Part shown: positions 1 to 64,000 of the stretch, piece by piece | Layout: the number at the start of each line of letters is the position of its first letter | How positions within the stretch are numbered: the first letter of the stretch is position 1 | DNA from: Bacillota bacterium | Lineage (GTDB): Bacteria; Bacillota; JADQBR01 | Reading direction: 5' to 3' | Assembly (NCBI GenBank): GCA_016278515.1 | Contig: JADQBR010000015.1 | Location: forward strand, 1-64,000 | DNA: 64,000 nucleotides | Notes under the pieces: model-generated | Database searches by the model: none | Told to the model about the DNA's origin: nothing | Seen by the model: only the letters and a program-made list of their open reading frames with translations | Translations under genes and position numbers: made by a program

Positions 1-249
1 TCAAAACCTTGATTCTACCTAGGCCCGAAGCACTTTTATTTGTAGAAGATACGATATAAGTCCAAAGCAGTTGATTTAGGGTTGGGAACATGCTGGGTAA
101 TGATGTTTAGCCAGGACAAAGTTAAAAAGGCTCTTGAACTCGATGAACGATACCGAATAATTGCCTTAATGCCTGTGGGATATCCTGACCAAGATCCTTC
201 TCCCAGATCCAGATTAGCACTTGAGGATATTATCATTAAAGAGATGTAA
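1..249 (+). pseudogene. Nitroreductase family C-terminal remnant, frameshifted
   Basis: Reading the plus strand to the stop at 247-249 gives a typical nitroreductase C-terminus with LGLGTCWV, a run of charged residues, then ALMPVGYP. A second piece, upstream and in another frame (about 3-56), reads LPRPEALLFVEDT, which in the family lies some ten residues before LGLGTCW. The two pieces are in different frames with a stop between them and too little DNA to hold the missing residues, so the gene has lost a short segment and its frame. The 5' part lies outside the window. FMN nitroreductases reduce nitro groups or quinones with NAD(P)H. Family assignment is fairly sure from the motif pair; the decay is inferred from the frame change and could in part be a sequence error. 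Confidence 0.65.
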
Positions 250-298
250 AGATTGAGGCAGCGCGGTTGACCCCGCGCTCTAGCCACCGCTTCTAGTA

Positions 299-326
299 GC
301 AAGAGCAGCCCAATGGCTGCTCTTGC
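299..326 (+). terminator. Hairpin after nitroreductase remnant
   Basis: A perfect 12-bp stem (299-310 with 315-326) closes a CAAT loop. It sits 50 bases after the stop of the upstream remnant. There is little T-tract on the plus strand, so it may act together with the next hairpin. Confidence 0.5.
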
Positions 327-331
327 ATTAC

Positions 332-376
332 AAAACACCGGCAGCCTTATTTAAATAAAGCTGCCGGTGTTTTCAT
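332..376. terminator. Bidirectional terminator
   Basis: A 13-14-bp stem (332-345 with 360-373) with an AT-rich loop, flanked by A residues on the left and T residues on the right, so it can stop transcription from both sides. It lies just past the stop of the zinc-ribbon gene read from the other strand. Confidence 0.75.
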
Positions 377-398
377 CTTCATATATCCTATACTGAAT

Positions 399-692
399 CT
401 ACTTTTTTTGGAAGCATTGCCTGCAATAAACAGGCTTTTCGCCACTGGGTTTAAAAGGAACTTCAGTACTTTCACCACATTCGGCACAAACCGCAGGATA
501 TAACTTGCGTTCTTGACGAGAATTTTGTCCAAACCCGCCCCCGCGCCTGCTATTTTGCTTTTTTGCTTTTCGGCAGTCGGAACATCTGGATGGTTCATTT
601 GTAAAACCTTTTTCCGCAAAAAATTCTTGTTCTCGATCGGTAAATAAAAATTCTTCACCACAGTCTCTGCATACTAGTGCTTTATCGGCCAT
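399..692 (-). CDS. Zinc-ribbon domain protein
   Basis: This is a 97-residue protein with two zinc-binding modules. The N-terminal one begins VCRDCGEEFLFT, followed by EQEFFAEKGF and RCSDCR, which is the pattern of the probable zinc-ribbon domain family (zf-trcl, PF13451). The C-terminal one has CAECG and a closing CRQCF. Between them is a basic, Arg/Gly/Gln-rich linker. The start is the ATG at 692, preceded by a GGGGG-rich ribosome site. Such proteins are common in Clostridia and their role is not established; nucleic acid or protein binding is a guess. It is monocistronic, ending at the bidirectional terminator at 332-376. Confidence 0.8.
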   Translation of the reverse strand: MADKALVCRDCGEEFLFTDREQEFFAEKGFTNEPSRCSDCRKAKKQNSRRGGGFGQNSRQERKLYPAVCAECGESTEVPFKPSGEKPVYCRQCFQKK

Positions 693-999
693 TTAATCTA
701 ACCCCCTTTACTTAAAATAATACGTGTCCGAAAAAGAAATCTTTCCTGGCACCATCTTTACTAGACTGATACCTGGCCATATCTTAACTGTAAAGGAGTT
801 AGATTTAGGATAGTAACCAAAAGTATTCAGCAAGTACTAACAGTATACCCATTATTTAGTATTATAGCAACAATTATCAATCTTAGACACAACATGAGAA
901 GTCTGCAGCGTGAGCTGATATTATACTATCAGCAATATGAGTTAAGAGAAAGTATTAATATTAAAGCGGTAGAGTCGGTTGATAACCACATCTGCCGCT
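693..999. other. Intergenic stretch
   Basis: AT-rich spacer upstream of the zinc-ribbon gene and downstream of pcrB. Apart from the pcrB terminator at its right edge and a short, unconvincing plus-strand reading frame starting near 893 that runs into the pcrB 3' end, I see nothing in it. Confidence 0.5.
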
Positions 1000-1002
1000 T
1001 TA
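962..1002 (-). terminator. Hairpin at the pcrB stop
   Basis: A 12-bp stem (962-973 with 991-1002, one G-T wobble) overlaps the stop codon of the minus-strand pcrB gene. The T-tract is weak, so termination may be imperfect. Confidence 0.5.
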
Positions 1003-1698
1003 TAATGCAAAATGGTTTATTATCTTTTTTAATTCCATAGGTGCCTCATGGGCCAAATTCCCTATTACTATAGTATCTACTATATCAAGCATTTCCTCTG
1101 CCTGTTCAATAGTTTCAATTCCCCCGCCATATATCAAATGGCTATTCTCTTTAGCCTTAGAGACTGCCTGAACCAGTCTTCTATCACCGTATCTGCCGCT
1201 GTATTCCAAATAAAAAATAGGCATGTTGTATATTTTTTCAGCTAATTCTAAATATGAAACCGCCTCCGCAGCAGTTGGGGAATTTGCCCCCGTGACCTTT
1301 GAAACGGCGGATAGCGGATTACATACTAAATACCCTTCAATAAGTATCCTATCCCAAGGAATATATTTTCCGTATTCTCTTATTGCAGAAAGATGCGCAT
1401 CTCTTAACCAGTAAAGATTATCTGTATTAAGAACAACTGGTAAAAAATAGCCGTCTGCCTCGAGGATAATGGCATCCGGTGAGGATAACTCCTGGAGTAC
1501 TATTCCTTCGTAGCCTAAGCTTCTAATCAATTCAAAAAGCCTATAACTATTTCCTATTGTTACGTTTTGTGTGCCGCCAATTACCAGCATTCTACTAGTT
1601 AAAGATTTAATTAATTCTCTTAGGCCATTGGTCACTGGCCTGTCCGGGTCAAGTTTTATTAGCACTCTTTCTGCTTTCAAGTCTAAAATGTTAAACAT
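1000..1698 (-). CDS. pcrB: PcrB-type prenylglyceryl phosphate synthase
   Basis: The 232-residue protein matches the PcrB/GGGP synthase family, TIM-barrel prenyltransferases that join a long polyprenyl diphosphate to sn-glycerol 1-phosphate; in Bacillus PcrB the donor is heptaprenyl diphosphate. Visible family motifs in order are KLDPDRP near residue 15, a phosphate-loop GGT, EGYLVCNPLSAVSKVTGA, the hallmark FYLEYSGRYGD near residue 165, YGGGI near 190 and IVIGN near 213. Length equals the family norm. The gene ends in its own hairpin and stands alone upstream of no obvious partner. Donor chain length cannot be read from the sequence. Confidence 0.85.
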   Translation of the reverse strand: MFNILDLKAERVLIKLDPDRPVTNGLRELIKSLTSRMLVIGGTQNVTIGNSYRLFELIRSLGYEGIVLQELSSPDAIILEADGYFLPVVLNTDNLYWLRDAHLSAIREYGKYIPWDRILIEGYLVCNPLSAVSKVTGANSPTAAEAVSYLELAEKIYNMPIFYLEYSGRYGDRRLVQAVSKAKENSHLIYGGGIETIEQAEEMLDIVDTIVIGNLAHEAPMELKKIINHFAL

Positions 1699-1770
1699 TG
1701 ATACTTCTCCTTTTATATTTTAAATCGGTTTGATGCCGATGCCAACTATCCTGACTTCTATCTGCCACTG

Positions 1771-2421
1771 CTAATATTTCTTTAACTGGGGCCGATGCTC
1801 AACCGCGTATGCCGCAGCTTCTGCCCGGTTACTCAACCCTAATTTACTCAAAATAGTACTGACATAATTCTTGATAGTTTTGGGACTAAGATACAATTCT
1901 TGGGCAATCTCATTATTGGTTTTCCCCTGAGCTATTAATAACATAATGTGCTTTTCCTTTGGCGCTAAGATGTCCTTTTCCACCCGCTCTTTCGGGTAAC
2001 CCTTGACTAACTCCATAACCCTTCCGGTTATTTCCGGATCCAGCAACGACTGCCCCTGTGCAACTTTCTTAATGGATCCTATTAACTCATCACTGGCTAT
2101 TTGTTTCAATAAATAGCCATTAGCTCCTGCCATAATTGATGACATAATAGCATCATCGTCCGAGTATGAGGTGAGCATCAATACTTTTACTTCGGGGCAA
2201 GCACTTTTTATCTCCCGACAAGCCTCAATTCCGTTACCGGAAGGAAAGCGCACATCCATTAGCACTACATCAGGACAAGTCTCTTTAGCCACCTTCAATC
2301 CTTTATCTGGTGTATCGGCTTGGCCAACCAGTTCAAAACTATGCTCGCCTCGTAGAATATGCCCGAGCCCAACCCGAACCATTTCGTGGTCATCCACAAT
2401 GACTACCTTAATTTTATCCAT
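1771..2421 (-). CDS. NarL/FixJ-family response regulator
   Basis: A DNA-binding response regulator with an N-terminal receiver (VVIVDDHE, phosphoacceptor Asp in VVLMDVRFP near residue 55, later Thr and Lys positions conserved) and a C-terminal LuxR-type helix-turn-helix (LIAQGKTNNEIAQELYLS, then KTIKNYVSTILSKLG). The ATG at 2421 is preferred over the GTG three codons upstream because an AGAGGTG ribosome site lies 6 bases before it and the GTG is part of that site. It overlaps the end of the sensor kinase gene by 8 bases, so the two are translationally coupled. The likely operator is the palindrome at 3951-3968. Confidence 0.9.
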   Translation of the reverse strand: MDKIKVVIVDDHEMVRVGLGHILRGEHSFELVGQADTPDKGLKVAKETCPDVVLMDVRFPSGNGIEACREIKSACPEVKVLMLTSYSDDDAIMSSIMAGANGYLLKQIASDELIGSIKKVAQGQSLLDPEITGRVMELVKGYPKERVEKDILAPKEKHIMLLIAQGKTNNEIAQELYLSPKTIKNYVSTILSKLGLSNRAEAAAYAVEHRPQLKKY

Positions 2422-3856
2422 TTGTATCACCTCTATATGGAATTAACAGATTAATTCTAGTCCCTTGCCCGCACTCAGAAACAATCTCCATTTTTCCGTC
2501 CATAGCATCAATTCGTTCCTTCATATTCTTGAGACCTCGATGATCTCCAGGCGAGCTCTCCGATGGAAATCCAGTTTCTCCTTGGTCAAAACCTCTTCCA
2601 TCATCGTAAATGATTATATCAATGCACTCCTTTTGCAGGGCGACATTTAATTCTATTGTTTTTGCTTGCGCATGGCGCCGAACATTATTAAGAGCTTCTT
2701 TAATAATATGATAAATATGTGCCCGTTGGTCAGGTGTCAACGCTTGTGTCCCCTTTTCCTTATAATTAAAAACAGGAGTAATTTCAGCAGTAACAGCGAA
2801 CTCATTAAGCAGCTCTAATATACTTTGATGCAGCTTTATATCTTGAAATTGCAGCTGCTGCAGGTCCATAATGTAGGACCTAATATCCTTGATTGTTTCA
2901 TCTAGCTTCATAATGGAAAAGTCTAATAATTCATCTGCGGGACGATTAGGAACATCAACATCCTTCATTAAACGGCGGCTCTGCTCTAGTGTTAACCCAA
3001 TTCCATACAAAGACTGAATAGTTCCATCATGCATTTCTCTGGAAATACGGCCTCTTTCCTGTAATGTGGCCTGTTTTCTCTCAGCTTCTTCCACCCTTTT
3101 CTTCTGTTCAACGTCAAAAAGCTCTAAACTTTTGACTATATTAATGCCTATTCCAATCCCTGCTGCAAGGCGAAATATCTGTACCGGAACACCTGTTACG
3201 GCAATAAAGGATTCGTAGTTAAGTATATTTGCAGGAAAGAAATCCAGTCTAGACCCAACCAAACCAGTGAAAAAGCCATATACAGCAATAAACAATGCAC
3301 CCCACCACATATGGTTAATTAGCCGGGGCATATCAAGAAGCTGAAACGCTCTAGTCTGTTTGAAAAACGCATAAGATGCCGTAATTGCAGCCGGAAAACC
3401 CAAAAAATATCTGGCCAACGTATTGGACAAGGCCAACCATGTATCAAAGTCCATTGTTCTTGACTTAAGGGCAGAAATAAGAAACAACCACATTACAAAA
3501 ACAACCAACGGTATCAAAGCCTTCTTATCCTTTTCAGGCAGTACCACTTTCAACCCAAACACAAATAGAAAAATATAAGATATGGAGAGCATCAGGTATG
3601 CGGCCACCCTGAGGAAATCGTAAACTAGAGGCGTCAAGCTGAGTTCATTGAGGGGTAGAAAGGCCGGGGCCCAATCTGCCAACCCATGAAAAATACCAAA
3701 CAATGCAAATAACCTAATGTATTTTGCCAGCTTAAATTGACTGACTTGTACGTTCTTAACCAGAATTGCAAATCCTGTTAAAACATATACCAAACCATAT
3801 GCAAAGAAAATCAATTCTCTATGCTGCTCGTAAATATCTACTAAATTAAACCACAT
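2414..3856 (-). CDS. NarX/LiaS-class membrane sensor histidine kinase
   Basis: A 480-residue kinase of the HisKA_3 class. The first 240 residues hold about seven or eight hydrophobic membrane segments without a sizeable extracellular domain, so it probably senses a membrane or intramembrane signal. A coiled linker leads to the H-box SREMHDGTIQSLYG (His near residue 276) and a HATPase domain with NNVRRHAQA and DDGRGFD, ending in a G-box near GLKNMKERI. Partner is the overlapping NarL-type regulator. It is transcribed away from the hexaheme cytochrome gene, which it may control. The signal is unknown. Confidence 0.88.
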   Translation of the reverse strand: MWFNLVDIYEQHRELIFFAYGLVYVLTGFAILVKNVQVSQFKLAKYIRLFALFGIFHGLADWAPAFLPLNELSLTPLVYDFLRVAAYLMLSISYIFLFVFGLKVVLPEKDKKALIPLVVFVMWLFLISALKSRTMDFDTWLALSNTLARYFLGFPAAITASYAFFKQTRAFQLLDMPRLINHMWWGALFIAVYGFFTGLVGSRLDFFPANILNYESFIAVTGVPVQIFRLAAGIGIGINIVKSLELFDVEQKKRVEEAERKQATLQERGRISREMHDGTIQSLYGIGLTLEQSRRLMKDVDVPNRPADELLDFSIMKLDETIKDIRSYIMDLQQLQFQDIKLHQSILELLNEFAVTAEITPVFNYKEKGTQALTPDQRAHIYHIIKEALNNVRRHAQAKTIELNVALQKECIDIIIYDDGRGFDQGETGFPSESSPGDHRGLKNMKERIDAMDGKMEIVSECGQGTRINLLIPYRGDTNG

Positions 3857-3950
3857 TCCACAAGCCCGCCTTTAATAAGACACTATTTGTGACACTTTTC
3901 AACAAAATTATATCTTTTTCCTTTAATAATAAGATACTAATAAATTCCTT

Positions 3951-3968
3951 CTTACCCATTTGGGTAAG
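3951..3968. promoter_or_regulatory. NarL-type palindrome in divergent promoter region
   Basis: A perfect 18-base palindrome, CTTACCCATTTGGGTAAG, between the sensor kinase gene and the cytochrome gene. Its left half TACCCAT fits the NarL heptamer consensus TACYYMT; the right half reads TACCCAA on the other strand. The heptamers abut rather than being 2 bases apart as in the E. coli 7-2-7 site. The role as an operator is inferred from position. Confidence 0.5.
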
Positions 3969-4144
3969 TTTCAAGTCAAAATATAATGTAATATTACTAA
4001 TGTCCTTTTATTTTCGGGACCTTTGACATGGTCCTTGTGCTCGTTTTCACTTGGGATATAGGATTGAGTTGTGATTTGTCGAATACTGTAGAGTCTCTCA
4101 TAAACTAAACAAAATTTTAGACAAAATCTTAGGAGGTGCTTGAA

Positions 4145-5206
4145 ATGAAAAAGGGGATTTTAATGGGGCTGCTAATGCTATTAGTGCTTGCATTAGCCGT
4201 GGGCTGCGGCCAACCGGCTGAAGAACCGTCAGACAGCAACCAAAAACAGCCAGCTGAACAAACTGAACAGCCAAAAGAAGAAAATAATGAACCGGTTGAA
4301 CTAGTTGCTGAATATGTAGGTTCCGAAACCTGTGCTAGCTGCCACGCCGACATCGCAGGCAGTTGGGCCGAAACTCTGCATACCAAAATGGTTCAAGATG
4401 CCAACGATGAGACTATGATTGGTGATTTTGACAAAGAAGGTAACCCACTTGAAACTACCGGTTTATCCAAGGACGATATTAAGTTTACTATCGGCAGCAA
4501 GTGGAAACAGCGCTATGTTACGGAACAAGATGGTGACTTAAAAATCTTACCCCAGCAGTGGATAGTTAAGACTGAAGAGTGGACCGATTATCATGCTGAC
4601 GAGTGGGAAGAAAGAGTTTATGAAGACAAGTGTATTCGCTGCCATACTACAGGGTATAACCCTGAAACAGAAGAATTTGTAGAAAACGGCGTCGGTTGCG
4701 AAGCATGTCATGGTCCCGCCAGCTTACACGTGGAAAATCCTGCAAAAGTTAAACCTGTAAATGTTGCAGAACTGTCCGCAGAGAGACAAGTTGATGTTTG
4801 TGGTTCATGTCACGTTCGCGGTAAAAACGCTGATGGCAAACGGGACGATGCATTAGGATTTATGCCTGGCGATAACTTAGCTGATCATTATGATTGGTTA
4901 GTACCAAAAGGTGAAGATGAAAAACGCTTTTATGAGAATGGTGACTCCAAGTCTCACCATCAGCAGTTCAATGACTTTATCCAAAGCAAGCACTATGAAG
5001 CAGGTTTAAGCTGTATTACCTGCCATGATCCTCACAGCCAGGGCGCGGCAATTGGACAATTAAGGGATACCCCAGAAAATCTTTGCTTCAGCTGCCATAG
5101 CGAAGGCGATTTAGGCAAGCCATTTGATTTAAGCAAATATATGCCTAAGCGAGCCAAGAGTGCAACTCCTGGCGACATCACTACTCACACTTTTAGAAAA
5201 CCGTAA
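4145..5206 (+). CDS. Hexaheme c-type cytochrome lipoprotein
   Basis: A secreted, lipid-anchored multiheme cytochrome. The start is the ATG at 4145, 8 bases after AGGAGG; a GTG nine bases earlier overlaps that ribosome site. A signal peptide ends in the lipobox LAVGC, followed by a Pro/Glu/Gln-rich spacer. Six CxxCH heme sites are visible: CASCH, CIRCH, CEACH, CGSCH, CITCH and CFSCH, with extra His residues that could be distal ligands. The layout recalls cytochrome c554/NrfA-related decaheme relatives of class III multiheme proteins, but I cannot assign a substrate. It likely carries electrons outside the membrane. The NarXL-like pair upstream is the probable regulator; a terminator follows at once. 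Confidence 0.88.
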   Translation: MKKGILMGLLMLLVLALAVGCGQPAEEPSDSNQKQPAEQTEQPKEENNEPVELVAEYVGSETCASCHADIAGSWAETLHTKMVQDANDETMIGDFDKEGNPLETTGLSKDDIKFTIGSKWKQRYVTEQDGDLKILPQQWIVKTEEWTDYHADEWEERVYEDKCIRCHTTGYNPETEEFVENGVGCEACHGPASLHVENPAKVKPVNVAELSAERQVDVCGSCHVRGKNADGKRDDALGFMPGDNLADHYDWLVPKGEDEKRFYENGDSKSHHQQFNDFIQSKHYEAGLSCITCHDPHSQGAAIGQLRDTPENLCFSCHSEGDLGKPFDLSKYMPKRAKSATPGDITTHTFRKP

Positions 5207-5222
5207 TTGGTATATAGAAAAC

Positions 5223-5254
5223 GGCACGGTCAAATTTTGGACCGTGCCATTTTT
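5223..5254. terminator. Terminator between convergent genes
   Basis: A 9-bp G+C-rich stem (5223-5231 with 5240-5248) is followed by ATTTTTAT on the plus strand and by TTTTC on the minus strand. It serves the cytochrome gene and the convergent kinase gene. Confidence 0.8.
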
Positions 5255-5293
5255 ATATTGGATTATAATATTGACCTACATCTGCTAGCACCA

Positions 5294-6595
5294 CTAATTG
5301 CTGCCGTTATCGGGAAGTATAACTGTGAAACAGGAACCTTTCCCCATTTCACTATTCACCTTAATTTTGCCGTTATGTTCACTAACAATCCAGTTTGCAA
5401 TACTCAAGCCCAATCCCGTACCGCTGCTGGTTTCCCGTGATCTAGCCTTGTCTACTCTATAAAACCGCTCGAAGATATGTTCTTTATCCTGTTCACTGAT
5501 GCCTATTCCTGTGTCGGTTACAGTAATATAGACATTGCCAGAATCAGCTTCCAATTGAAGTGATACTTGGCCCAAAGGAGGCGTATATTTAATCGCATTG
5601 TCAATCAAAATGTATATCAACCGTTTTAATCCAAATTCATCCCCCAACAAACTGACATTGTTTTGCACCTTTTTAATCATTGCAATATTTTTATTTTGAA
5701 ACAATTGTTCAAATTCACCAATCACCTTCTGAATTATTTCTGAGAGGTCCACAAACTTTTTCTCAATTTGAATTTGTTGCGCATCAACTTTAGCAAGGAG
5801 CAGTAAATCATTGGTTAATTGTGACATTAGTTTTGTTTCTGTTTCTATATTTTGCAGCCATTTATAGTTTTCGCCGATTGTTTGTTCCCGGTTTCCTAAT
5901 ACAATTTCCAAACTTGTCTGCATGACGGTTAAAGGAGTTCTTAGTTCATGTGAAGCGTCTGCAATAAAGTCTTTTTGCTGCTGCCATGAAGTCTTAATCG
6001 GAATTAAAGCCTTTCCTGCCAAAACCCAACTGATGGTCACCAAAATAATAATGCTAAAAATGCCCAAACCAACTAATACGGTAATAAGCCCGGATAAAAA
6101 AGCGATTTCCCTATCTATACTGACAAAAACCTGGACTACTCCAGCTTGGCCTTTTGAATTTAAAAATTCGCTAAGCACCCTTACTTTTCCCTCAGGTATC
6201 TCTAAGTTGGTAATCGAAGGAGATTCCCCTCCCACAGCCGCTCTGGCATATTTACGCATTTTTAATAGAATCTCTTTGTCATCTACATTTGTGGCTGTGA
6301 TATTCAATTTATCATCACGCAGGATAACATTAATTTCAAATGGGGTTCTATCTCTATCAATGCCCTTTACTTTAAATAAAGACTTATCCGTTTCTTCATC
6401 CCTTCTGTTAAAACGCTGGGGAGGAAGCTGCTTTAAGTCTTCTACCCAGTAAGCAGTATTTTGTAAAGTTCTATCAACCCTCATAAACAATGATTTAGAC
6501 ATAAATAAATAGATTACTGTTAGGAATAACAGCATAAATAAGATTAAAATCACGCCATTATGCATAGCTAATTTGAAACGTAGCTTCTTAAACAT
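5294..6595 (-). CDS. EnvZ/BaeS-type sensor histidine kinase
   Basis: A 433-residue sensor with a membrane segment at about 12-34, a periplasm-side sensing region of about 130 residues, a second membrane segment near 170-195, then HisKA with ASHELRTPLTV (His near 215) and a HATPase domain showing NAIKYTPP, DTGIGI and GTGLGLSI. It overlaps the end of the response regulator gene by 8 bases. As the last gene of the MFP-ATPase-permease-regulator-kinase operon it probably senses a compound exported by, or damaging in the absence of, that efflux system. Confidence 0.9.
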   Translation of the reverse strand: MFKKLRFKLAMHNGVILILFMLLFLTVIYLFMSKSLFMRVDRTLQNTAYWVEDLKQLPPQRFNRRDEETDKSLFKVKGIDRDRTPFEINVILRDDKLNITATNVDDKEILLKMRKYARAAVGGESPSITNLEIPEGKVRVLSEFLNSKGQAGVVQVFVSIDREIAFLSGLITVLVGLGIFSIIILVTISWVLAGKALIPIKTSWQQQKDFIADASHELRTPLTVMQTSLEIVLGNREQTIGENYKWLQNIETETKLMSQLTNDLLLLAKVDAQQIQIEKKFVDLSEIIQKVIGEFEQLFQNKNIAMIKKVQNNVSLLGDEFGLKRLIYILIDNAIKYTPPLGQVSLQLEADSGNVYITVTDTGIGISEQDKEHIFERFYRVDKARSRETSSGTGLGLSIANWIVSEHNGKIKVNSEMGKGSCFTVILPDNGSN

Positions 6596-7268
6596 TTTGC
6601 CTCTCCCTTAGCATATATCCAATGTTCCTGACGGTTTGTATTTCTAAATCAGCTGTGCCCTGAAGTTTCTTCCTTAAATAGTGTATATATATTTCTACAT
6701 TGGTTTCTAAAATATCCACATCATAGCCCCAAACTTTATTCAAAATCTGCTCCCGAGTAAAAACCTGTCCCGGCCTCTTCATAAACAGTTCCAGCAGTTT
6801 CCCTTCTTTTGCCGATAGATCAAATTGCTTATTTGCCACCTTTAAAACATAACTTTTACTGTCGTATTCAACGTTACCTAAAACCAAATTACCCATATCG
6901 TACCGGCTTCCCGTTCGTCTAGACAGGGAGCGAATCCTGGCAAACAATTCCTGAGTGGCAAAAGGTTTAACCAAATAGTCATCCGCTCCAATATCAAGTC
7001 CTTCCACTCTGTCTTCAAGAGCATCTCTCGCCGTCAATAATAAAACCGGTGTCGTGTTTCCAGTTTTGCGAATGGTTCTTAGAATTTCGAGGCCGCTTAT
7101 TCCGGGTAACATGATATCTAGAATGATTACATCGTATATCTCTCTTTGAGTAAGAATAAGACCAGTATCGCCATCATTGGCAACGTCAACATCCATCTTC
7201 TCTTTTCTTAGCAAGTAACCTAAGGCATCAGTTAGTTTGATCTCGTCTTCAACTAAAAGAATACGCAT
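6588..7268 (-). CDS. OmpR/PhoB-family response regulator
   Basis: A 226-residue regulator: receiver domain (ILLVEDE, acceptor Asp in VIILDIMLPG near residue 51, LLTARD, VKPF) and a winged-helix DNA-binding domain (FDLSAKEGKLLELFM, VWGYDVDILETNVEIYIHYLRKKL). It follows the ABC permease gene by 26 bases and overlaps the kinase gene, so it is in one operon with the efflux genes it likely controls. Confidence 0.92.
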   Translation of the reverse strand: MRILLVEDEIKLTDALGYLLRKEKMDVDVANDGDTGLILTQREIYDVIILDIMLPGISGLEILRTIRKTGNTTPVLLLTARDALEDRVEGLDIGADDYLVKPFATQELFARIRSLSRRTGSRYDMGNLVLGNVEYDSKSYVLKVANKQFDLSAKEGKLLELFMKRPGQVFTREQILNKVWGYDVDILETNVEIYIHYLRKKLQGTADLEIQTVRNIGYMLRERQNV

Positions 7269-7294
7269 ACTTTCACTTTCACCTCTTAATGTTC

Positions 7295-8467
7295 TTATTC
7301 AAAGCGTAAGGCATCGACCGGTTTCAGTTTCGAAGCCTTATTTGCCGGATAAATGCCAAAAAACATGCCTACAACCAACGAGAAGGACAGTGCTAGTAAT
7401 AATACGGAAAAAGTAGTTTTTGTATTCATCCCGACTGCCAAAGTTAATAACTTATTACCACCGATCCCTACCAGGACACCCATAATGCCTCCCATGCCGC
7501 TGATAACCGCCGATTCAATTAAAAACTGTGATAAGATATCCTTCCTCCTAGCACCAATTGCCTTTCGAATACCAATTTCTCTTGTTCTTTCCGTAACAGT
7601 TACCAGCATAATATTCATTATACCAATTCCGCCTACCAACAAGGAAATTGCAGCAATGCCGCCTAACATCAAGGCCATACTCTGGGTTACTTGATTTACT
7701 GTGGACAGCATTTCAGACTGATTAAAAATATTGTATGCATTGTCATCATTTTTAAATTTTTTCAATAGGTACTGTTCAACTTGTACATTGACCGAATTTA
7801 CTAATTCAGGAGACTCGGCCTGGATGTAAACACTACGGATACCCTCTGATTTCAAAAACCTTTGAGCCGTAGTAATAGGCATCAATATTTTTTCGTCGTT
7901 ACTTCCGCCCATTGAACTGCCCTTTTCCTCCAGCACTCCAACAACCGTAAAGTTTAAACCGTCAAGCTGAACTATTTTGCCCATAGGATCTTCTGACCCG
8001 AAGAGCTCTTTTACTACTTCCGAACCGATAACAATTATCTTCTGCCTGTACTCGATATCCAAAGGTAAAACAAACCTGCCACGTTGTACCTTATGGTTTC
8101 GCACGCTCTGATAGTTTTCATCTGCACCTTCCAGTGACACATCCATCGTTTTAGTTTCATACTTTGCGGTAACATTTCCATTGACAATTGGCGCCGCTCC
8201 GTCCACACCATCTTTATTAGCTAACTCCTTAACTTCGTCATAAGTTAGGCTGCTAGCTGCTCCCCTACCTCTGATAGAAACTGTCAGAAGGTTGGTTCCC
8301 ATACTTTCAATATTTTCAGTAACACTTTCAGTTGTTCCTTGCACCACAGATACTAAAATGATTACAGCGGATACACCTATGATGATACCCAGCATAGTAA
8401 GGAACGTCCTCATTTTATTCCCGACAATCCCTTTTAAAGCCAGCTTTATTGCCATTTTAAAGTTCAT
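7295..8467 (-). CDS. MacB/FtsX-type ABC transporter permease
   Basis: The permease subunit of a MacAB-like system. An N-terminal membrane helix (LTMLGIIIGVSAVIILVSVV) precedes a MacB_PCD extracellular domain of about 200 residues, and three helices at the C-terminus include the signature GIGIMNIMLVTVTERTREIG and RRKDILSQFLIES. The start at the ATG 8467 has a GGGGTGA ribosome site; a GTG nine bases upstream is the alternative. It lies 12 bases after the ATPase stop. Expected to work as a mechanotransducing exporter with the adaptor and ATPase encoded upstream, perhaps for a peptide, antibiotic or bacteriocin; substrate unknown. Confidence 0.9.
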   Translation of the reverse strand: MNFKMAIKLALKGIVGNKMRTFLTMLGIIIGVSAVIILVSVVQGTTESVTENIESMGTNLLTVSIRGRGAASSLTYDEVKELANKDGVDGAAPIVNGNVTAKYETKTMDVSLEGADENYQSVRNHKVQRGRFVLPLDIEYRQKIIVIGSEVVKELFGSEDPMGKIVQLDGLNFTVVGVLEEKGSSMGGSNDEKILMPITTAQRFLKSEGIRSVYIQAESPELVNSVNVQVEQYLLKKFKNDDNAYNIFNQSEMLSTVNQVTQSMALMLGGIAAISLLVGGIGIMNIMLVTVTERTREIGIRKAIGARRKDILSQFLIESAVISGMGGIMGVLVGIGGNKLLTLAVGMNTKTTFSVLLLALSFSLVVGMFFGIYPANKASKLKPVDALRFE

Positions 8468-8478
8468 TACCGTCACCC

Positions 8479-9140
8479 CTACTCCATAATCAACCCATCC
8501 TGGATTGAAATTTTTCTTTCTGCACTGTTGGCAACGTCTAAATCATGGGTGATAAGTAGCACCGTTCTCCCATTTCTGTTTAGCTCCTTTAAAATATCCA
8601 TTACCTCTGTCCCCGACTTTGAATCCAGGTTTCCAGTCGGTTCATCTGCTAAAACCAATTTCGGATCTCCGGCTAAAGCACGTGCTATGGCAACTCTCTG
8701 CTGCTGACCGCCTGACATTTCCGCCGGTTTATGGCGTGCCCAATCAGTTAAACCTACCTGCTCCATGGCCTGAAAAGTTTTTTCTTTTCGCGCTTTTGGG
8801 TTTAAACCTCGATATATTAGCGGCAATTCGATATTTTCATAGGCGCTAAGCCTTGGTAAAAGGTTAAACTTTTGAAAAACAAAGCCTATTTTTTTATTCC
8901 TAATTTCAGCCAACTGATTTTCCGTAAGTTACTCACTTCAGTTTCTTCAAAGTAATATTCGCCTGCAGTGGGTGTGTCTAAACAACCTATTATATTCATA
9001 AAAGTTGATTTTCCCGAGCCGCTGGGTCCAATAATTGCAACAAATTCCGCATCATCCACTGTTAAGCTTACTCCCTTTAAAGCTTCAAACTTTATTGCTC
9101 CGGTGTGGTATACTTTGGTAACATTATGAATTCTAAGCAT
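8479..9140 (-). pseudogene. MacB-type ABC ATPase, single-base frameshift
   Basis: ATP-binding subunit of the MacB-like exporter, split by one missing base. From the ATG at 9140 (ribosome site GGAGG) the N-terminal half carries the Walker A motif GPSGSGKST and ends in-frame shortly after EVSNL. The second half resumes one frame over at TENQLAEIRNKKIGFVFQ, with Q-loop, signature MSGGQQQRVAIARAL, Walker B VLADEPTGNLD and the switch His in LITHDLD. The shift falls near 8923-8930, where one extra A (AACTTAACGG instead of AACTTACGG on the coding strand) would restore a normal protein. All catalytic motifs are intact, so this may be a sequencing error or a very recent mutation rather than old decay. 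Confidence 0.85.
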
Positions 9141-9144
9141 TTTG

Positions 9145-10752
9145 TTACCTCCCTCCACTACCCTGGGGTCTTTCGCCTCCACTTGACCTAGTCCCGCCAA
9201 ATCTCATCATATTGAAATTAGGTCCTTGTTGGTTTTGTGCGGCCCCGACAATTGGGTAGACTACCTTATCACCTTCATTTAGACCCTCGATGATTTCCAC
9301 ATAGTTTTCCGAAACAAGACCAACCTTGACGGGAATCATGTCCTGCCCCTGCTTTAAACTCTTTGCAGAACTCGGTATGACAAATTTTTGATTGCCACGC
9401 TGTTGAATAGCCTCAATGGGAAGCAGCAGCGCATCCTCTTTCTTTGAAGAGATAATTTCTGCATTTGCTGTCATACCAGGCTTCAAACCATTACCCTCAC
9501 TTAAACTTATCGTTACATCGAAAGTAGCGACTCCACCGGTAGAACTGCCTTCTAAGGCAATTTCTGACACTTTCGCTTTATAAGTCTTTTGAGAACCAGC
9601 CTCTACGGCAGCTGTTGCCTCCTGTCCAACCTTTACCTTGTTTATATCCAATTCATCTATGGGAATTATTACTTCCAGATTTTCTAAGTCGGACACAACC
9701 GCAACAACGGCATTGTCTCGCACGCTCTCGCCACTTGTCACATTAACCTTGGTGATTGTACCGGAGATAGACGCGTGTATCGCATTATTATCCGTATTCT
9801 TAAGCTTTTCGCTTAAATCCAGCTGCGCTTCCTGCACTTTTATTTCCTGATCAGCAATTTGAGTGTATAAATCCTCATTCTGCATTTCCGCTATTAGTTC
9901 GCCTGCTTCTACGTACTCACCCTCTGAAACATTCAGTTTAGTTAGAGTACCGCCGGTGGACAGTTCAACCTTATACGGTATTTTAGCGGTTAATCCGCCA
10001 TTCTCTACAGCAGAAAAACTCCCGTTTTCATTATCGATTACCATTTGAACCTGCATACCGGGAGTATATCCGCCAGGATTATCAATTTCCAAAGTCACAT
10101 CGTATAAAACAGCTCCATTTTCATTGGAACTCGGTGCATCATTGACCTTTATTACCTTCCCCGCTACTGTCTGGTAATTGTATAACATGAGGACCTTAGC
10201 CTCATCTCCGACTTTAACACTGTTTATTTGGTTCTTATTAAACTTGCCAATTACCTCCATTTTGGAACTATCCGTTATGGTAGTAAATAATCCTTTACTG
10301 ACCTGCTCCCCGACGTTAGCCTTAATTTCTCCCAATACTCCCGAACTGGGAGCATAGACTTTAAGACTATTTAAGTCTTCCTGCAAATCTTTCAGTCGTT
10401 TTTCGGCCGCCGTAACATTTAGTTTTGCCCGTTCAATGGTGGTGTTCTTGGTATCGTCTTCAAACGTAAGTATTAGATCTCCTTCCTTGACTGATTGCCC
10501 CTCTTCCACATAAATTTTGTCAACAGTACCACTATTAATTGTCATTACTTCTTTTCGTACGCTAGGTTGAATACTGCCGGTTCCCCCTGCCGTAACCTGA
10601 ATACTGCCTCTCTGCACCTCAGCTGTAGCATTTTGAACAGCATCTGTTTCAGCTGCATCCGTTTTCGGAGAATATAACTTAAGAAATATTCCCCCTGCTA
10701 CAATGAGAAAAATGAATCCAAATATACCATACTTAAAATACTTACTTCTCAT
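9145..10752 (-). CDS. MacA/HlyD-like adaptor with tandem barrel-sandwich modules
   Basis: Membrane fusion protein, 535 residues, anchored by an N-terminal helix (YGIFGFIFLIVAGGIFL). It is longer than usual because the lipoyl-like barrel-sandwich plus beta-barrel unit occurs twice: the first at about 45-235 (SGTVDKIYVEEGQSVKEGD ... YTPGMQVQM) and the second at about 240-440 (LTKLNVSEGEYVEAGE ... LKPGMTANAEI). Each has its own short helical hairpin segment. The C-terminus is Gly/Gln/Arg-rich. First gene of the efflux operon, it ends 5 bases before the ATPase start. In a Gram-positive it would act as an extracytoplasmic partner of the permease. Confidence 0.88.
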   Translation of the reverse strand: MRSKYFKYGIFGFIFLIVAGGIFLKLYSPKTDAAETDAVQNATAEVQRGSIQVTAGGTGSIQPSVRKEVMTINSGTVDKIYVEEGQSVKEGDLILTFEDDTKNTTIERAKLNVTAAEKRLKDLQEDLNSLKVYAPSSGVLGEIKANVGEQVSKGLFTTITDSSKMEVIGKFNKNQINSVKVGDEAKVLMLYNYQTVAGKVIKVNDAPSSNENGAVLYDVTLEIDNPGGYTPGMQVQMVIDNENGSFSAVENGGLTAKIPYKVELSTGGTLTKLNVSEGEYVEAGELIAEMQNEDLYTQIADQEIKVQEAQLDLSEKLKNTDNNAIHASISGTITKVNVTSGESVRDNAVVAVVSDLENLEVIIPIDELDINKVKVGQEATAAVEAGSQKTYKAKVSEIALEGSSTGGVATFDVTISLSEGNGLKPGMTANAEIISSKKEDALLLPIEAIQQRGNQKFVIPSSAKSLKQGQDMIPVKVGLVSENYVEIIEGLNEGDKVVYPIVGAAQNQQGPNFNMMRFGGTRSSGGERPQGSGGR

Positions 10753-10904
10753 TAAATTTCACCTCCAAGCTTTTCCTCACTATATTACTGAATAAATCTT
10801 AAGGTTTTCTTAAAAGCTTTAGTATTTGAAATTAAATTGCATTATTAGAAAAACCATTTCCTTCCCCAATGAAAAAACTAAGATAAAAAGGAGTACAGAA
10901 CAAA

Positions 10905-10937
10905 AAGAAAGCCGGAACACAGTGAGTTCCAGCTTTA
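10905..10937 (-). terminator. Terminator after the oxidoreductase gene
   Basis: An imperfect stem (AAAGC-GGAAC with GTTCC-GCTTT, about 10908-10936) followed on the minus strand by TCTTTTTG. It closes the cooS-cooF-oxidoreductase operon. Confidence 0.7.
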
Positions 10938-10949
10938 AGAAGGAGGTTT

Positions 10950-12200
10950 TTAACTTATGATTGAACTGTAACCAAAACTTTCCTTAAGCAGTTGCTGCTT
11001 GAATTTGGTCACAGGTACTTTCTTTTTAATCAATGCTGCGTAAACACCAGCCCTCCGAATATCACCAACAAATATCATTCCTTTAAGAATATCATCTTTT
11101 AATATCAGCTTTCTATAATAATTCAGGTGAGGCCTGTGAATTACCATTTCCTCACAATCATCGGGGGTGCGAGTCAAACCTATGGCAATGGCAGGTACAT
11201 TTCTAAACTCTACAGAGTTTTGCATGCCTATCATTTTTGAATACTTACGTGTCTGACCAACCATATTCAATCCGGCCATGCGTCCCTGTACTATTGCATT
11301 AGGCCAAATTGGCGACAGCCCCAATTCACCGCTGACAACATCGACAGTTTCGGCGACATCGCCTGCTGCATATATGTTGGGCACATTTGTCTCCATGTAC
11401 TCATTTATTTCAATGCCCCGATTAACCTTGATTCCTGTCTTATCCGTTAAACCGACATTTGCTCTTGTTCCGGTAGCGACCACCACGAGTTCACATTTTA
11501 ACCGTTCACCACTGTCCAATAAGACACCTTTACCCGTCTTGTTAAATAACCGATTCCAGAGGGAGGGCCCGGCAATTTCCTTAATGCCATCGCCAGTAAT
11601 AATTCTAATGCCCTCTGCCTGCATATCATTGCGCAGGATTGCTGCTGCTTTGACATCAAACTGACCCGGTACAATTTGGGAAAGTCTTTCAACCACTGTA
11701 ACTTCCAACCCTAGTGAGTATAAAGAATATGCAGCCTCTAAGCCAACAAAACCACCGCCAACTACAACAACTCTTCTTGCTTTCTTTGCTGCCTCTTTAA
11801 TGCCGACAGCATCATCTAAATTTCTTAAATTAAAAATGCCGGACTCATCAATGCCTTTAATAGGCGGCACGAAAGCTGAACTACCCGTTGCAATCAACAA
11901 TTTATCATATGATACCGTATGCCCATCGCCTAGATATACTTTTTGGTTCTCAGAATCAATATCTACTGCTTTTTTCCCGAACATGGTAGCTACATTATTG
12001 CGGCCATAAAAATTTGCAGACTTGAATAAAATTGTTTTTTCCGATCGCTCCCCTGCCAAATAATCGGGAAGCAGGCAGCGTGAATAAGCGGCATGAGGTT
12101 CATCTGAAATAATAACAATGTTACCTGCACTATCATATTTTCGAATAGTCTCGGCAGCCTGAGTTCCGGCAGCACTATTGCCAATAATAACGTATTGCAA
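10950..12200 (-). CDS. FAD/NAD(P)-dependent oxidoreductase of the CODH cluster (FNOR)
   Basis: A pyridine nucleotide-disulfide oxidoreductase family flavoprotein of about 416 residues. It has an N-terminal FAD-binding site (IGNSAAGTQAAETIR), a second dinucleotide fold for NAD(P) (VVVGGGFVGLEAAYSL near 150) and the FAD-contacting IYAAGDVAE near 275. No redox-active CxxxxC pair is seen, which fits the NADH oxidase/ferredoxin reductase branch. The TTG at 12200 is taken as start because GGAGG lies 8 bases upstream; an in-frame GTG at 12209 overlaps that site. As last gene after cooS and cooF it is inferred to pass electrons from CO oxidation via the ferredoxin to NAD(P)+ or to an oxidant. Confidence 0.85.
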   Translation of the reverse strand: MQYVIIGNSAAGTQAAETIRKYDSAGNIVIISDEPHAAYSRCLLPDYLAGERSEKTILFKSANFYGRNNVATMFGKKAVDIDSENQKVYLGDGHTVSYDKLLIATGSSAFVPPIKGIDESGIFNLRNLDDAVGIKEAAKKARRVVVVGGGFVGLEAAYSLYSLGLEVTVVERLSQIVPGQFDVKAAAILRNDMQAEGIRIITGDGIKEIAGPSLWNRLFNKTGKGVLLDSGERLKCELVVVATGTRANVGLTDKTGIKVNRGIEINEYMETNVPNIYAAGDVAETVDVVSGELGLSPIWPNAIVQGRMAGLNMVGQTRKYSKMIGMQNSVEFRNVPAIAIGLTRTPDDCEEMVIHRPHLNYYRKLILKDDILKGMIFVGDIRRAGVYAALIKKKVPVTKFKQQLLKESFGYSSIIS

Positions 12201-12227
12201 AGATGTCACCTCCTTTTAGAAGACCAA

Positions 12228-12719
12228 CTAACTAGCTTCTGTTAAAGCTTTAGCAGTCTTAGTCAATTTTTCTTGTGTAAATGTTTTACCGTCAACATAT
12301 AGTAAAGCCCCTGTATGGCAGGATTCCACACAGGCAGGCACCTCTCTACCATTACATTTATCACATTTAATAGCTATCCCTTCTTCTTCATTTGGCTGAA
12401 TGGCTCCATAGGGACAAGCCATAATACACATCCAGCAGCCAATACAACTCTGGTCATTGTTTTCATTACTGACAATACCAGTCTCCTTATCCTTTTGCAT
12501 TGCCCCAGTCATACATGCATCTACGCATGTAGGTTCCTCACAATGACGGCACATTAATGGCACGGCTTTCCCATTAACCGCTTCGACAGAAATTCTCGGT
12601 TGAACCTTTTCAAGCATTGCTCCCACTATATCCTTGGAAGAGGAATGTTCTGCCGCACAAGCCAGAGTGCAAGTGAGACAGCCGGTGCACTTATCTATAT
12701 CAACAAAAATTTGTTTCAC
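12228..12719 (-). CDS. cooF: CooF-like polyferredoxin
   Basis: An iron-sulfur electron carrier of about 163 residues with four cysteine groups: CTGCLTCTLAC, CRHCEEPTCVDAC, CIGCWMCIMACPYG and CDKCNGREVPACVESC, enough for four [4Fe-4S] clusters as in CooF, the electron acceptor of carbon monoxide dehydrogenase. The start is the GTG at 12719, 7 bases after GGAGG; an upstream ATG at 12737 overlaps the ribosome site. It lies between cooS and the flavoprotein gene in one operon, with a hairpin in the gap after cooS. Confidence 0.9.
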   Translation of the reverse strand: MKQIFVDIDKCTGCLTCTLACAAEHSSSKDIVGAMLEKVQPRISVEAVNGKAVPLMCRHCEEPTCVDACMTGAMQKDKETGIVSNENNDQSCIGCWMCIMACPYGAIQPNEEEGIAIKCDKCNGREVPACVESCHTGALLYVDGKTFTQEKLTKTAKALTEAS

Positions 12720-12743
12720 TATTGTCCCTCCTAGCATTTATTT

Positions 12744-12772
12744 TTGAGAACTGGCATAAAGCCAGTTCTCAA
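12744..12772 (-). terminator. Intercistronic hairpin between cooS and cooF
   Basis: A perfect 12-bp stem (12744-12755 with 12761-12772) with a 5-base loop, followed on the minus strand by AAAAATAAATG. The short T content suggests partial termination or 3'-end protection of the cooS message rather than full termination. Confidence 0.55.
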
Positions 12773-12795
12773 TTTATCAAGGGTGAGAGATTACA

Positions 12796-14697
12796 CTAAA
12801 TTCCTAAGCCTTGACGTTTCTTCTCTATATGAGCCAACATCTTCTCAACAGCCTTTACCGGGTCTTCTTCTACCAGCACTTTTCCACCAGTAAGTCCTTC
12901 GATATCTTCGGTAAGAACTTTTGTTACCAATGGACTGCCCGTTACAGGCGGTACAGGTCCGAGATGAGTTAATAAGCCAAAGGATACTGCGAAGATGCCA
13001 TCAGCTATAGCCTTTTGCTCTAGATACTCTGGTGCTGATGCAACAACCGGAAGTTGACTCGGGTCTACTCCCAATGCACCGGCAATCGCTGTCACTGCCG
13101 CACCAATTCTACCGATGTCAACACAAGACCCAAAGTTTAATACCGGCGGCACACCTAAAGCATTACATACTGCTTTTAGTCCGTCGCCCGCTTGATCGGC
13201 GGCCGATGGCAGCATAAGACCTTCTATTTCCGCCCCGCTGCTCATACAACCGGCAGCAATAACTAATACGTCATTCTTAATGAATTCTTTCATAATAGTT
13301 AAGCCTTTATCGTCGTGTCCGTTTCTATTGTTAGTACAGCCGACCACTGCAGCAATCCCCTTAATGTTGCCCTTTTTAATCTCGTCAAGTAATGGGTCTA
13401 AACTGCCTCCCAATGCTCCAAGAATAGACTCTACAGAAAACCCTGCTACTGCAGCAGATTTATGGCCAGGTATTTGTACTTTGCCTTTATCTCTTTTCTT
13501 GTAGGTGTCAACAGCCATTTTTACTAATTCCTTGGCCTGTTCCTCTACTTTTTCTGGATCATAGTCAACATTGTCCTTAACACCCTCCATACGGAGAATA
13601 CGGTCAACAGAGACCAACTTAGTATGAAATTTGTCCGCTACTGATTTCATGCCGGGAATTGAGCAGTTCATATCCATCATAACTAAATCTATTGCACCAG
13701 TTGCAATGTGGTGTTCTTGACTTAACCAGTTACCCAACTGCCCTGAATAATTAGAAGCAGTAGTTCCTTTCCTTTGCATCAATTCTTGTCCGGTACACAT
13801 TGAACCGTAGACTTTAATCCCGTTTGCTCCAGCCTCTTTTGCATACTTTATCATCTCATCACTTTCAATAGCCCCAAGTACTGCAGTAGCTACCAGAGGA
13901 ACGTGCCCGTGAGCGACAATATTCACTGTATCTGGATCAATTATTCCTAAGTCCGCCTCACTTTCCGTTACCTCAGGGGTACCCAGTAGGATGTCTTGTA
14001 AAGTGACTGTTGCTACTAATCCTGTATAGCCTGTGGCGATAGATAACCGCAGTGATGTTAGCAGTAAATCAATTGGATCAGTGTTGATATTTGACATAGT
14101 TTTTGTCAATGCATCTCTAATTTCCGAATGCACGCCACCAGGGATAACCCCCAGTTCTCTCCAGACTTTTTTCCTCGTTTCTGGCGCGAACAATTCTAAC
14201 ATCGCTAAAGGTTCCCCCGAGTCCTTCCGCAGATCGGATAGAATAACGTCTGCAAGCTGCTCAGCCAATTCATTGGCTGTTTTGTTTAGGTCTAGACCGG
14301 CAACTTTGGCAATTTCCCTTAACTTTCCTTCATCCTGTATCTTATATGGAGTTTTCCCGTTAGCAGTTGCCTTAATTGTTTTAGCCAATTCCTCTAAATG
14401 ATGAGAATAAGCCGCTACTCCGTGGGTAGTTAGCCGCACCAAATTCCTTGCGACAATTGTATCGGCAGACGCACCGCATATTCCTTTAGAGGCTTTTGGA
14501 GTAATCCTACACGGGCCATGGCTGCAAAGCTGGCAACAAACTCCCTGCATACCGAAACCACATTGAGGTTGTTGTTTTTCGTAGCGTGTAAAAACAGTAT
14601 CTACTCCCATGTCATCTAATCTCTCTTGCATCTGGTTAACTGTTTCATGCGCAGAATAGCAATTATCTACACTTGGACAGGTTTTACAATCGCTCAT
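12796..14697 (-). CDS. cooS: Anaerobic Ni-Fe carbon monoxide dehydrogenase catalytic subunit
   Basis: CooS, 633 residues, the normal length. It oxidises CO to CO2 with water at a [Ni-4Fe-4S] C-cluster. The N-terminal cysteine groups for the B and D clusters are visible as FGMQGVCCQLCSHGPCRI near residues 47-65. Further conserved segments are VAHGHVPLV (catalytic His), GSMCTGQELMQRKG, DMNCSIPGM, VVGCTNNRNGHD, AAGCMSSGAE and LNFGSCVDIGR, which together carry the C-cluster ligands. The ATG at 14697 has an AGGAGG site. It heads the cooS-cooF-flavoprotein operon. There is no acetyl-CoA synthase or CooC maturation gene nearby, so this is a stand-alone CODH for redox rather than carbon fixation; that last point is inference. 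Confidence 0.95.
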   Translation of the reverse strand: MSDCKTCPSVDNCYSAHETVNQMQERLDDMGVDTVFTRYEKQQPQCGFGMQGVCCQLCSHGPCRITPKASKGICGASADTIVARNLVRLTTHGVAAYSHHLEELAKTIKATANGKTPYKIQDEGKLREIAKVAGLDLNKTANELAEQLADVILSDLRKDSGEPLAMLELFAPETRKKVWRELGVIPGGVHSEIRDALTKTMSNINTDPIDLLLTSLRLSIATGYTGLVATVTLQDILLGTPEVTESEADLGIIDPDTVNIVAHGHVPLVATAVLGAIESDEMIKYAKEAGANGIKVYGSMCTGQELMQRKGTTASNYSGQLGNWLSQEHHIATGAIDLVMMDMNCSIPGMKSVADKFHTKLVSVDRILRMEGVKDNVDYDPEKVEEQAKELVKMAVDTYKKRDKGKVQIPGHKSAAVAGFSVESILGALGGSLDPLLDEIKKGNIKGIAAVVGCTNNRNGHDDKGLTIMKEFIKNDVLVIAAGCMSSGAEIEGLMLPSAADQAGDGLKAVCNALGVPPVLNFGSCVDIGRIGAAVTAIAGALGVDPSQLPVVASAPEYLEQKAIADGIFAVSFGLLTHLGPVPPVTGSPLVTKVLTEDIEGLTGGKVLVEEDPVKAVEKMLAHIEKKRQGLGI

Positions 14698-14932
14698 TTA
14701 TACGTTCCTCCTCTTATTTTGATTAATAAATTGTGAACTTTCAATATTTATTCTAACGGAAAAATACCATAGCTACTGTGTTCCATTTCTGATATTGGTG
14801 TGATGTTAGTCACAAAAAAAGAACCTTACATAAGCAAAAGGCTCTTTCTATTAACAAAATCACTAACGTTGCAAAAACTAAAACCAAATTTTTCAACCCG
14901 TAATAACAACAGAAAAACTGGATGCAAACACT

Positions 14933-16000
14933 TCAAAACGAACATAGGAGCTGGAAATCAGCACTTATTTCAAAAGCGTTTACTGCATAGTCTTCGTAAG
15001 CGGTAACAAAAATAATCAGGGGGGCATTTTTCGTCTCCAGCAGCTTTTCAGCCACAGTGAAGCCACTTAAATCATACATCTGGATGTCAAGGAACACGAC
15101 GTCATGCTTAGTTGCCATGATTATTTCCAGCGCCGCTTCGCCGCTGTCTGCTTGACCGCATATCTTTATCCCTGGTATTTCAGCTAATAGATATTCAATT
15201 TCATCCATCGCAGGCTTTTCATCATCAACTAGCACCACTCGTAATTCTTTGGCTCCAACATTTTCATCCCTCCCCTGCGAAATGTTTAAGGGTATTGAAA
15301 AACTCATAACTGTACCCACCCCAGGTATACTTGCAATTTTGAGGGCAGCCTCTGACCCGTAAATGCTTTTTAAACGTTCGTTTACATTTATTAGCCCTAT
15401 GCCGATGCCTGTAGAAGAGTGGCTTTCCTCTTGAAATAACTTGTCAATTTTATTACTATTCATTCCAACCCCGTTATCTTCAATGGATACTTGCATCCCT
15501 CCATCCTGGCTTTTGGCTTCTATGATAATTTTGCCTCCGCCCTTTTGCGGTAAAATACCATGTTTTATTGCATTTTCTACCAGCGGCTGCAATAGCAGGG
15601 CCGGAACTTTGTTATAATAACAATTTTTTTCAATGTCAAATTGTACCTGTATTTTTTCACCAAATCTGGCCAATTCAATTGCTAAATAAGACTGAACATA
15701 ATGCAGCTCCTGTTTTAAAGTTACAAAATCTTCACCATGTTTTAAATTATTCCGGAAAAACTCTCCCAGTTCAATCAAAAGCTCCCGTGCCGTTTCCGGT
15801 TTCGTTCTCACCAAGGAAACCACAGTATTCAAGGCATTAAATAAGAAATGCGGGTTGATCTGAGCTTGTAAGGCCTTTAGCTTTACGCTGTTTAACATCC
15901 GCGACTGCTCTTCCAAAGCCGCCAGCTCCAATTGAGTGGAAAATAAATGCGCTAGGCCTTTGGCGAACTCAAGGTCGATATCATTCACGGAACCATCTGA
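14933..16000 (-). pseudogene. LytS-type kinase fused to LytT-type receiver, truncated at both ends
   Basis: The reading frame contains the end of a GAF-like region (LEFAKGLAHLFSTQLELA), a LytS/YehU-class kinase (QAQINPHFLFNALNTVVSL, then HATPase with VENAIKHG and GIGLINVNERL) and, without a stop, a receiver (RVVLVDDE, acceptor Asp in VVFLDIQM). The membrane and most of the sensing region are missing, and after AFEI the receiver turns into ten unrelated residues and a stop, so the LytTR DNA-binding domain is absent. The left end abuts an inverted SorC fragment at about 16003. This is a relic of a LytST-like system; whether kinase and receiver were originally one gene is unclear. Confidence 0.7.
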
Positions 16001-16005
16001 AATAT

Positions 16006-16122
16006 ATGGAAGGCGTATCCAGAGCGAAAATCAGTCGGCTGCTGGATAACGCTTTAAAAGAAGGCATTGTGCAGATTAAGATTGCTTATCCGGTGTGGAA
16101 TCTTCACTCGGTTTTTTCTTAA
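16006..16122 (+). pseudogene. SorC/DeoR-family regulator fragment
   Basis: Plus-strand codons from 16006 read VSRAKISRLLDNALKEGIVQIKI, the recognition-helix and wing segment at the N-terminus of SorC-family sugar regulators. Nothing of the large effector domain follows; the frame closes after eleven more residues. The fragment lies head-to-head against the truncated LytS relic, so the site is a rearrangement junction. Confidence 0.55.
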
Positions 16123-16157
16123 AAAAAATAAAAGGCCCATCATATTACGTGATGAGC
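16119..16157 (-). terminator. Terminator of the toxin-antitoxin operon
   Basis: A short stem (16135-16142 with 16150-16157, one mismatch) followed on the minus strand by CTTTTATTTTTTTT. It lies 11 bases past the antitoxin stop. Confidence 0.7.
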
Positions 16158-16167
16158 TACTTTAGTT

Positions 16168-17181
16168 TTAATCTATAATAAGTTGTTCTGCAAATGAAAA
16201 TGGTATAATTCGATAGCTTTCGGTACATTTATAAGCTTCTTCATGCATCATCTCAACAATTTCATCCGTATTATAATTACCAAACTTTGATATAATCTCA
16301 TCCAGCACTTCCATCTCTGAATGGCCAAGCTCTTTAATCTCAAACCCAGGAGTTGGCTTGAATTTATAGGTAATATTATCCCCGTACCAAACTGTATCAA
16401 AACTCACACCATTTAATAATACTATTTGATCATAACCTTCAGGTACTGCACCTTTAGGAAGAGTGCTATATGCTAGACCACTAATCGCTATCCCACTTCT
16501 TTTGAAATGAAGAATATCAGAGTACCAAAGCATTTTCATAAGTTTTACTTTGTGAAGACTGTCAACCTTTAAAGCTAGATAATTGATCATCTCAACGACC
16601 TTGTTTAAATTTAACTCTGCCCGACCAGCTACAGCCTCATTTTCATAATCTGCATAAATTGCTTGGATTGAATCGATTAGGTATTGGTTTCGCTTTTTTT
16701 TAAATTGTTCACTTGCTTCATGATGATATTTACTAAATGCCTTATCCGATATCCTTCCCTTTGCTCTTTTTAGCATTTCCAAGAACCACTTAGGGTCAGA
16801 ATCGATTTTACTAAGTACATTATCATGAGCACGGTCCTGAACCTGATGATTTTCGTATCTGGTAATTGTTGCTCTTCCCCAGTCAAGAATTTCAGAGAAA
16901 TCTTTCTGACTCACTCCATACTTTTCCCTTATATTGATAATCTCAGTAGAAGTCAATAAACCTACTTTTTTTCGATAAGCATCTTTCATCGTTAGGCTAT
17001 TTGTTTTAACCATTTCCTCTGTTTCAAGAAGTTCATCTGCATTAGAGCAGTATTCATAGGTAGAAGTGTAAGATACTTCTTCGCCCTTAAAAATCTCGTG
17101 ATCAACTATTTCCACAGTATCCACTTCATGCTCTTCTATACAGATTAAACATAACTTCTTTTCACTTTTAATTTTCTTCAT
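16168..17181 (-). CDS. MqsA-like HTH antitoxin fused to a Panacea (DUF4065) domain
   Basis: A 337-residue protein with three parts. Residues 1-55 resemble the YgiT/MqsA zinc-finger region but keep only one CxxC (Cys11, Cys14) plus a lone Cys near 45, so zinc binding may be lost. Residues 72-115 are an MqsA/XRE-type helix-turn-helix (EKYGVSQKDFSEILDWGRA, TITRYE). Residues 185-320 match the Panacea/SocA-like domain (KVVEMINYLALK, KLMKMLWYSDILHFKRSG, GLAYSTLPKGAVP). Panacea domains neutralise many unrelated toxins, and MqsA HTH domains bind their own promoter. It overlaps the upstream toxin gene by 14 bases, toxin first, as in mqsRA. The antitoxin role is inferred from domains and context. Confidence 0.8.
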   Translation of the reverse strand: MKKIKSEKKLCLICIEEHEVDTVEIVDHEIFKGEEVSYTSTYEYCSNADELLETEEMVKTNSLTMKDAYRKKVGLLTSTEIINIREKYGVSQKDFSEILDWGRATITRYENHQVQDRAHDNVLSKIDSDPKWFLEMLKRAKGRISDKAFSKYHHEASEQFKKKRNQYLIDSIQAIYADYENEAVAGRAELNLNKVVEMINYLALKVDSLHKVKLMKMLWYSDILHFKRSGIAISGLAYSTLPKGAVPEGYDQIVLLNGVSFDTVWYGDNITYKFKPTPGFEIKELGHSEMEVLDEIISKFGNYNTDEIVEMMHEEAYKCTESYRIIPFSFAEQLIID

Positions 17182-17644
17182 TCTTCTTCACCTCACTTTT
17201 CCTGTAGGGAAAGTCAGTTTCATTAAAGTCTCTATCTGAAAAATGAAAAGACATTACAAGAATATAGCTGCCGCCACTGGCATGTTCTATGCTCACTAAT
17301 TCTACCCTTATTTTTATGTAAACATCTTCGTTTGAATATTGTCTCCCAAAGACCCGCATCTCAGACCTGTTAGGAAAACGAATATCTTTTACTGTTTCAA
17401 TATATTCTTCTACAGTCAAAAAAGCCAGCTCTCTTTTCAATACTTCCACTTCGTCTTCATCCGGAAAGAGCTGCGCGATTGTATATCTATTTGTGTATTT
17501 CTTATCTCGACTTTCATCAACTTGCCTGTTTTTTTGGAAATTAATATTAACATAGCTACTCTCTAGTGCATATTTTAGGTTGTCAAGATGGAACTGTACT
17601 TCAGACTTTGATTCTATCCTTTTCTTCTCATTCCCCTCTTTCAT
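17168..17644 (-). CDS. MqsR-like toxin (putative mRNA interferase)
   Basis: A 158-residue protein lying just ahead of the MqsA/Panacea antitoxin gene. Its middle and end follow the MqsR pattern: an N-terminal helix-strand segment (HLDNLKYALESSYVNINFQK), a loop before LTVEEYIETVKDI, and the strand pair VYIKIRVELV and YILVMSFHF, which parallel VYLKITV and VLIVSFK of E. coli MqsR. It is about 60 residues longer than MqsR. MqsR is a RelE/RNase SA-fold ribonuclease that cuts mRNA at GCU. The match here is by eye and remote; gene order and overlap support it. The ATG at 17644 has an AGGAG site ten bases upstream. Confidence 0.6.
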   Translation of the reverse strand: MKEGNEKKRIESKSEVQFHLDNLKYALESSYVNINFQKNRQVDESRDKKYTNRYTIAQLFPDEDEVEVLKRELAFLTVEEYIETVKDIRFPNRSEMRVFGRQYSNEDVYIKIRVELVSIEHASGGSYILVMSFHFSDRDFNETDFPYRKSEVKKNEEN

Positions 17645-17645
17645 G

Positions 17646-17675
17646 ATTATAACACTCCTTGCTATCCTCGGTCAA
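17646..17675 (-). promoter_or_regulatory. Sigma-A-like promoter overlapping the toxin start
   Basis: On the minus strand TTGACC (17675-17670) and TATAAT (17651-17646) are 18 bases apart. The -10 box ends one base before the toxin ATG, so a transcript from here would start inside the toxin gene. The AGGAG ribosome site lies between the two boxes. A further promoter upstream would be needed for a leader-bearing toxin message. Confidence 0.4.
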
Positions 17676-17817
17676 TACTTTTGGTATCAATTGATGCTGG
17701 TTATTATTTCCAAAACATTTATGAATTGATTTGCTTTAAAAAAAATATACATTAGTGTTGTATATCATCCATCGACACTTTCCAACAAAAGAATTGAACA
17801 AATTGCAACAAAAAGAA

Positions 17818-17864
17818 AACCCACCAAGTGGCCGGATAACTTCTATCAGCCTATTCAGTGGGTT
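17818..17864 (-). terminator. Possible terminator downstream of the metal ATPase
   Basis: AACCCAC (17818-17824) pairs with GTGGGTT (17858-17864) around a partly paired loop, and on the minus strand is followed by TTCTTTTTG. It could end transcription from the gene fragment or the P-type ATPase upstream on that strand. Confidence 0.45.
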
Positions 17865-17900
17865 GCTCTTAAACAGAATAATACTTCTGCTTTCTATTTT

Positions 17901-18002
17901 TTAAACATCAGGGAAAGTCCTTTTTAATCTTCCTGCTTCTAAAAGTGGGTACACTATGGATTCTCTAAAATGGGAGTCTGATATAAACATCATTTTGTTC
18001 AT
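17901..18002 (-). pseudogene. C-terminal fragment, AlbA_2/Fic-regulator-like
   Basis: A 33-codon frame from ATG 18002 to a stop at 17901 reads ISDSHFRESIVYPLLEAGRL followed by KRTFPDV. This resembles the extreme C-terminus of ATP-binding AlbA_2-type regulators and related proteins, which typically continue PLIEAGLLKMTIPDKP. No ribosome site is evident, and the rest of the gene is missing. The family call is by resemblance only. Confidence 0.35.
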
Positions 18003-18040
18003 AAGTTAAGTGCCACATAAGTTAAGTAAGTTAAGTGCCA
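18002..18040. repeat. Three direct repeats of TAAGTTAAG
   Basis: TAAGTTAAG occurs at 18002-18010, 18018-18026 and 18027-18035. The first and third are followed by TGCCA, giving a 14-base repeat. They lie between the metal ATPase stop and the gene fragment; function unknown. Confidence 0.6.
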
Positions 18041-18080
18041 AGCACCGCCTCTTGGCTAGGTTTTGAAATTGTAGCAGATG

Positions 18081-19994
18081 CTAAGTTTGCCGCTGGGAAG
18101 AAAACACCTTATCCCGGTAGTTCAATAACCGCATGGCATTAAGGATGACCAGCAGCACGCTGACTTCGTGCACCAACATGCCGGAAGCTAAAAACACAAC
18201 CCTTCCAAGCACTCCGCCTAAGAGTATTAACACAACCAGTACTGCAAAAACCACATTTTGCTTGATGTTTCTTAAGGTACTCCTACTAATGCCTATGGCA
18301 TATGGCAGCTTTGACAAATTGTCAGCCATTAGCGCAATGTCCGCAGTCTCGATGGCCACATCAGATCCGGCAACACCCATTGCAACACCTACATCCGCCG
18401 CTGCCAGCGCCGGGGCATCGTTAATCCCATCACCCACCATGGCCACTATTTCTCCCAATTGCTGCTGCTCGTGAATGACTTTAACCTTGTCTTCGGGCAG
18501 ACATTGGGCTCGGAATTCATCTATGCCTACTTGCTCGGCAATGGCCCGGGCGGTGCGCATATTGTCTCCCGTTAACATTAAAGTCTTTTTAATTCCCAAC
18601 TGCTTGAGCCGGTTGACTATCTGACGGGCGTCGTCTCTTAGCACATCAGCCACGGAAATATAACCGCGGATAGTTCCCGCTTCGCCCACAATCATCGCGG
18701 TGCGGCCGGAATTTTCTTCATGCTGCAGCAACTGCTCCAACCGGTCGTCAATTTGATAATTATTTTCCTGCAGTAATTCCCTATTTCCGATAATTAGCTG
18801 CTGTCCATTAACATTTGCTTTGACGCCTCTCCCGGGAATAGCCTGAAAATTTTCAGCCTTTGGTAGGTTATCAGACGCTGCGTTCGCAATAGCCTGCGCC
18901 AACGGATGTTCAGACATTTTTTCAGCTGCTCCGGCCAAATTTAATAGTTCTTCCTCAGTGCCAACTAGGGCATGAACCTTGATAACGCGCGGTTTGCCAT
19001 AGGTTAGCGTGCCTGTTTTATCAAAGGCGATAGCGGTAATTTTACCCGCTCTTTCCAAATGTTCTCCACCTTTGATAAGCACAGCGTTTTTAGCGGCATT
19101 ACCGGTGCCGGCGACGATGGATACGGGAGTGGCGATGACCAAGGCCCCGGGGCATGCAATCACCAAAAAGGTTAGCGCCAATGGCGTATCTTTAGTCCAT
19201 AAAAATATGCCCAATGCCAGCAACATAATTCCAGGCGTATAGTAACGGGCAAATCGTTCCAGAAACTCTTGGGTCGGGGCTTTATCTTCCTGAGCTTCTT
19301 CAACCAGTTCGATAATTTTAGCGAAAGTTGTATCATCGCCGGTTTTTTCCGCAACAATTTCTAAGTACCCGGTTTCGTTGATGCTGCCTCCGAACACCGA
19401 TGCCCCGATTTGTTTGTCAACCGGCATAGATTCACCTGTGATAGCCGCCTCATTTACTGCGCCGTGACCGGTGCTAACCGAACCATCCACCGAAATTTTT
19501 TCACCCGGGCGCACCAACACAATTTCCCCCACTACAACTTCTTCCGCAGGCACCTCTATTTCTTTGTTATTTCTGGTTACCCGCGCCGTTTGGGGCGCCA
19601 ACTCCATCAGCTCGCGCAATGCATTGCGTGTTTTATCCATAGTCTTGGCCTCTAAATAACTGCCGAAGGAAAATAAGAAAGTTACGGCGGCAGCTTCCCA
19701 ATACTCGCCAATCACAATTGCGCCTACAGACGCCATGGTTACCAAAGCCGGTATTCCTAATACCCTAAACCGCAGCGCATGGTAAGCATTGAGCGCAATC
19801 TTATAGCCTGCTATCACCGCGGCGGTTAGCATCAACCACTTAAAAGGGGCTTCACCCCAATTGAGTAAGTACGCCAACCAACCAATGGCTATTAAGAGAG
19901 CGGACACAACAGCAACAGTTTGTTTTTCATACTCCTTGAAAAAATCAATTAATTGCGCAATTCCCCCGAAACGAGCTTTAGTATTTTCGTTCAT
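18081..19994 (-). CDS. P1B-type heavy-metal ATPase with a CPG motif
   Basis: A metal-exporting P-type ATPase of about 637 residues. Present are the actuator motif TGES, the phosphorylated Asp in DKTGTLTYG near residue 325, the HP dipeptide (SEHPLAQAIA), ATP-binding GRGV, and hinge MVGDGINDAPALAAADVG. The metal-site helix reads VIACPGALVIATP, so the usual CPC of Zn/Cd/Cu pumps is CPG here, near residue 281. No N-terminal HMA domain is built in; one is encoded separately just upstream. The ATG at 19994 with an AGGAG site is preferred to a start 12 codons earlier. The C-terminal helix pair resembles the CadA/ZntA branch (ASGMLVHEVSVLLVILNAMR). Metal specificity is uncertain. Confidence 0.88.
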   Translation of the reverse strand: MNENTKARFGGIAQLIDFFKEYEKQTVAVVSALLIAIGWLAYLLNWGEAPFKWLMLTAAVIAGYKIALNAYHALRFRVLGIPALVTMASVGAIVIGEYWEAAAVTFLFSFGSYLEAKTMDKTRNALRELMELAPQTARVTRNNKEIEVPAEEVVVGEIVLVRPGEKISVDGSVSTGHGAVNEAAITGESMPVDKQIGASVFGGSINETGYLEIVAEKTGDDTTFAKIIELVEEAQEDKAPTQEFLERFARYYTPGIMLLALGIFLWTKDTPLALTFLVIACPGALVIATPVSIVAGTGNAAKNAVLIKGGEHLERAGKITAIAFDKTGTLTYGKPRVIKVHALVGTEEELLNLAGAAEKMSEHPLAQAIANAASDNLPKAENFQAIPGRGVKANVNGQQLIIGNRELLQENNYQIDDRLEQLLQHEENSGRTAMIVGEAGTIRGYISVADVLRDDARQIVNRLKQLGIKKTLMLTGDNMRTARAIAEQVGIDEFRAQCLPEDKVKVIHEQQQLGEIVAMVGDGINDAPALAAADVGVAMGVAGSDVAIETADIALMADNLSKLPYAIGISRSTLRNIKQNVVFAVLVVLILLGGVLGRVVFLASGMLVHEVSVLLVILNAMRLLNYRDKVFSSQRQT

Positions 19995-20059
19995 TTTAAC
20001 CACTCCTCGCAACCCCTCATCACTCAACAAATCCCAACCCGCCCTAAGGCGGAGCTTGG

Positions 20060-20269
20060 TTAGGAAATAACTTTATATCCTACTTTTTCAATAATGTCGA
20101 TAATTTTTTCCTGGTCAATGGCCTCGGCATCGTACTCGACTTTCGCCTTACTTGTGGCGTAAAATACTTTTGCCTTATGAACACCATCGGTTTTCTCCAG
20201 TATTTGTCCGATTTTCTGGGCGCAGTCCGGGCAGGCCAAATCCTTTAACATAAGAGTAACTTTTTTCAT
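20060..20269 (-). CDS. Stand-alone HMA metal-binding protein
   Basis: A 69-residue heavy-metal-associated domain with the ferredoxin-like pattern and a CPDC metal site (LKDLACPDCAQKIGQILE) in place of the usual MxCxxC. It likely delivers metal to, or regulates, the P-type ATPase encoded 65 bases downstream, which lacks its own HMA domain. The ATG at 20269 is 8 bases after GGAGG; a GTG two codons upstream overlaps less well. Confidence 0.85.
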   Translation of the reverse strand: MKKVTLMLKDLACPDCAQKIGQILEKTDGVHKAKVFYATSKAKVEYDAEAIDQEKIIDIIEKVGYKVIS

Positions 20270-20494
20270 TCTCACTACCTCCTTAAAATTTATTTTGCTT
20301 TATCTCAATTTCCAGTATAAAGCAGTAAGGATAACAAAACCGTGATATAAATCAATAAAAACTGAGAGAATTTAACGTTTTGGCTTATGAATCCCCTTCG
20401 GGGGTAAAAATTCACAAATATTTCACAACTCAAAAAGATGAAAATATGATATTATATTGTAAAATAAAGCACTCGGTTTTTGGGGGGATAAAAA

Positions 20495-20899
20495 ATGACC
20501 AAAAAGATTTCAGTATTAGTTTTGCTTGTGGCCTCGCTATTTCTTTTATCTGCTTGCGGTAGTGGAATTGGGGAACAAAACAAAGCTGTTTCTATTGTTA
20601 AAAATGGAAAACTGGACTCCGGTAAAACAATCGGGAAAGTATTTGATAAGGTTTCCGATGATAAAGCCCATGTACAGTGGTTGGCTTTTAAACCGGATGA
20701 TACAGAATATGGTCGCGCTCCCGCCGGTAGTGAGAGCATGTATGCTGTTGACGTTAATGTCAACATGAGCAGCGGCGCCGTGATAAGGGTGCAGTTTTCC
20801 ACAGATATAGAAAAGGAGACGTACGAGCTTAATTATATTGACGTCAATGGTCAACCCGCGGAAGCAGATTTAGAAACCGTTTTAAATGGGGGACTTTAA
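20495..20899 (+). CDS. Small lipoprotein of unknown function
   Basis: A 134-residue protein with a lipoprotein signal peptide (LFLLSACGS, acylated Cys near 21) and a compact domain containing GKTIGKVFDKVSDDKAHVQW, which resembles the repeat-like fold of small secreted proteins that use a 'tvG..fd' motif. The start at 20495 has GGGGG upstream. It stands alone and has its own terminator. I do not recognise the family. Confidence 0.75.
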   Translation: MTKKISVLVLLVASLFLLSACGSGIGEQNKAVSIVKNGKLDSGKTIGKVFDKVSDDKAHVQWLAFKPDDTEYGRAPAGSESMYAVDVNVNMSSGAVIRVQFSTDIEKETYELNYIDVNGQPAEADLETVLNGGL

Positions 20900-20912
20900 A
20901 AAGCTTAAAGGC

Positions 20913-20953
20913 AGCAACGCCCTTGGCAACGTACCGGGGGTGTTGTTTTATTT
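20913..20953 (+). terminator. Terminator of the lipoprotein gene
   Basis: A stem of about 8-10 bp including G-T pairs (20913-20922 with 20938-20947) followed by TTTTATTTTTT. Confidence 0.75.
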
Positions 20954-20998
20954 TTTCCATAGATTACCAGCTATTTTTTTCGGCACTCCCCCAAGTAT

Positions 20999-21026
20999 TT
21001 GTAGAATTATGTCGAATAGTTATAAT
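20999..21026 (+). promoter_or_regulatory. Sigma-A promoter of the CAP-domain gene
   Basis: TTGTAG (20999-21004), 16 bases, then TATAAT (21021-21026), 30 bases before the start codon. Confidence 0.55.
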
Positions 21027-21055
21027 AATAGTTATCTTACGAGGGAGGAACTCTA

Positions 21056-21931
21056 ATGCAGTTAATTAATCGATACATTTCTATTTTTGTGATTATTATA
21101 TCAGTCACCTTAATATCTGTTTTACCAACACATGCCGGCACCAGCACAAGTAATAACCGAATAGTAATAACCGTTAACGACAATATAGTTGCAAGTAACA
21201 TACCGCCTTACATTAATTCCGACAATAGAACCATGGTCCCTATTCGATTTATTGCGGAGGCTTTACATAGTGAGGTAAGTTGGGATGAGGCCAGTAAAAA
21301 GGTTACTGTGAAAAGAGATGGCAATATTGTTAACATATGGCTTGATAAATACACTTACACTGTCAACAATGTGTCTCATAAGATGGATACAAAACCAACA
21401 TTGATTGACCCTCCCGGCAGAACGTTTATCCCTCTCCGTTTTGCGGCAGAAGCATTGGGGGCTAATGTCGAATGGATTACCCAAGGCAATATCAATTATG
21501 TTAGGGTAAATGATAATACGTACGAACCAACATCACAACAAAATACAGAAATGACTGCTGAAGAACAGCAAATGATAAACCTGGTTAATCATGAAAGGAC
21601 CTCTCGGGGACTAGCTCCATTAAAAGTATCTATGGAGCTAGTGAAGATTGCACGGCTTAAGAGTCAGGACATGATAGTCAATAGCTATTTTGCACATCAA
21701 TCGCCAACTTATGGCTCCCCTTTTGAAATGATGAAACAGTTTGGTATTAGTTTTTCTTATGCAGCGGAAAATCTAGCGGGGGCACCCCAAGTTGGTACTG
21801 CCCATACAAATCTAATGGACAGCAGTGGGCACCGTGCTAATATATTGAATTCTAATTATACTTCCATTGGGATAGGCATAGTGGATGGTGGAAAGTACGG
21901 TAAAATGTTTACCCAACATTTTACCCGATAG
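21056..21931 (+). CDS. Secreted protein: copper amine oxidase N-like domain plus CAP domain
   Basis: A 291-residue exported protein. After a signal peptide come stalk-type repeats of the copper amine oxidase N-terminal family (RTMVPIRFIAEALHSEVSWD and RTFIPLRFAAEALGANVEW), usually cell-wall or surface associated. The C-terminal half is a CAP/SCP domain of the bacterial YkwD type: LVNHERTSRGLAPLK, the His of FAHQSP, AENLAG and SSGHRANILNSNYTSIGIG. The last codon and the stop lie inside the structured repeat that starts at 21925. Function unknown; spore-coat and wall roles are known for relatives. Confidence 0.88.
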   Translation: MQLINRYISIFVIIISVTLISVLPTHAGTSTSNNRIVITVNDNIVASNIPPYINSDNRTMVPIRFIAEALHSEVSWDEASKKVTVKRDGNIVNIWLDKYTYTVNNVSHKMDTKPTLIDPPGRTFIPLRFAAEALGANVEWITQGNINYVRVNDNTYEPTSQQNTEMTAEEQQMINLVNHERTSRGLAPLKVSMELVKIARLKSQDMIVNSYFAHQSPTYGSPFEMMKQFGISFSYAAENLAGAPQVGTAHTNLMDSSGHRANILNSNYTSIGIGIVDGGKYGKMFTQHFTR

Positions 21932-22109
21932 CTAACCGCCACTAATTCCCCAGTTAAGGAATGGGGACACACCTGCTGAAGATAGGGTTAATCTTTGAGG
22001 GCAGGAATGTCCCCGATGTAAAAGGGGATAAGTGGTGCTAAGCTCCTGGATAGGCTTAACTAAACATCAGATGGGTAAAAAACCCCACCTGATGCAAGTT
22101 TTCGCTTTA
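21925..22109 (+). repeat. Structured dispersed repeat, copy 1
   Basis: This 185-base segment is repeated in inverse orientation at 43588-43775 with roughly 85-90% identity by eye. It can fold into a closed RNA-like structure: an outer stem joining GCCACT near the start to AGTGG near base 110; an inner stem GGGGACA ... TGTCCCC extended by CTGC with GCAG; a small AAGC/GCTT hairpin; and a 3' hairpin CATCAGATGGG with its complement. It begins two codons before the end of the CAP-domain gene and supplies its TAG stop. No protein is encoded. The following 213 bases to 22322 show nothing I can name. Confidence 0.85.
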
Positions 22110-22322
22110 TAGGTAACTAGGGCCGCACTTTCACCTTAAGATGCTTTACTATATGCACATTCCTATATTTATTTGTTCTTCACTTACCTCCCTAAACTCT
22201 CATTTTCCCACTTATTTCTAGCTATTCGATTGTTTTCTCATTATGCGCAAAATGAAAGCGAAAGTCTTACAAACTCTCCCGACAAAGCTAGGGGTTAACA
22301 TCCTTTGCTGCAGTGGTTTGGT

Positions 22323-22910
22323 CTATTGAATTCTAATAAGCAGCGGAACTAATCTGCCCCGCAGTTCACGGGCTACGTTTTCAGCTAAAACTCTATATAC
22401 CCCAGGGCCTACCTGTCTTCCTCTGTTAGTTATTTGGTCCCAATTTGCCCTAAATATTTGAGTTTCACCCGGTCGCAAAGTTATTTTCTGTGAAACTTGC
22501 GTAAACACTCTATCATCAGACCATTGCCAAATGATGGGTCCGCTGTAACCTCTTCTGACATAAAAATCAAATCTTTGACCTGTATTGTAAGTTACCGTGA
22601 TGGGCCTGGAAGAGACGTTGATTTTTACCAGCATCAGCCGTACCGGTTGGTCACGAAAATAATACATCCTATCCGTAGACAAAACATACAAAATCCCATT
22701 TACTAAACGCGAGCTAAAGTTTCGTACAGGTCTAGGTGAGGATACTGTAGGCGGTATCATGGGAATGGGAATTCGTATTATTGCTCTAGCACGTATTTGG
22801 TCAGGGCTTGAAATACTGTTTATCTCCATAATCTCTGGTACTGAAACACTATAATGCCTGGCAATACTTTCCAAATTTTCCCCAGGCAGTACTTCGTGGG
22901 TGATGTGCAA
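22323..22910 (-). CDS. LysM and BsuPI-domain protein
   Basis: A protein of about 195 residues with an N-terminal LysM domain (HEVLPGENLESIARHYSVSV, then IMEINSI) for peptidoglycan or spore-wall binding, and a C-terminal BsuPI intracellular proteinase inhibitor domain (VTYNTGQRFDFYVR, WQWSDDRVFTQ, ITLRPGETQIF). The start is taken as TTG at 22910, 7 bases after GGAGG; an ATG 14 codons upstream has no such site. No signal peptide is seen, which fits a spore-associated protein made in the mother cell. This domain pairing is common in Clostridia. Confidence 0.85.
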   Translation of the reverse strand: MHITHEVLPGENLESIARHYSVSVPEIMEINSISSPDQIRARAIIRIPIPMIPPTVSSPRPVRNFSSRLVNGILYVLSTDRMYYFRDQPVRLMLVKINVSSRPITVTYNTGQRFDFYVRRGYSGPIIWQWSDDRVFTQVSQKITLRPGETQIFRANWDQITNRGRQVGPGVYRVLAENVARELRGRLVPLLIRIQ

Positions 22911-23125
22911 TGAAATACCTCCTTTACAACTTTTACTATAATATATGCACAATAGAACATGGACGTACCTAATGTGGACAATATTATGTCGAAAGGTGTC
23001 AGCCTGAGGAAGTATTAAACCTTAAATAAAGTAAATAAATTGATCCTATATTTAGCATTGTTTACATTGTTCTTTACCAAAAGGGCAAAATATACAGTAG
23101 GCAGATTTCTGAAAGGGGCATTGCC

Positions 23126-23677
23126 GTGTTTAAATTAGAACAAAGGCAGGAATTCATCAGAGGGTCTTTAGCCGGGGCCATTGGTGCTACAGTTAAATAT
23201 GGTTTTAATGAACTGATGCAAGCAGTCAACTTGGCCAAATATGATAACAATGCCACTGCAATCACAGTCATCATGAAAGGCTATGAACATAACCTGGCAT
23301 TTTGGTTATTCGGGTTTATGACAGCTTTAATAATCGGCGCCTTTTTCGGAGTAATCATTGCATTTATGTTTTCTTATATCTTAACCGAAGAACATTACAT
23401 AATTAAGGCAGTCGGGGTGGGAGCGGGCATTTGGTTATTTAATTTTGGCATAACCGCTAGAATATTCCACTACCCCGCAGACATAACGTGGCATTTAGGC
23501 GATGTAGTAACGATGCTGCTCAGTCTCATTCTTTACAGCGTAATAACTGTCTATTCCTTAAAAGTGATGGGTTTTTTCCAAACCGAAAATCAGGTGGCAG
23601 AACGGGAACAACCTGTGAAAGTCTCAAAAGAATACAATAATATAGATAGACAGCCAATGAGAAAACCAAGGGATTGA
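23126..23677 (+). CDS. Four-helix membrane protein, paralogue of the one at 32230
   Basis: A 183-residue protein with about four membrane helices between residues 12 and 150 and a charged cytoplasmic tail. It starts at GTG 23126 after GAAAGGGG. Its layout (GSLAGAIGATVKYGFN at the N-terminus, a long second helix after a loop, AVGVGAGIWLFNFGI) parallels the protein encoded at 32230-32859, so the two form a paralogous pair of unknown role. I do not recognise a named family. Confidence 0.75.
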   Translation: MFKLEQRQEFIRGSLAGAIGATVKYGFNELMQAVNLAKYDNNATAITVIMKGYEHNLAFWLFGFMTALIIGAFFGVIIAFMFSYILTEEHYIIKAVGVGAGIWLFNFGITARIFHYPADITWHLGDVVTMLLSLILYSVITVYSLKVMGFFQTENQVAEREQPVKVSKEYNNIDRQPMRKPRD

Positions 23678-23740
23678 GGCCGAAGTTGAGGATGAGGGGG
23701 GGAGGAAAAACAAACTAAAAAAACCTATAAAATTAAAACA

Positions 23741-23768
23741 TTAAGGAGACCAAAGTTGGTCTCCTTAA
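23741..23768 (-). terminator. Terminator between convergent genes
   Basis: A perfect 12-bp stem (23741-23752 with 23757-23768), followed on the minus strand by TGTTTTAATTTTATAGG and a T-rich run. It mainly serves the minus-strand gene at 23801. Confidence 0.8.
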
Positions 23769-23800
23769 TTCTAATCCATACTCGAAGAAATCTTTACTAT

Positions 23801-24640
23801 CTATTTTAACCAATCAGGTAATTCATCCACCTGGCGCCCTTGATAGCGGCATCTAATATAACGGCATGTTTTGCAAATACCTTTGTTAGCAGGGACAGCA
23901 GGTTCGCCTTTAATTTCGTTTTCGATAAAGTCAATAGTTCTTTCAACTGCTTCTTCGCTGCCTTCAACTGCTAAGACTACGGCGCCCTCGTTACCGCCAA
24001 CCCCGCCTGAGGCTACATGTGTCGCCTTAACGCCAAATAATATATCCAGCGCTTCTATCTCAGTTACAACGATTGAATTGGTAATACAATAAATTCCGAA
24101 ATCTGCACCGAGAGAGTGATCAATGCGATGGGCGCCTACGGCAGCCGCGGCTTCTTTGACGGAAGGAACTAATTTTTCCAGGCCCACCGGCGTGATATAT
24201 TTAAGTCCTTGAGAAGTTACGGTGCCTATTATTTTAGGGATGGTGCCTCCATCGAATCCAGCGGTAACAACTCCCACGTTGCCTTGTGTATCTACTGCAT
24301 TTGCACCTTTAATGACTATAGTTTCTTTGTGAAAGTCTTGAAATGCTTCCGGTATAGTCTTATCAACCGGACTGCCTTTATGTAAAATGTTCGGAAAAGG
24401 CTTTCTTGCGTCGGGATCAGTAATACATAGCACACCATTAGTGCTTGTACCGACGGTGGCACGGTGGGGTTCAAAATCCCTTGTTCCCAATATTTCCTGG
24501 GCCACATACCCATTTGTAGTGCCTCCAGCTAAAATTATATACGCGTTTTCTTTGGCTTGCTTCACTTCCTCCATGGACGCTACCCCTTTAGCTAGCAAAC
24601 GCTTGGATTCAGCTGACTTAAGTGTAAAAACTACTTTCAT
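23801..24640 (-). CDS. Conserved protein of unknown function, ISOCOT-like
   Basis: A 279-residue soluble protein. The N-terminal half (FTLKSAESKRLLAKGVA, ILAGGTTNGYVAQEILG) looks like a sugar-isomerase/CoA-transferase-type (ISOCOT) fold with a glycine-rich loop; a middle segment IKGANAVDTQGNVGVVTAGF and GLEKLVPSVKEAA recalls the same fold. The C-terminus carries CKTCRYIRCRY, a possible three-cysteine metal site. No catalytic assignment is possible. It is monocistronic with its own terminator. Confidence 0.65.
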   Translation of the reverse strand: MKVVFTLKSAESKRLLAKGVASMEEVKQAKENAYIILAGGTTNGYVAQEILGTRDFEPHRATVGTSTNGVLCITDPDARKPFPNILHKGSPVDKTIPEAFQDFHKETIVIKGANAVDTQGNVGVVTAGFDGGTIPKIIGTVTSQGLKYITPVGLEKLVPSVKEAAAAVGAHRIDHSLGADFGIYCITNSIVVTEIEALDILFGVKATHVASGGVGGNEGAVVLAVEGSEEAVERTIDFIENEIKGEPAVPANKGICKTCRYIRCRYQGRQVDELPDWLK

Positions 24641-24724
24641 TAAACAATTCCCCTCTCATTAATAGTTCCATCTCATACTTAGTTTCTCTAAAAATTAAGG
24701 GAAATCCTTCTACGAATTTTTATA

Positions 24725-24753
24725 TTGGTATAAATCTAGACAATTGTTATAAT
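24725..24753 (+). promoter_or_regulatory. Sigma-A promoter of the transporter gene
   Basis: TTGGTA (24725-24730), 17 bases, then TATAAT (24748-24753), 44 bases before the start codon. Confidence 0.6.
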
Positions 24754-24796
24754 AAAGGGTATGTAAGAAATATTATCAAGACGAGGCGAATTTGAC

Positions 24797-26152
24797 ATGA
24801 AGAACATTTTATTATTTACACTTGGCATTACTGGCTTGCTCTATCAATTCTATGCATTTCCCGGTGCACAATACCTACTGCCGACATTGGCACTATTAAC
24901 TATAGTATGGTTTTTACCCAATCTTAGCAAGATTCCCCGTATTTCAAGCATTGTTATGTTAGTAGCAGGTAACCTTATTTTTTTTATAGAAGACGGTCTA
25001 TCTTATAGTAATTGGAGCTACGGATTTCTGAAATCCATGCCTATTGTAGCCTTATTTCTATTTGTGCCCCTGTTACAAATCCCTATTGAATTGGGAGGGT
25101 ATACAAAATATACGGAACGGTTTGCCCGTACAAAACTATCAAGCCCAGGCAGGTTCTACTGGGTTACTGCCGGGATTTTCTTTCTGCTAGCGCCGGTACT
25201 TAATCTTTCTGTCTACAGAATATATTACGATATTATGAAAACGGTTCCTCTCAGCAAAAAAACAATCACTCTCAGCATGCAGCGCAGTTTTACCTCCGTT
25301 GCCACCTGGGCGCCATACTTTGTTGGCGTGGGCTTAATCGCATCTTATGTGCCGTTTAAAATATTAAATTTCTTAACAGCAGCTATCTTTATTGCATTTA
25401 TACAGTTATTAGTCTGTTACTTACTTTACCTCTGGGATGTCCGTTCAGAGAAATTTGTCATACCAGCTGATTTTGCCAATAATAAGGATAAAGAGGCCAC
25501 AAAGAAAATGATCGGTTTGAGCTTATGGATGCTCCTTCTTTTGGTAACTATCATTCCATTAGAAATTTTGCTTGGCAAAAAGATGATTGTGGTAGTAGCT
25601 ATAGCTGCCATTTTCCAATCCTTTTTTTGGTCTTTATTTTTAGGTAAAGCGAAGCAGTTTATGATGGAATTAAAACCTTACTTTCAACAACGAGGCGCTC
25701 GGGTTATTAATGAGACGGTCTTTTTTCTCTCTGCCGGATTTTTTGCGGAAATATTAAATCGTTCTTTTGTAGGAACTTGGATTGCTAACCACATTGTTTA
25801 CCTTACCCAGACCTCATCCCTCTTTTTTACAATTTTACTAATTATGATGGTAATCCCTCTGCTGGCAGCAGCGGGCATTCACCATATGATTCCAATCATT
25901 GCAATTGCTTCAACTATTCCGGCAGAGGCATTAGGCATGCCGGTTACACTTTACGGACTTATGTTTACCATCACTTGGGGGACGTCGGCACTGATTTCCC
26001 CTTTTAGTCCAATGAATGCTTCAGTAGCCAATACGGTAGACCTTGACCAATTTAAAGTAGGCCCCATCTGGAATGCGAAGGCTGTATTAATCCTAATCGT
26101 TGTTATGAGTATCGTATTATATGGCCTCACATGGCTCCCGTTACCTTTATAG
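24797..26152 (+). CDS. Polytopic membrane transporter, ion-transporter-like
   Basis: A 451-residue, very hydrophobic protein with about eleven to twelve membrane helices. The repeat-like placement of polar helix breaks, with GIHHMIPIIAIAS and TWGTSALISPFSPMNASVAN in the second half, resembles the ion transporter superfamily (ArsB, NhaD, DASS, gluconate types). The substrate cannot be inferred; neighbours give no metabolic hint. The ATG at 24797 follows a GAGGCG ribosome site and a good promoter. Confidence 0.7.
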   Translation: MKNILLFTLGITGLLYQFYAFPGAQYLLPTLALLTIVWFLPNLSKIPRISSIVMLVAGNLIFFIEDGLSYSNWSYGFLKSMPIVALFLFVPLLQIPIELGGYTKYTERFARTKLSSPGRFYWVTAGIFFLLAPVLNLSVYRIYYDIMKTVPLSKKTITLSMQRSFTSVATWAPYFVGVGLIASYVPFKILNFLTAAIFIAFIQLLVCYLLYLWDVRSEKFVIPADFANNKDKEATKKMIGLSLWMLLLLVTIIPLEILLGKKMIVVVAIAAIFQSFFWSLFLGKAKQFMMELKPYFQQRGARVINETVFFLSAGFFAEILNRSFVGTWIANHIVYLTQTSSLFFTILLIMMVIPLLAAAGIHHMIPIIAIASTIPAEALGMPVTLYGLMFTITWGTSALISPFSPMNASVANTVDLDQFKVGPIWNAKAVLILIVVMSIVLYGLTWLPLPL

Positions 26153-26225
26153 AAGAAATAATCCCCGTCGCATCGCAATGGGGATCAATCACTATTTGAC
26201 AAAAATATGGATACGAACTTAATTA

Positions 26226-26927
26226 CTATTGTTCTTTCTTATCCCAACCATCATCACCTCTGATTACTTCTTTTGGAGCATCTTCGTCATCTAGCCCATA
26301 TTTGTCTTCATATAGAACCCCGTCTGCGCCTTTAAAATAGGCAATTCCTTCCACCTGTTCAACTTCTCCGATTACCTCATTCTCATCCGCTCCACCATAA
26401 TAGGAACCAGCCCCGCTATGCTCGGTATGCTCGCTATACTGCATTGCATCCTGCCAAGTATCTTCGCCATCATACCCTAAAGAATCATCATACGTTCTGC
26501 CGGGATAACTTCCATATGGCATTGACACGACTTGCTCTTCAATTGGTCTTTCCTCAGGATTACCATGCCCTTCAGCTTTCTCCTTACAATTTATGCACAT
26601 ATCAGTCTCAGGCTCAGCGTCCAAACGCTCCTTGGGAATTGATTGATGGCATTCTACGCATTCTCCGTAAGTTCCGTCTTTTATTCTAACAAGGGCTTCA
26701 TCTATTTTGGATAACCAAATATTAGCCGTATCCCGTAACGCAAAGTCTTTGCTTCGTTCAAAGGTTTCTGACCCGATATCTGCTGGGTGATTATCATAAG
26801 TAGATAACTCACTAATGGAATCCTTAAATGAATTGAACAACCCTCCTTCATTAATATCTCTAATTTCCTCTTGCGCAACTTTTCTTTTTTTAAGCAATTC
26901 TTGTTTATATTGGTTAAAATTAAGCAC
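26226..26927 (-). CDS. yteA: YteA-type DksA/TraR zinc-finger protein
   Basis: A 233-residue protein with an N-terminal coiled-coil segment containing DNHPADIGSETFERSKD, then a DksA/TraR C4 zinc finger (GECVECHQSIPKERLDAEP, MCINCKE) and a C-terminal acidic extension with YGLDDEDAPKEV, all as in Bacillus YteA. Members are expressed in stationary phase or sporulation, and DksA relatives act at RNA polymerase. It starts at GTG 26927, ten bases after AGGAGG. The middle is rich in Gly, Tyr and acidic residues and is poorly conserved. Confidence 0.88.
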   Translation of the reverse strand: MLNFNQYKQELLKKRKVAQEEIRDINEGGLFNSFKDSISELSTYDNHPADIGSETFERSKDFALRDTANIWLSKIDEALVRIKDGTYGECVECHQSIPKERLDAEPETDMCINCKEKAEGHGNPEERPIEEQVVSMPYGSYPGRTYDDSLGYDGEDTWQDAMQYSEHTEHSGAGSYYGGADENEVIGEVEQVEGIAYFKGADGVLYEDKYGLDDEDAPKEVIRGDDGWDKKEQ

Positions 26928-27104
26928 AAAAAATCATCCTCCTAATAGAAAACTCCATTCTTTTGTTAGCTTTCCACATCAAACAACTGATACGCCAGGA
27001 AATCCATGCCAAACCACTGACATTTTTTAACCCTAATTAAATACTTCTAGTTGGGAAAATTATTAATGTGGTGAAGAAAATCCTATTCATTGGAGGTGCG
27101 GAAA

Positions 27105-27278
27105 ATGGCTAAAAAGAAAGCTAAAGTATCCAAAGCGCTGCAGCAAAACCAAAAATATAAGCAGGAAACAGGACAAATGAACCAAGCAACCAGCCAACAA
27201 ACAAAAACGGTTCAAAAAGCGCAGCAAAACATCGAAAAAAGAGAACAGCAGCAAACGCCAAAAGAGTACAATAAATAA
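27105..27278 (+). CDS. Small Gln/Lys-rich protein, possibly spore-related
   Basis: A 57-residue, highly charged peptide beginning MAKKKAKVSKALQQ and rich in Gln, Lys and Thr, with no hydrophobic core. GGAGG lies 8 bases before the ATG at 27105. Its composition recalls small acid-soluble or gamma-type spore proteins, but the FASETN signature is missing. Function unknown. Confidence 0.6.
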   Translation: MAKKKAKVSKALQQNQKYKQETGQMNQATSQQTKTVQKAQQNIEKREQQQTPKEYNK

Positions 27279-27336
27279 TCTATTAAGAAATTTTTATAGA
27301 AAATTCTTTGGCCCGAACATGCTTACTTCTTCTATA

Positions 27337-27750
27337 TTACTCCAGCGGCACCCCTTTGACTACTGTTCTGTCTGTGCTTATATGAGAATAAGGACAGACA
27401 AAGACAATTATTAATTGGTTGCCGCTCGAGTTAATTAACTGGTGAACTTCACCCGCAGTCACAGTAAAGCAATCACCGGCCACAACTTTTACTGGTTCTT
27501 TCCAATCTACTTCCCCATCACTCCTAGGTGAGCCTATAAAAATGTTTCCGGTGCCCTCTATAATTTGATACAGTTCAATTCCTTCATTGTGATAGTGAGC
27601 CCCCACCCTCTTATATCCGTCAATTCCAGCGGCATAAAAGGCTACGATATCATTACCGGTTAATTTGGATATTCTTATCCCCACTGCTCCATCCGGCTTA
27701 GCCTCTTTTAGTGCTTCTTTTATGTTACTTAAATCAAGTGTACTATTCAT
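27337..27750 (-). CDS. Cupin-domain protein
   Basis: A 137-residue single-domain cupin. The metal-binding motif is seen as GAHYHNEGIELYQIIEG and the second motif as GDCFTVTAGEVHQLIN, giving the two His, Glu and third His set. Small cupins of this type bind Mn, Fe or Zn and have varied enzyme or ligand-binding roles. Monocistronic. Confidence 0.82.
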   Translation of the reverse strand: MNSTLDLSNIKEALKEAKPDGAVGIRISKLTGNDIVAFYAAGIDGYKRVGAHYHNEGIELYQIIEGTGNIFIGSPRSDGEVDWKEPVKVVAGDCFTVTAGEVHQLINSSGNQLIIVFVCPYSHISTDRTVVKGVPLE

Positions 27751-27842
27751 GTTATCCTACTCCTATCCTGTGAACTAAGGAGGTACCCTCCTTTTATCTA
27801 TTCTGATAATATTTATAACTTTTCCGCAAAATAAATTAAGGC

Positions 27843-28031
27843 TTGCTCTATATGGTTTTATCGTCTGTTTCCTTTATATCTGCGGCTGCAAAATCCCTAC
27901 ATATAACTGAACTGGAAAATGTGACTGCAGGCACAGCCATCTCCCATCGTATGGGTGGCGTACTTTGGGGATTAGTACTAACCCTAATCCTCTATTGGCT
28001 AGACAATAAATTTAGGGAAAAAGGTGTATAA
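27843..28031 (+). pseudogene. Membrane peptide or transporter C-terminal fragment
   Basis: A 62-codon frame with one or two hydrophobic segments (GGVLWGLVLTLILYWL) ending 0-20 bases before a strong terminator. It has no clear ribosome site and looks like the last helix of a larger transporter, but could be a small membrane protein. Its ending at a terminator suggests that it is the true 3' end of a gene. Confidence 0.35.
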
Positions 28032-28056
28032 GGGAAGTTTCCTCATACACCTTTTT
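28018..28056. terminator. Bidirectional terminator
   Basis: A perfect 12-bp stem (28018-28029 with 28045-28056) with runs of A and T at the two bases of the stem. It lies between converging genes. Confidence 0.8.
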
Positions 28057-28064
28057 CCGTTATA

Positions 28065-28625
28065 TTAGGGCGATTTAAAAAGAATGAGTCCTACATATGA
28101 GACAGTATTCGCTCCATGATGGTACGGCATATTACAATGTTTTGTTAGGGATACGACATCAATACCGTAAGCTTCAAGAGAGGCCAATGCCTTGTCCGGA
28201 TATCTACATGGTTGGTTTTCTTCGTACGAACAACTAGCGCATATCTCGCAAGAACCTGCCCCCAATAACAATGTTTCTGTTATCTCGTATCTTTCTTTAA
28301 CCAATCCTAACGCTAAACGTAATACCTTCTCATGCGCTTCTTTTGCTGCCATCATTCCTTTCCAATCGAAAGAACTGGAAATAATATGAAGGGTCTGTAA
28401 TACAAGGCCTTGTTGATATTCTAAGGCTTCTTCCTTTAAGGTTGACAACGGCCCGACACCAGGCGGACAAGCCCAGTTGACGCCGTACTTTCCACATTGA
28501 TTCATTTCACAATACTTACGTACTTGGCTGGAAAAGAGAATATCATTTGTATCTACTATGGCAGCATTTTTTATGTTCAATTCCATTATGTCTTCTAATA
28601 ATTGTTGCTTATTTAGGGATTTCAT
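28065..28625 (-). CDS. DUF2284 metal-binding protein
   Basis: A 186-residue protein with the DUF2284 cysteine pattern: CGKYGVNWACPPGVGP, then CEICASCSYEENQPCRYP, and a further Cys near the C-terminus (KHCNMPYHH). DUF2284 proteins are predicted iron-sulfur or metal binders and occur mainly in anaerobes. The ATG at 28625 with GGAGC 8 bases upstream is preferred to an earlier start without a site. Role unknown. Confidence 0.85.
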   Translation of the reverse strand: MKSLNKQQLLEDIMELNIKNAAIVDTNDILFSSQVRKYCEMNQCGKYGVNWACPPGVGPLSTLKEEALEYQQGLVLQTLHIISSSFDWKGMMAAKEAHEKVLRLALGLVKERYEITETLLLGAGSCEICASCSYEENQPCRYPDKALASLEAYGIDVVSLTKHCNMPYHHGANTVSYVGLILFKSP

Positions 28626-28849
28626 ACTCTCGCTCCTTCTTAGGCAGACCAAACGGCACTAACCGAATATATGACACCATTAACTATATAATCAGTAATT
28701 ATCTCTGTCAACGTTTGACGTTGGTTAGTTGGCATATAAAAGTTTCCTTCAGTTATCAGTATTTACTATTTCACTGTTAAAGGATTTTACGCTTCCCTAA
28801 AGAATCTAGATACCATAGGGAAATTTAAATCACACTTTGGAGGCAAAAG

Positions 28850-29605
28850 ATGAAACTAGTATCTTGGAATGTTAATGGTATTAGAGCTTGTGTTAAGAAA
28901 GGATTTTTGGACTATTTCAACGAGGTAGATGCGGATATTTTCTGCATCCAGGAAACGAAATTACAGGAAGGACAAATTGACCTGGATTTAAAAGGGCACC
29001 AACAATACTGGCATTACGCTGAAAAAAAAGGTTATTCAGGCACTGCCGTATTTTCCAAACAAAAACCTCTCTCTGTCAGCTATGGTTTAGAACACGAGGG
29101 CCTTGCAAAAGAAGGTAGAGTAATTACCTTGGAATTTGAAGAATTCTATTTAATCAACGTCTACACGCCAAATTCTCAAAGAGAACTGTTACGACTGGAT
29201 TACAGAATGTTGTGGGAAGATAAATTTCGAAATTATGCGATGGAACTAGATAATGTAAAGCCGGTGATTATATGCGGAGATCTTAATGTTGCCCACCAAG
29301 AAATTGATTTAAAAAATCCGAAATCCAATAAAAAAAGCGCTGGTTTTTCGGACCAAGAACGAGGAAAAATGACCGAATTGTTAGGAACCGGTTTTTTAGA
29401 TACGTTCAGATATTTTTACCCCGAGAAAACAGCAGCATATACCTGGTGGTCTTATATCAGAAACGCCAGAGAAAGAAATGCTGGTTGGCGTATTGATTAT
29501 TTCATCGCTTCGGATAGACTAAAGGGTAAGTTGCTAGATTCACAGATACACCATAGTATTTTAGGTAGTGATCATTGTCCAGTAGTTTTAGAGACTACTC
29601 ATTGA
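28850..29605 (+). CDS. xth: Exodeoxyribonuclease III
   Basis: A 251-residue ExoIII-family AP endonuclease and 3'-5' exonuclease for base-excision repair. Motifs in order: LVSWNVNGIRAC, IFCIQETKLQ (metal-binding Glu), LINVYTPNSQ, CGDLNVAHQEIDL (catalytic Asp and Asn), TYTWW-like TAAYTWWSY, WRIDYF and the C-terminal SDHCPV with catalytic His. Length is normal. A GGAGG site precedes the ATG at 28850, and a terminator follows. Confidence 0.93.
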   Translation: MKLVSWNVNGIRACVKKGFLDYFNEVDADIFCIQETKLQEGQIDLDLKGHQQYWHYAEKKGYSGTAVFSKQKPLSVSYGLEHEGLAKEGRVITLEFEEFYLINVYTPNSQRELLRLDYRMLWEDKFRNYAMELDNVKPVIICGDLNVAHQEIDLKNPKSNKKSAGFSDQERGKMTELLGTGFLDTFRYFYPEKTAAYTWWSYIRNARERNAGWRIDYFIASDRLKGKLLDSQIHHSILGSDHCPVVLETTH

Positions 29606-29624
29606 TAGTTGACAAAATAACGTG

Positions 29625-29672
29625 AAAAGCCTGGATTTCAGCAGCACATGGTCTGAGGAAATTCAGGCTTTT
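29625..29672. terminator. Terminator of xth
   Basis: A 14-bp stem with one G-T pair (29625-29638 with 29659-29672), rich in A at the left base and T at the right. Confidence 0.75.
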
Positions 29673-29706
29673 ACTTAAAGCTCACTTTTAGAAGTATCGA
29701 AAAATT

Positions 29707-29811
29707 TTATGAGGTCTTTTTACGAAAGTAACCACCTAACAAAATTATATGTGCCGCAGCCCCACCGCCTAATATTGGTATAAGCTTACCAAATGACTCT
29801 GGCGCTACCAT
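29707..29811 (-). CDS. 34-residue membrane peptide overlapping the DsrE-like gene
   Basis: A short frame starting at ATG 29811, which overlaps the stop of the upstream DsrE-like gene by 7 bases. It encodes MVAPESFGKLIPILGGGAAA followed by a hydrophobic stretch and the basic end FRKKTS, which looks like a single membrane helix with the positive-inside end at the C-terminus. The overlap suggests translational coupling. No family is recognised; its reality rests on the overlap and composition. Confidence 0.45.
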   Translation of the reverse strand: MVAPESFGKLIPILGGGAAAHIILLGGYFRKKTS

Positions 29812-30167
29812 AGCGGAACCAACGTAACAGTCGTCCAGTCTTTATCTTTTAAATAATTCGTAAAGTCTTCCCCAACGTACTTTACTTCAATACCCATTCT
29901 CTCTAAATCCTCGGTGACACCATAACTGTCGCTGCAGGCTTTACAAGCTAACAGCTTTATTCCGGCATCTTTCATCTTTTCTATGTTTTTTTGCAGTTCA
30001 ATATCTTCGCTAAGTAACTTTGCAGATGCTCCCCATACCAGCAAACAGACATTATCCCACCAGCTTTTAATCTTTGAATTATAGGTATACATAAATACCA
30101 TCTTCAAGGCTACTTCTTTATCGCCACTTGTCCAAACTACTAATAACTTATTGCTGTCCCCAGAAAT
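29805..30167 (-). CDS. DsrE-family protein with apparent ATT start
   Basis: A DsrE/DsrF-like small protein of about 120 residues with a conserved N-terminal strand LLVVWTSGDKEVALKMVFMY, a helix, VCLLVWGASAKLL, and a lone Cys pair region CKACSDSYG before the final strand. The conserved N-terminus continues upstream of any ATG, GTG or TTG in frame, back to a stop at 30195. The best start is ATT at 30167, 7 bases after AAGGGGGT. A shorter start at TTG 30107 would cut away the first conserved strand. DsrE-like proteins handle sulfur or act in redox sensing; this one's role is unknown. Confidence 0.75.
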   Translation of the reverse strand: MSGDSNKLLVVWTSGDKEVALKMVFMYTYNSKIKSWWDNVCLLVWGASAKLLSEDIELQKNIEKMKDAGIKLLACKACSDSYGVTEDLERMGIEVKYVGEDFTNYLKDKDWTTVTLVPLW

Positions 30168-30272
30168 TTTAATTACCCCCTTATTATCTTCTAACTAATA
30201 ATATTCTTCTTTTTACCAATTTATCCTTCGTTCTAGATAATCCTCTTAATAAAATAGGGGACGTTTCAAAAA

Positions 30273-30506
30273 TTATATACTAAAAAGTCCAGCGTTAGCC
30301 AATATAGCTGCAATTAATCCAAATACACCCAGATAACCTAAATACTTTAGCTCTTTCTTCAGGTATTTAAAATAAGAAAAACATGCAAAAGCAGTAAAAT
30401 AATATAGCTGCAAAGGGTTATGGGTTTCGAAGGCCTCAAAACCCATAAACCCCGCAAAACCTAGAAAACCGTAAAGCCACATTCTTTTCTTGATATTTTC
30501 TGCCAC
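30273..30506 (-). CDS. Small three-helix membrane protein, DUF3796-like
   Basis: A 77-residue protein with aromatic-rich hydrophobic stretches (YGFLGFAGFMGFEAF, YFTAFACFSYF, GVFGLIAAILANAG). The repeated 'GFLGFxGFMG' look matches DUF3796-type small membrane proteins. The start is the GTG at 30506, 8 bases after GGAAGGG; the GTG at 30515 overlaps the site. Function unknown. Confidence 0.7.
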   Translation of the reverse strand: MAENIKKRMWLYGFLGFAGFMGFEAFETHNPLQLYYFTAFACFSYFKYLKKELKYLGYLGVFGLIAAILANAGLFSI

Positions 30507-30522
30507 ATTAGACACCCTTCCT

Positions 30523-30873
30523 TTAATCTTGACCCCAGTTCGGAATTTCTCCTGTTCTACGTGGGATCAAATGAATATGACAATGAAGAATAGCTTGCCC
30601 AGCAACTTTTCCTATATTGACACCAACATTAAAACCCTTTATTTTATCGTCTAATTCGAGTAGCTGCTGCTTCCTTTGTTTAAGAAGACCCAATATTGCT
30701 GCATATTCTTGCTCGTTTGCTTCAAAAAAATCAGAAAAATGCCTCCGGGGTATGATTAACGAGTGCCTTTTAGTAATAGGGTATTTATCTTCGATAACGA
30801 AGGCTTCATTATTTCCGAGTATTTGCAGGTTGTCAGGCACTTCACAAAATAAGCAACTAGTCAGAGTTTTCAC
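30523..30873 (-). CDS. HIT-family nucleotide-binding protein
   Basis: A histidine-triad protein of about 115 residues. The N-terminus has the Zn-type CLFCEV, followed by KYPITKRHSLIIPRRH; the signature HxHxHxx is QAILHCHIHLIPRR. HIT proteins are nucleoside phosphoramidases or dinucleotide hydrolases. The GTG at 30873 lies inside the GGAGG site; an in-frame CTG at 30864 has ideal spacing (8 bases) and may be the true start. Confidence 0.85.
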   Translation of the reverse strand: MKTLTSCLFCEVPDNLQILGNNEAFVIEDKYPITKRHSLIIPRRHFSDFFEANEQEYAAILGLLKQRKQQLLELDDKIKGFNVGVNIGKVAGQAILHCHIHLIPRRTGEIPNWGQD

Positions 30874-30884
30874 CTCCGTTATTT

Positions 30885-31097
30885 TTAATCATCTAATAAA
30901 GCCTTTTTTAAGGCCTTCAATCCAGGCGTCATCATCTTTTCCTGGGATAAAACAATTTCTAACAGATCTACCGTTGTTTTTGTGCCATCTTGAAATTCAA
31001 TTAAATAAGTTAACCCCCCAGCTCTTTTGTAACTTTTTATACCCTCTGCACTTTCTAATTTTTCTTCGAACTTTTCCCTTGCTCTTTTATCTCTAAT
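30885..31097 (-). CDS. Small conserved-looking protein with apparent ATT start
   Basis: A 70-codon frame with good composition (RDKRAREKFEEKLESAEG, LTYLIEFQDGTKTTVDLLEI, GLKALKKALLDD) and no ATG, GTG or TTG near its beginning. A strong GGAGGG lies 7 bases before ATT at 31097, with a stop four codons further up, so initiation at ATT is the simplest reading. It ends 12 bases before the HIT gene start, in an apparent operon. Family not recognised. Confidence 0.55.
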   Translation of the reverse strand: MRDKRAREKFEEKLESAEGIKSYKRAGGLTYLIEFQDGTKTTVDLLEIVLSQEKMMTPGLKALKKALLDD

Positions 31098-31110
31098 AAT
31101 CTTTCCCTCC

Positions 31111-31442
31111 TAAGCATACAAACCTTTTGTTTTACCTGCAACATAGTTAGTTTAGCCATTTAGGTTTATTGAAAACCGAATTAGCTTGAAAAACTGACAT
31201 CTTCACCTCTTTAGATCAAGGTTTAGGCAATAATGATCGTTTTTACAACTATAGACTTTAATTAAATACATTCTCTGCCTACAGTAAGAATACTTGCCGA
31301 AGTCCTGGAATCCCTCTTTATTTTCTAACTAAGACAAAGTAATAATAAGCAGGTTAATTAACTTTGCTATAAGAATATAGTGCATTATAAGATGAGTGTA
31401 ATTAGGGAACAATTAACTATAGAAACATAATAATAATTTTGA
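31111..31442. other. Intergenic stretch
   Basis: About 330 AT-rich bases between divergent genes. It must hold promoters for both, but no clear consensus box, hairpin or reading frame stands out. Confidence 0.5.
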
Positions 31443-31457
31443 TTGGTGGGGATTAAA

Positions 31458-32111
31458 TTGAAATGGTCATATAAGACTTTAATTTTAACTCTTATTTTAG
31501 TTACTTTATATCCCTTGGGATGCTTTAAATCAGGCACACCTACTCCCGAACCGAATGATAATCAGGAAAAGCTCCAGGACAATAAACAGCCCTCTCCGAC
31601 CGCAAACCTGTCAGAATACTTCCCTTTAACTAAAGGAAGTACATGGAAGTATCAGGGCGAGGGTAATGAATATGCATCATTTGACCGTGAAGTTCTATTT
31701 ATCCAAGAAAACAAGGGACAGATAAGGGAAAATAATGGCGGTACTGTCAGCGCTGCAGTTTTTCAAGTGACGGATAATAAGATAACTCGCATCTTTTTTC
31801 AGGGCGAGGCCTATGGTGAGACAAATTTTCTAGATGAAGAATCTAATGAAAATGTTGTTGTTTTACAAAAGCCGCTTGAAGTAGGTACCAGTTGGGAGGA
31901 GTCAAACGGCACAAGAGAAATTGTTAGTATAGATGCTACCGTAGATACACCTGCAGGAGAATTTAATAACTGTATAAAAATCCAAATCTCTGCAAAGGAT
32001 TCTACTTTATTTGAATACTATAAAAACGGGGTTGGAATGGTTAAACGAGAATTCATATCGGGGGAAACTCGAGTTACTTCAGCCTTAGAAGAATTTGAGA
32101 TAAAACCGTAA
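31458..32111 (+). CDS. Lipoprotein of unknown function
   Basis: A 217-residue exported lipoprotein: signal peptide ending YPLGC, a Pro/Gln/Asn spacer, then a beta-rich domain starting YFPLTKGSTWKYQGEGNEYA and containing VGTSWEES and DTPAGEFNNCIKI. This resembles secreted proteins found in Clostridia and Bacteroidetes that begin 'yfPL..G..W.Y'. The TTG at 31458 is the start, 6 bases after GGTGGGG. Confidence 0.75.
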   Translation: MKWSYKTLILTLILVTLYPLGCFKSGTPTPEPNDNQEKLQDNKQPSPTANLSEYFPLTKGSTWKYQGEGNEYASFDREVLFIQENKGQIRENNGGTVSAAVFQVTDNKITRIFFQGEAYGETNFLDEESNENVVVLQKPLEVGTSWEESNGTREIVSIDATVDTPAGEFNNCIKIQISAKDSTLFEYYKNGVGMVKREFISGETRVTSALEEFEIKP

Positions 32112-32229
32112 TGTTGTAACATTCTTGTTAATTGCTAATTTTAAAATATATTTACTCTAGCTTAGGAGTAGAAACATCTTTTTTAATAATACTAACCCCA
32201 ACGTCTAATTTAGAAATTAGGTGGGATTT

Positions 32230-32859
32230 ATGGTACTTAAAGATAAGATTATGGTTGGCGCAATTATCGGGCTGCTTGCTGATGCAGTAAAGCTAATTTT
32301 TAACTACTTGGCTTATCTTCTCGGCTTTACCAACGTAGTATTTTGGCAAATCACGGCGACCCGGTTCCTAGAAAAAGAAGTACTCCACACACCTGCAGCT
32401 TACCTAATTGGAGGAGCAGCCGATGTTACTGTCAGCGCGGGTTTGGGTGTAGCATTTTTTCTATTTGTGCACTATGTTGGGGGCAGAGATTATTTATGGT
32501 TTAAGGGGATCGGATTTGGTATGTTTGTATGGGTAGCACTGTTCAGTACTTTACTTGGTCAATCTGTCCAGGCTAAGTTACCTCAAACTGCTTCGGGCAT
32601 TTTAGTCACCTTAGGCGCACACTTTGTTTTCGGTCTTGGCTTAGCTTTTTTTACATCATTATTATATAATTTTGCTGGTGAAAAAGAACCGGAAAAAAAG
32701 CAACATAATCTTCACCGGTTCATCCCTCTACCTGCAAAAAAGGTTACCGATAATAACGATGTAGAGCACACAGACGAGCCTAATAAACTGATAATGAAGA
32801 AGCCTGTTAAACTTAAACAGCTGAAAAACATAGTTAAGATTAAAAGTAACAAGGATTAG
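32230..32859 (+). CDS. Membrane protein, paralogue of the one at 23126
   Basis: A 209-residue protein with four membrane helices (GAIIGLLADAVKLIFNYL; VTVSAGLGVAFFLFVHYV; GIGFGMFVWVALFSTLLG; FVFGLGLAFFTSLLYNF) and a charged C-terminal tail rich in Lys. Same helix order and spacing as the protein encoded at 23126-23677. The ATG at 32230 follows GGTGGG. Function unknown. Confidence 0.75.
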   Translation: MVLKDKIMVGAIIGLLADAVKLIFNYLAYLLGFTNVVFWQITATRFLEKEVLHTPAAYLIGGAADVTVSAGLGVAFFLFVHYVGGRDYLWFKGIGFGMFVWVALFSTLLGQSVQAKLPQTASGILVTLGAHFVFGLGLAFFTSLLYNFAGEKEPEKKQHNLHRFIPLPAKKVTDNNDVEHTDEPNKLIMKKPVKLKQLKNIVKIKSNKD

Positions 32860-32927
32860 TTACTAGCAACTTACGGCATTTGTACACTTCCCCAAGAATA
32901 TTTTAACATAAATCTATATTTTAACCA

Positions 32928-32956
32928 TTGACATATTTACTGGTCCTTGATATACT
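32928..32956 (+). promoter_or_regulatory. Consensus sigma-A promoter of the trp operon
   Basis: TTGACA (32928-32933), 17 bases, then TATACT (32951-32956). Transcription should begin near 32963, leaving a leader of about 300 bases before trpE. Confidence 0.85.
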
Positions 32957-32970
32957 TACAAAAATTAATT

Positions 32971-33020
32971 TAGCTTAGTTGAGTTGAGATTTGAGCATAG
33001 AGAAGATAAGCACAGCCGAG
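32971..33020 (+). promoter_or_regulatory. TRAP-like (NAG)n binding region in the trp leader
   Basis: Right after the predicted transcription start are ten NAG triplets at 5-base spacing with one 7-base gap: TAG 32971, TAG 32976, GAG 32981, GAG 32986, GAG 32993, TAG 32998, AAG 33003, AAG 33008, CAG 33013 and GAG 33018. Seven are (T/G)AG. TRAP of Bacillus binds 11 (G/U)AG repeats with 2-3-base spacers. The last triplets lie in the 5' arm of the hairpin 33016-33057. The mtrB gene itself is not in this window. Confidence 0.55.
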
Positions 33021-33064
33021 AATGTGGGTAAAGTATGTCCGCCGGGCTTAGTCTCGGTTTTTTT
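33016..33064 (+). terminator. trp leader hairpin with T7 tract
   Basis: CCGAGA (33016-33021) pairs with TCTCGG (33052-33057), followed by seven T. The 30-base loop holds partial further pairing. It looks like the terminator half of an attenuator. A second stem, TTGCACCCA with TGGGTGCAA (33063-33071 and 33085-33093), follows at once. Confidence 0.6.
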
Positions 33065-33193
33065 GCACCCAAAAGGAAATAATCCGTGGGTGCAAGGACT
33101 ATTATTTCGCCTGCAAAAGCCAAAAATTTAGTATTTTCTGGATTTAACCCTATCACAATTGGCTTGTTGTGCTACTTTTTTCAATAATCCACT

Positions 33194-33240
33194 GCTGATA
33201 ACTCTCAATTTAATGAGGGCTATCAGCTTTTATTTTTTTA
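33194..33240 (+). terminator. Terminator just before trpE
   Basis: GCTGATA (33194-33200) pairs with TATCAGC (33221-33227), with an inner CTCA/TGAG stem, followed by TTTTATTTTTTTA. It ends only 23 bases before the trpE start, so transcription must pass it for expression: an attenuator by position. Confidence 0.75.
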
Positions 33241-33262
33241 TTCCACCAAAGGGGGCTTAACA

Positions 33263-34816
33263 ATGCGCCAAAAAGATGACTCATTTCCAAAGGAACGTCT
33301 CCATCCTAATCTAGAATCTTTCGCCAAAAGGGCGGCAGCTGGAGAAAAAATTATTCCTGTCTATACTGAAATATTCACCGGAAACGAGATACCGGCTTCC
33401 GCTTTAGATAAGCTGGGTGAGACACCTCATTCCTTTATTCTTGAAAGTGTAGAGGGAAGTGATCAGGTAGCTCGTTACTCCTTCGTAAGTAATGATCCCT
33501 ACCTTATTTTCCAGGCTCATGGAAGTCAAGTAAGACTAGGTAGATCCCATAGTACCAGTGGCTACCCTAATAAGATTACTCATTGGGAAGAAAAACAGCA
33601 TGAAAAGCCCATTGAACAACTGCGCGGTTTATTAGACCAATACGCCAGTGGCGCCAATGGTAACTTACCGCGTTTCTTTGGCGGCGCCGTAGGTTACATG
33701 GGTTTTAACAGTGTTCAGTACTTTGAGCCGGTTTTAGCGGGAACCTTTCCCGCAGATGAGGGCATCCCCGATATTAGCATGATGTTTACCCGCTCCGTTC
33801 TAATTTTTGATCATTTAAAGGGTGTCTTGAAAATTGTGGTCAATGCAATGCCGGGGGAGCAACCTGACAATGCTTACCACCAGGCAAGGCAAATTATTAT
33901 CAGTATTATGGGACGATTAAAAAAAAGCGGCAGCAATCACTCCGCGCCCATGGCCGATATTCCAATTAAACAGCCGGCCATCAGCAGTAATGTCACAAAA
34001 AACAGCTTTTGCAGTGCGGTAAAAGAAGCAAAGAAATACATCCTTCAGGGTGATATCTTTCAAGCTGTCCTATCCCAAAGGTTTTCTACTGCCGCTGATT
34101 TTGATCCCTTAACCCTGCTCCATTGCTTAAAAGCTGTTAATCCTTCGCCCTATATGTTTTACATCAAGTTTAATGAACTTTGTTTAGTGGGAGCTTCTCC
34201 CGAAATGATGGTGCGACTGGAGGCGGGCGAGGCACAAATACGTCCCATAGCCGGAACAAGAAAACGGGGCAAGGATTATCATGAGGACGCCTTACTGGCT
34301 GAGGACTTAATGGCAGATGAAAAGGAGCAGGCCGAGCATCTGATGCTGGTGGATCTAGGTCGTAATGATCTGGGGCGGGTATGTCAGTTTGGCAGTGTAA
34401 CCGTAGAGGAATTTTCTCAAGTGGAACATTTTTCCCATGTAATGCACCTGGTATCCAGAGTGAAAGGAAAGCTGCATCCTGATATGGATGCTTTGGATTC
34501 CTTATCAGCATCCTTTCCAGCAGGAACTGTGTCAGGAGCACCCAAAATACGTGCAATCGAGATTATTAACCAATTGGAAGAAACACCTCGGGGGCCCTAT
34601 GCGGGCATTGTCGGTTACCTGGGATACAACGGCCAGATGGACACATGCATTAACATACGCTCCGTCACAATCAATAATGGCCGGGCCTACATTCAAACCG
34701 GCGCCGGCATTGTAGCAGACTCTCATCCTGAAAACGAATATCAGGAAACACTTAACAAAGCCGAAGCCATGTTTCAGGCGGTTGCCATGGCTAAAGGAGG
34801 TGGCGAAAAGATATGA
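33263..34816 (+). CDS. trpE: Anthranilate synthase component I
   Basis: A 517-residue TrpE. The N-terminal part carries the regulatory Trp-binding motif (PHSFILESVEGSDQVARYSF); the catalytic chorismate-binding domain shows AVLSQRF, SPYMFYIKF, GASPEMMVRLE, PIAGTRKRG, DEKEQAEHLMLVDLGRND and FPAGTVSGAPKIRA. It converts chorismate and ammonia to anthranilate and pyruvate. It is the first gene of the trp operon, controlled by the leader upstream, and its stop overlaps the trpG start (ATGA). Confidence 0.96.
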   Translation: MRQKDDSFPKERLHPNLESFAKRAAAGEKIIPVYTEIFTGNEIPASALDKLGETPHSFILESVEGSDQVARYSFVSNDPYLIFQAHGSQVRLGRSHSTSGYPNKITHWEEKQHEKPIEQLRGLLDQYASGANGNLPRFFGGAVGYMGFNSVQYFEPVLAGTFPADEGIPDISMMFTRSVLIFDHLKGVLKIVVNAMPGEQPDNAYHQARQIIISIMGRLKKSGSNHSAPMADIPIKQPAISSNVTKNSFCSAVKEAKKYILQGDIFQAVLSQRFSTAADFDPLTLLHCLKAVNPSPYMFYIKFNELCLVGASPEMMVRLEAGEAQIRPIAGTRKRGKDYHEDALLAEDLMADEKEQAEHLMLVDLGRNDLGRVCQFGSVTVEEFSQVEHFSHVMHLVSRVKGKLHPDMDALDSLSASFPAGTVSGAPKIRAIEIINQLEETPRGPYAGIVGYLGYNGQMDTCINIRSVTINNGRAYIQTGAGIVADSHPENEYQETLNKAEAMFQAVAMAKGGGEKI

Positions 34817-35379
34817 CGGTTCTAGTGTTGGATAACTATGACTCTTTTACCTATAATTTGGTCCAGATGATTGGACAATTGGGAATAGCTATGGTAATTA
34901 AGCGAAATAATCAGATAACACTTGAAGAAGCAGAGGCAATTAATCCAAATAGAATCGTGATTTCACCGGGACCAGGCACCCCTGAAAAAGCAGGTATCTC
35001 CAAACAATTAATTAAGCACTTCGGGGACACTATCCCAATCCTTGGAGTATGTCTGGGACACCAGTGCTTAGCCGAAGCCTTCGGCGGAAAGGTGCAGCGG
35101 GCAGCGAAACCCGTACATGGAAAGGTCAGTACTATTTATCATCAACAAAAGGGTATTTTTCGGGGGATCCCGGACCCTTTTAAGGCCACCAGGTATCATT
35201 CCCTAATAGTAAGTCGGGAAAACCTTCCGGAACAATTCAGCATAATTGCTGAAACGGCAGAAGGCGAGATTATGGCTCTGAAACACCAAGACCATCCATT
35301 GTGGGGTCTCCAATTTCACCCTGAATCCATTCTTACCAAAGAAGGACCAAGGCTTATAAGTAATTTCTTTGATATTTAA
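34813..35379 (+). CDS. trpG: Anthranilate synthase component II (glutamine amidotransferase)
   Basis: A 188-residue class I glutamine amidotransferase that supplies ammonia to TrpE. The nucleophile Cys is in GVCLGHQC near residue 79, and the His/Glu pair in LQFHPES near 168; the oxyanion loop is ISPGPGTPEKAG. A 4-base overlap with trpE indicates coupled translation. It may also serve folate synthesis as PabA, which cannot be told from sequence. Confidence 0.95.
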   Translation: MTVLVLDNYDSFTYNLVQMIGQLGIAMVIKRNNQITLEEAEAINPNRIVISPGPGTPEKAGISKQLIKHFGDTIPILGVCLGHQCLAEAFGGKVQRAAKPVHGKVSTIYHQQKGIFRGIPDPFKATRYHSLIVSRENLPEQFSIIAETAEGEIMALKHQDHPLWGLQFHPESILTKEGPRLISNFFDI

Positions 35380-35423
35380 CATTAGGAAATTAGAAGAGAC
35401 TAGATAGAAGAGGAGAGATATCT

Positions 35424-36467
35424 ATGCAAAGCACAATTAACAAGCTGATTGAGAGGAAAAATTTGAGTCAACCGGAGGCTCAAGATTTCATGAGTGCAAT
35501 CATGTCCGGCCAGGTCACTGCGGCCCAGATAGGGGGATTCATTACTGCATTACGGATGAAAGGGGAAACCCCTGAAGAAATAACCGGCTGTGCTATAGCC
35601 ATGCGGGATAAAGCCGAAACTATAACCTGCGGTACTTCAACTATAGATACTTGCGGTACAGGAGGGGATCACTTAAGTACCTTTAACATTTCCACCACGG
35701 TGGCCTTCGTATTGGCCGGGGGCGGCCTGCCTGTTGCAAAGCACGGTAATCGTTCAGTATCCAGTCGCAGCGGCAGTGCCGATGTCTTAGAATCCCTAGG
35801 GGTTAATGTTAATCTTTCTCCCCAACAGGTTGAAGCTTGCTTTCAGAAAACTGGTATTAGCTTTCTTTTTGCCCCTATCTTTCATAAAGCCATGAAATAT
35901 GCAATTGGCCCCAGGCGAGAGTTAGGGTTCCGCTCTATTTTCAATCTGTTAGGTCCCTTAACCAACCCGGCCGGCGCCCAATATCAGTTGATCGGTGTTT
36001 ATGAAAAAAAGCTTACAGATACCTTAGCACGGGCACTTTTAAATATAGGAGTGGAGCGGGCCATGGTCGTACATGGAACGGACGGCATGGATGAAATTAC
36101 CTTAACGGGCATCTCCTATGTAAGTGAGGTACGAAACAATACTGTCATGAGCTATCAGATTGATCCCTCTACTTTCGGCATTAAGCATTGCAGTCCTCAA
36201 GAGCTAAAAGGCGGAACGGCTAAAGAAAATGCAGTTATTACACGACGCATTTTATCCGGCGAAGAAAAGGGACCAAAACGGGACATCGTCTTGCTTAATG
36301 CAGCTGCTGCCTTTTATATTGCCGGCAAAGTTTTCACTCTCCAAGAAGGTGTCATCCTTGCAGCGGAAGTGTTAAAAAAAGGTGCTGGGGAAATTATGCT
36401 GGATAAGCTCATTTCAGTCAGCCAATCCCTACCGGATCAAGATCAACCAGGGGTAGCTTATGTCTAA
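35424..36467 (+). CDS. trpD: Anthranilate phosphoribosyltransferase
   Basis: A 347-residue TrpD that joins anthranilate to PRPP. The PRPP site is seen as DTCGTGGDHLSTFNIST, with KHGNRSVSSRSGSADVLE and NLLGPLTNPA. The Mg-binding acidic pair lies near HGTDGMDEIT. Spaced 44 bases after trpG with its own GAGGAGAG site, it overlaps trpC by 8 bases. Confidence 0.96.
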   Translation: MQSTINKLIERKNLSQPEAQDFMSAIMSGQVTAAQIGGFITALRMKGETPEEITGCAIAMRDKAETITCGTSTIDTCGTGGDHLSTFNISTTVAFVLAGGGLPVAKHGNRSVSSRSGSADVLESLGVNVNLSPQQVEACFQKTGISFLFAPIFHKAMKYAIGPRRELGFRSIFNLLGPLTNPAGAQYQLIGVYEKKLTDTLARALLNIGVERAMVVHGTDGMDEITLTGISYVSEVRNNTVMSYQIDPSTFGIKHCSPQELKGGTAKENAVITRRILSGEEKGPKRDIVLLNAAAAFYIAGKVFTLQEGVILAAEVLKKGAGEIMLDKLISVSQSLPDQDQPGVAYV

Positions 36468-37263
36468 ATTTTTAAAGAAGATGTTAAGACTAAAACAGGA
36501 AGAAGTTTCAAAGGGCATGCAGTCCCTTCCGTATAAAGAGTTAATTAAACGGATTGACATTCGAAGCAGTACACCGGGTCATTTTTCCTCTGCCTTGGCG
36601 AGCGGCGGAGCAGTGATAGCAGAAGTAAAATATAGCTCCCCCTCTAAAGGGAGCTTTCAGATTACCCATAGTGTTAAGGAACTGGTGGCACAATACCAAA
36701 ACGGAGGAGCCTCAGCTATTTCCGTTCTCACTGAGCCATATTATTTCAATGGCAGCTATGAGAAACTGGAATTGGTGCGAAGCTCTACTAATTTACCCAT
36801 TTTACAAAAAGATTTTATTATTCACCCCTGGCAGATATACCGGGGAAGGGCCGCAGGGGCCTCGGCTGTACTGCTAATCGCTGCCCTCCTGGAGGATAGC
36901 CATCTTCAAGATCTTTACCATCAGGCACAGCAGCTGGGAATGGATTGTCTGGTAGAGGTTCACAATGGAGAAGAATTGGCCAGACTTCGCAGGCTTTCCC
37001 CAAAAATTATCGGTGTCAACAACCGTAACCTTAACACTTTAGAAGTCAACCTGGATACCTGCAAAGATTTAGCCAAAAGCCTGCCAAAAGACACACTGAA
37101 AATAGCGGAAAGCGGCATTAAAAGCAGCCAAGATGTTCAAAGGATTGCCGCCGCAGGCTACCATGGCATCCTTGTAGGAGAAGCCCTAGTCACCAGCAAC
37201 AACCCAGGGACTGTAATTAAAGAATACCAAAGGCAGTTTAAGAAAAGTGGTGCCCACCTATGA
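36460..37263 (+). CDS. trpC: Indole-3-glycerol phosphate synthase
   Basis: A 267-residue TIM-barrel enzyme with IAEVKYSSPSKG, SVLTEPYYFNGS, LQKDFIIHPWQIYRGRA, VEVHNGEEL, GVNNRNLNTLEV and AESGIKS, covering the catalytic Lys and Glu residues. It converts carboxyphenylamino-deoxyribulose phosphate to indole-glycerol phosphate. It is separate from trpF here, unlike the fused enzyme of enteric bacteria. Confidence 0.96.
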   Translation: MSKFLKKMLRLKQEEVSKGMQSLPYKELIKRIDIRSSTPGHFSSALASGGAVIAEVKYSSPSKGSFQITHSVKELVAQYQNGGASAISVLTEPYYFNGSYEKLELVRSSTNLPILQKDFIIHPWQIYRGRAAGASAVLLIAALLEDSHLQDLYHQAQQLGMDCLVEVHNGEELARLRRLSPKIIGVNNRNLNTLEVNLDTCKDLAKSLPKDTLKIAESGIKSSQDVQRIAAAGYHGILVGEALVTSNNPGTVIKEYQRQFKKSGAHL

Positions 37264-37952
37264 TCTCTCCATTAATTAAATGCTGTGGCATCACTAATAC
37301 CGAACATGGTAAATACGCGCTTACCAGAGGAGCGGATGCATTGGGCTTGGTGTTTGTCAACACCAGTTCCCGTTATGTCTCCCTTGAACAGGCAAAAGAT
37401 ATCACAACTGCAGTACTGCCGTCACAGAAACAGGTTGTAGGTGTCTTTGCTGACATGCCGGTGGAGCAGGTGGCGAAAACAGTTCAGCAAGTAGGCTTAA
37501 CCGGCATACAGCTTCACGGTAAAGAGACCGTGGAATATTGTATCAGGCTCAAAGAGCTAGTTGCCCAAGAGACAGCGGGTCCATGGCCCTTTTTGACCAA
37601 GGCCTTCTCCATGAGAAATAGCTCCAGTTTTAATTCAATACTGAAATATCATGCACATGTAGATGCTATCCTTTTGGATACTTATTCCGCTTCTGCACTG
37701 GGCGGAACAGGCAGTACCTTTGACTGGGGATTGGCTTGTCAATATGTAAAGCACTGGCCCCGACAGCCTTTAATAGTAGCCGGCGGTTTAAACAGCAATA
37801 ATGTTACTAGTCTTTTAGCCCAGGTAACGCCTCTAGGTGTGGACGTATCCTCGGGAATTGAAACGGCCCCCGGTGTTAAAGACAGAACAAAAATAGATTC
37901 ATTTATTAAAGCGGTTAAAAGAAAACGATTTAATGAGAGGAGTGGACTTTAA
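37260..37952 (+). CDS. trpF: Phosphoribosylanthranilate isomerase
   Basis: A 230-residue TrpF barrel with the catalytic Cys in IKCCGIT near residue 8 and Asp in LLDTYSASALGGTGSTFDW near 140, plus VAGGLNSNNV and GVDVSSGIE. It overlaps the trpC stop (ATGA). It has a slightly longer loop around 100-115 than typical. Confidence 0.94.
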   Translation: MISPLIKCCGITNTEHGKYALTRGADALGLVFVNTSSRYVSLEQAKDITTAVLPSQKQVVGVFADMPVEQVAKTVQQVGLTGIQLHGKETVEYCIRLKELVAQETAGPWPFLTKAFSMRNSSSFNSILKYHAHVDAILLDTYSASALGGTGSTFDWGLACQYVKHWPRQPLIVAGGLNSNNVTSLLAQVTPLGVDVSSGIETAPGVKDRTKIDSFIKAVKRKRFNERSGL

Positions 37953-39191
37953 ATGAGTTTTTCCCATCAGTTAAAAAATCAGCTTAATAAGGCAGGGTAT
38001 TTTGGAAAAAACGGTGGGCGTTTCGTCCCGGAAACTTTGATGCCGGCCTTGGAAGAGCTGTCCGCAGCCTATGACCACTATTCTAACCAAAAAGAATTTT
38101 GGCAGGAGTTAAATTACTACTTAACTGAATACAGCGGTAGAGTTACTCCCTTGTATCTGGCAAACCGGCTTTCAAAACAATATTCCACTAAAAAGTATCG
38201 GGTGAAAGCCTACTTAAAAAGAGAAGACTTAAACCATACGGGTGCTCATAAGATAAATAACGCCCTAGGCCAAGCACTATTAGCCAAGAGAATGGGGAAA
38301 AAACGCGTCATCGCTGAAACGGGGGCCGGACAGCATGGTGTAGCCACGGCCACAGTTTGTGCCTTATTAGGCTTAGAATGTCAGATCTATATGGGTGCTG
38401 TGGACATGGAAAGGCAGGAACTCAACGTCTATCGGATGCGACTGCTGGGGGCTGAGGTTATTCCTGTAACCAGCGGCTCCCGCACCCTTAAAGATGCCTG
38501 CAACGAGGCCATTAGGGACTGGGTTACAAACGTTGATGATACCTACTACATTATCGGTTCAGTAGTAGGGCCGCATCCTTATCCTTTAATGGTTCGAGAT
38601 TTCCAAAAGGTCATCGGTCAAGAAACAAAAATCCAAATTCAGGAAAAAGAAGGTCGCCTGCCTGATTTTATTGTTGCTTGTGTTGGTGGAGGCAGCAATG
38701 CTATGGGGATGTTCTATCCTTTCATTGATGAACTCGGCGTGCAGCTTTTTGGGATAGAAGCTGCCGGAGAGGGATTAACCAGCGGCAGACATGCAGCATC
38801 TATATCCAAAGGCCGCAAAGGAGTGCTTCATGGGTCCTTAAGCTACTTACTGCAGGATGATGCTGGTCAAATTGAAGAAGCTCATTCCATTTCAGCAGGT
38901 TTAGATTACCCTGGTGTAGGGCCGGAACACGCATGGTTAAAAGATATTGGGCGAGTGAATTATCAAGCTATCACCGATGGTGAAGCACTAACGGCGTTTC
39001 ACTCTCTAAGCCGACTAGAAGGAATTATTCCTGCATTGGAGAGTTCCCATGCAGTTGCATTTCTAGATAAGATGTCTCCATATTTTGAACAGATGGAAAA
39101 ACCGGAAATATTAGTTGTTGTGAATCTATCCGGTCGGGGAGATAAAGATGTGATTACTGTAAGACAGGAAGGGGCGTCCTTTGATGACTAA
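37953..39191 (+). CDS. trpB: Tryptophan synthase beta chain
   Basis: A 412-residue TrpB1-type PLP enzyme. The PLP Lys is in [17 protein letters not shown] near residue 97; the Ser/phosphate loop is [12 protein letters not shown], and the substrate segment is [13 protein letters not shown]. It condenses indole and serine to tryptophan in complex with TrpA. It starts where trpF stops (TAAATG) and overlaps trpA. Confidence 0.96.
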
Positions 39192-39993
39192 ATCAACCAG
39201 CCGTCTTGATAAGACCTTTACATTGGCCAAGGCCAGTGGACGAAAAGTTTTTATGCCTTTTATCACTGCCGGCTATCCTTCGCTAAAAGATACAGCGAAG
39301 CTGGTTGCTGCCATGTGCCGGGGTGGTGCGGATATTATAGAATTAGGAGTGCCTTTCTCCGATCCTTTGGCCGATGGACCGGTAATCCAAAAGGCTTCCC
39401 AAGCGGCTTTAATAAATGGAACTACCTTAAGCAAAGTACTGGATTTGGTTTCTGATATGCGCCATGGAAGTGAGTTAGGAGAAGTTCCAGTAGTGCTGCT
39501 CCTTTATTATAATACAATTTACGCTTACGGTCCGGAGCGCTTTGTAGCTGATGCCGTGGATTGCGGTGTTGATGGGATTGTAGTACCGGATTTACCTTAT
39601 GAAGAAAGTGGAGAGCTACGGGCCTTGGCACGTAGCAAAGGACTCGCCGTTATAGCTATAGCAGCGCCAACCACCAGCCCAGAGAGGCTTAAACGCATTT
39701 TGAAGGATGCCTCCGGGTTTGTTTACTACACCTCAGTTACTGGTGTGACCGGGACAAGAAAAGCTTTAAGAGAGCAGCTATCAGGCGAAATCGTCAAAGT
39801 CAAGCATGCTACTACGCTACCGGTCCTAATTGGCTTTGGCATTGCCAATGCAGACCAAGCTCGCCAAGCAGCGGTCATTTCCGATGGGGTTATTATGGGC
39901 AGCAGCTTAATTAACTTGGTAGAGAAATGTGCTCCGAGTGCGCTTCAGACGGAACTTGAAGAATATATTAGAGCAATAAAACTGAGCATTTAA
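39184..39993 (+). CDS. trpA: Tryptophan synthase alpha chain
   Basis: A 269-residue TrpA with FITAGYPS, catalytic Glu in [20 protein letters not shown], catalytic Asp in [22 protein letters not shown] and IGFGIAN. It cleaves indole-glycerol phosphate to indole for TrpB. The ATG at 39184 overlaps the trpB stop; TTG one codon earlier is less likely. Last gene of the operon. Confidence 0.96.
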
Positions 39994-40058
39994 TTCACAT
40001 AAGGACTATAATCCGAACAACTCTCCATGGGCCTCTATAAAATACCCTCTTTAAACTT

Positions 40059-40088
40059 TAATGCAGCGGCCCGTCGGCCGCTGCATTA
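40059..40088 (+). terminator. Terminator of the trp operon
   Basis: A perfect 13-bp stem TAATGCAGCGGCC (40059-40071) with its complement (40076-40088) around CGTC, followed by CATCTTTTATT. Confidence 0.8.
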
Positions 40089-40134
40089 CATCTTTTATTA
40101 ATTAAGCTTAAGGCTATTTGCTTTTTGCCTCAGC

Positions 40135-40800
40135 TTAAAACCCTTTTAAAGTTACTACTTCTTCAGTAGAACGCCTTGGACTCTGAAATTGTGTCTCAAG
40201 ATTTTCTTCATCAGCATAGCCTAGCGCTATGCCTATTGCTATGGATAAGTCTTCGGGTATTCTTAGTTCCTTCCGAATTAGATCCGGGTAACCTGCAAGC
40301 ATAATTGCAGTTATTGTATCTAACCCATACTCTTTCGCAGCCAGCATTATACTCTGCCCAAAGGCACCTATGTCATACATGGACCAAGATGTCAATTTAG
40401 AATCCATACAAAGATAAATTACCGCCGGTGCGTCAAAAAATCTGTAGTTTCGTTCGGCTAATTTTTGTCTCGCTTCTTTATCTCCGCGATCTATGCCTAA
40501 TAACTCGAATCTTTTTTTGCCGACTTCCGCCATCCGCTGCTGCATAGCATCAGGCCATTCTTTCGGAGTAGGGATATCGGGGCTAATATTTACCCCTTCA
40601 CCAAAATTTTTCAAATAAGCTTGACGCAGACTTTCTAACTTTTCTCCGCCTGCCACAAAGACTTCCCAAGGTTGCGTGTTGGCCCAAGAGGGCGTACGCC
40701 TAGCTGCTTCCATAATTTTAACAATAGTTTCCCCGCTTACGGGTGCAGGCTTGAAAGCACGGCAAGAATATCTGTCGTTAATAGCCTCTAGTACATTCAT
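40135..40800 (-). CDS. Nitroreductase family protein
   Basis: A 221-residue FMN-dependent nitroreductase. It begins EAINDRYSCRAFKP, the family's N-terminal FMN-binding motif, followed by RTPSWANTQPWEVFV and later QSIMLAAKEYGLDTI, with the FMN phosphate region near the C-terminus. It reduces nitroaromatics, quinones or flavins. It is a different subfamily from the remnant at 1-249. Monocistronic, followed by an imperfect hairpin at about 40104-40130. Confidence 0.88.
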   Translation of the reverse strand: MNVLEAINDRYSCRAFKPAPVSGETIVKIMEAARRTPSWANTQPWEVFVAGGEKLESLRQAYLKNFGEGVNISPDIPTPKEWPDAMQQRMAEVGKKRFELLGIDRGDKEARQKLAERNYRFFDAPAVIYLCMDSKLTSWSMYDIGAFGQSIMLAAKEYGLDTITAIMLAGYPDLIRKELRIPEDLSIAIGIALGYADEENLETQFQSPRRSTEEVVTLKGF

Positions 40801-41078
40801 TTAGCAATTCCTCCTCATAACATGTCTATCATTAGTCTACCCAAACCACATCTGAATTGTCAAATTACCCTAAAAACAAGTGTAACTTTTCCTTCTGTCC
40901 TTCTTAACTGTTACTATACATATGAACGAACTTCGAGGCAGGTATCCATATGAAATCGGAAGAGAAGGGATCAATTAATTCAATCAAGGATTACTTAATA
41001 CCGCTTCCAAAATAATAGTCAAAATAGGCTATCATTAATTAAAAAGATCTACCCCTTTTAAACTAATGTGCTATACTG

Positions 41079-41504
41079 TCATTTGTTAATAAAAATTAGT
41101 CCAATTATACACAGTACTATCCCAATTATTTTGTGCAATTCAAATGTCTCTTGGTAAAAGAGTACTCCAATGGGAATAAGTATTAGGGCAAGGCTAATAT
41201 TGGCTACCAATGAGCCTATGCTTAGGTCCCACCCTGCCCTATAAGCAAGCAGATAACCGATTTCCAGACCAACTATTGATAACCCCAGCACTAGGGTTGT
41301 CCAGTTTAAATCATAAATAGATTGCACGAAGCCTTTGTTCGTTTTATAAAACTGTGCTGCAGCTATAGTAAAAACAGCTGCGATTAAATATGTAATAAAT
41401 AATGCAGAAAAAGGATTAACATTCTGTGGCGTTGACTTTTGGGAAACGTTATACATAACATTTGAAATTATGACTAGTACTATAGGGAATACATAGACAA
41501 ACAT
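41079..41504 (-). CDS. EamA-type small membrane transporter
   Basis: A 141-residue protein with about five hydrophobic helices and the EamA/DMT half-length layout (VIISNVMYNVSQKS, AGWDLSIGSLVANISLALI, IGVLFYQETFELHKIIGIVL). Single-domain EamA or SMR-like proteins usually work as dimers. Substrate unknown. Confidence 0.8.
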   Translation of the reverse strand: MFVYVFPIVLVIISNVMYNVSQKSTPQNVNPFSALFITYLIAAVFTIAAAQFYKTNKGFVQSIYDLNWTTLVLGLSIVGLEIGYLLAYRAGWDLSIGSLVANISLALILIPIGVLFYQETFELHKIIGIVLCIIGLIFINK

Positions 41505-41650
41505 AGATTTTCTGACCCCACCTAAGATGAATTCTATTTCTGCATATTAATTCTTAATTTCATCACTAATAATTCAATTATAGCATATCTCGTCCGTGCC
41601 AGAATTTAATTCCCCACTGATAACATTTCCCAATTAAACTTAAGAACCGT

Positions 41651-41764
41651 TAGCAAAACTCTTAGCAACTTGTTGCTTTAGAGTTTTGGATATGCCCCTT
41701 GCGAGTATAGCAAAACTCTTAGCAACTTGTTGCTCTAGAGTTTTGGATATGCCCCCTGCGGGTA
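41651..41764. repeat. Two tandem 57-base repeats with internal palindrome
   Basis: Copies at 41651-41707 and 41708-41764 differ at only a few positions. Each contains AAAACTCTTAGCAAC facing its near complement GTTGCT-AGAGTTTT, so each can form a hairpin. They follow the proC-like remnant and may be where its 3' part was lost. Confidence 0.85.
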
Positions 41765-41821
41765 CCCCAAATTCAAGGTTTGAGGCGGGCAAGGACGGGC
41801 TCGAGTGCACGAATCCATGGT

Positions 41822-41890
41822 TTAACAGAAACCTGTCACAAGAGCCGAAGTAATTGTCCCTGTTCCGATAAAACCAATATCTTTTCCCAT
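41822..41890 (-). pseudogene. proC-like N-terminal remnant
   Basis: From ATG 41890 the minus strand reads GKDIGFIGTGTITSALVTGF and then a stop. This is the NADP-binding N-terminus of the pyrroline-5-carboxylate reductase family. The remaining 240 or so residues are missing and are replaced by unrelated sequence and the tandem repeats. The position just after the GntR gene suggests it was the last gene of the glycyl radical enzyme operon. Confidence 0.6.
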
Positions 41891-41906
41891 AATTCCCGCA
41901 CACCTC

Positions 41907-42563
41907 TCATTCCAAAATAGTCTTTTTCAGAGCCATGTCCTGGCCAGCATCCAGGTGTTCTCTGCGGAGAATTTCCATCGCTTCAGCGAATCGTTCCTCA
42001 CGGACGGCCTCTAAGAACCGATACAACCCCTCAATAATTTCCTGAACATGCCGCTTTTTTTTCTCGGACATAAGTCCAATTCGGATCAATTCATCCTGGT
42101 TATTTCTGTAGATGCGGTTGATACGTTCATTTTCGTAGACACTGACGATCTCCATGTGCATCTCGGTATCGGCGCGTTCCCATTCGTATCGATCATTTTG
42201 AGCCGCCTTCATGCGTACGACCTTTTCTTCAATGCGATGCGAGTATTCCCAGGTTTTCTTGAGATCAAAAATCATTTGGAGAGCATTACTTTCTAAGAGG
42301 CTCCGAAGCTGGTATATCTCCATAACATCTTTCCTTGTAATGTCTTTAACCCTTTTCTTCTTGCGAAAGCCAGCGACAATCCACCCCTCCATTTCCAACC
42401 GACGAACGGCCATTCGAATAGGCATTCGACTTGTCTCCAACTCTTCCGCCAGGGTTGCTTCTGTGAGAAAAGAACCAGGTGGATAAGTGAGATTAAGTAT
42501 CTTTCTCTTAATTCTGTCATAGGCTAAATCCATTAGAGACTGGCTTGTTTCCGTTTCTCCCAC
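41907..42563 (-). CDS. GntR/FadR-family transcriptional regulator
   Basis: A 218-residue regulator with an N-terminal winged helix (AYDRIKRKILNLTYPPGSFL, EATLAEELETSRMPIRMAVRRLEMEGW) and a helical FCD effector domain (DVMEIYQLRSLLESNAL ... TEMHMEIVSVYEN). The GTG at 42563 lies 7 bases after GGAGGG and 5 bases after the activase stop, so it is preferred to a start inside the activase gene. It probably controls the glycyl radical enzyme operon in response to its substrate. Confidence 0.87.
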   Translation of the reverse strand: MGETETSQSLMDLAYDRIKRKILNLTYPPGSFLTEATLAEELETSRMPIRMAVRRLEMEGWIVAGFRKKKRVKDITRKDVMEIYQLRSLLESNALQMIFDLKKTWEYSHRIEEKVVRMKAAQNDRYEWERADTEMHMEIVSVYENERINRIYRNNQDELIRIGLMSEKKKRHVQEIIEGLYRFLEAVREERFAEAMEILRREHLDAGQDMALKKTILE

Positions 42564-42567
42564 TTTA

Positions 42568-43572
42568 TCACCCTCCAACCTTTCTAGAGCTTTCCTCATC
42601 CTTTACCTTATGATCAGGAAGTTTTCCTGTAAAACCACCACCGATTCTGACCGGAACACTCATATTACACTTTGATAAAAGATTGGCTCGATCCATTATT
42701 CTTTCCAGGGAAGGCGGTTCCATGTCCTTTAACCGATAATCTACTTCAAGATTTTTATAGGTTTCTACACCCAAGCGATGATAAGGCAGCAGCTCTATCT
42801 CTTTAAGCTTATGGATAGACTTGCAAAATTCACCAACTGCTAATAGGTTTGCATTAGAATCATTTATCCCCGGAATTAAAGGAATGCGTACGATTATTTC
42901 CACCGGATATTTTGATTGGTCGATTCTTCGAATGTTATCATGTATTAGTGAATTACCAGTCCCAACCCACTCTTTATGGTTTCTCTGATCCATGTGTTTA
43001 ATGTCGACAAAGAGAACATCGAGCCAGGGTAAAACCTTTTCAATGCTCTTCCACGGAGCATGAAGGGCGGTTTCAATGGCCGTGTGTATCCCGCGTTCTT
43101 TGCATTCCCGCAATACTTCAGAAGTAAAATCCGGCTGATTTAAAGGTTCTCCGCCGCTGATGGTAACACCACCGCCTGAGTGAAAGAAAAAAATCTCATC
43201 TTTGGTGATCTCGCGTACCACCTCTGCCACGGACATAAAGCTTCCGTATTGTTTCATTGCTCTCTGAGGGCATTTCGCTACACAAAGAAAGCATTTTTGG
43301 CATTTGGAGGAATCGGTGCATACCTTCTGCCTGTCTGCAGAAAAGGAAAGAGCTCCCTCCGGACATGAGCGAACACATACTCCACATCCTATACAACGTT
43401 CCCTTGCATACCCTTTTTCTGGATCGGAACGTTGAGATTCAGGCGTTGAACACCAGCGGCATCTCAAGGGACACCCTTTAAGAAAAAGTACCGTGCGGAG
43501 CCCCGGCCCGTCGTGAATGGAAGTCCTCTCGATCCTAAGCACTGATCCTTTAACATCTGAGCCATTTTTCAT
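42568..43572 (-). CDS. Glycyl radical enzyme activase (radical SAM)
   Basis: A 334-residue radical SAM enzyme. The SAM cluster motif CPLRCRWCSTPES is followed by an inserted ferredoxin-like domain with two cluster motifs (CIGCGVCVRSCPEG and CQKCFLCVAKCPQ), typical of activases of dehydratase/decarboxylase-type glycyl radical enzymes. GGGVTISGGEP is the SAM-binding GGE motif. It makes the glycyl radical on the enzyme encoded upstream. The ATG at 43572 follows GGTGGGG, which sits at the edge of the structured repeat; a longer in-frame start would read into the repeat. Confidence 0.92.
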   Translation of the reverse strand: MKNGSDVKGSVLRIERTSIHDGPGLRTVLFLKGCPLRCRWCSTPESQRSDPEKGYARERCIGCGVCVRSCPEGALSFSADRQKVCTDSSKCQKCFLCVAKCPQRAMKQYGSFMSVAEVVREITKDEIFFFHSGGGVTISGGEPLNQPDFTSEVLRECKERGIHTAIETALHAPWKSIEKVLPWLDVLFVDIKHMDQRNHKEWVGTGNSLIHDNIRRIDQSKYPVEIIVRIPLIPGINDSNANLLAVGEFCKSIHKLKEIELLPYHRLGVETYKNLEVDYRLKDMEPPSLERIMDRANLLSKCNMSVPVRIGGGFTGKLPDHKVKDEESSRKVGG

Positions 43573-43587
43573 TAATATCACCCCACC

Positions 43588-43775
43588 TAAAGCGAAAACT
43601 TGCATCAGATGGGGGTTTTATACCCATCTGATGTTTAGTTAAGCCTATCCAGAAGCTTAGCGCCACTTATCCCATTTAGATTGGGGACATTCCTGCCCCC
43701 CAGTAGATAACCTAGGCTTTAGCAGGTGTGTCCCCTTTCCTTAACTGGGGGATATTAGTGGCGGTTAGCTATCGG
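43588..43775 (-). repeat. Structured dispersed repeat, copy 2
   Basis: Same element as at 21925-22109, read on the minus strand. The outer stem, inner GGGGACA/TGTCCCC stem and 3' hairpin are kept despite base changes; for example GTGGTG in copy 1 is GTGGCG here, still pairing with CGCCAC. It lies between the glycyl radical enzyme and its activase and supplies the enzyme gene's last six codons and TAA stop. Its far end abuts the activase ribosome site. Confidence 0.85.
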
Positions 43776-46163
43776 AGAAATACCGTGTTGTATAGTACGT
43801 CCAATAATATCATCCTGCACATCTTTTCCAAGTTCCACGAAGTAGGCAGTATAACCGGCCACTCGCACCAGTAATCCTCTGTATTCATCAGGATTTTTCT
43901 GAGCACGAATTAATTTTTGCTGATCAATCACATTAAACTGAACATGATACACTCCCAGGCTGCACATACTTTTCAACAGAGCCATCATCTGCGTGATTCC
44001 ATTTTCGGTAGATAGCATAGCGGGCTCTACCTTCATATTTAGAAGGGTACCCTGTACGAAGCGGCCGTGAGGGATATTTGCTACTGATTTCAACACTGAA
44101 CTCGGCCCATTAAAATCCGTTCCGCCGCTGGGACTGACACCGTCTGCCAGCGGCTTCCACGCCTTGCGACCGGAGGGTAAGGCACCCACCTCAAGCCCAA
44201 ATGGCGTGTTGCCGGATACGGGGAGTATCCCAGGAGTCATACGCCCGAATTTACTACTGTATTTTTCAATCTCATCGGCGATAAAGGTGAACATATCTCC
44301 CGCTATATCATCCACCACTTGGTCATCGTTACCGTACTTAGGCGCATCAGTACACAGCTTCTGTATTTCCTCATACCCCTCAAAGTCTCGGTCCAAGGCA
44401 TCCAACAACTCTGCCATGGTCGCTTGTTTAGTATCAAAAACAACGTGCCGGACTGCGGCCATACTGTTAATCAAGTCCGCTACACCGATTAAAATAATTC
44501 CGTTTCCTGTGTTGTATTTTGCTCCGCCCCAGGCATAGTCTTTAGCCTTCTCTATACACTCCTTGAATGTAAATGAAAGGGCAGGGACCGGTCGATTCAT
44601 GCCGACTTCGTCTATCACATGGTTTGCTTTCACAACGGCACGCGTTGCATACTGAATGTGTTCCTTAACTGCAGCGACAAAATCATCGTATGTTTCAAAT
44701 TCCTCCGGGCTTCCCGTACGTGCTGAAACATATTTACCACTCTTCCTGCTTTTACCGTCTAGAAGCCCAAATTCCACCATACTCCCCAGATTTATATCAG
44801 CAAGTGCTGTGTAGTGGCGCAAACGCCCCTCTAGGTTGGTTTCCACGCAGCCGCACGGGTTCCAATTATAGGCCTCCCTCAGGGGAATTCCCTTGTTCAT
44901 AAGCATCCTAATTCCCACGTCATCGTTGTGGAAAGCGGGGAAGCCGGTTCCAAGACTAACTAACTCAACAACTTTTCTCAGAAAAGAGTTAGGATTCTTG
45001 GCCAGGCTATAACGAACCGACAAAGACGGCTGATAAAGCTGAACGTCCATTGTTGCCTGAATAATCATGTATGACAGGTCGTTGACAGCGTCTCGCCCAG
45101 CATCATCCACTCCTCCGACACAAACATTTTGAAACATTGGATAACCCGCAGCGAACTCCGCCGTTGTTGCGTCTTGAAAGAGGCATGGCTCGCTAAACTT
45201 AACCCAAAGACAGTCAAGAAGCTCTTGAACTTCTTCCACTGCAATGCGTCCACTTTCAATATCAGACTTATAATAAGGCCAGAGATACTGATCCATACGT
45301 CCAGGGTTATAGCTTGCAGCGTTCTGTTCCATGAAAACACTAATCTGATAAAAATATAAGGACTGCAAAGCTTCCCTAAATGTCCGTGCTGGATTTGCGG
45401 GAACATGCCGGCAAATTCCTGCAATCTCCAAAAGTTCTTTTTTCCTCTGCGAGTCTTTTTCTGTGGACGCTAGACGATCAGCTTCCTCGGCATATCGTTC
45501 TGCCAAACTAATCATCCCTTCCGCTACAATCAAAAGAGATTTCAGATAGTAATCCTTTTCATAATCACCTGGTACGGTTAGATCCAGTTCTGCTCTTCTT
45601 TTTTTCACCGCTTTTACGATTCCCAAAACTCCTTCGGAAATAAGCCATTGGTAACCCGCAGTAGTCTCTCCCCATCCACGCACTGCCTTACGGTCTATGT
45701 ATATCACGCCATTATCCCGAAGTTCCCGTGTGTCGTCTGGAATTTGGGCGAGCCATTCCTCATAGTTAGAGCGCCCTTTCCAATAAGGGCGAATTTCTTC
45801 CTCGAAAATCCTTCGTTCCTCAGATTTCAAATAAAAGGGGTCATAACGACGCTCACTAATAGTCTCCAGTTCATCATCCAGCACGGACCAACACGTTTCA
45901 GCGTTTAGAATACCGGCGCGCATCTTGCTTCCGGAAGAACCGATAATCAGTTCGTCATCCCATATCTTAACGGTCTTTTCCACGCACTGTTTACGAAATG
46001 CCTTAGCTTTACGTACAACAAGCGGTTCACCTTCGGTCTCTTTGAAGCTCTCAGTTAGAATTCGTGCGTTCTCTAAGTCCATCTCAGGTCGAGTCCCGAG
46101 CACTCTATTCTTTAGTCGATGCACCCGATCCATATATTTTGGCTCATTTTCTATTTTGGACAT
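43755..46163 (-). CDS. Glycyl radical enzyme, dehydratase/decarboxylase class
   Basis: An 802-residue pyruvate formate-lyase-like enzyme. The active-site loop reads NPCGCVETN, with catalytic Cys and nearby Glu (CxE) near residue 437, as in dehydratases and decarboxylases rather than the Cys-Cys of formate lyase. The glycyl loop is VRVAGYTAYF, Gly near 768. The CVET motif is the one in trans-4-hydroxy-L-proline dehydratase HypD, and a proC-like remnant three genes on fits a hydroxyproline route, but other substrates such as arylacetates cannot be excluded. The last residues PIANRH are encoded by the repeat inserted at the 3' end. GGAGG precedes the ATG at 46163. Confidence 0.88.
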   Translation of the reverse strand: MSKIENEPKYMDRVHRLKNRVLGTRPEMDLENARILTESFKETEGEPLVVRKAKAFRKQCVEKTVKIWDDELIIGSSGSKMRAGILNAETCWSVLDDELETISERRYDPFYLKSEERRIFEEEIRPYWKGRSNYEEWLAQIPDDTRELRDNGVIYIDRKAVRGWGETTAGYQWLISEGVLGIVKAVKKRRAELDLTVPGDYEKDYYLKSLLIVAEGMISLAERYAEEADRLASTEKDSQRKKELLEIAGICRHVPANPARTFREALQSLYFYQISVFMEQNAASYNPGRMDQYLWPYYKSDIESGRIAVEEVQELLDCLWVKFSEPCLFQDATTAEFAAGYPMFQNVCVGGVDDAGRDAVNDLSYMIIQATMDVQLYQPSLSVRYSLAKNPNSFLRKVVELVSLGTGFPAFHNDDVGIRMLMNKGIPLREAYNWNPCGCVETNLEGRLRHYTALADINLGSMVEFGLLDGKSRKSGKYVSARTGSPEEFETYDDFVAAVKEHIQYATRAVVKANHVIDEVGMNRPVPALSFTFKECIEKAKDYAWGGAKYNTGNGIILIGVADLINSMAAVRHVVFDTKQATMAELLDALDRDFEGYEEIQKLCTDAPKYGNDDQVVDDIAGDMFTFIADEIEKYSSKFGRMTPGILPVSGNTPFGLEVGALPSGRKAWKPLADGVSPSGGTDFNGPSSVLKSVANIPHGRFVQGTLLNMKVEPAMLSTENGITQMMALLKSMCSLGVYHVQFNVIDQQKLIRAQKNPDEYRGLLVRVAGYTAYFVELGKDVQDDIIGRTIQHGISPIANRH

Positions 46164-46600
46164 ATGGACACCTCCGTTATCCTTAAAGTTTCTTAGTTTG
46201 GATGTGGGGTTACACCCCTTTGCGCTGCTTCTATTTAGGAGCCAACACTTATTTTGGGATCCTAAATTAATTCTATTGCTTTATGGCATACCTGTCAAGA
46301 ACAGTCTTATTCACTCCGTGTATTGCCTCGTTATCCTTTAATTCCAAACAAATTTCTCACTGATATTCCTTTAATTATTGACGCCGAGGTAAATCTTAAA
46401 GAGTGGCGAATTCAAAACAAATAACCCCAATTAATTTGGTTGAAAATACTCCAAATTAATTGGGGTTACTGACTATATAATTAAAACCAGAAAACCTATT
46501 CATACCCTTCATTTAGTTCTGCGGATTATACTGGGGGACTACATTAAGCCAACCTTTAGTTTTTCCATACAAAATTATCTTGTCTAACGCCCTAACCTTA
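46164..46600. other. Intergenic stretch upstream of the glycyl radical enzyme operon
   Basis: About 440 bases that should hold the operon promoter. The only clear structure is the 17-bp inverted repeat at 46423-46467. No convincing coding sequence. Confidence 0.5.
46423..46467. terminator. 17-bp perfect inverted repeat
   Basis: AACCCCAATTAATTTGG (46423-46439) and its exact complement (46451-46467) with an 11-base loop. It could terminate minus-strand transcription of the small gene at 46601 (T-rich TTTGTTTT follows) or act as an operator. Confidence 0.6.
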
Positions 46601-46753
46601 TTAATCAAGAGATCGGTAAAAATGTGTCTTAGACGGTCGTTGGTGACACATTGCTTTATTCTTACTGTTTAGCAGGCCCCACAGGGTATATGCTTCCTCT
46701 ACATTTACAAATGATTGTTTCTTTTCCTGCGTTAGCCTTTTAGAAAAGACCAC
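46601..46753 (-). pseudogene. 50-codon frame, possible DUF3231 N-terminal remnant
   Basis: From GTG 46753, 7 bases after GGAGGG, the minus strand reads FSKRLTQEKKQSFVNVEEAY then TLWGLLNSKNKA. The segment with EAYTLWGLL resembles the start of DUF3231 proteins, but it stops after 50 codons. It is either a small gene or a truncated one; family resemblance is weak. Confidence 0.4.
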
Positions 46754-46870
46754 CTTCACGCCCTCCTTATTAATTCATACACTAACCATATTATTTGGAA
46801 GGGAGCAACAAGCTAAACAGGTTTATTTATTCCAATTATGTAGAAATTGGTCGAAATATTAGGCTTTTGG

Positions 46871-47071
46871 TCATCCGTTAAACTTTTGTTTACATTTATA
46901 AGCAAAGGAAACCTGGCTCTCAAGTACTTTAAGGAGGTATTGTAATTTACCAGGGGGTACTTGTTCTAGCTTTGTAGTACCGATAGCGTCCTGACAGATC
47001 TTTTTTAGTTGAAAGTCCTGGTAGCCTAATTGCTTTAATGTATTGAACTGTGTCTTAATTTCATCCAACAT
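46871..47071 (-). CDS. Small protein of unknown function
   Basis: A 66-residue helical, basic protein (MLDEIKTQFNTLKQLGYQDF, KLEQVPPGKLQYLLKVLES). AGGAGG lies just ahead of the ATG at 47071. It starts 41 bases after the end of the next gene upstream on the same strand, so they may be co-transcribed. No family recognised. Confidence 0.65.
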   Translation of the reverse strand: MLDEIKTQFNTLKQLGYQDFQLKKICQDAIGTTKLEQVPPGKLQYLLKVLESQVSFAYKCKQKFNG

Positions 47072-47111
47072 GGCCTTTAATACCTCCTCCCTCTATTAAA
47101 TCACCAAACTA

Positions 47112-47570
47112 CTAGTCCTTATCGTTCACTCCCACCGACCCTTCCGTATCCGTCTTTTTAACATACGGAAGACGCTGTCGCAGCTTTTTGTTGCGCCAGT
47201 ACTCCAAATTAAACTCGGTCTCAAAATCTTTCTCGGGCAGCTGGGCTATAAATTCCTCGCAGAATTCCTTAGCATAGGAGGTAGTCTCCTGCTCGGACAT
47301 GAATTGATAGAGCAAGGTAAAGGCCAGCATATGGGCGTCCCGACCGTTTTTTCCCCAGTCAAAACCCATTTGCTCCGGTTTTATTGCCAGCATCTGAGCC
47401 GTTTTTTCCTTATCAAGAGGCCGGCTATATAGGTAGACCTCCTTGGTTTCCCAAATACCTTTGAGAGTAAATATACCGTCATGCTTCATAAGTACGGTCC
47501 ATTTTCGCGAAGGATCATCTTCCATGGAATTCAACATTTTATCAAAGAATTTGCCTAAAAAACCCATCAT
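47112..47570 (-). CDS. Hypothetical protein
   Basis: A protein of about 152 residues starting MMGFLGKFFDKMLNSMEDDP, with one recognisable compact region (KHDGIFTLKGIWETKEVYLY, then PEQMGFDWGKNGRDAHMLAF). AAGGAGGG lies just before the ATG pair at 47570/47567, so a start 19 codons upstream is unlikely. The acidic-aromatic mix suggests a soluble cytoplasmic protein; family not recognised. Confidence 0.65.
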   Translation of the reverse strand: MMGFLGKFFDKMLNSMEDDPSRKWTVLMKHDGIFTLKGIWETKEVYLYSRPLDKEKTAQMLAIKPEQMGFDWGKNGRDAHMLAFTLLYQFMSEQETTSYAKEFCEEFIAQLPEKDFETEFNLEYWRNKKLRQRLPYVKKTDTEGSVGVNDKD

Positions 47571-47746
47571 ATCCCTCCTTTGCGAAAACACACTACAATC
47601 TTTTGAGTTCATTGTACAATATTCCACTTAACCACAACTAAACGAAATGTAATAAAAAAATTATTAAGCTTGGCTGAGCAATGCTTCAATTAAAGGCTAA
47701 AGCCTTAGTTGCCTTATGCACGAGTATCTTCCAATAGTGCACAAAA

Positions 47747-47772
47747 AAACCGCCCAGTTATTTAAGCGGTTT
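47747..47772 (-). terminator. Terminator of the hybrid kinase operon
   Basis: AAACCGC (47747-47753) pairs with GCGGTTT (47766-47772); on the minus strand it is followed by a run of seven T. Confidence 0.8.
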
Positions 47773-47779
47773 ATTATCA

Positions 47780-48877
47780 TCATTTAATTCTATTTATCAG
47801 CTCTTCAACTTCGTAATTAGGCTCCATGCCTAATTCTTGTTTAAGTTCCTGCCTATACATATTATAATACTTAACTGCTGAAAACCTATCTTTCATAACG
47901 ATAAAAGTATCAACTAATTTGTAATTTATCATATTATGCAGCGGTTCATGTTCTAACCCGGTCTTTAACAGCTTACTTGCCTTTTCCAACTGGCCTAAAT
48001 CTACATAATAATCAGCCATCTTAAGTATTAATTGAATATATTCTTCTTTGACAGACTGTCTGTTCCTTTCCGCCCACCAAAAATCATTTCCTTCTAGATA
48101 GTCTCCCGTATAAATATCAGCTATCTCTTCATATTCGCATATAGTACTATCATCAATAGTCTTTGAAGAAGACAAAAACGCCATAAATTTATAGTAGTCA
48201 CAATCAACTGAATCAATATTTAGTTTATATCTATCTCTTATTCGTTCAACTGTAATTTCAATGCCTTTGTTTAATAATGCTTTTTTCATATAATAGAGTG
48301 TAGTATTAAAATGGGCCACAGCTCTGTCACCATCAAATTCACCCCATATATTATCAATTATTTCGTTTCTGGAAACTTCAGCTCCTCTGCAGTCAATGAA
48401 GAAGGCCAATAGTTCTTCAGCCTTGGCTGTACGAAACCTTACCTCACCTTGTTCAGTAATTACCTTGAATTTATCGAAGCAGCATATCCTTGACTGAGCA
48501 GGGTGTATCTCTTTGTCCATACCTTCTATAATCCGATCAAGTGTTTCTTTCAAGCGTTCTTTATCCAAAGGCTTCATAAGATAGTCGATAGCATTAAGTC
48601 TAAAAGCCTCAACCGCATATTCGTTAAACGCTGTGACAAAAACAATGGCAATCCTACCATTAAAACCTAGCATCAGGTTAGATAGTTCCATTCCGTTCAT
48701 TCCGGGCATCTCAACGTCAAGAAACACTGCATCTAAAGGAGTGTTTTTCACATATTCCAAAGCTTTCATAGGGTCTGTGAACTCACCCTTTATGTCAACG
48801 GCACCGCTCTTTTTAAGCAATTTTGCAAGTTTGTCCACTGCCGGCTGCTCATCGTCAACTATTACTGCCCGAATCAA
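47780..48877 (-). CDS. Response regulator with SARP/BTAD output
   Basis: A 365-residue regulator with a receiver (AVIVDDEQPA, acceptor Asp in AVFLDVEMPGMNG, FVTAFNEYAVEAF, YLMKPLD), then an OmpR-like winged helix near 150-220 (TAKAEELLAFFIDCRGAEV, NEIIDNIWGEFDGDRAVAHF) and a bacterial transcriptional activator (BTAD, TPR-like) domain near 225-365. This order is that of SARP-type response regulators of Firmicutes. The TTG at 48877, 8 bases after GGAGG, is the likely start, directly after the kinase stop. It is the output of the dual-kinase sensor. Confidence 0.88.
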   Translation of the reverse strand: MIRAVIVDDEQPAVDKLAKLLKKSGAVDIKGEFTDPMKALEYVKNTPLDAVFLDVEMPGMNGMELSNLMLGFNGRIAIVFVTAFNEYAVEAFRLNAIDYLMKPLDKERLKETLDRIIEGMDKEIHPAQSRICCFDKFKVITEQGEVRFRTAKAEELLAFFIDCRGAEVSRNEIIDNIWGEFDGDRAVAHFNTTLYYMKKALLNKGIEITVERIRDRYKLNIDSVDCDYYKFMAFLSSSKTIDDSTICEYEEIADIYTGDYLEGNDFWWAERNRQSVKEEYIQLILKMADYYVDLGQLEKASKLLKTGLEHEPLHNMINYKLVDTFIVMKDRFSAVKYYNMYRQELKQELGMEPNYEVEELINRIK

Positions 48878-48878
48878 C

Positions 48879-51800
48879 TTATTCACCTCCAAATGGTATT
48901 AGGAACATTACATTAGTGCCTTTACCCACTTCACTCTCTATCGCTAGACCACTACCATATAGTTTTCTTAGCCTCAATTCAATATTTCTGAGACCTACAC
49001 CACCGCTGGAATATTCCGTAAGCAGCTTATCTACCCTATCACAAGATATCCCAATACCGTCATCACTAACAGCTATTCGTATCCCATCGGTTTGTTTTTG
49101 AATGGAAATTATAACAAGACCCGAAAAACCTTTTTTCCTAAGGCCATGGCGGATTGCATTTTCCACCAAAGGCTGTATTGACAAAGGAGGAATATTTACC
49201 TCTATACTTTCATCTATATCAAATTTAACTTTCATACTGCTGCCAAAACGGGCCTGTTCAATCTCAACATATGAATTTATCAAGCCTATCTCTTTCTCAA
49301 TCGGAACAAACATTTCAAGGTTATTAAAATCAAAACTGGTCCTTAGGTAATGTGCCAGTGTGTTGATAAGCTGTTCCGCACGTCCAGGATCCGTATCGCA
49401 GAAACAAGAGATAGTGTTCAGCGTATTAAACAGGAAATGTGGTTTTATCTGAGCCTGTAAAAATGCCAATTCTGAAGCCATTGCCTGATCTACCGACATC
49501 TTAAGGTTTACCAGCGTCTTAGCTCGTGCAAGCAGCTCTTCTGTTTCAAAAGGTTTAGAAAGGTAGTCATTGGCACCGGCTTCAAAACCCATGACAATAT
49601 CTGCAGTTGTTGTTTTCGCTGTCAGCATCAGTACTGGTAAATCAAAGAGGGACTTATTCTTCCTGATCTTACGGCACACTTCGTACCCTGACATTCCAGG
49701 CATCATGACATCCAGTATAACCAGTGTAATGCTGTTGTCTTTTCTAATTTCCCTTAGTGCCGCAGCCCCGCTATCCACTGCCGTAATCGTATAACCTTCC
49801 ATTTTTAAGGTAGCAGCGGCAGATTGTAAGTTTACTATTTCATCATCTACAATCAGAATATGCACATCCGTATCGGTACCACTCCTTAAAGTGCCCTGAG
49901 ACTCTACTGCTGCCGTCGCAGCGATCTCTGACAACATAACTTCAGTATCCTTTTCCTCGGGCTGTTCCTTAGCAATAGGTAGTGTAAAGTAAAATTTAGA
50001 GCCTTTTCCTACTGTTGATTCAACCCAGATCTTGCCTCTATGTAATTCAACCAGTTGTTTTGTTATGGAAAGTCCAAGCCCGGTCCCTCCATGCTTTCGT
50101 ATAAGAGAACTATCCAATTGTTCGAAGGATGTAAATATATCATCAAACTTTCCCGCTGGTATTCCTTCCCCTGTGTCTTCAACGCAAATTACTGCCCTGT
50201 CTCCCGATATACTAGCAGACACCCTGACATGGCCCTGCTCAGTAAATTTTAGGGCGTTACCCACTAGGTTATATAGAATCTGCGCGAGGCGATTTTCATC
50301 TGCTATCACATATGGGAGTTCATCATCAATAGCATTAATGAGTTTGACATCCGATGATCTATTTGTCTGATTCAATACCATTAATGTTGTACGTACAATA
50401 GTATTAATTCTTATAGCTTTACAGTTAAGTTTAACATCACCGTGCTTCATTTTCGAATAATCCAAAATATCATTAACCAGATTGGAAAGCCTCCTGCTGC
50501 TTCCAGATATAATCGAGAGATTGTTCTTTTGCCCTTCATTCAAAGTCCCTTCACTTCCGCGCATCAAGGCCTCCGTAATGCCTAATATCCCGTTTAATGG
50601 AGTTCGCAGCTCATGTGACGTGTTGGCTAGAAATTCATCCTTCAATTTATCCAGTTGGAGAAGTCTTTCCGAGAGGTCGTTGACATTATCAAAAGCTTTG
50701 GAAAAACGTCTGGAAAGAATAAAAGACTGCAAAAAGAGAAACACAAAGAATCCGTAAGCCGTCAATTCCCCAAGATTAACCGGAAGCATTTGACTATGAT
50801 ATAACACATCATGGAACACGCCAAGTGCCACGACAAGCGCTCCCATCAAGACAATAAGCGCATTCTGTTTCTTCCTGAAAAATGCGACGAGTGTGCAAAT
50901 TAGCCCATAGGCTACGATTAAGCTGACTGCAACCATCATAAATGTTTTGAGTGTGGTATAAAACGATATTGGTGTGAAAAAGGCAATTGCAGAAATACCC
51001 GTTGAATATATAACAGCTGCTCTGACCGCTTTTTTAGAAACCTCTTCCGGAAACAATTCTCCTAAGAATAACACAAAGGTAGTACCTGCCCAGAAAACTG
51101 TGTAATAATTTAGCAGCACGACCATCTCGAAACTTATGGAAGGAAAAAGCCTATAAATGGCATAATCCCCATGTAACAACGTTCTTACAATTGCCACCAG
51201 ACATATAAATACAAAATAGAGACTGCCCTTATCTTCCCGCCTTAAGAGAAAGATACTCAGATAGTAAAGTCCCATGATAAAAAAACTACCCAACAGGAAC
51301 AAATCTTTATAGATGACATTTCTGGCAAGTTCCTGCATTTGTCCGGGTGTACCCATTTCTATTGAGTACCACATGCCGCCGCGAGCATAGACATAGTTAG
51401 ACACTTGTACAATGATATTAAACTGGGATGCTTTAGGAACTATATGGACTGTTATCGGTCTGTTTTCAGGCTTGAATTGCTCTTTTTTATTGGTTACTAT
51501 ACCGTTTGATGCAATCAACTCATCATCAATAAACATCCGGTAAGCCGTAGACATAGTAGGAATTCGAAAGGTTATTGGTATATCTTGGTTGGCGTTTAAT
51601 ACTTTAATTCGGTAAGTTGCATATCCGAAACCGGGTAGGCTTCGCCCGTCGAATTGATAGGCATTCCAAACTGACGGTACACTGGCTCTAATATCAGGGC
51701 TGGGGTCATTATCTTGCAAATCATTATAAGTCAGTAACTTTTTCCAGTAAAAATCCCATTCTCCGCTTAGATCTATAATTCCGTCTTTTTCCGGGTCCCA

Positions 51801-51950
51801 TTGGAAAAGATCCAATATCCCGTTGCGAACTACCGGCGACTCATTCTTCGCTTCTTGAGTCGCCTGCACAGAGCTTGGCAGGCTAATTATCATTAACATA
51901 ATAATAGTGAAAGAAACAAATATTCTCTTATAGGTCTTTTCCCTCATCAT
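48879..51950 (-). CDS. Hybrid sensor kinase with two kinase modules (7TMR-DISM)
   Basis: A 1023-residue protein. Order: signal peptide; extracellular galactose-binding-like 7TMR-DISM domain (about 45-195); seven membrane helices (about 210-410); HisKA with NTSHELRTPLNG (His near 446); HATPase with VGNALKFTEQ, DTGEGIPAG and GGTGLGLSI; receiver with HILIVDDE and acceptor Asp in LVILDVMMPG near 745; then a LytS-class second kinase with QAQIKPHFLFNTLNT (His near 836) and its own HATPase (VENAIRHG, DDGIGI, GGVGLRNIELRL). The DISM domain suggests a carbohydrate-like ligand. It is coupled with the SARP regulator, so signal may pass from the first module through the receiver to the second, then to the regulator; that route is inference. 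Confidence 0.9.
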   Translation of the reverse strand: MMREKTYKRIFVSFTIIMLMIISLPSSVQATQEAKNESPVVRNGILDLFQWDPEKDGIIDLSGEWDFYWKKLLTYNDLQDNDPSPDIRASVPSVWNAYQFDGRSLPGFGYATYRIKVLNANQDIPITFRIPTMSTAYRMFIDDELIASNGIVTNKKEQFKPENRPITVHIVPKASQFNIIVQVSNYVYARGGMWYSIEMGTPGQMQELARNVIYKDLFLLGSFFIMGLYYLSIFLLRREDKGSLYFVFICLVAIVRTLLHGDYAIYRLFPSISFEMVVLLNYYTVFWAGTTFVLFLGELFPEEVSKKAVRAAVIYSTGISAIAFFTPISFYTTLKTFMMVAVSLIVAYGLICTLVAFFRKKQNALIVLMGALVVALGVFHDVLYHSQMLPVNLGELTAYGFFVFLFLQSFILSRRFSKAFDNVNDLSERLLQLDKLKDEFLANTSHELRTPLNGILGITEALMRGSEGTLNEGQKNNLSIISGSSRRLSNLVNDILDYSKMKHGDVKLNCKAIRINTIVRTTLMVLNQTNRSSDVKLINAIDDELPYVIADENRLAQILYNLVGNALKFTEQGHVRVSASISGDRAVICVEDTGEGIPAGKFDDIFTSFEQLDSSLIRKHGGTGLGLSITKQLVELHRGKIWVESTVGKGSKFYFTLPIAKEQPEEKDTEVMLSEIAATAAVESQGTLRSGTDTDVHILIVDDEIVNLQSAAATLKMEGYTITAVDSGAAALREIRKDNSITLVILDVMMPGMSGYEVCRKIRKNKSLFDLPVLMLTAKTTTADIVMGFEAGANDYLSKPFETEELLARAKTLVNLKMSVDQAMASELAFLQAQIKPHFLFNTLNTISCFCDTDPGRAEQLINTLAHYLRTSFDFNNLEMFVPIEKEIGLINSYVEIEQARFGSSMKVKFDIDESIEVNIPPLSIQPLVENAIRHGLRKKGFSGLVIISIQKQTDGIRIAVSDDGIGISCDRVDKLLTEYSSGGVGLRNIELRLRKLYGSGLAIESEVGKGTNVMFLIPFGGE

Positions 51951-52069
51951 ATGCTCGCTTTCTGGGCGTAACTACATTTTTTTACATTTAATTCAATATT
52001 TCTTTGCGTTCTCCTCCCTAAAAGCGCAAATTACTTCATGTTTAAAGGAACTTACCAAGACCTTACTAA

Positions 52070-52741
52070 TCAGTATTTTAAGGAATCGGGCCAAGACATG
52101 GTTGCTTTAGACAATACTGACCTAGTGAAGTTCCCTTCTGGGGCCTGCTGCCCCAGAAAATAGTGTACATCTTCAGGCGTATCTAAGTCCACCTTTTCTG
52201 AAAGAAGAAAATAGTTTAATCTTAATTTTTTCGCTAACTTTAAAGTATCCTGAAAAACTTGCGTACTTCCCCATTTTATGCCTTGAAAAAGCTCATGCAA
52301 ATGCTGGTTTAAACCTATTAAATAATATCCCCCATCATTGCTTGGCCCTAGTACCAGATCCTTTGTTTTTAATGCATTAAGGGCAAGGTTTATAGTATCC
52401 GTAGAAATTAAAGGACAGTCCGCCCCAATCAAAACCACTGTCTTGTGTTTCGTTAGGCATTCCTTTAAGGCATTACTCATTTTTGCCCCCAAATTAGGTC
52501 CCTTTTGAGGCCGGAAAATAAAGTGCGTCCTTAGTTCAGCCGGGAACTTGTCTTCATCTCCTATATAATATAAATATGGCATAAATGGACCATTCTTTAG
52601 ATTTGTATAAAGGTCTTTCAAGCAGGCAGTATGTATTTCAGCACATTGTTCAGGAGAAGCCCAAGGCTGAAGCCTCGTCTTTGTATGACCAGGAACTGGC
52701 GCTTTACTCATCAGTATTAACGCAGATTTAATAATTTCCAC
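52070..52741 (-). CDS. TIGR04282-family nucleotidyl/glycosyltransferase-like protein
   Basis: A 223-residue protein of the DUF2064/TIGR04282 family: LILMSKAPVPGHTKTRLQP, DCPLIS in LIGADCPLIST, LGPSNDGGYYLIGL and WGSTQVFQDTL. It has the GT-A nucleotide-binding fold. Family members usually sit beside a TIGR04283 glycosyltransferase, here present only as a remnant four bases upstream. The often-used 'arsenosugar biosynthesis' label is not supported by anything in this context. Confidence 0.85.
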   Translation of the reverse strand: MEIIKSALILMSKAPVPGHTKTRLQPWASPEQCAEIHTACLKDLYTNLKNGPFMPYLYYIGDEDKFPAELRTHFIFRPQKGPNLGAKMSNALKECLTKHKTVVLIGADCPLISTDTINLALNALKTKDLVLGPSNDGGYYLIGLNQHLHELFQGIKWGSTQVFQDTLKLAKKLRLNYFLLSEKVDLDTPEDVHYFLGQQAPEGNFTRSVLSKATMSWPDSLKY

Positions 52742-52745
52742 CCCT

Positions 52746-53093
52746 TTAATTATATAATCTTTTGAGAAACCGGGGAGAAAACCCCATCCGATACATTACC
52801 TTTAAGATCTGCATTAAAATCAATGTTCTTATAATTCCTTTATTATTGAAACGCCTAGCGCTGGTGACAATTGACGATTTGATTGTAATAACCGAGACTC
52901 TCTTCCTCAAACGGCGAGAAAATTCCAGATCTTCCATCAGTGGGATTTCTTTAAATCCACCCAGCTCTTGAAATATCTCCCGCTTTACAAAAATTCCTTG
53001 GTCCTTACTAACCGCCAGGGTATAATTACACTGCACGTAAGCGAGCCGTTGCCGCAACTTTTGCGGGCACACCTGAGGGTTCACCGATACCAT
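52746..53093 (-). pseudogene. TIGR04283-type glycosyltransferase, N-terminally truncated
   Basis: Only the C-terminal 115 codons remain: DQGIFVKREIFQELGGFKEI, PLMEDLEFSRRLRKR and TSARRFNNKGIIRT, with a hydrophobic end. The first half, with the nucleotide-sugar site, is missing; the DNA upstream encodes a different small membrane protein. It probably does not work. The partner gene downstream is intact. Confidence 0.7.
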
Positions 53094-53108
53094 TTTCGTT
53101 TAGGTTCT

Positions 53109-53312
53109 TTATTCCCTCCACTGCTCGTCTAAAGCTGTCCTCACCCCGACCAAAAGACCGGCTGCCCCGCCAAAAACAAGTCCAAAAGGAATAATTAGGG
53201 CGATGTTAGCCCTCATTTCCAACCATATCCATCGGTTTAATATTACTGCAATGAACATTCCGACTATAAAGCCCGTATAGGCACACTGTAAAAAAGATTG
53301 TAATTTTTTCAC
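53109..53312 (-). CDS. Small two-helix membrane protein
   Basis: A 67-residue protein with two membrane helices (YTGFIVGMFIAVILNRWIW and ALIIPFGLVFGGAAGLLVGV). GGAGT precedes the ATG at 53312. It lies between the lipoprotein gene and the glycosyltransferase remnant on the same strand. No family recognised. Confidence 0.6.
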   Translation of the reverse strand: MKKLQSFLQCAYTGFIVGMFIAVILNRWIWLEMRANIALIIPFGLVFGGAAGLLVGVRTALDEQWRE

Positions 53313-53344
53313 TGTAACTCCTTTTTAATTCTTAAATCTTTAGT

Positions 53345-54019
53345 CTATAACAACTTGTAAGTAATAGTGACCAATGAACCGTCGGGCGGTAAAAGATCTT
53401 TGTTTCCGGTAAAGCCTACTTCTTTACGTTTTTCCACTGCTCCGTAAGTATAGGCGGCGTTGCTGGTAATCCCTACCGGGCAGCTGTCCAGGCAGATAAG
53501 ACAGCCGGTCTTTTTATCCCTAGCGGTCTCAATATTCCCACCGAATCTAATTATAATTGGGTTATCATTGCTATCATTTATAACTTCATCAAGTTTATAA
53601 TCTTTCCCAGCGCCCTGCCAGGATACTGTGATCATAAATTTGTCGCCTTGGACGTGAGTGGTTTCTTTGTTATCCATTGTCATATTATTGCCGGGCTTAA
53701 CTCCTATTTCCATTAGAGAATTGTAAAGGTTTTCTGGTTCTGCTAGTCCACGGAAAATAGCCTTTTCTCCGTTTGATCCACCCTGAAAAACAGCCGCATG
53801 TCGGGTTGGCTCATATAAATACTTGCCATTAACCTGAGCCAGCATTGTAACTGTACCAGCTTCCTTATTCACTTTGATAGGGTTTCCCTCAGTCAAACCA
53901 TTTAGACTTAAGAATGCTTTATCAGCACCCGTTTCTTCATTGCCCATAGTACAGCCTGCTAATATAGCCAATCCTATTACCAAACATCCTAATAATGTCC
54001 ATGTAAGAAACCTTTTCAC
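53345..54019 (-). CDS. YdjY-type domain lipoprotein with a cysteine pair
   Basis: A 224-residue lipoprotein: signal peptide ending ILAGC, then a domain with KVNKEAGTVTMLAQVNGKYL, ENLYNSLMEIGVKPGNNM and FMITVSWQGAGKDYKL, typical of YdjY-like domains that accompany ferredoxin-type redox proteins. Near residue 175 is GCLICLDSCPVG, a CxxC...C group that could bind metal or form a disulfide. The GTG at 54019 after GGGGAG is the start; an earlier ATG lacks a site. A redox role is a guess. Confidence 0.75.
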   Translation of the reverse strand: MKRFLTWTLLGCLVIGLAILAGCTMGNEETGADKAFLSLNGLTEGNPIKVNKEAGTVTMLAQVNGKYLYEPTRHAAVFQGGSNGEKAIFRGLAEPENLYNSLMEIGVKPGNNMTMDNKETTHVQGDKFMITVSWQGAGKDYKLDEVINDSNDNPIIIRFGGNIETARDKKTGCLICLDSCPVGITSNAAYTYGAVEKRKEVGFTGNKDLLPPDGSLVTITYKLL

Positions 54020-54298
54020 AAAAATCTTCTCCCCTTCTATTAGTTCAAATGAAGTATCTCGATTTGCCACCCTGCCCGGTCGCTTCTCAAGAATGAATAA
54101 CCTGTCTTATGTCTCCTGCTAACATTTTTCTTATCACCTCCATCTATTTTTTATTTATTCGAATTCTAACTATAAATACCTTTTATATGTATGATAAAAT
54201 ATTACATAGTTCTTATGGGAAAACATAAGGAAATTTTATTGACTGAATGAAACATTGAAACCCAAAAACAAAAAATTATTCAAAGGAGGAATTAAAAC

Positions 54299-55216
54299 AT
54301 GCTCAATATGAAACAGCTTCAAATCTTTATTAGTGTAGCAAAAGAAAAAAACTTTACTAAAGCAGCTTCTCTACTTTACATGACCCAACCGGCCATCAGT
54401 TGGCAGATCAAATCATTAGAGAAAGACTTAGGGGTAAATCTGTTTGAAAGAGGAGACCGCAGCGTTACGCTGACAGATGCGGGGCAAGTCTTTTTTACTT
54501 ACGCCAAGAAGATTGTTAATGATTTTGAGCAGGCATTGGCTGCCATGGATGAAATCAAAGGTTTTCAACGAGGAAACTTGGTAATTGGCGCCAGTACTAT
54601 TCCCGGCGAATACATTCTGCCCAGGCTGATAGGTGGATTTAAGAAACAATATCCCGGAATAAATATTTCCCTAGAAATTGCTGATACAGCCAAAGTAATA
54701 AAAAGTATCCTTGCGGACGAGGTCCATTTGGGTGTAATCGGGGCTAAGGTAGAGGAAGACAGACTGTCCTTCAAACCTATGCTTAAGGATGAATTAATCT
54801 TGATCGCTCCGCCGGGCCATTTTTTAATTCAACAAGAGACAATAAACTTAAATGATTTAATTGAAATTCCTTTTGTGATGAGAGAAAACGGTTCTGGAAC
54901 CCGTAAGGCAATTGAGGAATGCTGGTTGGCTTCCGGACTGAAACTGGAAGAGATGAAGGTAATTATGGAACTGGGTAGCACCCGGGCAGTGATTAGCGCT
55001 GTAGAGGCGGGTTTAGGAGTCAGTATAGTATCAATCTGGTCCGCGGAAGATGCTTTGAACCTAGAACGTATTTGTCAGATACCGTTAAACAATACCCATT
55101 TCCAGCGGCATTTATATATTGCTAATCGCCAAGACCGGGAGATAGGTCACCTTAGGGTTAAGTTTATTGATTTTTTATTAGATAAGAAAGTTCTTCAAGA
55201 GTTACTCCCTCAATGA
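54299..55216 (+). CDS. LysR-family transcriptional regulator
   Basis: A 305-residue LysR-type regulator with an N-terminal winged helix (LQIFISVAKEKNFTKAASLL, YMTQPAISWQIKSLEKDLGV, LFERGDRSVTLTDAG) and a periplasmic-binding-like effector domain (GNLVIGASTIPGEYILP, ENGSGTRKAIEECW, ALGVSIVS-like LGVSIVSIWS). The sequence fits the CysL/YeiE-like group, often linked to sulfur or selenium metabolism in Clostridia. GGAGG is 9 bases before the ATG at 54299. It may control the divergent lipoprotein gene at 54019. Confidence 0.9.
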   Translation: MLNMKQLQIFISVAKEKNFTKAASLLYMTQPAISWQIKSLEKDLGVNLFERGDRSVTLTDAGQVFFTYAKKIVNDFEQALAAMDEIKGFQRGNLVIGASTIPGEYILPRLIGGFKKQYPGINISLEIADTAKVIKSILADEVHLGVIGAKVEEDRLSFKPMLKDELILIAPPGHFLIQQETINLNDLIEIPFVMRENGSGTRKAIEECWLASGLKLEEMKVIMELGSTRAVISAVEAGLGVSIVSIWSAEDALNLERICQIPLNNTHFQRHLYIANRQDREIGHLRVKFIDFLLDKKVLQELLPQ

Positions 55217-55244
55217 CTCGCTTCTTCAATTTGAAGTCATGAGC

Positions 55245-56042
55245 CTACTGATTATGCATTATTATTGACTCGACAATATGTTCAGAAGCCCAATCCTTTG
55301 CAGAGATATAACTTAGCATAGGCGTTTTCGGAAACATTCTTTTCCTTATTTCTAAAATGTCCCACCCCTGCTGATGCAGTTCTAGCACCTTTCCCGTTAC
55401 GGTTTCTAAGTAATCTATTTTCTTGGTGATCACTTCCCGGCCGTTTCTTATGGGCCCAGCATGAGCACAGTAAACAGTAGAAAAATCATAAGCCAATAAG
55501 CATCGTAAAGAAGCTATTATTTGGGGAACATTTTCACCTCTTAGAAGAACCGTTGGTCTAGGGGTAACAACTAAATCTCCGGTGAATAAGGCTCCTTGTT
55601 CTTTGCTATACAGTGCCACATGATCTGGTGAATGCCCAGGGGTCTCTACCACTTTGCATGTAACATTTTCTCCCTCTATCCGGTCTGAAATAGGCTGTGG
55701 TAAAAAAGATTCACGTTTCCCCCAAAAGATATAACGATAAATTGGTAATTTAGCTTTCTTCTTACAAGAGTTTAGGACACTTTTATGTATATATACAGGA
55801 ATACCCTGTTGGCTAAACCAAAATGCATTACCGCTATGGTCCTCATGAAAATGCGTGAGGGCTACATTATGAATATTATGCTCTTGAAAAAAGTTAATAA
55901 AATCCCGAGAAAAACGACTGGGTCCGCAATCTATCAGCAAACCATTAAGTAGGTAGGTATAAACATTCAAACTGTAATTAACCATTTTAACTCGTGCTTT
56001 AGCATAAGTAATACCATTTTGTTGCCTCACTTGTATTTTCAC
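55245..56042 (-). CDS. Metallo-beta-lactamase-fold hydrolase
   Basis: A 265-residue MBL-fold protein. Metal ligands are in ALTHFHEDHSGNAFW, VETPGHSPDHVALY, LFTGDLVV and YCAHAGPI, the order seen in glyoxalase II-like hydrolases. A C-terminal helical tail (EIRKRMFPKTPMLSYIS) is like that of MBL-fold lactonases or thioesterases. Substrate unknown. It is transcribed away from the CRP-AAA-polyferredoxin gene. Confidence 0.87.
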   Translation of the reverse strand: MKIQVRQQNGITYAKARVKMVNYSLNVYTYLLNGLLIDCGPSRFSRDFINFFQEHNIHNVALTHFHEDHSGNAFWFSQQGIPVYIHKSVLNSCKKKAKLPIYRYIFWGKRESFLPQPISDRIEGENVTCKVVETPGHSPDHVALYSKEQGALFTGDLVVTPRPTVLLRGENVPQIIASLRCLLAYDFSTVYCAHAGPIRNGREVITKKIDYLETVTGKVLELHQQGWDILEIRKRMFPKTPMLSYISAKDWASEHIVESIIMHNQ

Positions 56043-56137
56043 TAAGACCTTCCCCCTTGAAAGTTAATTATTAAAGCCCTTATTTACTTACATTCTTTGG
56101 TAGCTATTTAATATCCTGTAGACTGTGAAAATTTCAG

Positions 56138-56172
56138 AAACGCAGTTACCATAATCGGGTAACTGCGTTTTT
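56138..56172. terminator. Hairpin upstream of the MBL gene
   Basis: A perfect 13-bp stem AAACGCAGTTACC (56138-56150) with its complement (56158-56170), flanked by T. It terminates no recognisable gene here and may be the end of a lost plus-strand or minus-strand gene. Confidence 0.6.
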
Positions 56173-56437
56173 ATGTGATTATCAATAAGACAATATTAGT
56201 TATACGAAGTAATTGTTAGGTTTAACCTTCTCATCAAGCTTGAACATCCTAAAGAGGTTCATGAATCACTTGAAGAAGTAGATGGAGTAAAGATACCAGC
56301 TTAATACAACTATGGCAAAGAAAACGTCCACGTAGCTTATTGGCAAGTACACAACTCTCTGTTATCATTAAAATATATTCCTACTACTTGTTACCCCCAG
56401 TGACATAGGAGAAAAATTGATTGGACGGTGAGATGCT
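56171..56437. other. Intergenic stretch with possible gene relic
   Basis: Around 56245-56345 plus-strand codons read KLEHPKEVHESLEEVDGVKI then, after a stop, YGKENVHVAYW, which looks like decayed coding sequence of an unrecognised gene. The rest must hold the promoter of the next gene. Confidence 0.3.
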
Positions 56438-56794
56438 ATGACTGATAAAGTCTATCATTTATCTAAAGTAGACAGCTTAGCTGAATTAAATATGGAAGAG
56501 TTAAAGGAAGTAGCATCAAACTTTTTTTGGGAAGAGTATCATCCTAAGGATGACATTATTATTCAAGGTCGGGAACACAATTTCTTTTACGTTCTGGTTG
56601 CGGGCCAGGTTGAAGTTTTGGACAACCAAAGGAGTGGACAAACAAGAATAAATACCTTTGGTCCGGGAGATACTTTCGGCGCCAGGTCCTTACTAACCAG
56701 CGGCCCAGCCCCTTTCACTGTTCGATGCTTAAACGATTGCAAAGTTTTAGTAATGTCAGCAGACCAGTTCGGCTATGCTTGCGCGCTAGCCTAA
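56438..56794 (+). CDS. CRP-like cNMP-binding domain, N-terminal part of a frameshifted fusion
   Basis: The first 118 codons encode a cyclic-nucleotide-binding-type beta-roll (FFWEEYHPKDDIIIQGREHN, YVLVAGQVEVL, GPGDTFGARSLLTSGPAPF, VLVMSADQF) and then run into a stop. In the next frame the expected helix continues as PKLYKKFIERLSRNL, joined to the AAA-polyferredoxin part. Removing one base near 56789 (CTAGCC to CTACC) restores one protein of about 717 residues. No DNA-binding helix-turn-helix follows the CRP fold. The ligand could be a nucleotide or simply a regulatory surface. Confidence 0.8.
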   Translation: MTDKVYHLSKVDSLAELNMEELKEVASNFFWEEYHPKDDIIIQGREHNFFYVLVAGQVEVLDNQRSGQTRINTFGPGDTFGARSLLTSGPAPFTVRCLNDCKVLVMSADQFGYACALA

Positions 56795-58589
56795 ACTTTA
56801 TAAAAAGTTCATTGAAAGACTTTCCCGCAATTTAGACCAAATAAACATCGGCCTTACGGAGGCAAGGAATAAACAGTTTTTGCACACGTTATTACAAAAT
56901 ACTCAGTACGAAAATAAATTCTATGGCCTTTGGGGTGGTCCCGCAACCACCAGATTAATGGAGAAGAAACTGACTGAATTGGCCAAAAGCAAAGAGTGTT
57001 TGCTTTTAATTGGCGAGCGGGGCACAGGGCGGCAGATGGCCGCTTGGGATCTGCATAAACGCCTTTTTGAAGAAGGTGCTCCTTTTGTCGTTATCGATGC
57101 TCTTGATCTTGAAAAACAATGGGGAAATCTACTCTTCGAACCTGAAATACCTGGTGATCTTTTGCCAAGAAGCGGCAGTCTTTTGGAATATGTAGACGGG
57201 GGTACGCTGGTTATAAAAGAAATTAACAAGCTGTCGTCTAAGGCCCAACTGCAGTTGGCCGAGGCAATGCGAACCCATAGAAATTGCCTTGTTGTCGGAT
57301 GCTTACAGAAAGACCCTGAGCAGACTATGGAAATCTTAATACCCGGACTGCTGGAATCGTTTGCCGATCGTTTTACCATTAAACCTTTACGAAAGCGCAA
57401 GCGGGACATCCCATTTCTAGTACAGGGTGTATTAGAAAAATTAGCCGAACAGCATAACCGAAAAACGCCCAGCTTGGAGCATGAAGCCACAAAAATATTA
57501 CTATCCCATAATTATCGACAAGGTAATGTGACAGAGCTGATTCAAGTAATAGAACGATCCTTTTTTCTAGCCGAAAATGATGTAATCGGTCTTGAACACG
57601 TTTTCTTTGGCCCTACTGCTAAAAAGTTGGGCGGCACTTTTGATTTATTGTCTTTCTCATGGTTGGAGAAAATAATTAAAGAAGGCTCATTCGTAATATG
57701 GTCCCAGCGCTTAGTGGCAGTTACATTCCTTTTTATCATTGCGCTCTTGTTTGCAGTGCCACAAGCAGCAATTGATATCGGTTTATTTGTATTAGTCTGG
57801 GGTCTCTGGTGGCCTGCGTTGGCAATAATATCTCCTTTTTTAGGTAGGATTTGGTGTACCGTTTGTCCTTTCGGCTATATTATGGAAATTGTGCAAAATA
57901 AACTTCATTTACATCGACCGGTACCTGACTGGCTAAAAAAATACAATTATTTAGTAATCACGTTTCTATTTGCTCTGATTTTTTGGCTGGAGATTGTTTT
58001 TCACATGCGCTCCAACCCGATACTGACTGCAGTGTTACTAACAACAATTTTGGGAGCCGCTGCTCTCACCGGCATTATTTTTGTGCGACACGCCTGGTGC
58101 CACCATTTATGCCCGCTTGGGGGTTTTGTGGGCATGGCATCCATCGGAGGCATATTGGAGGTCCGTTCTAACCCTGAGGTCTGTCTTAATAAGTGCACCA
58201 CCTTTGAATGCTACAAGGGCACTCCCCAAATAACGGGCTGCCCCATGTCCCAATATGCTCCATATCTGGATAATAATCTGGACTGCAAACTTTGTTTCAG
58301 GTGTGCCCGCAACTGTCCCAATGGTTCCGTGAAAGTAAATCTAAGGATTCCGGGCAGGGAGATTTGGCACCTACTAAGAGTAAACCAAGGCTTTACAGTA
58401 TTTATCGGTGCTTCCTTAGCCATTTTAATTCCCATTCTTTATTTTGAGCCTTTACGCCAGGTCTGGCCGACGGGTATGTGGCTGTTGTACCATGCCAAGG
58501 GGACGTTTTGTTTGCCATATGGCAAACAAAACGTCCCCTTGGCCGATACGTCCCCTTGGCCGATAAACCCTCTAGTAATTGGTAATTAA
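56793..58589 (+). CDS. AAA and NapH-like membrane polyferredoxin part of a frameshifted fusion
   Basis: After a helix the protein has a domain like the AAA module of sigma-54 activators, but degenerate: Walker A reads GERGTGRQ (Lys to Arg), Walker B reads TLVIKEI (Asp-Glu to Lys-Glu), and the GAFTGA loop for sigma-54 contact is missing. Next come about five membrane helices with two CxxxCP motifs of the NapH/NosR/CcoG type (GRIWCTVCPFG and RHAWCHHLCPLG), a cysteine set CLNKCTTFECYKG, and a ferredoxin motif CKLCFRCARNCPNGS, then another helix. The C-terminus reads into a palindrome at 58494 and is probably truncated. It suggests a membrane redox sensor or electron carrier gated by a CRP/AAA-like regulatory region. 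Confidence 0.8.
   Translation, partial: KLYKKFIERLSRNLDQINIGLTEARNKQFLHTLLQNTQYENKFYGLWGGPATTRLMEKKLTELAKSKECLLLIGERGTGRQMAAWDLHKRLFEEGAPFVVIDALDLEKQWGNLLFEPEIPGDLLPRSGSLLEYVDGGTLVIKEINKLSSKAQLQLAEAMRTHRNCLVVGCLQKDPEQTMEILIPGLLESFADRFTIKPLRKRKRDIPFLVQGVLEKLAEQHNRKTPSLEHEATKILLSHNYRQGNVTELIQVIERSFFLAENDVIGLEHVFFGPTAKKLGGTFDLLSFSWLEKIIKEGSFVIWSQRLVAVTFLFIIALLFAVPQAAIDIGLFVLVWGLWWPALAIISPFLGRIWCTVCPFGYIMEIVQNKLHLHRPVPDWLKKYNYLVITFLFALIFWLEIVFHMRSNPILTAVLLTTILGAAALTGIIFVRHAWCHHLCPLGGFVGMASIGGILEVRSNPEVCLNKCTTFECYKGTPQITGCPMSQYAPYLDNNLDCKLCFRCARNCPNGSVKVNLRIPGREIWHLLRVNQGFTVFIGASLAILIPILYFEPLRQVWPTGMWLLYHAKGTFCLPYGKQNVPLADTSPWPINPLVIGN
58494..58564. repeat. REP-like palindrome with tandem 17-base repeat
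   Basis: A perfect 23-bp stem (58494-58516 with 58521-58543) around ATAT, its arms containing GGGGACGTTTTGTTTGCC. It is followed by a direct repeat of ACGTCCCCTTGGCCGAT at 58531-58547 and 58548-58564. Palindromes with GGGGACG arms resemble REP-type elements mobilised by TnpA-REP transposases. It sits in the last 30 codons of the polyferredoxin gene. Confidence 0.8.
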
Positions 58590-59705
58590 CAAATGTTTAG
58601 CATTTTTATCGTTCCTATCTTGAAAGCTAACTAAGTATTTCTTGTCAAAAAGCCTGAGGTTTAAGCCCTGGTTTGAATATAGGTTGCAGATAAAATCAGT
58701 ATTTTTTATAACAACCATGAATTTAGCCCGACATTGATTTATAAGATAGTTTGCTAGTCTTACTTGGTCGCTTTTATTAAACGCATTATTGACATAAGTA
58801 CTAAAATCACTATCATAAGGTGGGTCTATAAATATAAAATCATTTGAGCGGGGTTTGACCTCAGTTAGAAACTGTTCAAAATCCACATTTTGGAGATTAG
58901 TCATGTCTAAATGTTCATAAATTTCCTCACTTTCAAGGTACTTAATTTTCTTTGAGAAATCCTTTCTGTTATATGAAATTCCTCCATAAGGGACATTAAA
59001 TTTGCCTTCTGCATTATACCTGAACATAGAAGCATAACAATACTCCCTAATAAAATAAAAAATCGCTGTAGCAAAGCCTTCGTTAATTTTATACTCTTCT
59101 ATATTGTTGTATAAATATCTAAAATGCATATAAAAAGCGCTTTTCAAGGCGCACTCCAGGTTGCCTATAATATCTTTCTTGGGTAGTTTCCCTTTTTCAT
59201 GCTCTAATTTCTTCATCCGCTTAGTCTTATTGATGAAATTTTTTTTAATCTCATTGATAAAGTTTTCGGTAGCAATATTAAAGGAAGTGGTTAATTGTCC
59301 ATTAAAGTCATCTTCATTATGCAGTATGAATTCCGTAATCTTATCGTTAACTTTAGCATCAGAGTACCTTCCTGCGGAATAATTTTCATAAACTGCAGCC
59401 AGCCAATCTAGGCGGTTTTCAGTAATCTTTTCTAAGGCTATCCAACCTTTCCTGATATCCCATAGATGCGTAAAAAATTCTCGGTTTTTCTCCTTAATCA
59501 TTCTGTATAAATTCATTAGTTCTACAGATTTATCATTTATCCACATCTCTTGCAAATCCATGGCAAAATACACTGCTCCGCCGCCGACAAACGGGTCTAT
59601 ATATCTTTCCATATTTTTGGGTATATGGGGAAGAATATGCTTTAACTCATTTTCTTTACCCCCGGCCCATTTTAGAATTGGCGTTAATCTTTTAACTTTA
59701 GTCAC
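58572..59705 (-). CDS. D12-class DNA adenine methyltransferase, orphan
   Basis: An adenine-N6 DNA methyltransferase of about 377 residues. The SAM motif is ILKWAGGKENEL with FVGGGAVYFAM, and the catalytic motif is FIDPPYDSDFSTYVNNAFN near residue 292, as in Dam/DpnIIA-type (D12 class) enzymes. There is a larger than usual helical target-recognition region between them. No restriction endonuclease gene is adjacent, so it may act in regulation, protection or as a leftover. The GTG at 59705 has AGGGG 9 bases upstream; the ATG at 59714 touches that site. Confidence 0.88.
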   Translation of the reverse strand: MTKVKRLTPILKWAGGKENELKHILPHIPKNMERYIDPFVGGGAVYFAMDLQEMWINDKSVELMNLYRMIKEKNREFFTHLWDIRKGWIALEKITENRLDWLAAVYENYSAGRYSDAKVNDKITEFILHNEDDFNGQLTTSFNIATENFINEIKKNFINKTKRMKKLEHEKGKLPKKDIIGNLECALKSAFYMHFRYLYNNIEEYKINEGFATAIFYFIREYCYASMFRYNAEGKFNVPYGGISYNRKDFSKKIKYLESEEIYEHLDMTNLQNVDFEQFLTEVKPRSNDFIFIDPPYDSDFSTYVNNAFNKSDQVRLANYLINQCRAKFMVVIKNTDFICNLYSNQGLNLRLFDKKYLVSFQDRNDKNAKHLLITNY

Positions 59706-59816
59706 TGATTGCATCCCCTATAACTTTAATTTTACGACCATAACAAGTGCTAGAAAAAATATCTTTTGGAGGGCATATTTATGGTAAATGTATCACTATT
59801 TACCCGCTTGTGCCGT

Positions 59817-60070
59817 TTATGAATTAACACACCATTGGTTATCGGGCTTCATTAAAAAGGCAGCTCCAGCACCTAGCAGCGGAAGCAACATAATCATAAG
59901 TAAAATTTCAACATATCCGCCAAAAAGTGTGTCATATGCAATAGCAAAGGGCAACGGACCTAAGGCAGAACTCAGGCCCGAAAAAAAAGACTCAGTGCAG
60001 CAACTGCGACAACTACCCAGCCGTAATAGAAATTTGTTTTTATGGGAGTGTGAGAATTAGATAATTTCAA
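59817..60070 (-). pseudogene. MFS transporter with internal deletion
   Basis: The minus strand begins with the typical N-terminus of a Major Facilitator Superfamily protein (NFYYGWVVVAVAALSLFF) and then, in another frame, gives a typical MFS C-terminus (LGPLPFAIAYDTLFGGYVEI, LLMIMLLPLLGAGAAFLMKP). The first and last helices are thus joined with about 1.1 kb missing and a frame change. Non-functional. Confidence 0.65.
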
Positions 60071-60297
60071 AATAAGACCGCCATTTTTTATGTCAGCCCT
60101 TTCCTTTGGTCGCTACTAAATATACCACAGTATTTATAGTGTTTGCAAAATATCTTAATAGGTTAAACCATTTATAACTGAGAACAATATAAGCAAACGT
60201 AAACTACAAAAACTTATTAATAAATGTTATAATTCCTCGGTAAGGATTACAGCAACTCTTAATAACAATCACTATTTCATTTGGAGAGGGGATTGCC

Positions 60298-60543
60298 TTG
60301 ACATCAATAAAAAAACATTCTGACTATCAAGAAGAAGCAGGTCTGATGCTGGTTCCCGCTTATTTGGCAAAAGGATTGGAATTTGACGCAGTAGTAGTAG
60401 TCACCTTAACTGAATGTTATGATACAAATGACTTCAATGCTAAACTCCTATACGTGGCCATGACCAGAGCCATGCATAGATTGGATGTTTACTACATGAA
60501 GGGAACTATGCCTTTACTGGCAGAAAGCGGTGCTCTAACGTGA
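60298..60543 (+). CDS. UvrD/HelD-type helicase C-terminal fragment
   Basis: An 81-residue frame that matches only the end of a superfamily 1 helicase: motif V region LVPAYLAKGLEFDAVVVV and motif VI LLYVAMTRAMHRLDVYY. All upstream ATPase motifs are missing. Unlike a simple relic, it has a good GGAGAGGGG site before TTG 60298, and its stop overlaps the methyltransferase start (GTGA). It may be a translated leader for the next gene or a decayed helicase. Confidence 0.6.
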   Translation: MTSIKKHSDYQEEAGLMLVPAYLAKGLEFDAVVVVTLTECYDTNDFNAKLLYVAMTRAMHRLDVYYMKGTMPLLAESGALT

Positions 60544-61151
60544 TAAAACTGACAGGCGAGCGAGTAATACCCGAGTTGATGAAACCTACCAACGGCATGT
60601 TGTTGGAACATATTGCCCGCTACTATTTTGCTATTCCTTATGCTAAGGGCAGAGTCCTGGATATTTCCTGTGGTGTTGGCTATGGCAGTCATATGATTGC
60701 TAAATCCTGCAAAAAAGACGTAACCCATGTTGTAGGAGTGGATGTGGATGAAGATGCCATAAAATACGCTGAAAGTATTTACAATCACCCGTGTATCACT
60801 TATCAAACAGCAGATGCTATGGACCCGCTCCTACCGCAAAAGCTTGGTTTGTTTGACACTATTTTCAGCTTTGAGACCATTGAACATCTGGCCAACGACA
60901 TGCAGTTTATGGATAATATCTACGCCATGCTTCTTCCGGGTGGGATATTGGTGTTATCTACCCCCTTTGGCCAAGGTCGGGGGAAAGCGTGCCAGGAACC
61001 TTTTCATGTACATCAGTATACAAAACAAGAGTTTAAGGAATTATTTACTGCTTTCAAAAACGTAGATATATATTATCAGCGAGGAGTCACTTTTGAGCCA
61101 CCCCGAAAGGGTATAAAATATCCATTGGGAGTAGCTGTCTGTATTAAATAA
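60540..61151 (+). CDS. Class I SAM-dependent methyltransferase
   Basis: A 203-residue methyltransferase with the SAM-binding motif GRVLDISCGVGYGSHMIA, acidic loop VVGVDVDEDAIKYAE, YQTADAMDP and FDTIFSFETIEHL, followed by LLPGGILVLSTPFG. The family is Methyltransf_11/23-like; the target molecule is unknown. It starts at GTG 60540, overlapping the helicase fragment by 4 bases, which points to coupled translation. Confidence 0.87.
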   Translation: MIKLTGERVIPELMKPTNGMLLEHIARYYFAIPYAKGRVLDISCGVGYGSHMIAKSCKKDVTHVVGVDVDEDAIKYAESIYNHPCITYQTADAMDPLLPQKLGLFDTIFSFETIEHLANDMQFMDNIYAMLLPGGILVLSTPFGQGRGKACQEPFHVHQYTKQEFKELFTAFKNVDIYYQRGVTFEPPRKGIKYPLGVAVCIK

Positions 61152-61172
61152 CTAATATTTTTAAAGACAGAA

Positions 61173-61194
61173 GGGATGTGAGTTATCACATCCC
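61173..61194. terminator. Hairpin between convergent genes
   Basis: A perfect 9-bp stem GGGATGTGA (61173-61181) with its complement (61186-61194) around GTTA. T-tracts are poor on both sides. Confidence 0.5.
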
Positions 61195-61250
61195 CCAAAG
61201 GGCTAAAATCATTGTAACGGTACAAAGTACCAGATTTATATTCTAGGTTA

Positions 61251-63446
61251 TTAACATTTTGAAAAGCCGCAGTTAGTGCATACATAGCAGCCTTCCAGCC
61301 TATTTAACTCTTGTCCACAAGATTCGCATGTAAGAGAATCTTCTTTTTTATCATCCGATAAAGATGCCCCTCCGTTACACTGCACATCTAGTTCTCCCTT
61401 AATTTCGGCCAGTTTCCGGGCGATGGCTGAAGCACAGGATTTTCCTGATGATACGCTTTTCCCTTTGCCCCGAGCTAACATATACGAAGGACAAGAGTGT
61501 GTACCCGTCAACTGTTCAATTACTTTGTCAACACTAATCCCGCCCCGAATAGCTAAACTAATGAGTCTCGAAGTTGCCTCAGTATATACCAGGCAACCGC
61601 CATCAGACCCGGTTGTAATAAAAGTCTCCAGTATTTTACCGCTGTCTGGTTGATAGTTTACCGTAAGATATATTTTCCCACAACCCGTATCAAGCCGCTG
61701 CGTGATGCCATGTGCACTAGTAGGCCGAGGCAGTATTTCGCCTCGACTTAAAGAACCAATATTTTTCTCCTTCTTTTCCTTACCTACAGTGACAGTTCCT
61801 TTTTTACAGCCATCCCGAAACACTGTTATCCCTTTTAGCCCCAAATGGTAAGCCATCCGATAGCAATCTTCTATGACCTCCGGTGTAGCTGTGGAAGGCA
61901 GGTTAATTGTTTTACTGACGGCATTTTCCACATACTTCTGCACTTCCGCCTGCATTAAAATATGGTCCGTGTAGCTAATATCTTGTGCCCCTTTAAAGGT
62001 ATCAGCAATTTTTTCAGGAATACCCGTGACAGACTGACATGTGCCCTGTATGGCTACCTCTGCCAAAACTTCCTGGGGTATGTCATATTTCTTACATTCA
62101 TTGAGGAAAAGCGGGGAAAAAACTTCAAAATCACCGGCCACATTAGTATTTTTAGTATATGCCACCGCAAATATTGGCTCCATGCCATACCCTTCACAAC
62201 CAGCCATTGCAGTCACACTGCCAGTAGGAGCTATCGTTATACATGCTGCATTGCGGCGGCGGTCATCCGGATAGAAAATACTTTCTTCCCACGCCGGGAA
62301 ACACCCTTTTTCTTCAGCCAATGCCTTGGATGTTTCGTGTGCCTTTTCCTGTATGTATTGCGTCAGTTGGCCCGCAAAATGCCTTCCTTCGGCAGAATCA
62401 TATGCCAACCCCGCCATAATAAGGGCATCATGTAACCCGGTAAAGCCCAGGCCCACTTTACGAGTTGCCCTGGTAGACTCTTCAATCAACGGCAACGGAT
62501 ACTGGGCAACATCAATAAGGTTATCCAAAAACCGAACAGCAGTGGTTACTGTACTACCCAACAGTTCCAGATTAACTTTCCCATCTGAATTCATCATCCT
62601 GGCCAAATTAATACTGCCTAAAAGGCACGATTCGCCCGGGCTTAAGGGCTGTTCCCCACAGGGATTTGTGCAATCTAAAGGCTTCCCCGGAACAGGATTG
62701 TACTGCTGTAAACGATCAATAAAAATAATGCCTGGGTCGCCGCAGGCATGTGCAGCATTACAAATAAGCTGCCATAAATCTGTCGCAGTTACAGTCTTAT
62801 AAATATCGCCATTAAATACTAGCGGCCAATCTGCATTTTTTTCTAGAGCTTCCATAAACGCATCGGTTATCCCAACAGAAATATTAAAATTTGTTAGACC
62901 ACCATCTAGTTTGGCATTGATAAAATCGATGATTTCCGGATGATCAACATTTAATATGCCCATAGAAGCGCCTCGCCGCACTCCTCCCTGCATAACCATA
63001 TTAGACGATGCGTCATAAAGTTTTATCAACTCCACCACACCGGATGCTTTACCTTTTGTAGATTGTACCAGTGCCCCTTTTGGTCTAATAGTGCTGAAAT
63101 TATAGCCTACGCCACCCCCGGATTTAAAAACTGCAGCTGTTTCTTTCAGCGTCTGATACATTGAATTCAAACTATCTTCAACTGCCAAGACAAAGCATGC
63201 CCCTGGTTGCCACGGTCGGTCAGTCTTTCCAACATTGGCCCAAATTGGCGTTGACGGTATAAATAATAAGTCCCCTATTGCCGACGAAAACTCTGCTTCC
63301 CACTCTTTTTTATTTTTCTCAATACTAGCTGCAGTTCGGGCTAAACGAAAGACAGCCTGCTTAAAAGTCTCTATAATTTCGCCACTATCATTTCTTTTCG
63401 CATAACGCGCTTCGAATACCTTATGGCCATTCTCAGTTAATTTCAT
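61251..63446 (-). CDS. nrdJ: Adenosylcobalamin-dependent ribonucleotide reductase (class II)
   Basis: A 731-residue NrdJ that makes deoxyribonucleotides without oxygen or an iron radical, using coenzyme B12. Visible motifs: AVEDSLNSMYQTLKETAAV, FKSGGGVGYNFSTIRPKG, GGVRRGASMGILNVDHPEI, the substrate-site NPCGEQPLSPGESCLLGSIN, ITIAPTGSVTAMAGCEGYGM, and a C-terminal cysteine-rich tail ending CESCG ... CYVCTNCGFSKC that reduces the active-site disulfide. It is typical of anaerobic Clostridia. No cobalamin riboswitch was seen upstream. Confidence 0.94.
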   Translation of the reverse strand: MKLTENGHKVFEARYAKRNDSGEIIETFKQAVFRLARTAASIEKNKKEWEAEFSSAIGDLLFIPSTPIWANVGKTDRPWQPGACFVLAVEDSLNSMYQTLKETAAVFKSGGGVGYNFSTIRPKGALVQSTKGKASGVVELIKLYDASSNMVMQGGVRRGASMGILNVDHPEIIDFINAKLDGGLTNFNISVGITDAFMEALEKNADWPLVFNGDIYKTVTATDLWQLICNAAHACGDPGIIFIDRLQQYNPVPGKPLDCTNPCGEQPLSPGESCLLGSINLARMMNSDGKVNLELLGSTVTTAVRFLDNLIDVAQYPLPLIEESTRATRKVGLGFTGLHDALIMAGLAYDSAEGRHFAGQLTQYIQEKAHETSKALAEEKGCFPAWEESIFYPDDRRRNAACITIAPTGSVTAMAGCEGYGMEPIFAVAYTKNTNVAGDFEVFSPLFLNECKKYDIPQEVLAEVAIQGTCQSVTGIPEKIADTFKGAQDISYTDHILMQAEVQKYVENAVSKTINLPSTATPEVIEDCYRMAYHLGLKGITVFRDGCKKGTVTVGKEKKEKNIGSLSRGEILPRPTSAHGITQRLDTGCGKIYLTVNYQPDSGKILETFITTGSDGGCLVYTEATSRLISLAIRGGISVDKVIEQLTGTHSCPSYMLARGKGKSVSSGKSCASAIARKLAEIKGELDVQCNGGASLSDDKKEDSLTCESCGQELNRLEGCYVCTNCGFSKC

Positions 63447-63580
63447 TTCCTAACAACCCCTTTCTATTACCATTCCATTATATTAGAAATCACTCAATGT
63501 TTACAGGTAATAATAGGGAGATAATTCATCCCCTCTGCTACACCGGGATTGAGGGCTGACATATAATTGGGGACCTACCT

Positions 63581-64000
63581 TTAGCAGTCGATAATTATAG
63601 GTAAAATAACAGGCCTACGCCCAATATGTTGATATATAAATGGCGAAAGTACTTCAATAACAACTTCCTTTAAAAACGACCAGTTTTTAAATTTTGATGC
63701 ATCTCTCTTTTTTAATTCTTCTGTTATCAAGTATTTGGCCTTATTCATAAAATCTTTGTTTTCTTGAATATATACAAAGCCTCGAGAGACTATATCAGGA
63801 CCAGCCAAAATATTGCCATTCCGATTAACTGCCAGTACTACAACAACAACACCCTCCGCAGACAAAACCTGGCGGTCATGCAAAACAATATTACCCACAT
63901 CTCCCACGCCCAAGCCGTCAACTAAAACCTCACCGACTGGCACGGTGCCGGCTAAGGTAGCTTCTTGATTATGAAAATCCCATCGTTCCCCGCGCTGGGC
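63581..64000 (-). CDS. rnj: Ribonuclease J, C-terminal part (runs off the window)
   Basis: The reading frame stays open to the window edge, encoding the C-terminal 139 residues of an RNase J: QRGERWDFHNQEATLAG, VDGLGVGDVGNIVLHDRQVL, GPDIVSRGFVY and the final domain ending HIGRRPVILPIIIDC. RNase J is a metallo-beta-lactamase-fold 5' exo- and endoribonuclease of Firmicutes; the catalytic part lies beyond 64000. Which paralogue it is cannot be told. Confidence 0.9.
   Translation of the reverse strand, partial: AQRGERWDFHNQEATLAGTVPVGEVLVDGLGVGDVGNIVLHDRQVLSAEGVVVVVLAVNRNGNILAGPDIVSRGFVYIQENKDFMNKAKYLITEELKKRDASKFKNWSFLKEVVIEVLSPFIYQHIGRRPVILPIIIDC

Follow-up and report, generated by a model that had tools for sequence, protein, structure and literature searches.

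E. coli MqsRA (b3022-b3021) has its toxin gene first, an MqsA-type antitoxin head followed by a helix-turn-helix (HTH), an MqsR core with Tyr81 and a palindromic operator, each of which has a counterpart at the locus described here; it differs in the absence of Panacea, in a four-cysteine zinc site and in a toxin of 98 aa, against 158 aa here. The zinc ligands of E. coli MqsA are Cys3, Cys6, Cys37 and Cys40 and were described as perfectly conserved (PMC2791442). MqsRAC (PMC5105189, PMC9519451) shares the same toxin and antitoxin core, and in this group MqsA tails that depend on SecB are the established toxin-antitoxin-chaperone (TAC) arrangement (PMC5105189) and protection against phage has been reported (PMC9519451). 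The Bacillus fungorum MqsR:PanA pair (Ernits et al. 2023, PMC10440598) agrees with the present one in its MqsR-type toxin and in an antitoxin made of a zinc domain, an HTH and a C-terminal Panacea domain. For that pair, the zinc domain alone and the zinc domain-HTH construct were found to neutralise, whereas Panacea and HTH-Panacea were not (PMC10440598), and a sensing role for Panacea was favoured by Ernits et al. (2023, PMC10440598). In PanAT systems with a stand-alone Panacea domain (PMC8832971), the domain itself neutralises; the antitoxin described here shares the domain but would have a dedicated neutralising domain besides.

The window, a 64,000-nt stretch of contig JADQBR010000015.1 from a Bacillota bacterium (GCA_016278515.1), carries on its minus strand an ORF for a toxin of 158 aa (17168..17644), assigned to MqsR by profile homology, and one for an antitoxin of 337 aa (16168..17181) with an MqsA-like zinc domain, an HTH, a linker and Panacea. 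The toxin gene comes first, the two genes overlap by 14 bp, and a terminator-like hairpin with a T-rich tail (16135..16157, minus strand) lies 3′ of the antitoxin gene. Antitoxin residues 11–136 matched TIGR03830 (MqsA family) at 104.6 bits (cut-off 61.8), and the score against the MqsA profile PF15731 was 28.1, just below the cut-off of 30. Residues 83–111 matched HTH_3 just above cut-off, and SocA_Panacea (PF13274) was matched at 65.4 bits (cut-off 25.7), in a gene that lies beside a toxin gene as in PanA. A PDB sequence search with the antitoxin gave weak MqsA matches only (E 0.003). The AF2 model of the protein had a pLDDT of 89.1 overall and of 90–96 per 10-residue block over residues 1–80. 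From the TIGR03830 match, which starts at residue 11, and from pLDDT, the MqsA-type zinc domain was placed at residues 1–72 (16966..17181), and from HTH_3 the XRE-type HTH region at residues 73–140 (16762..16965), both with approximate borders; the Panacea (SocA) domain, from PF13274, covers residues 214–316 (16234..16542, all minus strand). The architecture of the pair is of an already described kind. With a probability of roughly three in four, the pair is read as a type II MqsRA system of the Panacea-tailed kind, in which an MqsR-like RNase would be neutralised by a Cys3-His zinc head, the HTH would act as repressor and Panacea would be an exchangeable trigger tail.

The toxin alone gave no useful match in Pfam, NCBIfam, PHROGs or PADLOC family scans, and above-cut-off matches to PF15723 (MqsR) were absent for the toxin, for 16 relatives and for the whole of its own genome. 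Its link to MqsR was made via intermediate profiles. A set of 97 different antitoxins, each with a head of the MqsA type, was taken from the genome survey, from database loci and from fetched relatives, and the toxin and antitoxin-head profiles were iterated over these. A toxin-profile match on the same strand was obtained for 76 of the 97, nearly always directly upstream, and almost all toxin-profile matches in the iterated search were located directly upstream of an MqsA-type gene, which supports the toxin profile independently. Profile–profile comparison aligned 118 columns of the window-clade toxins with toxins found beside four-cysteine MqsA (probability 99.2%, E 1e-19), and searching with the profile of the latter toxins in turn recovered E. 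coli MqsR with an E-value of 8.6e-5, compared with 0.079 for the top-scoring one among 2000 shuffled decoys. By this chain of profiles the toxin is assigned as an enlarged MqsR homologue. The first-pass annotation had placed an enlarged MqsR upstream of, and overlapping, an antitoxin composed of an MqsA head, an HTH and Panacea; both proposals were borne out, the former by the ORFs, their overlap and the profile chain, and the latter by the TIGR03830, HTH_3 and PF13274 matches.

Alignment to MqsR showed that the extra toxin length, about 20 residues, follows the N-terminal helix and precedes the core. The residues important for toxicity in E. coli are K56, Q68, Y81 and K96 (these and the role of Tyr81 from PMC2791442). 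Catalytic Tyr81 is kept as Tyr109 (17318..17320, minus strand; residue 97 is the predicted catalytic Tyr of the B. fungorum toxin), which is nearly invariant in 60 sequences, and the position of Lys96 is occupied by His134 (17243..17245, minus strand), as in most relatives; for K56 and Q68 the alignment showed no clear counterpart. This histidine belongs to an SFH motif common to nearly the whole family, with S132 invariant and F133 and H134 nearly invariant in the 60 sequences. The AF2 model of the toxin, built on an alignment of 16 close relatives only, had a pLDDT of 72.6 and consisted of helices followed by a beta sheet. Foldseek with the AF2 models of toxin and antitoxin gave no significant PDB match, the toxin model being the one built on 16 close relatives, and querying the PDB with a profile of the close relatives returned noise only. 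Homology and the kept residues suggest an MqsR/RelE-like fold and an RNase whose cleavage of mRNA would bring translation to a halt.

Relatives of the toxin were found on 17 genome contigs (53–86% identity; Clostridia, Lachnospiraceae, Bacillaceae), and at loci with a long enough contig the antitoxin gene adjoins the toxin relative, making this a conserved pair. The toxin-clade profile matched 9 of 398 genomes in a sample of the phylum. Viral contigs also encode relatives of the window pair: at L126, inside a prophage, the pair is flanked by the large terminase gene and the portal gene, and at L122 it lies among large serine recombinases, these identities being read from sequence. Few or no matches came from scans of viral contigs with four-cysteine antitoxins or with individual distant proteins. 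The window pair is best read as an MqsRA system that is mobile, in part carried by prophages, and equipped with Panacea as its trigger module.

Several further observations were made on gene content. In the same genome, a second pair (L101, on G000:C100) consists of an MqsR-like toxin and an antitoxin with a four-cysteine head, HTH and Panacea. Downstream of the window pair, positions 14933-16120 hold apparent remnants, in which, as read from sequence, a sensor kinase runs into a truncated response regulator and the plus strand has a fragment resembling a SorC-type regulator. At L050 (bases 900-2484, minus strand), a single open frame of 529 aa encodes both the toxin and a four-cysteine Panacea antitoxin, with no intervening stop; MqsR-MqsA fusions are on record (PMC11980606). 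A jumbo phage (L167:1498-1866; Bacillus phage Goe21, with PBS1 records matching too) encodes a lone four-cysteine MqsA head-HTH protein of 122 aa, with no MqsR-like gene seen adjoining it, and this protein is possibly a phage-encoded antitoxin against host MqsR systems.

In the zinc site of the window antitoxin, Cys11 and Cys14 (CxxC; 17140..17151, minus strand) and the third cysteine, Cys45 (17047..17049, minus strand; from the alignment), are retained as candidate ligands; only the fourth cysteine is gone, its position being taken by Ala48, and the four-cysteine CxxC...CxxC pattern is incomplete. The fourth cysteine is missing in all relatives of the window clade. A candidate substitute is the invariant His18 (17128..17130, minus strand), which co-occurs with the loss of the fourth cysteine: in the survey, a histidine at position +4 from the second cysteine was present in 27/27 three-cysteine relatives and absent in 60 of the 61 four-cysteine relatives. 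In an alignment of 19 antitoxins, few of the first 72 positions were invariant, C11, C14, H18 and C45 being among them. In a tree built without the ligand columns, the three-cysteine, one-histidine proteins formed one side of a branch with an SH-aLRT of 97 and, since these proteins form one clade, the ligand change is taken to be a single event kept over long branches and not a set of parallel events. L086 is the sole four-cysteine antitoxin that also has the extra histidine, a state expected of an intermediate, but it branches elsewhere in the tree. The zinc site has probably changed from Cys4 to Cys11-Cys14-His18-Cys45, that is, by ligand exchange and not by decay; conservation points to His18 as a putative zinc ligand, and the exchange would have happened once in evolution. 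The N-terminal MqsA domain, with this probable site, would bind and neutralise the toxin.

An alternative is that zinc has truly been lost, with an MqsA fold that neutralises metal-free and a His18 kept for another purpose such as toxin contact. Metal-free derivatives do exist, since Bacteroidota antitoxins beside MqsR have lost the CxxC pair and keep the third cysteine alone, and L035, L045, L066, L165 and L166 are without the CxxC pair while several of them are still beside MqsR-like toxins; moreover, His7 of E. coli MqsA sits in a secondary MqsR interface (PMC2791442). The alternative is nevertheless considered unlikely, as zinc loss elsewhere removes the first CxxC, whereas here the CxxC and the third cysteine are invariant and the histidine is present exactly where the fourth cysteine is gone. 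The head had earlier been called degenerate, with 'lost cysteines'. One cysteine has indeed been replaced, but the other three remain, and a degenerate head does not agree with four invariant positions (C11, C14, C45, H18) or with a histidine that accompanies the loss of the fourth cysteine in every three-cysteine relative surveyed.

It is most likely the zinc domain, not Panacea, that silences the toxin in the window clade. For this clade, the statement on neutralisation is made by analogy with B. fungorum PanA, whose zinc domain may be of the Cys4 or the Cys3-His type. Panacea is present with 52 of the 61 four-cysteine heads and, since such heads also carry it, did not arrive with the ligand change. 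Antitoxins without Panacea still adjoin MqsR-like toxins, in a count that leaves out several entries that are contig ends or fragments; one of them, L046, has a possible ribbon-helix-helix tail (20.4 bits against a cut-off of 20.5). A distance-based co-evolution analysis did not single out one domain as tracking the toxin: toxin distances leaned towards Panacea in the four-cysteine set and towards the zinc domain in the window clade, with wide intervals.

The part that appears to be exchangeable is the antitoxin tail and not the neutralising head. L008 (Desulfosporosinus bin), a member of the window clade, has a toxin with 64% identity and an antitoxin with 64% identity over the first 172 aa (head and HTH), followed by an unrelated tail; the next gene starts 14 bp on, with TTG, and is SecB-like (Pfam SecB 31.9 bits, cut-off 26). 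The same arrangement was found in L037, which is four-cysteine and Panacea-less (Pfam SecB 38.3 bits). Both loci thus have an MqsRAC-like layout, with a SecB-like gene behind a Panacea-less antitoxin, and the gene layout suggests that the L008 tail would depend on its SecB-like chaperone. The window differs from MqsRAC in having Panacea and no adjoining SecB-like ORF, which places it outside TAC. In the flanks examined, the SecB profile found no such gene beside any Panacea-bearing member, the window pair included, and when 358 genomes were searched with the SecB-like protein of L008, the only match beside this toxin-antitoxin family was L037 again. The third genes of L053 and L165 had been taken by eye for SecB-like, and failed a profile built without them. 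The genome of the window has a SecB-like gene elsewhere (L174, on G000:C68), where no MqsA was seen adjoining. With L008 and L037 as the two loci, which are few, the tail exchange is to be taken as a lead.

That this is an ordinary MqsRA pair whose Panacea domain is an appendage for structure or dimerisation and has no part in sensing has little probability: the Panacea domain of L. rossiae PanA was predicted to take part in homodimerisation (PMC10440598), but 21 of 143 Panacea residues are invariant in the window clade, and L008 and L037 fill the place of Panacea with another regulatory arrangement and not with nothing. Least likely is the model of the first-pass annotation, in which a system caught in the middle of swapping domains had a decaying MqsA zinc domain and a Panacea domain that now neutralises the toxin directly in its place: one of the zinc cysteines is missing, a stand-alone Panacea can neutralise unrelated toxins (PMC8832971; PMC10440598) and, with the wide intervals given above, toxin distances in the four-cysteine set track Panacea more than the zinc domain, but the same architecture gave the opposite result in B. 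fungorum, where the zinc domain alone neutralises (PMC10440598), the remaining ligands and the new histidine are invariant in a three-cysteine, one-histidine state that is old and clade-wide, several relatives without Panacea are still paired with a toxin, and the part seen exchanged, in L008 of the window clade, is the C-terminal tail with its Panacea. On the preferred reading, the Panacea tail would not be the neutraliser and would couple the complex to a trigger; at the same position, some relatives have a different tail together with a SecB-like chaperone.

The HTH is the most conserved antitoxin domain (18 of 68 columns invariant). A palindrome that resembles an operator, GGTATCAATTGATGCT, is located at 17683..17698, 39 bp upstream of the toxin ATG, and departs from the consensus GGTATCAWWTGATACC at 2 positions. 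The consensus GGTATCAWWTGATACC was found upstream of the toxin gene with 0–2 mismatches in 18 of 25 loci of the window clade, for each of which 0 of 100 shuffles were as good, and over the whole genome there were 6 sites with ≤2 mismatches, against 2 for the reversed control pattern. The core TATCAWWTGATA recurs in part of the four-cysteine relatives; the corresponding E. coli MqsRA operator motif is AACCT-N3-AGGTT (PMC4894380). The palindrome is likely to be the HTH operator, at which the HTH, as a dimer, would repress the operon. A sigma-70-like promoter (TTGACC-18-TATAAT with TG before the −10, 11/12 match) lies at 17646..17675 on the minus strand, with a single nucleotide separating the end of its −10 from the toxin ATG; the promoter is conserved across the window clade, with a spacing of 17–18 nt.

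The motif TTGAC-17/18-TATAAT is almost invariant in the window (17644-17675, minus strand) and in L001-L009, L011, L025, L027, L122, L124-L126 and L132, and at these loci the distance between the end of the −10 and the toxin start codon is just −2 to +4 nt. Because the toxin start abuts the −10, a normal transcript would start inside the toxin gene and could make the antitoxin only. At three of these loci no in-frame start codon was seen there, and in Lachnospiraceae members the toxin start is mostly farther from the −10. In E. coli, mqsA is transcriptionally uncoupled from mqsR (PMC6918082).

Taken further, the MqsR-MqsA core may be a fixed effector that is combined with interchangeable C-terminal triggers, Panacea in the window pair and, in L008 and L037, a tail resembling those of chaperone addiction with a SecB-like partner. 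Given the protection against phage by MqsRAC, Panacea would serve at that position as a second sensor of phage or stress, one that works without a chaperone, here in a clade with a probable Cys3-His zinc site. This model is held tentatively, at somewhat under even odds. No paper in the literature searched treats Panacea and the chaperone tail together as features of one family. For the zinc site, the lesson is that the loss of one cysteine from a conserved metal site is not by itself a sign of decay. The discoverers of Panacea have asked what role it plays in antitoxins that possess a neutralising domain besides, and this role becomes directly testable in a clade where the same position on similar proteins is taken by Panacea or by a SecB-associated tail.

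Follow-up and report, generated by a model that had tools for sequence, protein, structure and literature searches.

The window, that is, the whole 64,000-nt stretch of DNA analysed, contains two copies of a structured repeat, one at the 3' end of a gene for a CAP-domain protein and one at the 3' end of a glycyl radical enzyme gene (Table 1). The two copies align at 88% identity (blastn). They had been noticed in a sequence-only reading at nearly the limits given here. It was also correct that the repeat supplies the stop codon of both genes, TAG in copy 1 and TAA in copy 2, and that a CGCCAC arm stands opposite GTGGTG in copy 1 and GTGGCG in copy 2. The shared fold proposed at that time is retained in part: each copy folds better than 200 of 200 shuffled sequences (copy 1 as DNA, z -3.8; copy 2 as RNA, z -6.7), but the GGGGACA/TGTCCCC stem belongs to a separate nested repeat and lies outside the basic element.

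Table 1. Element copies, their parts and the genes they end, in positions of the window.
Feature	Positions	Strand	Length	Basis
Copy 1, mobile element, composite form with nested repeat	21925..22110	+	186 nt	limits by sequence
Copy 2, mobile element, composite form with nested repeat	43587..43775	-	189 nt	limits by empty-site comparison
Copy 1, left pentamer TTTAC, variant of the TTTAT insertion site	21920..21924	+		sequence; pentamer count in 125 copies
Copy 2, left pentamer TTTCT	43776..43780	-		single TTTCT in the empty site of genome G048
Copy 1, hairpin 1, arms CCGATAGCTAAC / CTAAGCTCCTGGATA, loop enlarged by the nested repeat	21925..22052	+		sequence, folding, covariation
Copy 1, nested inner repeat (TTAAGGAATGGGGACA...AATGTCCCCGATG)	21954..22018	+
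Copy 1, hairpin 2 (CATCAGATGGG...CCCACCTGATG)	22065..22095	+
Copy 1, right end AAGTTTTCGCTTTAT	22096..22110	+
Copy 2, nested inner repeat	43680..43746	-
Copy 2, hairpin 2	43603..43633	-
CAP gene, Cu_amine_oxidN1 and CAP domains, TAG stop inside copy 1	21056..21931	+
Glycyl radical enzyme gene, PFL-like and Gly_radical domains, last codons and TAA from copy 2	43755..46163	-

Comparison of copies defines a basic outer element of ~130 nt, which is devoid of genes and consists of an imperfect hairpin 1 and a hairpin 2. The parts follow each other in the order left TTTAT, CCGATRGCTAAC, a variable 7-bp stem with its loop, CTAAGYYCCTGGATA, hairpin 2 (TTCAGATGGAGT...ACTCCACCTGAA and variants) and the right end, for example AAGTYTTACTTTAT. 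Forms of the 7-bp stem include CGCCGCT/AGCGGCG, TCGCTCT/AGAGCGA, and CTGCCCT/AGGGCAG. Across 104 aligned copies, 92.4% of the cells of hairpin 1 are paired, two-sided changes occur in 14 of its 18 pairs, and the covariation score is 0.371, compared to 0.141 after shuffling and at most 0.058 in slid controls; the test covers hairpin 1 alone, and its alignment was fitted to the model, which biases it toward pairing. The assignment of hairpin 2 is based on folding and sequence. Stem pairing of hairpin 1 is kept by covariation, and the two-hairpin structure, with hairpin 1 as the part tested, is under selection. With more than 100 aligned natural hairpin variants, the family offers a good system for studying the recognition of folded DNA strands by an enzyme.

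Right ends terminate in TTTAT (68), TTGAT (12), TTAAT (11), or TTTAC (4) among 95 copies, counted with a pattern that admitted such ends alone; the other 30 of the 125 copies had no such end or no matched core. In 55 of the 95 tails, the predicted fold joins the right end to the stretch that follows CTGG, an internal guide being at most putative on this basis. The left pentamer is TTTAT at 82 of 125 copies. As a background, TTTAT occurs 602 vs. 616 times on the two strands in samples of genome G017 and 647 vs. 550 times in samples of G385.

The nested repeat is a unit of ~65 nt, present in the hairpin-1 loop of both window copies. It occurs by itself at seven sites of this genome (L038, L040, L041, L044, L045, L046, and L049), occurs also in other genomes (L033, L034, and L037), and lies reversed inside L017, L019, L022, and L042. 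In genome G035 the nested repeat again occupies that loop, within an outer element that has diverged, and one copy there, L144, is devoid of it. In this genome and in G035, the presence of the ~65-nt repeat in the hairpin-1 loop yields the 186–189-nt composite. A comparison of two G035 copies with six G000 copies gave identities of 79–89% between the genomes and 81–88% within G000 for the inner repeat, and of 62–83% and 84–91%, respectively, for the right parts of the outer element; the left arms are alike between G035 and G000 (77–94%). The values for the inner repeat and the right parts suggest that the inner repeat arrived separately from the outer element, but the likeness of the left arms tempers this. 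Many of the "empty" hairpin-1 loops in this genome carry TTAAGG scars and look, by eye, like deletion derivatives.

The window copies had been taken for a pair, but the repeat is far more numerous. A blastn search of the whole genome returned 58 matching pieces, and the repeat is regarded as modular because many of them cover one part of it alone. A covariance-model search of the genome and its relatives, proposed along with the sequence-only reading, did reveal further copies. The model R1, built from 23 copies lacking the nested repeat, gave 37 matches at 36 places in this genome, two matches overlapping on opposite strands and some being truncated to 60–85 nt. It matched 40 of 398 sampled genomes of the phylum, a count that includes the present genome, and 33 of the 266 genera sampled; no more than eight candidates were scored per genome, so that copy numbers in this survey are lower bounds. 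Two relatives of the same family gave no R1 match. An exact core pattern was found in 24 stretches of named genomes, with carriers including Thermincola MAGs, Sporomusa acidovorans, Desulfosporosinus sp. I2, a Desulfoscipio MAG, and Candidatus Formimonas. Two exact-pattern scans for viral carriers each gave no stretch.

Exact empty sites were found in other species for all four insertions examined, copy 2 among them, and the earlier proposal of a non-coding mobile element is thereby supported, by the very comparison with empty sites that had been put forward as its check. Insertion L212 is present in G133, and the corresponding sites of G017 and G398 are empty. G130 carries both insertions of L180, for which G013 has the empty sites; in G097 only one flank of one of them was visible. 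Copy 2 is absent from the gene for an 85%-identical glycyl radical enzyme protein in G048; the flanks of copy 2, when joined with the element left out, align gaplessly to G048 (99 of 129 positions identical) through the junction of GGTATTTCT with GTGGGGTGAT. At each of the four loci the element sits 3' of a pentamer, which is single in the empty site, and the right-end pentamer may differ from the target (TTGAT vs. TTTAT in L180; TTTAG vs. TTTCT in copy 2). Since the right-end pentamer is the element's own and the empty site holds a single pentamer, the target is not duplicated. Copies in tandem adjoin each other as ...CTTTA(T/C) followed directly by CCGATAGC, a junction that indicates insertion 3' of the right end of an earlier copy. 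The element family is real, mobile and non-coding, with a nested second repeat. Sister species hold many copies at the same place, as judged from flanks (e.g., L197/L213, L199/L207, and L206/L208), and given such common copies the activity of the element may lie in the past. What these observations add is a mobile element without genes, widespread and well delimited and provided with exact empty sites, in mostly uncultured anaerobic bacteria.

Targeting of gene ends in the sense orientation, as first suggested by the two window copies, did not hold in the larger sample. The G048 enzyme ends in RTVQHGISVG*, and copy 2 is inserted two codons before that stop, giving the glycyl radical enzyme new last residues and TAA. 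A sense ORF is also ended by L212 and by one L180 copy. Among 124 copies with distinct flanks, 10 provide the stop codon of a sense ORF (100 aa or longer), the two in the window being among these, and 19 that of an antisense ORF. Flanking genes, taken from simple ORF calls in place of a gene finder, are oriented relative to the element as ++ (53), -- (36), -+ (21), +- (10), or otherwise (4). Strong hairpins lie to the left of the element in 11 of 124 copies, no more often than at control TTTAT sites in the same loci (37 of 354), and to the right in 4 of 124. Targeting of gene ends or terminators was rejected on the orientation, stop-codon and terminator counts; the constant feature is the left pentamer TTTAT. 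The two sense gene-end cases in the window are most simply explained by chance and by tolerated insertions at gene ends.

Several known classes of sequence were considered. None of 4227 Rfam families matched in the window at the gathering score (engA reached 19.4 bits against a cut-off of 46), and no Rfam match covered the element in nine further copies. Lacking a covariance-model match, omegaRNA/HEARO, other Rfam RNAs, and group I and group II introns were rejected. Integron attC sites have GTTRRRY/RYYYAAC boxes and are cut at G^TT. The junction of the element is TTTAT^CC and no attC boxes were seen by eye in its consensus, so that an attC site was likewise rejected. MITEs resemble the element in being short, gene-less, multi-copy and mobile; this class was dismissed because the ends of the element are unlike each other and its empty sites show no target duplication. 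REP sequences associated with RAYT/TnpA-REP proteins are also dispersed imperfect palindromes and are presumed to depend on Y1 enzymes (PMC6006769). The outer element differs from them in its length of ~130 nt, in having two hairpins, and in not flanking Y1 genes at 36 loci; at the same loci neither it nor the inner repeat flanks a Y1 gene as the REP of a REPtron would.

The closest likeness is to the PATEs of Haloquadratum walsbyi, which are described as gene-less sequences with near-terminal palindromes, without inverted repeats and without target duplication (PMC3119063); a PATE-like sequence is also reported in Halanaerobium (PMC7290912). The element has near-terminal palindromes without terminal inverted repeats, is inserted at a fixed target without duplication, and is too short to encode a transposase, traits that PATEs have in common with it, as they do a dispersed and strain-specific distribution. 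Small SMR-A repeats insert inside PATE palindromes (PMC3119063), which resembles the inner repeat nested in hairpin 1. Smaller repeats may thus often land in hairpin loops. In contrast to PATEs, the element is bacterial and has two unlike hairpins close together, and a parent IS605 with the same ends was not found at 36 Y1 loci. Among the IS200/IS605 elements, IS608 is described as inserting 3' of TTAC, which is kept at its left, and as being cut at a right-end sequence of its own (PMC5934647). Exact insertion 3' of a short fixed sequence retained at the left, an element-borne right cleavage sequence, and hairpins at the ends are all common to IS608 and the element, whereas the latter has no tnpA or tnpB and targets TTTAT in place of TTAC. 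The early statement that the repeat matched no known group thus stands for Rfam families, but not for its anatomy and insertion style, which fit IS200/IS605-type PATEs. By analogy, the element appears to work like a PATE, its membership of that class being only partly established. No description of the family was found in the literature searched, with ISfinder and most subscription papers outside the search.

By this analogy, the repeat is probably a non-autonomous, PATE-like element moved in trans by an IS200/IS605-type Y1 transposase. One strand of the element would fold into its hairpins while the DNA is single-stranded, as a presumed intermediate. An IS200/IS605-type Y1 (HUH) transposase, putatively made elsewhere in the genome and supplied in trans, would recognise the hairpins and make two cuts, one 3' of the TTTAT at the left and the other 3' of the TTTAT, TTGAT, or TTAAT that the element itself carries at its right end. 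The element would then be rejoined 3' of another TTTAT-like site, and the stop codons would represent tolerated insertions into last codons. The model is drawn from insertion 3' of a retained left pentamer, the lack of duplication, the hairpins near the ends, and the element-borne right cleavage sequence.

In favour of a Y1 enzyme, a PF01797 (Y1) match is more frequent among carriers (31 of 40) than among non-carriers (194 of 358), a comparison that is uncorrected for genome size and kinship and assumes that both counts come from the same draw of 398 genomes. The loop hairpin resembles, by eye, the left ends of the Y1 loci L148 and L149. TnpB right ends were rejected as a source, the ends being different at the 20 of 23 TnpB loci inspected by eye. 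In the search for an autonomous version, the surroundings of partial or weak matches, ten stretches in all, were scanned by motif and five of these were inspected; both hairpins occur within ~150 nt in L257 and L258, and no second hairpin was seen on that strand in L259 and L260. Orientation is weakly biased with GC skew (67 vs. 45, n = 112, p 0.047; 50 vs. 33, p 0.078 at the strictest cut). In two single-contig genomes, 6 of 8 copies in clear replichores agree with a lagging-template bias and the other 2 run against it; two further copies lie near the terminus.

That the element is mobile as described but is moved by another HUH enzyme, or by an unrecognised recombinase that reads hairpins, is rather unlikely. 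It would accommodate the absence of a PF01797 match from 9 of the 40 carriers, a point against the Y1 model; these carriers include G123 (one contig, 100% complete) and G130, the holder of two of the four empty-site insertions. G351 and G130 lack the match, yet their copies have mean identities of 0.93 and 0.88, respectively, and no Y1 locus out of 36 has both ends of the element, one partial match of 31.7 bits (L147) being the nearest. Neither Y1 nor TnpB was matched in 6 of the 14 carriers tested for both families. Against a non-Y1 mover, insertion at a retained pentamer without duplication is the behaviour of IS200/IS605 enzymes (PMC3119063; PMC5934647), helpers are easily lost, draft assemblies break at repeats, and divergent Y1 proteins may escape PF01797. 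The carriers in which no Y1 gene was detected allow the identity of the helper to be tested. The fuller version, a family in at least 33 genera moved by a non-Y1 enzyme, with the hairpin-1 loop as the preferred docking site of a second, independent mobile repeat, is distinctly unlikely.

An RNA-borne element, i.e., a small intron or a retro-copied RNA inserted by reverse transcription, is very improbable. The strong structure with covariation would suit it, as would a degree of tolerance for G-T on this strand (24 G-T vs. 13 A-C cells in 52 distinct stems, misaligned rows included), but the length is ~130 nt, no Rfam family matches, introns included, target duplication is absent, and the element stays in the coding frame and supplies the stop codon. 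As a sign of which strand folds, this G-T excess is offset by a frequent A-C of hairpin 2 on the same strand. That the repeat is just a structured 3' UTR or cis-regulatory RNA passed on by vertical descent, to which several copies at the same place in sister species might point, is scarcely credible, being refuted for copy 2 by the empty G048 orthologue with its gapless flanks and opposed by the three other empty sites, by neighbours in all orientations and by tandem and nested copies.

As regards the inner repeat and Y1 enzymes, a search of the 36 Y1 loci gave no complete copy of the repeat. Its GGGGAC/GTCCCC core is common to the surroundings of RAYT-type genes, at least one such hexamer occurring in 13 of 15 loci by raw count.

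Some copies of the outer element, a gene-less mobile DNA of about 130 nt built of two hairpins, carry other, unrelated inserts, which sit in the loop of hairpin 1 or of hairpin 2 or in the inter-hairpin gap (see table), and the loops and the gap therefore tolerate insertions. In the glycyl radical enzyme region of the window, the longest activase ORF begins within an element copy. The orthologue in G048, a genome with an empty site there, suggests that the true start is the later ATG, after GGTGGGGTGAT.

Features and loci with their positions
Feature	Location	Strand	Genome or source
Longest activase ORF	window 42568-43605	-	
Unrelated insert in element	L189		G108
Unrelated insert in element	L231/L083		G382 and Desulfoscipio MAG
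Unrelated insert in element	L257		G123
Unrelated insert in element	L258		G341
PYLIS_3, pyrrolysine insertion sequence of mttB	L124:20-119	-	G108; Rfam

RAYT-type genes are bordered by GGGGAC/GTCCCC repeats arranged as inverted pairs (L155, L156, L157, L159, L169 and other loci), and at least one such hexamer is present in 13 of the 15 RAYT-type loci. Runs of a heptad-like repeat, CCAACTGTCCAACTGACCAAC, were found in intergenic positions close to inner repeats, the nested units of about 65 nt, in the window's own genome (L028, L038, L041, L044, L046). The Y1 gene of the same genome (L058, contig C42) is preceded, about 250 nt upstream, by ATAAGTGCGACTAAGCCAGCAAAGCTGGCAAGTCTTCTTTACC, which resembles the hairpin 2 foot and right end from other species and is possibly a related small element.

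Outer-element copies also occur beside tnpB, the gene of an IS605-associated protein. At L298 (G048, contig C41), a copy with an extra insert follows shortly after the tnpB stop codon in reverse orientation, and the sequence on its far side resembles the RNA region that other tnpB genes have downstream. At L193/L314 (G013, contig C18, near 190.5-190.8 kb), a truncated tnpB remnant adjoins a copy, arranged as though the element had been placed into the remnant; L194 in G097 is orthologous to this copy. The PYLIS_3 match in G108 scored 89.3 bits.

Follow-up and report, generated by a model that had tools for sequence, protein, structure and literature searches.

A fusion of CRP-like, pseudo-AAA and membrane polyferredoxin modules in anaerobic Firmicutes, with an apparently broken copy in a Bacillota genome

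The window analysed here, a stretch of 64,000 nucleotides from a Bacillota contig, carries at 56438–58589 what reads as a broken gene, frameshifted and cut short, belonging to a conserved family that joins a CRP-like cNMP-type domain, a degenerate sigma-54-activator-like AAA module and a membrane polyferredoxin. Dozens of other anaerobic Firmicutes carry an intact version of the gene, a single open reading frame of about 790–860 residues that encodes the CRP-like domain, a long helix, the degenerate AAA domain and about eight predicted membrane helices. From its sequence the family may well be, at what we consider an even chance, a membrane electron carrier of the NapH/NosR/CcoG type controlled by its cytoplasmic CRP-like and pseudo-AAA module. 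The individual parts are known, and as far as can be told their combination with a conserved pseudo-AAA is undescribed, a search of open-licence papers having returned no description of a CRP, pseudo-AAA and membrane Fe-S architecture.

The broken window copy and its intact relatives

In the preliminary description the three modules were taken to form one protein. Their presence and consecutive order (cNMP-type domain, degenerate AAA with lid, Fer4_5 polyferredoxin) are borne out by Pfam (Table 1), but tblastn alignment with three intact homologues divides the window copy into two segments in different frames, meeting at about 56760–56776. The cNMP frame is terminated by a TAA at 56792–56794, and the AAA and polyferredoxin parts open in a different frame (56790–58589), in which matches to Sigma54_activ_2 (E 1.9e-10), Sigma54_activat (E 3.8e-8) and AAA_lid_14 (E 8.1e-14) are followed C-terminally by one to Fer4_5 (E 8.9e-9). 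A codon count between a conserved Phe and Pro finds the window 2 nt short of its homologues, in a stretch that includes GCGCGC. At the other end, homology to the family stops at about 58490, and tblastn with intact homologues detected no counterpart in the window of the last ~110 residues (TM6–TM8), whose place is taken by a dispersed repeat. The 25-nt unit of this repeat, GCCACGGGGACGTTTTGTTTGCCAT, together with its variants, has 27 matches in the genome at up to 3 mismatches, compared with 0 for the reversed control; it occurs mostly singly, with flanks that vary between copies, and is palindromic at the present site.

Because a frame break is accompanied by a repeat replacing the last three membrane helices, the window copy is read as a broken gene, showing both marks of a pseudogene relative to intact homologues, the interrupted frame and the missing conserved part. 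The two lesions probably abolish function in this genome, and this organism probably does not produce a complete, working protein from the gene, a point that the preliminary description had missed. Decay appears to be recent, since the 12 cysteines and other invariant residues are preserved up to about 58490. The frame change could be an assembly error, an explanation less easily extended to the 3′ repeat. It is quite improbable that the locus is not broken at all and is served by a programmed frameshift or yields two separate working proteins. The second frame is indeed long, and its cysteines and other invariant residues are intact, yet nearly all other members consist of one continuous frame, while the window gene is damaged at both ends and lacks TM6–TM8; on these same grounds the variant with two working proteins was judged unlikely. 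Two other family members also look shortened or split (reading frames of 551 and 471 aa), so the gene may have been lost more than once in the family.

Table 1. Features of the broken gene in the window
Feature	Position	Strand	Basis
N-terminal cNMP/CRP-type ORF, 118 aa	56438..56794	+	cNMP_binding (PF00027) E 5e-18; 38-48% identity to intact members; TAA end
Frame-change site, cNMP frame meets AAA frame, GCGCGC inside	56760..56794	+	tblastn, three intact homologues
Linker helix and degenerate AAA module	56790..57620	+	AAA core match 56958-57308; lid match 57390-57602
Walker A, GERGTGR (Lys to Arg)	57012..57032	+	alignment
Walker B region, GGTLVIKEIN (Asp to Lys at 57216-57218)	57198..57227	+	alignment
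Sensor II, GNVTEL (Arg to Thr)	57522..57539	+	alignment
Polyferredoxin membrane module TM1-TM5, family homology stops at end	57640..58490	+	Fer4_5, hydropathy, tblastn
Cys motif 1, Cx2CP	57855..57869	+	alignment
Cys motif 2, Cx3CP	58098..58115	+	alignment
Cys motif 3, Cx3Cx4Cx9CP	58182..58244	+	alignment
Cys motif 4, Cx2Cx2Cx3CP, 4Fe-4S type	58284..58319	+	alignment
Perfect 2 x 25 nt palindrome of dispersed repeat, in place of last ~110 aa (TM6-TM8)	58494..58543	.	repeat search, tblastn

Homologues with the same domain order were found as single open reading frames in many genomes: Thermincola MAGs have two paralogues, a Gracilibacter MAG has one, and many more come from other Bacillota; in the search of genome contigs a single-sequence query gave no match, and an alignment query reached the Thermincola and Gracilibacter genes. 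Every homologue aligning over the full length is a fusion, and intact motifs occur in none of them; a separate CRP and AAA gene coding for a functional activator, the case against which the preliminary description had staked its reading, did not emerge. In searches conducted within Bacillota, the full fusion or its broken form occurs in 13 of 398 genomes evenly sampled from the phylum (the window genome counted), in 28 of 46 genomes of one family, always as a single copy, and in 13 of 113 genomes of another order. When 48 members (window included), drawn from about ten Bacillota families, were placed in a tree, two clades resulted, one of 8 with the Walker A form GE[KE]GTGK, the other of 40 mainly with GERGTGR. 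The window copy belongs to the latter, where it has no near kin, its closest family member being 59% identical.

Inspection of genome neighbours, which the preliminary description had proposed, named no donor, acceptor or partner: beyond close relatives, no conserved neighbour of the fused gene emerged from 36 loci, and an operon-based argument for function was dropped for this reason. The block shared by Thermincola loci consists of unrelated genes, such as those for a tRNA nucleotidyltransferase and a nickel-insertion protein. In the window itself, a D12-class adenine DNA methyltransferase gene (58572–59714, minus strand) overlaps the tail of the broken reading frame with its 3′ end, and a lipoprotein-like reading frame that contains the motif CLICLDSC but matches no Pfam family (53345–54070, minus strand) lies 2.4 kb upstream of the broken gene. 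Further away, and judged from their translations only, are a carbon monoxide dehydrogenase-like reading frame of 633 aa with an adjoining ferredoxin-like one (12228–14697, minus strand) and a glycyl-radical-enzyme-like reading frame of 802 aa with an activase-like one (42568–46163, minus strand).

The pseudo-AAA module and the CRP-like domain

The AAA core and its bEBP lid are recognised in the family both by Pfam and by fold. In the AlphaFold model most of this domain has a pLDDT of about 70–88, and the top Foldseek matches of the model are NtrC1, DmpR and PspF. Comparison of 39 members with 16 ordinary sigma-54 activators from related genomes revealed how thoroughly the motifs of this lineage have been stripped. 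Even with one-letter variants allowed, GAFTGA occurs in none of the members and in all 16 controls, confirming its absence as first noted for the window copy, and the loop 2 insert is shortened in every member. The Walker B Asp is likewise replaced in all 39 (by Arg in 25, Lys in 7, Gln in 4, Asn in 2 and Gly in 1), the first Arg finger is kept in none and the second in one, and the sensor II Arg survives in a single member. The Walker A Lys has become Arg in 33 and is kept in 6. The claim of altered Walker A and B motifs holds in full for the window copy and, across the family, for Walker B; for Walker A it is true of most members, the Lys being kept in one clade and four other members. Retained are the motifs GE.G.G, GTL, LR.(R)K.D.P and N..EL, and a Cys stands beside the lost Arg finger in 27 of the 39 domains. 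Ten further members, some of them distant, display the same losses including that of GAFTGA, and the AAA changes, whose conservation the preliminary description had proposed to check, are conserved in the family; three of these ten still read GEKGTGKE, so that loss of the sigma-54 contacts and of the Walker B Asp need not accompany loss of the Walker A Lys.

Purifying selection on this dead AAA is strong. Close orthologues show a median dN/dS of 0.09 for the AAA, 0.05 for the linker and 0.08 for TM1–4 with the Fe-S part, against 0.17 for the cNMP domain and 0.16 for TM5–8; a domain that did nothing would not be so constrained. The module should neither carry out ATP-powered remodelling nor contact sigma-54, judging from the combined loss of the Walker B Asp, GAFTGA, loop 2, the Arg fingers and the sensor II Arg. 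Some true sigma-54 activators also lack a helix-turn-helix. In known activators, sigma-54 is touched by the L1 and L2 loops, and it is the Walker and Arg-finger residues that power ATP turnover (PMC7175178). Pfam found no DNA-binding domain in the window copy, in line with the original description, and no helix-turn-helix in it or in four other members. A normal sigma-54 activator was rejected on the motif losses, and the statement that the protein is no transcription factor extends on the same grounds to the whole family as far as sigma-54 activation is concerned.

The CRP-like domain scores above the PF00027 cut-off in all scanned members and mostly retains the FGE motif. The phosphate-binding Arg of the CRP cassette is absent in 38 of 38 members and in 10 more, and the domain probably does not bind cAMP in the manner of CRP. 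In a comparison with solved structures, the best 60 matches include relatives of the AAA and cNMP parts only, those of the cNMP part being kinase subunits and channels.

The iron–sulfur module and the proposed function

Twelve cysteines, arranged as Cx2CP, Cx3CP, Cx3Cx4Cx9CP and Cx2Cx2Cx3CP, are invariant in all 39 members; conservation of the 'CxxxCP motifs' is therefore upheld as regards the cysteines, but of the first two motifs just the second is a true Cx3CP, the first being Cx2CP. Fer4_5 exceeds its cut-off in most scanned members. Helix counts predicted from hydropathy are eight for a Thermincola member and between seven and nine for others; with short hairpins outside, the prediction puts every Cys loop on the same side of the membrane as the N-terminal domains. 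This topology rests on hydropathy, the polyferredoxin half of the AlphaFold model being of low confidence (mean pLDDT 58 overall).

As proposed here, the working end of the protein would be the NapH/NosR/CcoG-type module, which would draw electrons either from the quinone pool or from a donor in the cytoplasm and relay them via cytoplasmic 4Fe-4S clusters to an acceptor. A precedent is the suggestion that the NapH module acts as a quinol-oxidising unit (PMC5928378). The CRP-like domain and pseudo-AAA, on the same cytoplasmic side, would set the assembly or activity of the carrier, the former probably binding its ligand otherwise than CRP binds cAMP, the latter serving as an assembly platform that perhaps binds nucleotide without turning it over. 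Of the two options initially offered, a regulated electron carrier and a redox sensor, we favour the regulated carrier because the invariant chemistry resides in the Fe-S part, an output domain is lacking, and it is common for a cNMP domain to be fused to an enzyme or channel as its input. More tentatively, the family may represent an undescribed class of ligand-gated redox conduit, in which an activator AAA stripped of its ATPase and sigma-54 functions has been reused, together with a CRP-like domain, as an assembly or gating platform.

The foremost competing possibility, which we regard as rather unlikely, is a redox sensor whose Fe-S part reads the quinone pool or the metal or redox state and whose pseudo-AAA and CRP-like domains pass the signal on to a partner protein, for instance by titrating a real sigma-54 activator. 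Such a role would suit N-terminal domains of a kind found in regulators, a loss of catalysis compatible with binding, the frequent Cys by the lost Arg finger, and a genome that encodes sigma-54 and many intact activators. However, the protein lacks any output domain, be it DNA-binding, kinase or other, its invariant chemistry sits in the Fe-S part and no conserved regulator adjoins the gene, while mixed rings with real activators are less likely once the Arg fingers and loops are lost.

A metal reductase, in which the carrier would act at the membrane on copper or another metal under gating by the CRP/AAA part, appears unlikely, and draws on the free-standing polyferredoxin paralogues of the family. 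These are mostly 440–515 aa long, share about 32–34% identity with it, and in most of 11 loci adjoin small Met/His-rich or YtkA-like secreted proteins; in the window's own genome, one such paralogue has a heavy-metal P-type ATPase and a cytochrome b-type protein in its vicinity (contig 51, region 5886–11051). The free-standing loci suggest a copper-handling unit in anaerobes and are reminiscent of CcoG, a cupric reductase (PMC8267372). Against extending this to the fusion, no such neighbourhood is seen at the fused gene. Finally, a true if unusual activator of sigma-54 or sigma-70, resembling TyrR or DhaR, is scarcely credible, for although the AAA fold clearly belongs to that lineage, a membrane Fe-S part is attached, no helix-turn-helix is present, GAFTGA and loop 2 are gone in all members, and the Walker B Asp, Arg fingers and sensor II are lost.

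Should the regulated-carrier reading be true, a dead AAA retained under strong selection and joined to a membrane Fe-S carrier would clearly exemplify the conversion of an activator module to a structural or gating role, and would do so in anaerobes that, like Thermincola, attract wide interest for their electron transfer. Since the AAA domain scores above the Pfam cut-offs, it is easy to annotate these genes as sigma-54-dependent regulators, a function that they should not have. The window locus also illustrates that a striking fusion read from one genome can be a broken copy whose intact form lies elsewhere.

Relation to known systems

With NapH, NosR, RdhC (PceC) and CcoG (Fer4_5, TIGR02163) the family shares two membrane-flanking CxxCP/CxxxCP motifs and cytoplasmic ferredoxin-type Cys clusters, the features that define this group. 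It is nevertheless distinct from NapH, NosR and CcoG in having about eight predicted membrane helices rather than 4–6, a Cx2CP as first motif, Cx3Cx4Cx9CP as motif 3 and no FMN domain, and in carrying the CRP-like and AAA domains. Members reach 39–42 bits with the NapH model TIGR02163 (cut-off 213), and the NosR model is absent among the matches listed for them. CRP/FNR proteins and other cNMP-binding domains have the β-roll, FGE motif and following long helix in common with the family, which differs from CRP/FNR in lacking the phosphate-binding Arg and helix-turn-helix. The bEBPs PspF, NtrC1, NifA and DmpR share the AAA core and lid by sequence and fold; in contrast to them, the family is devoid of GAFTGA, loop 2, the Walker B Asp, Arg fingers, sensor II Arg (with rare exceptions) and helix-turn-helix. 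TyrR, DhaR, HupR and VpsR are DNA-binding regulators without a membrane part. Like these GAFTGA-defective proteins (PMC3162934), the family combines a sigma-54-activator fold with the absence of sigma-54 contact, but it differs from them in being a membrane Fe-S protein without a DNA-binding domain.
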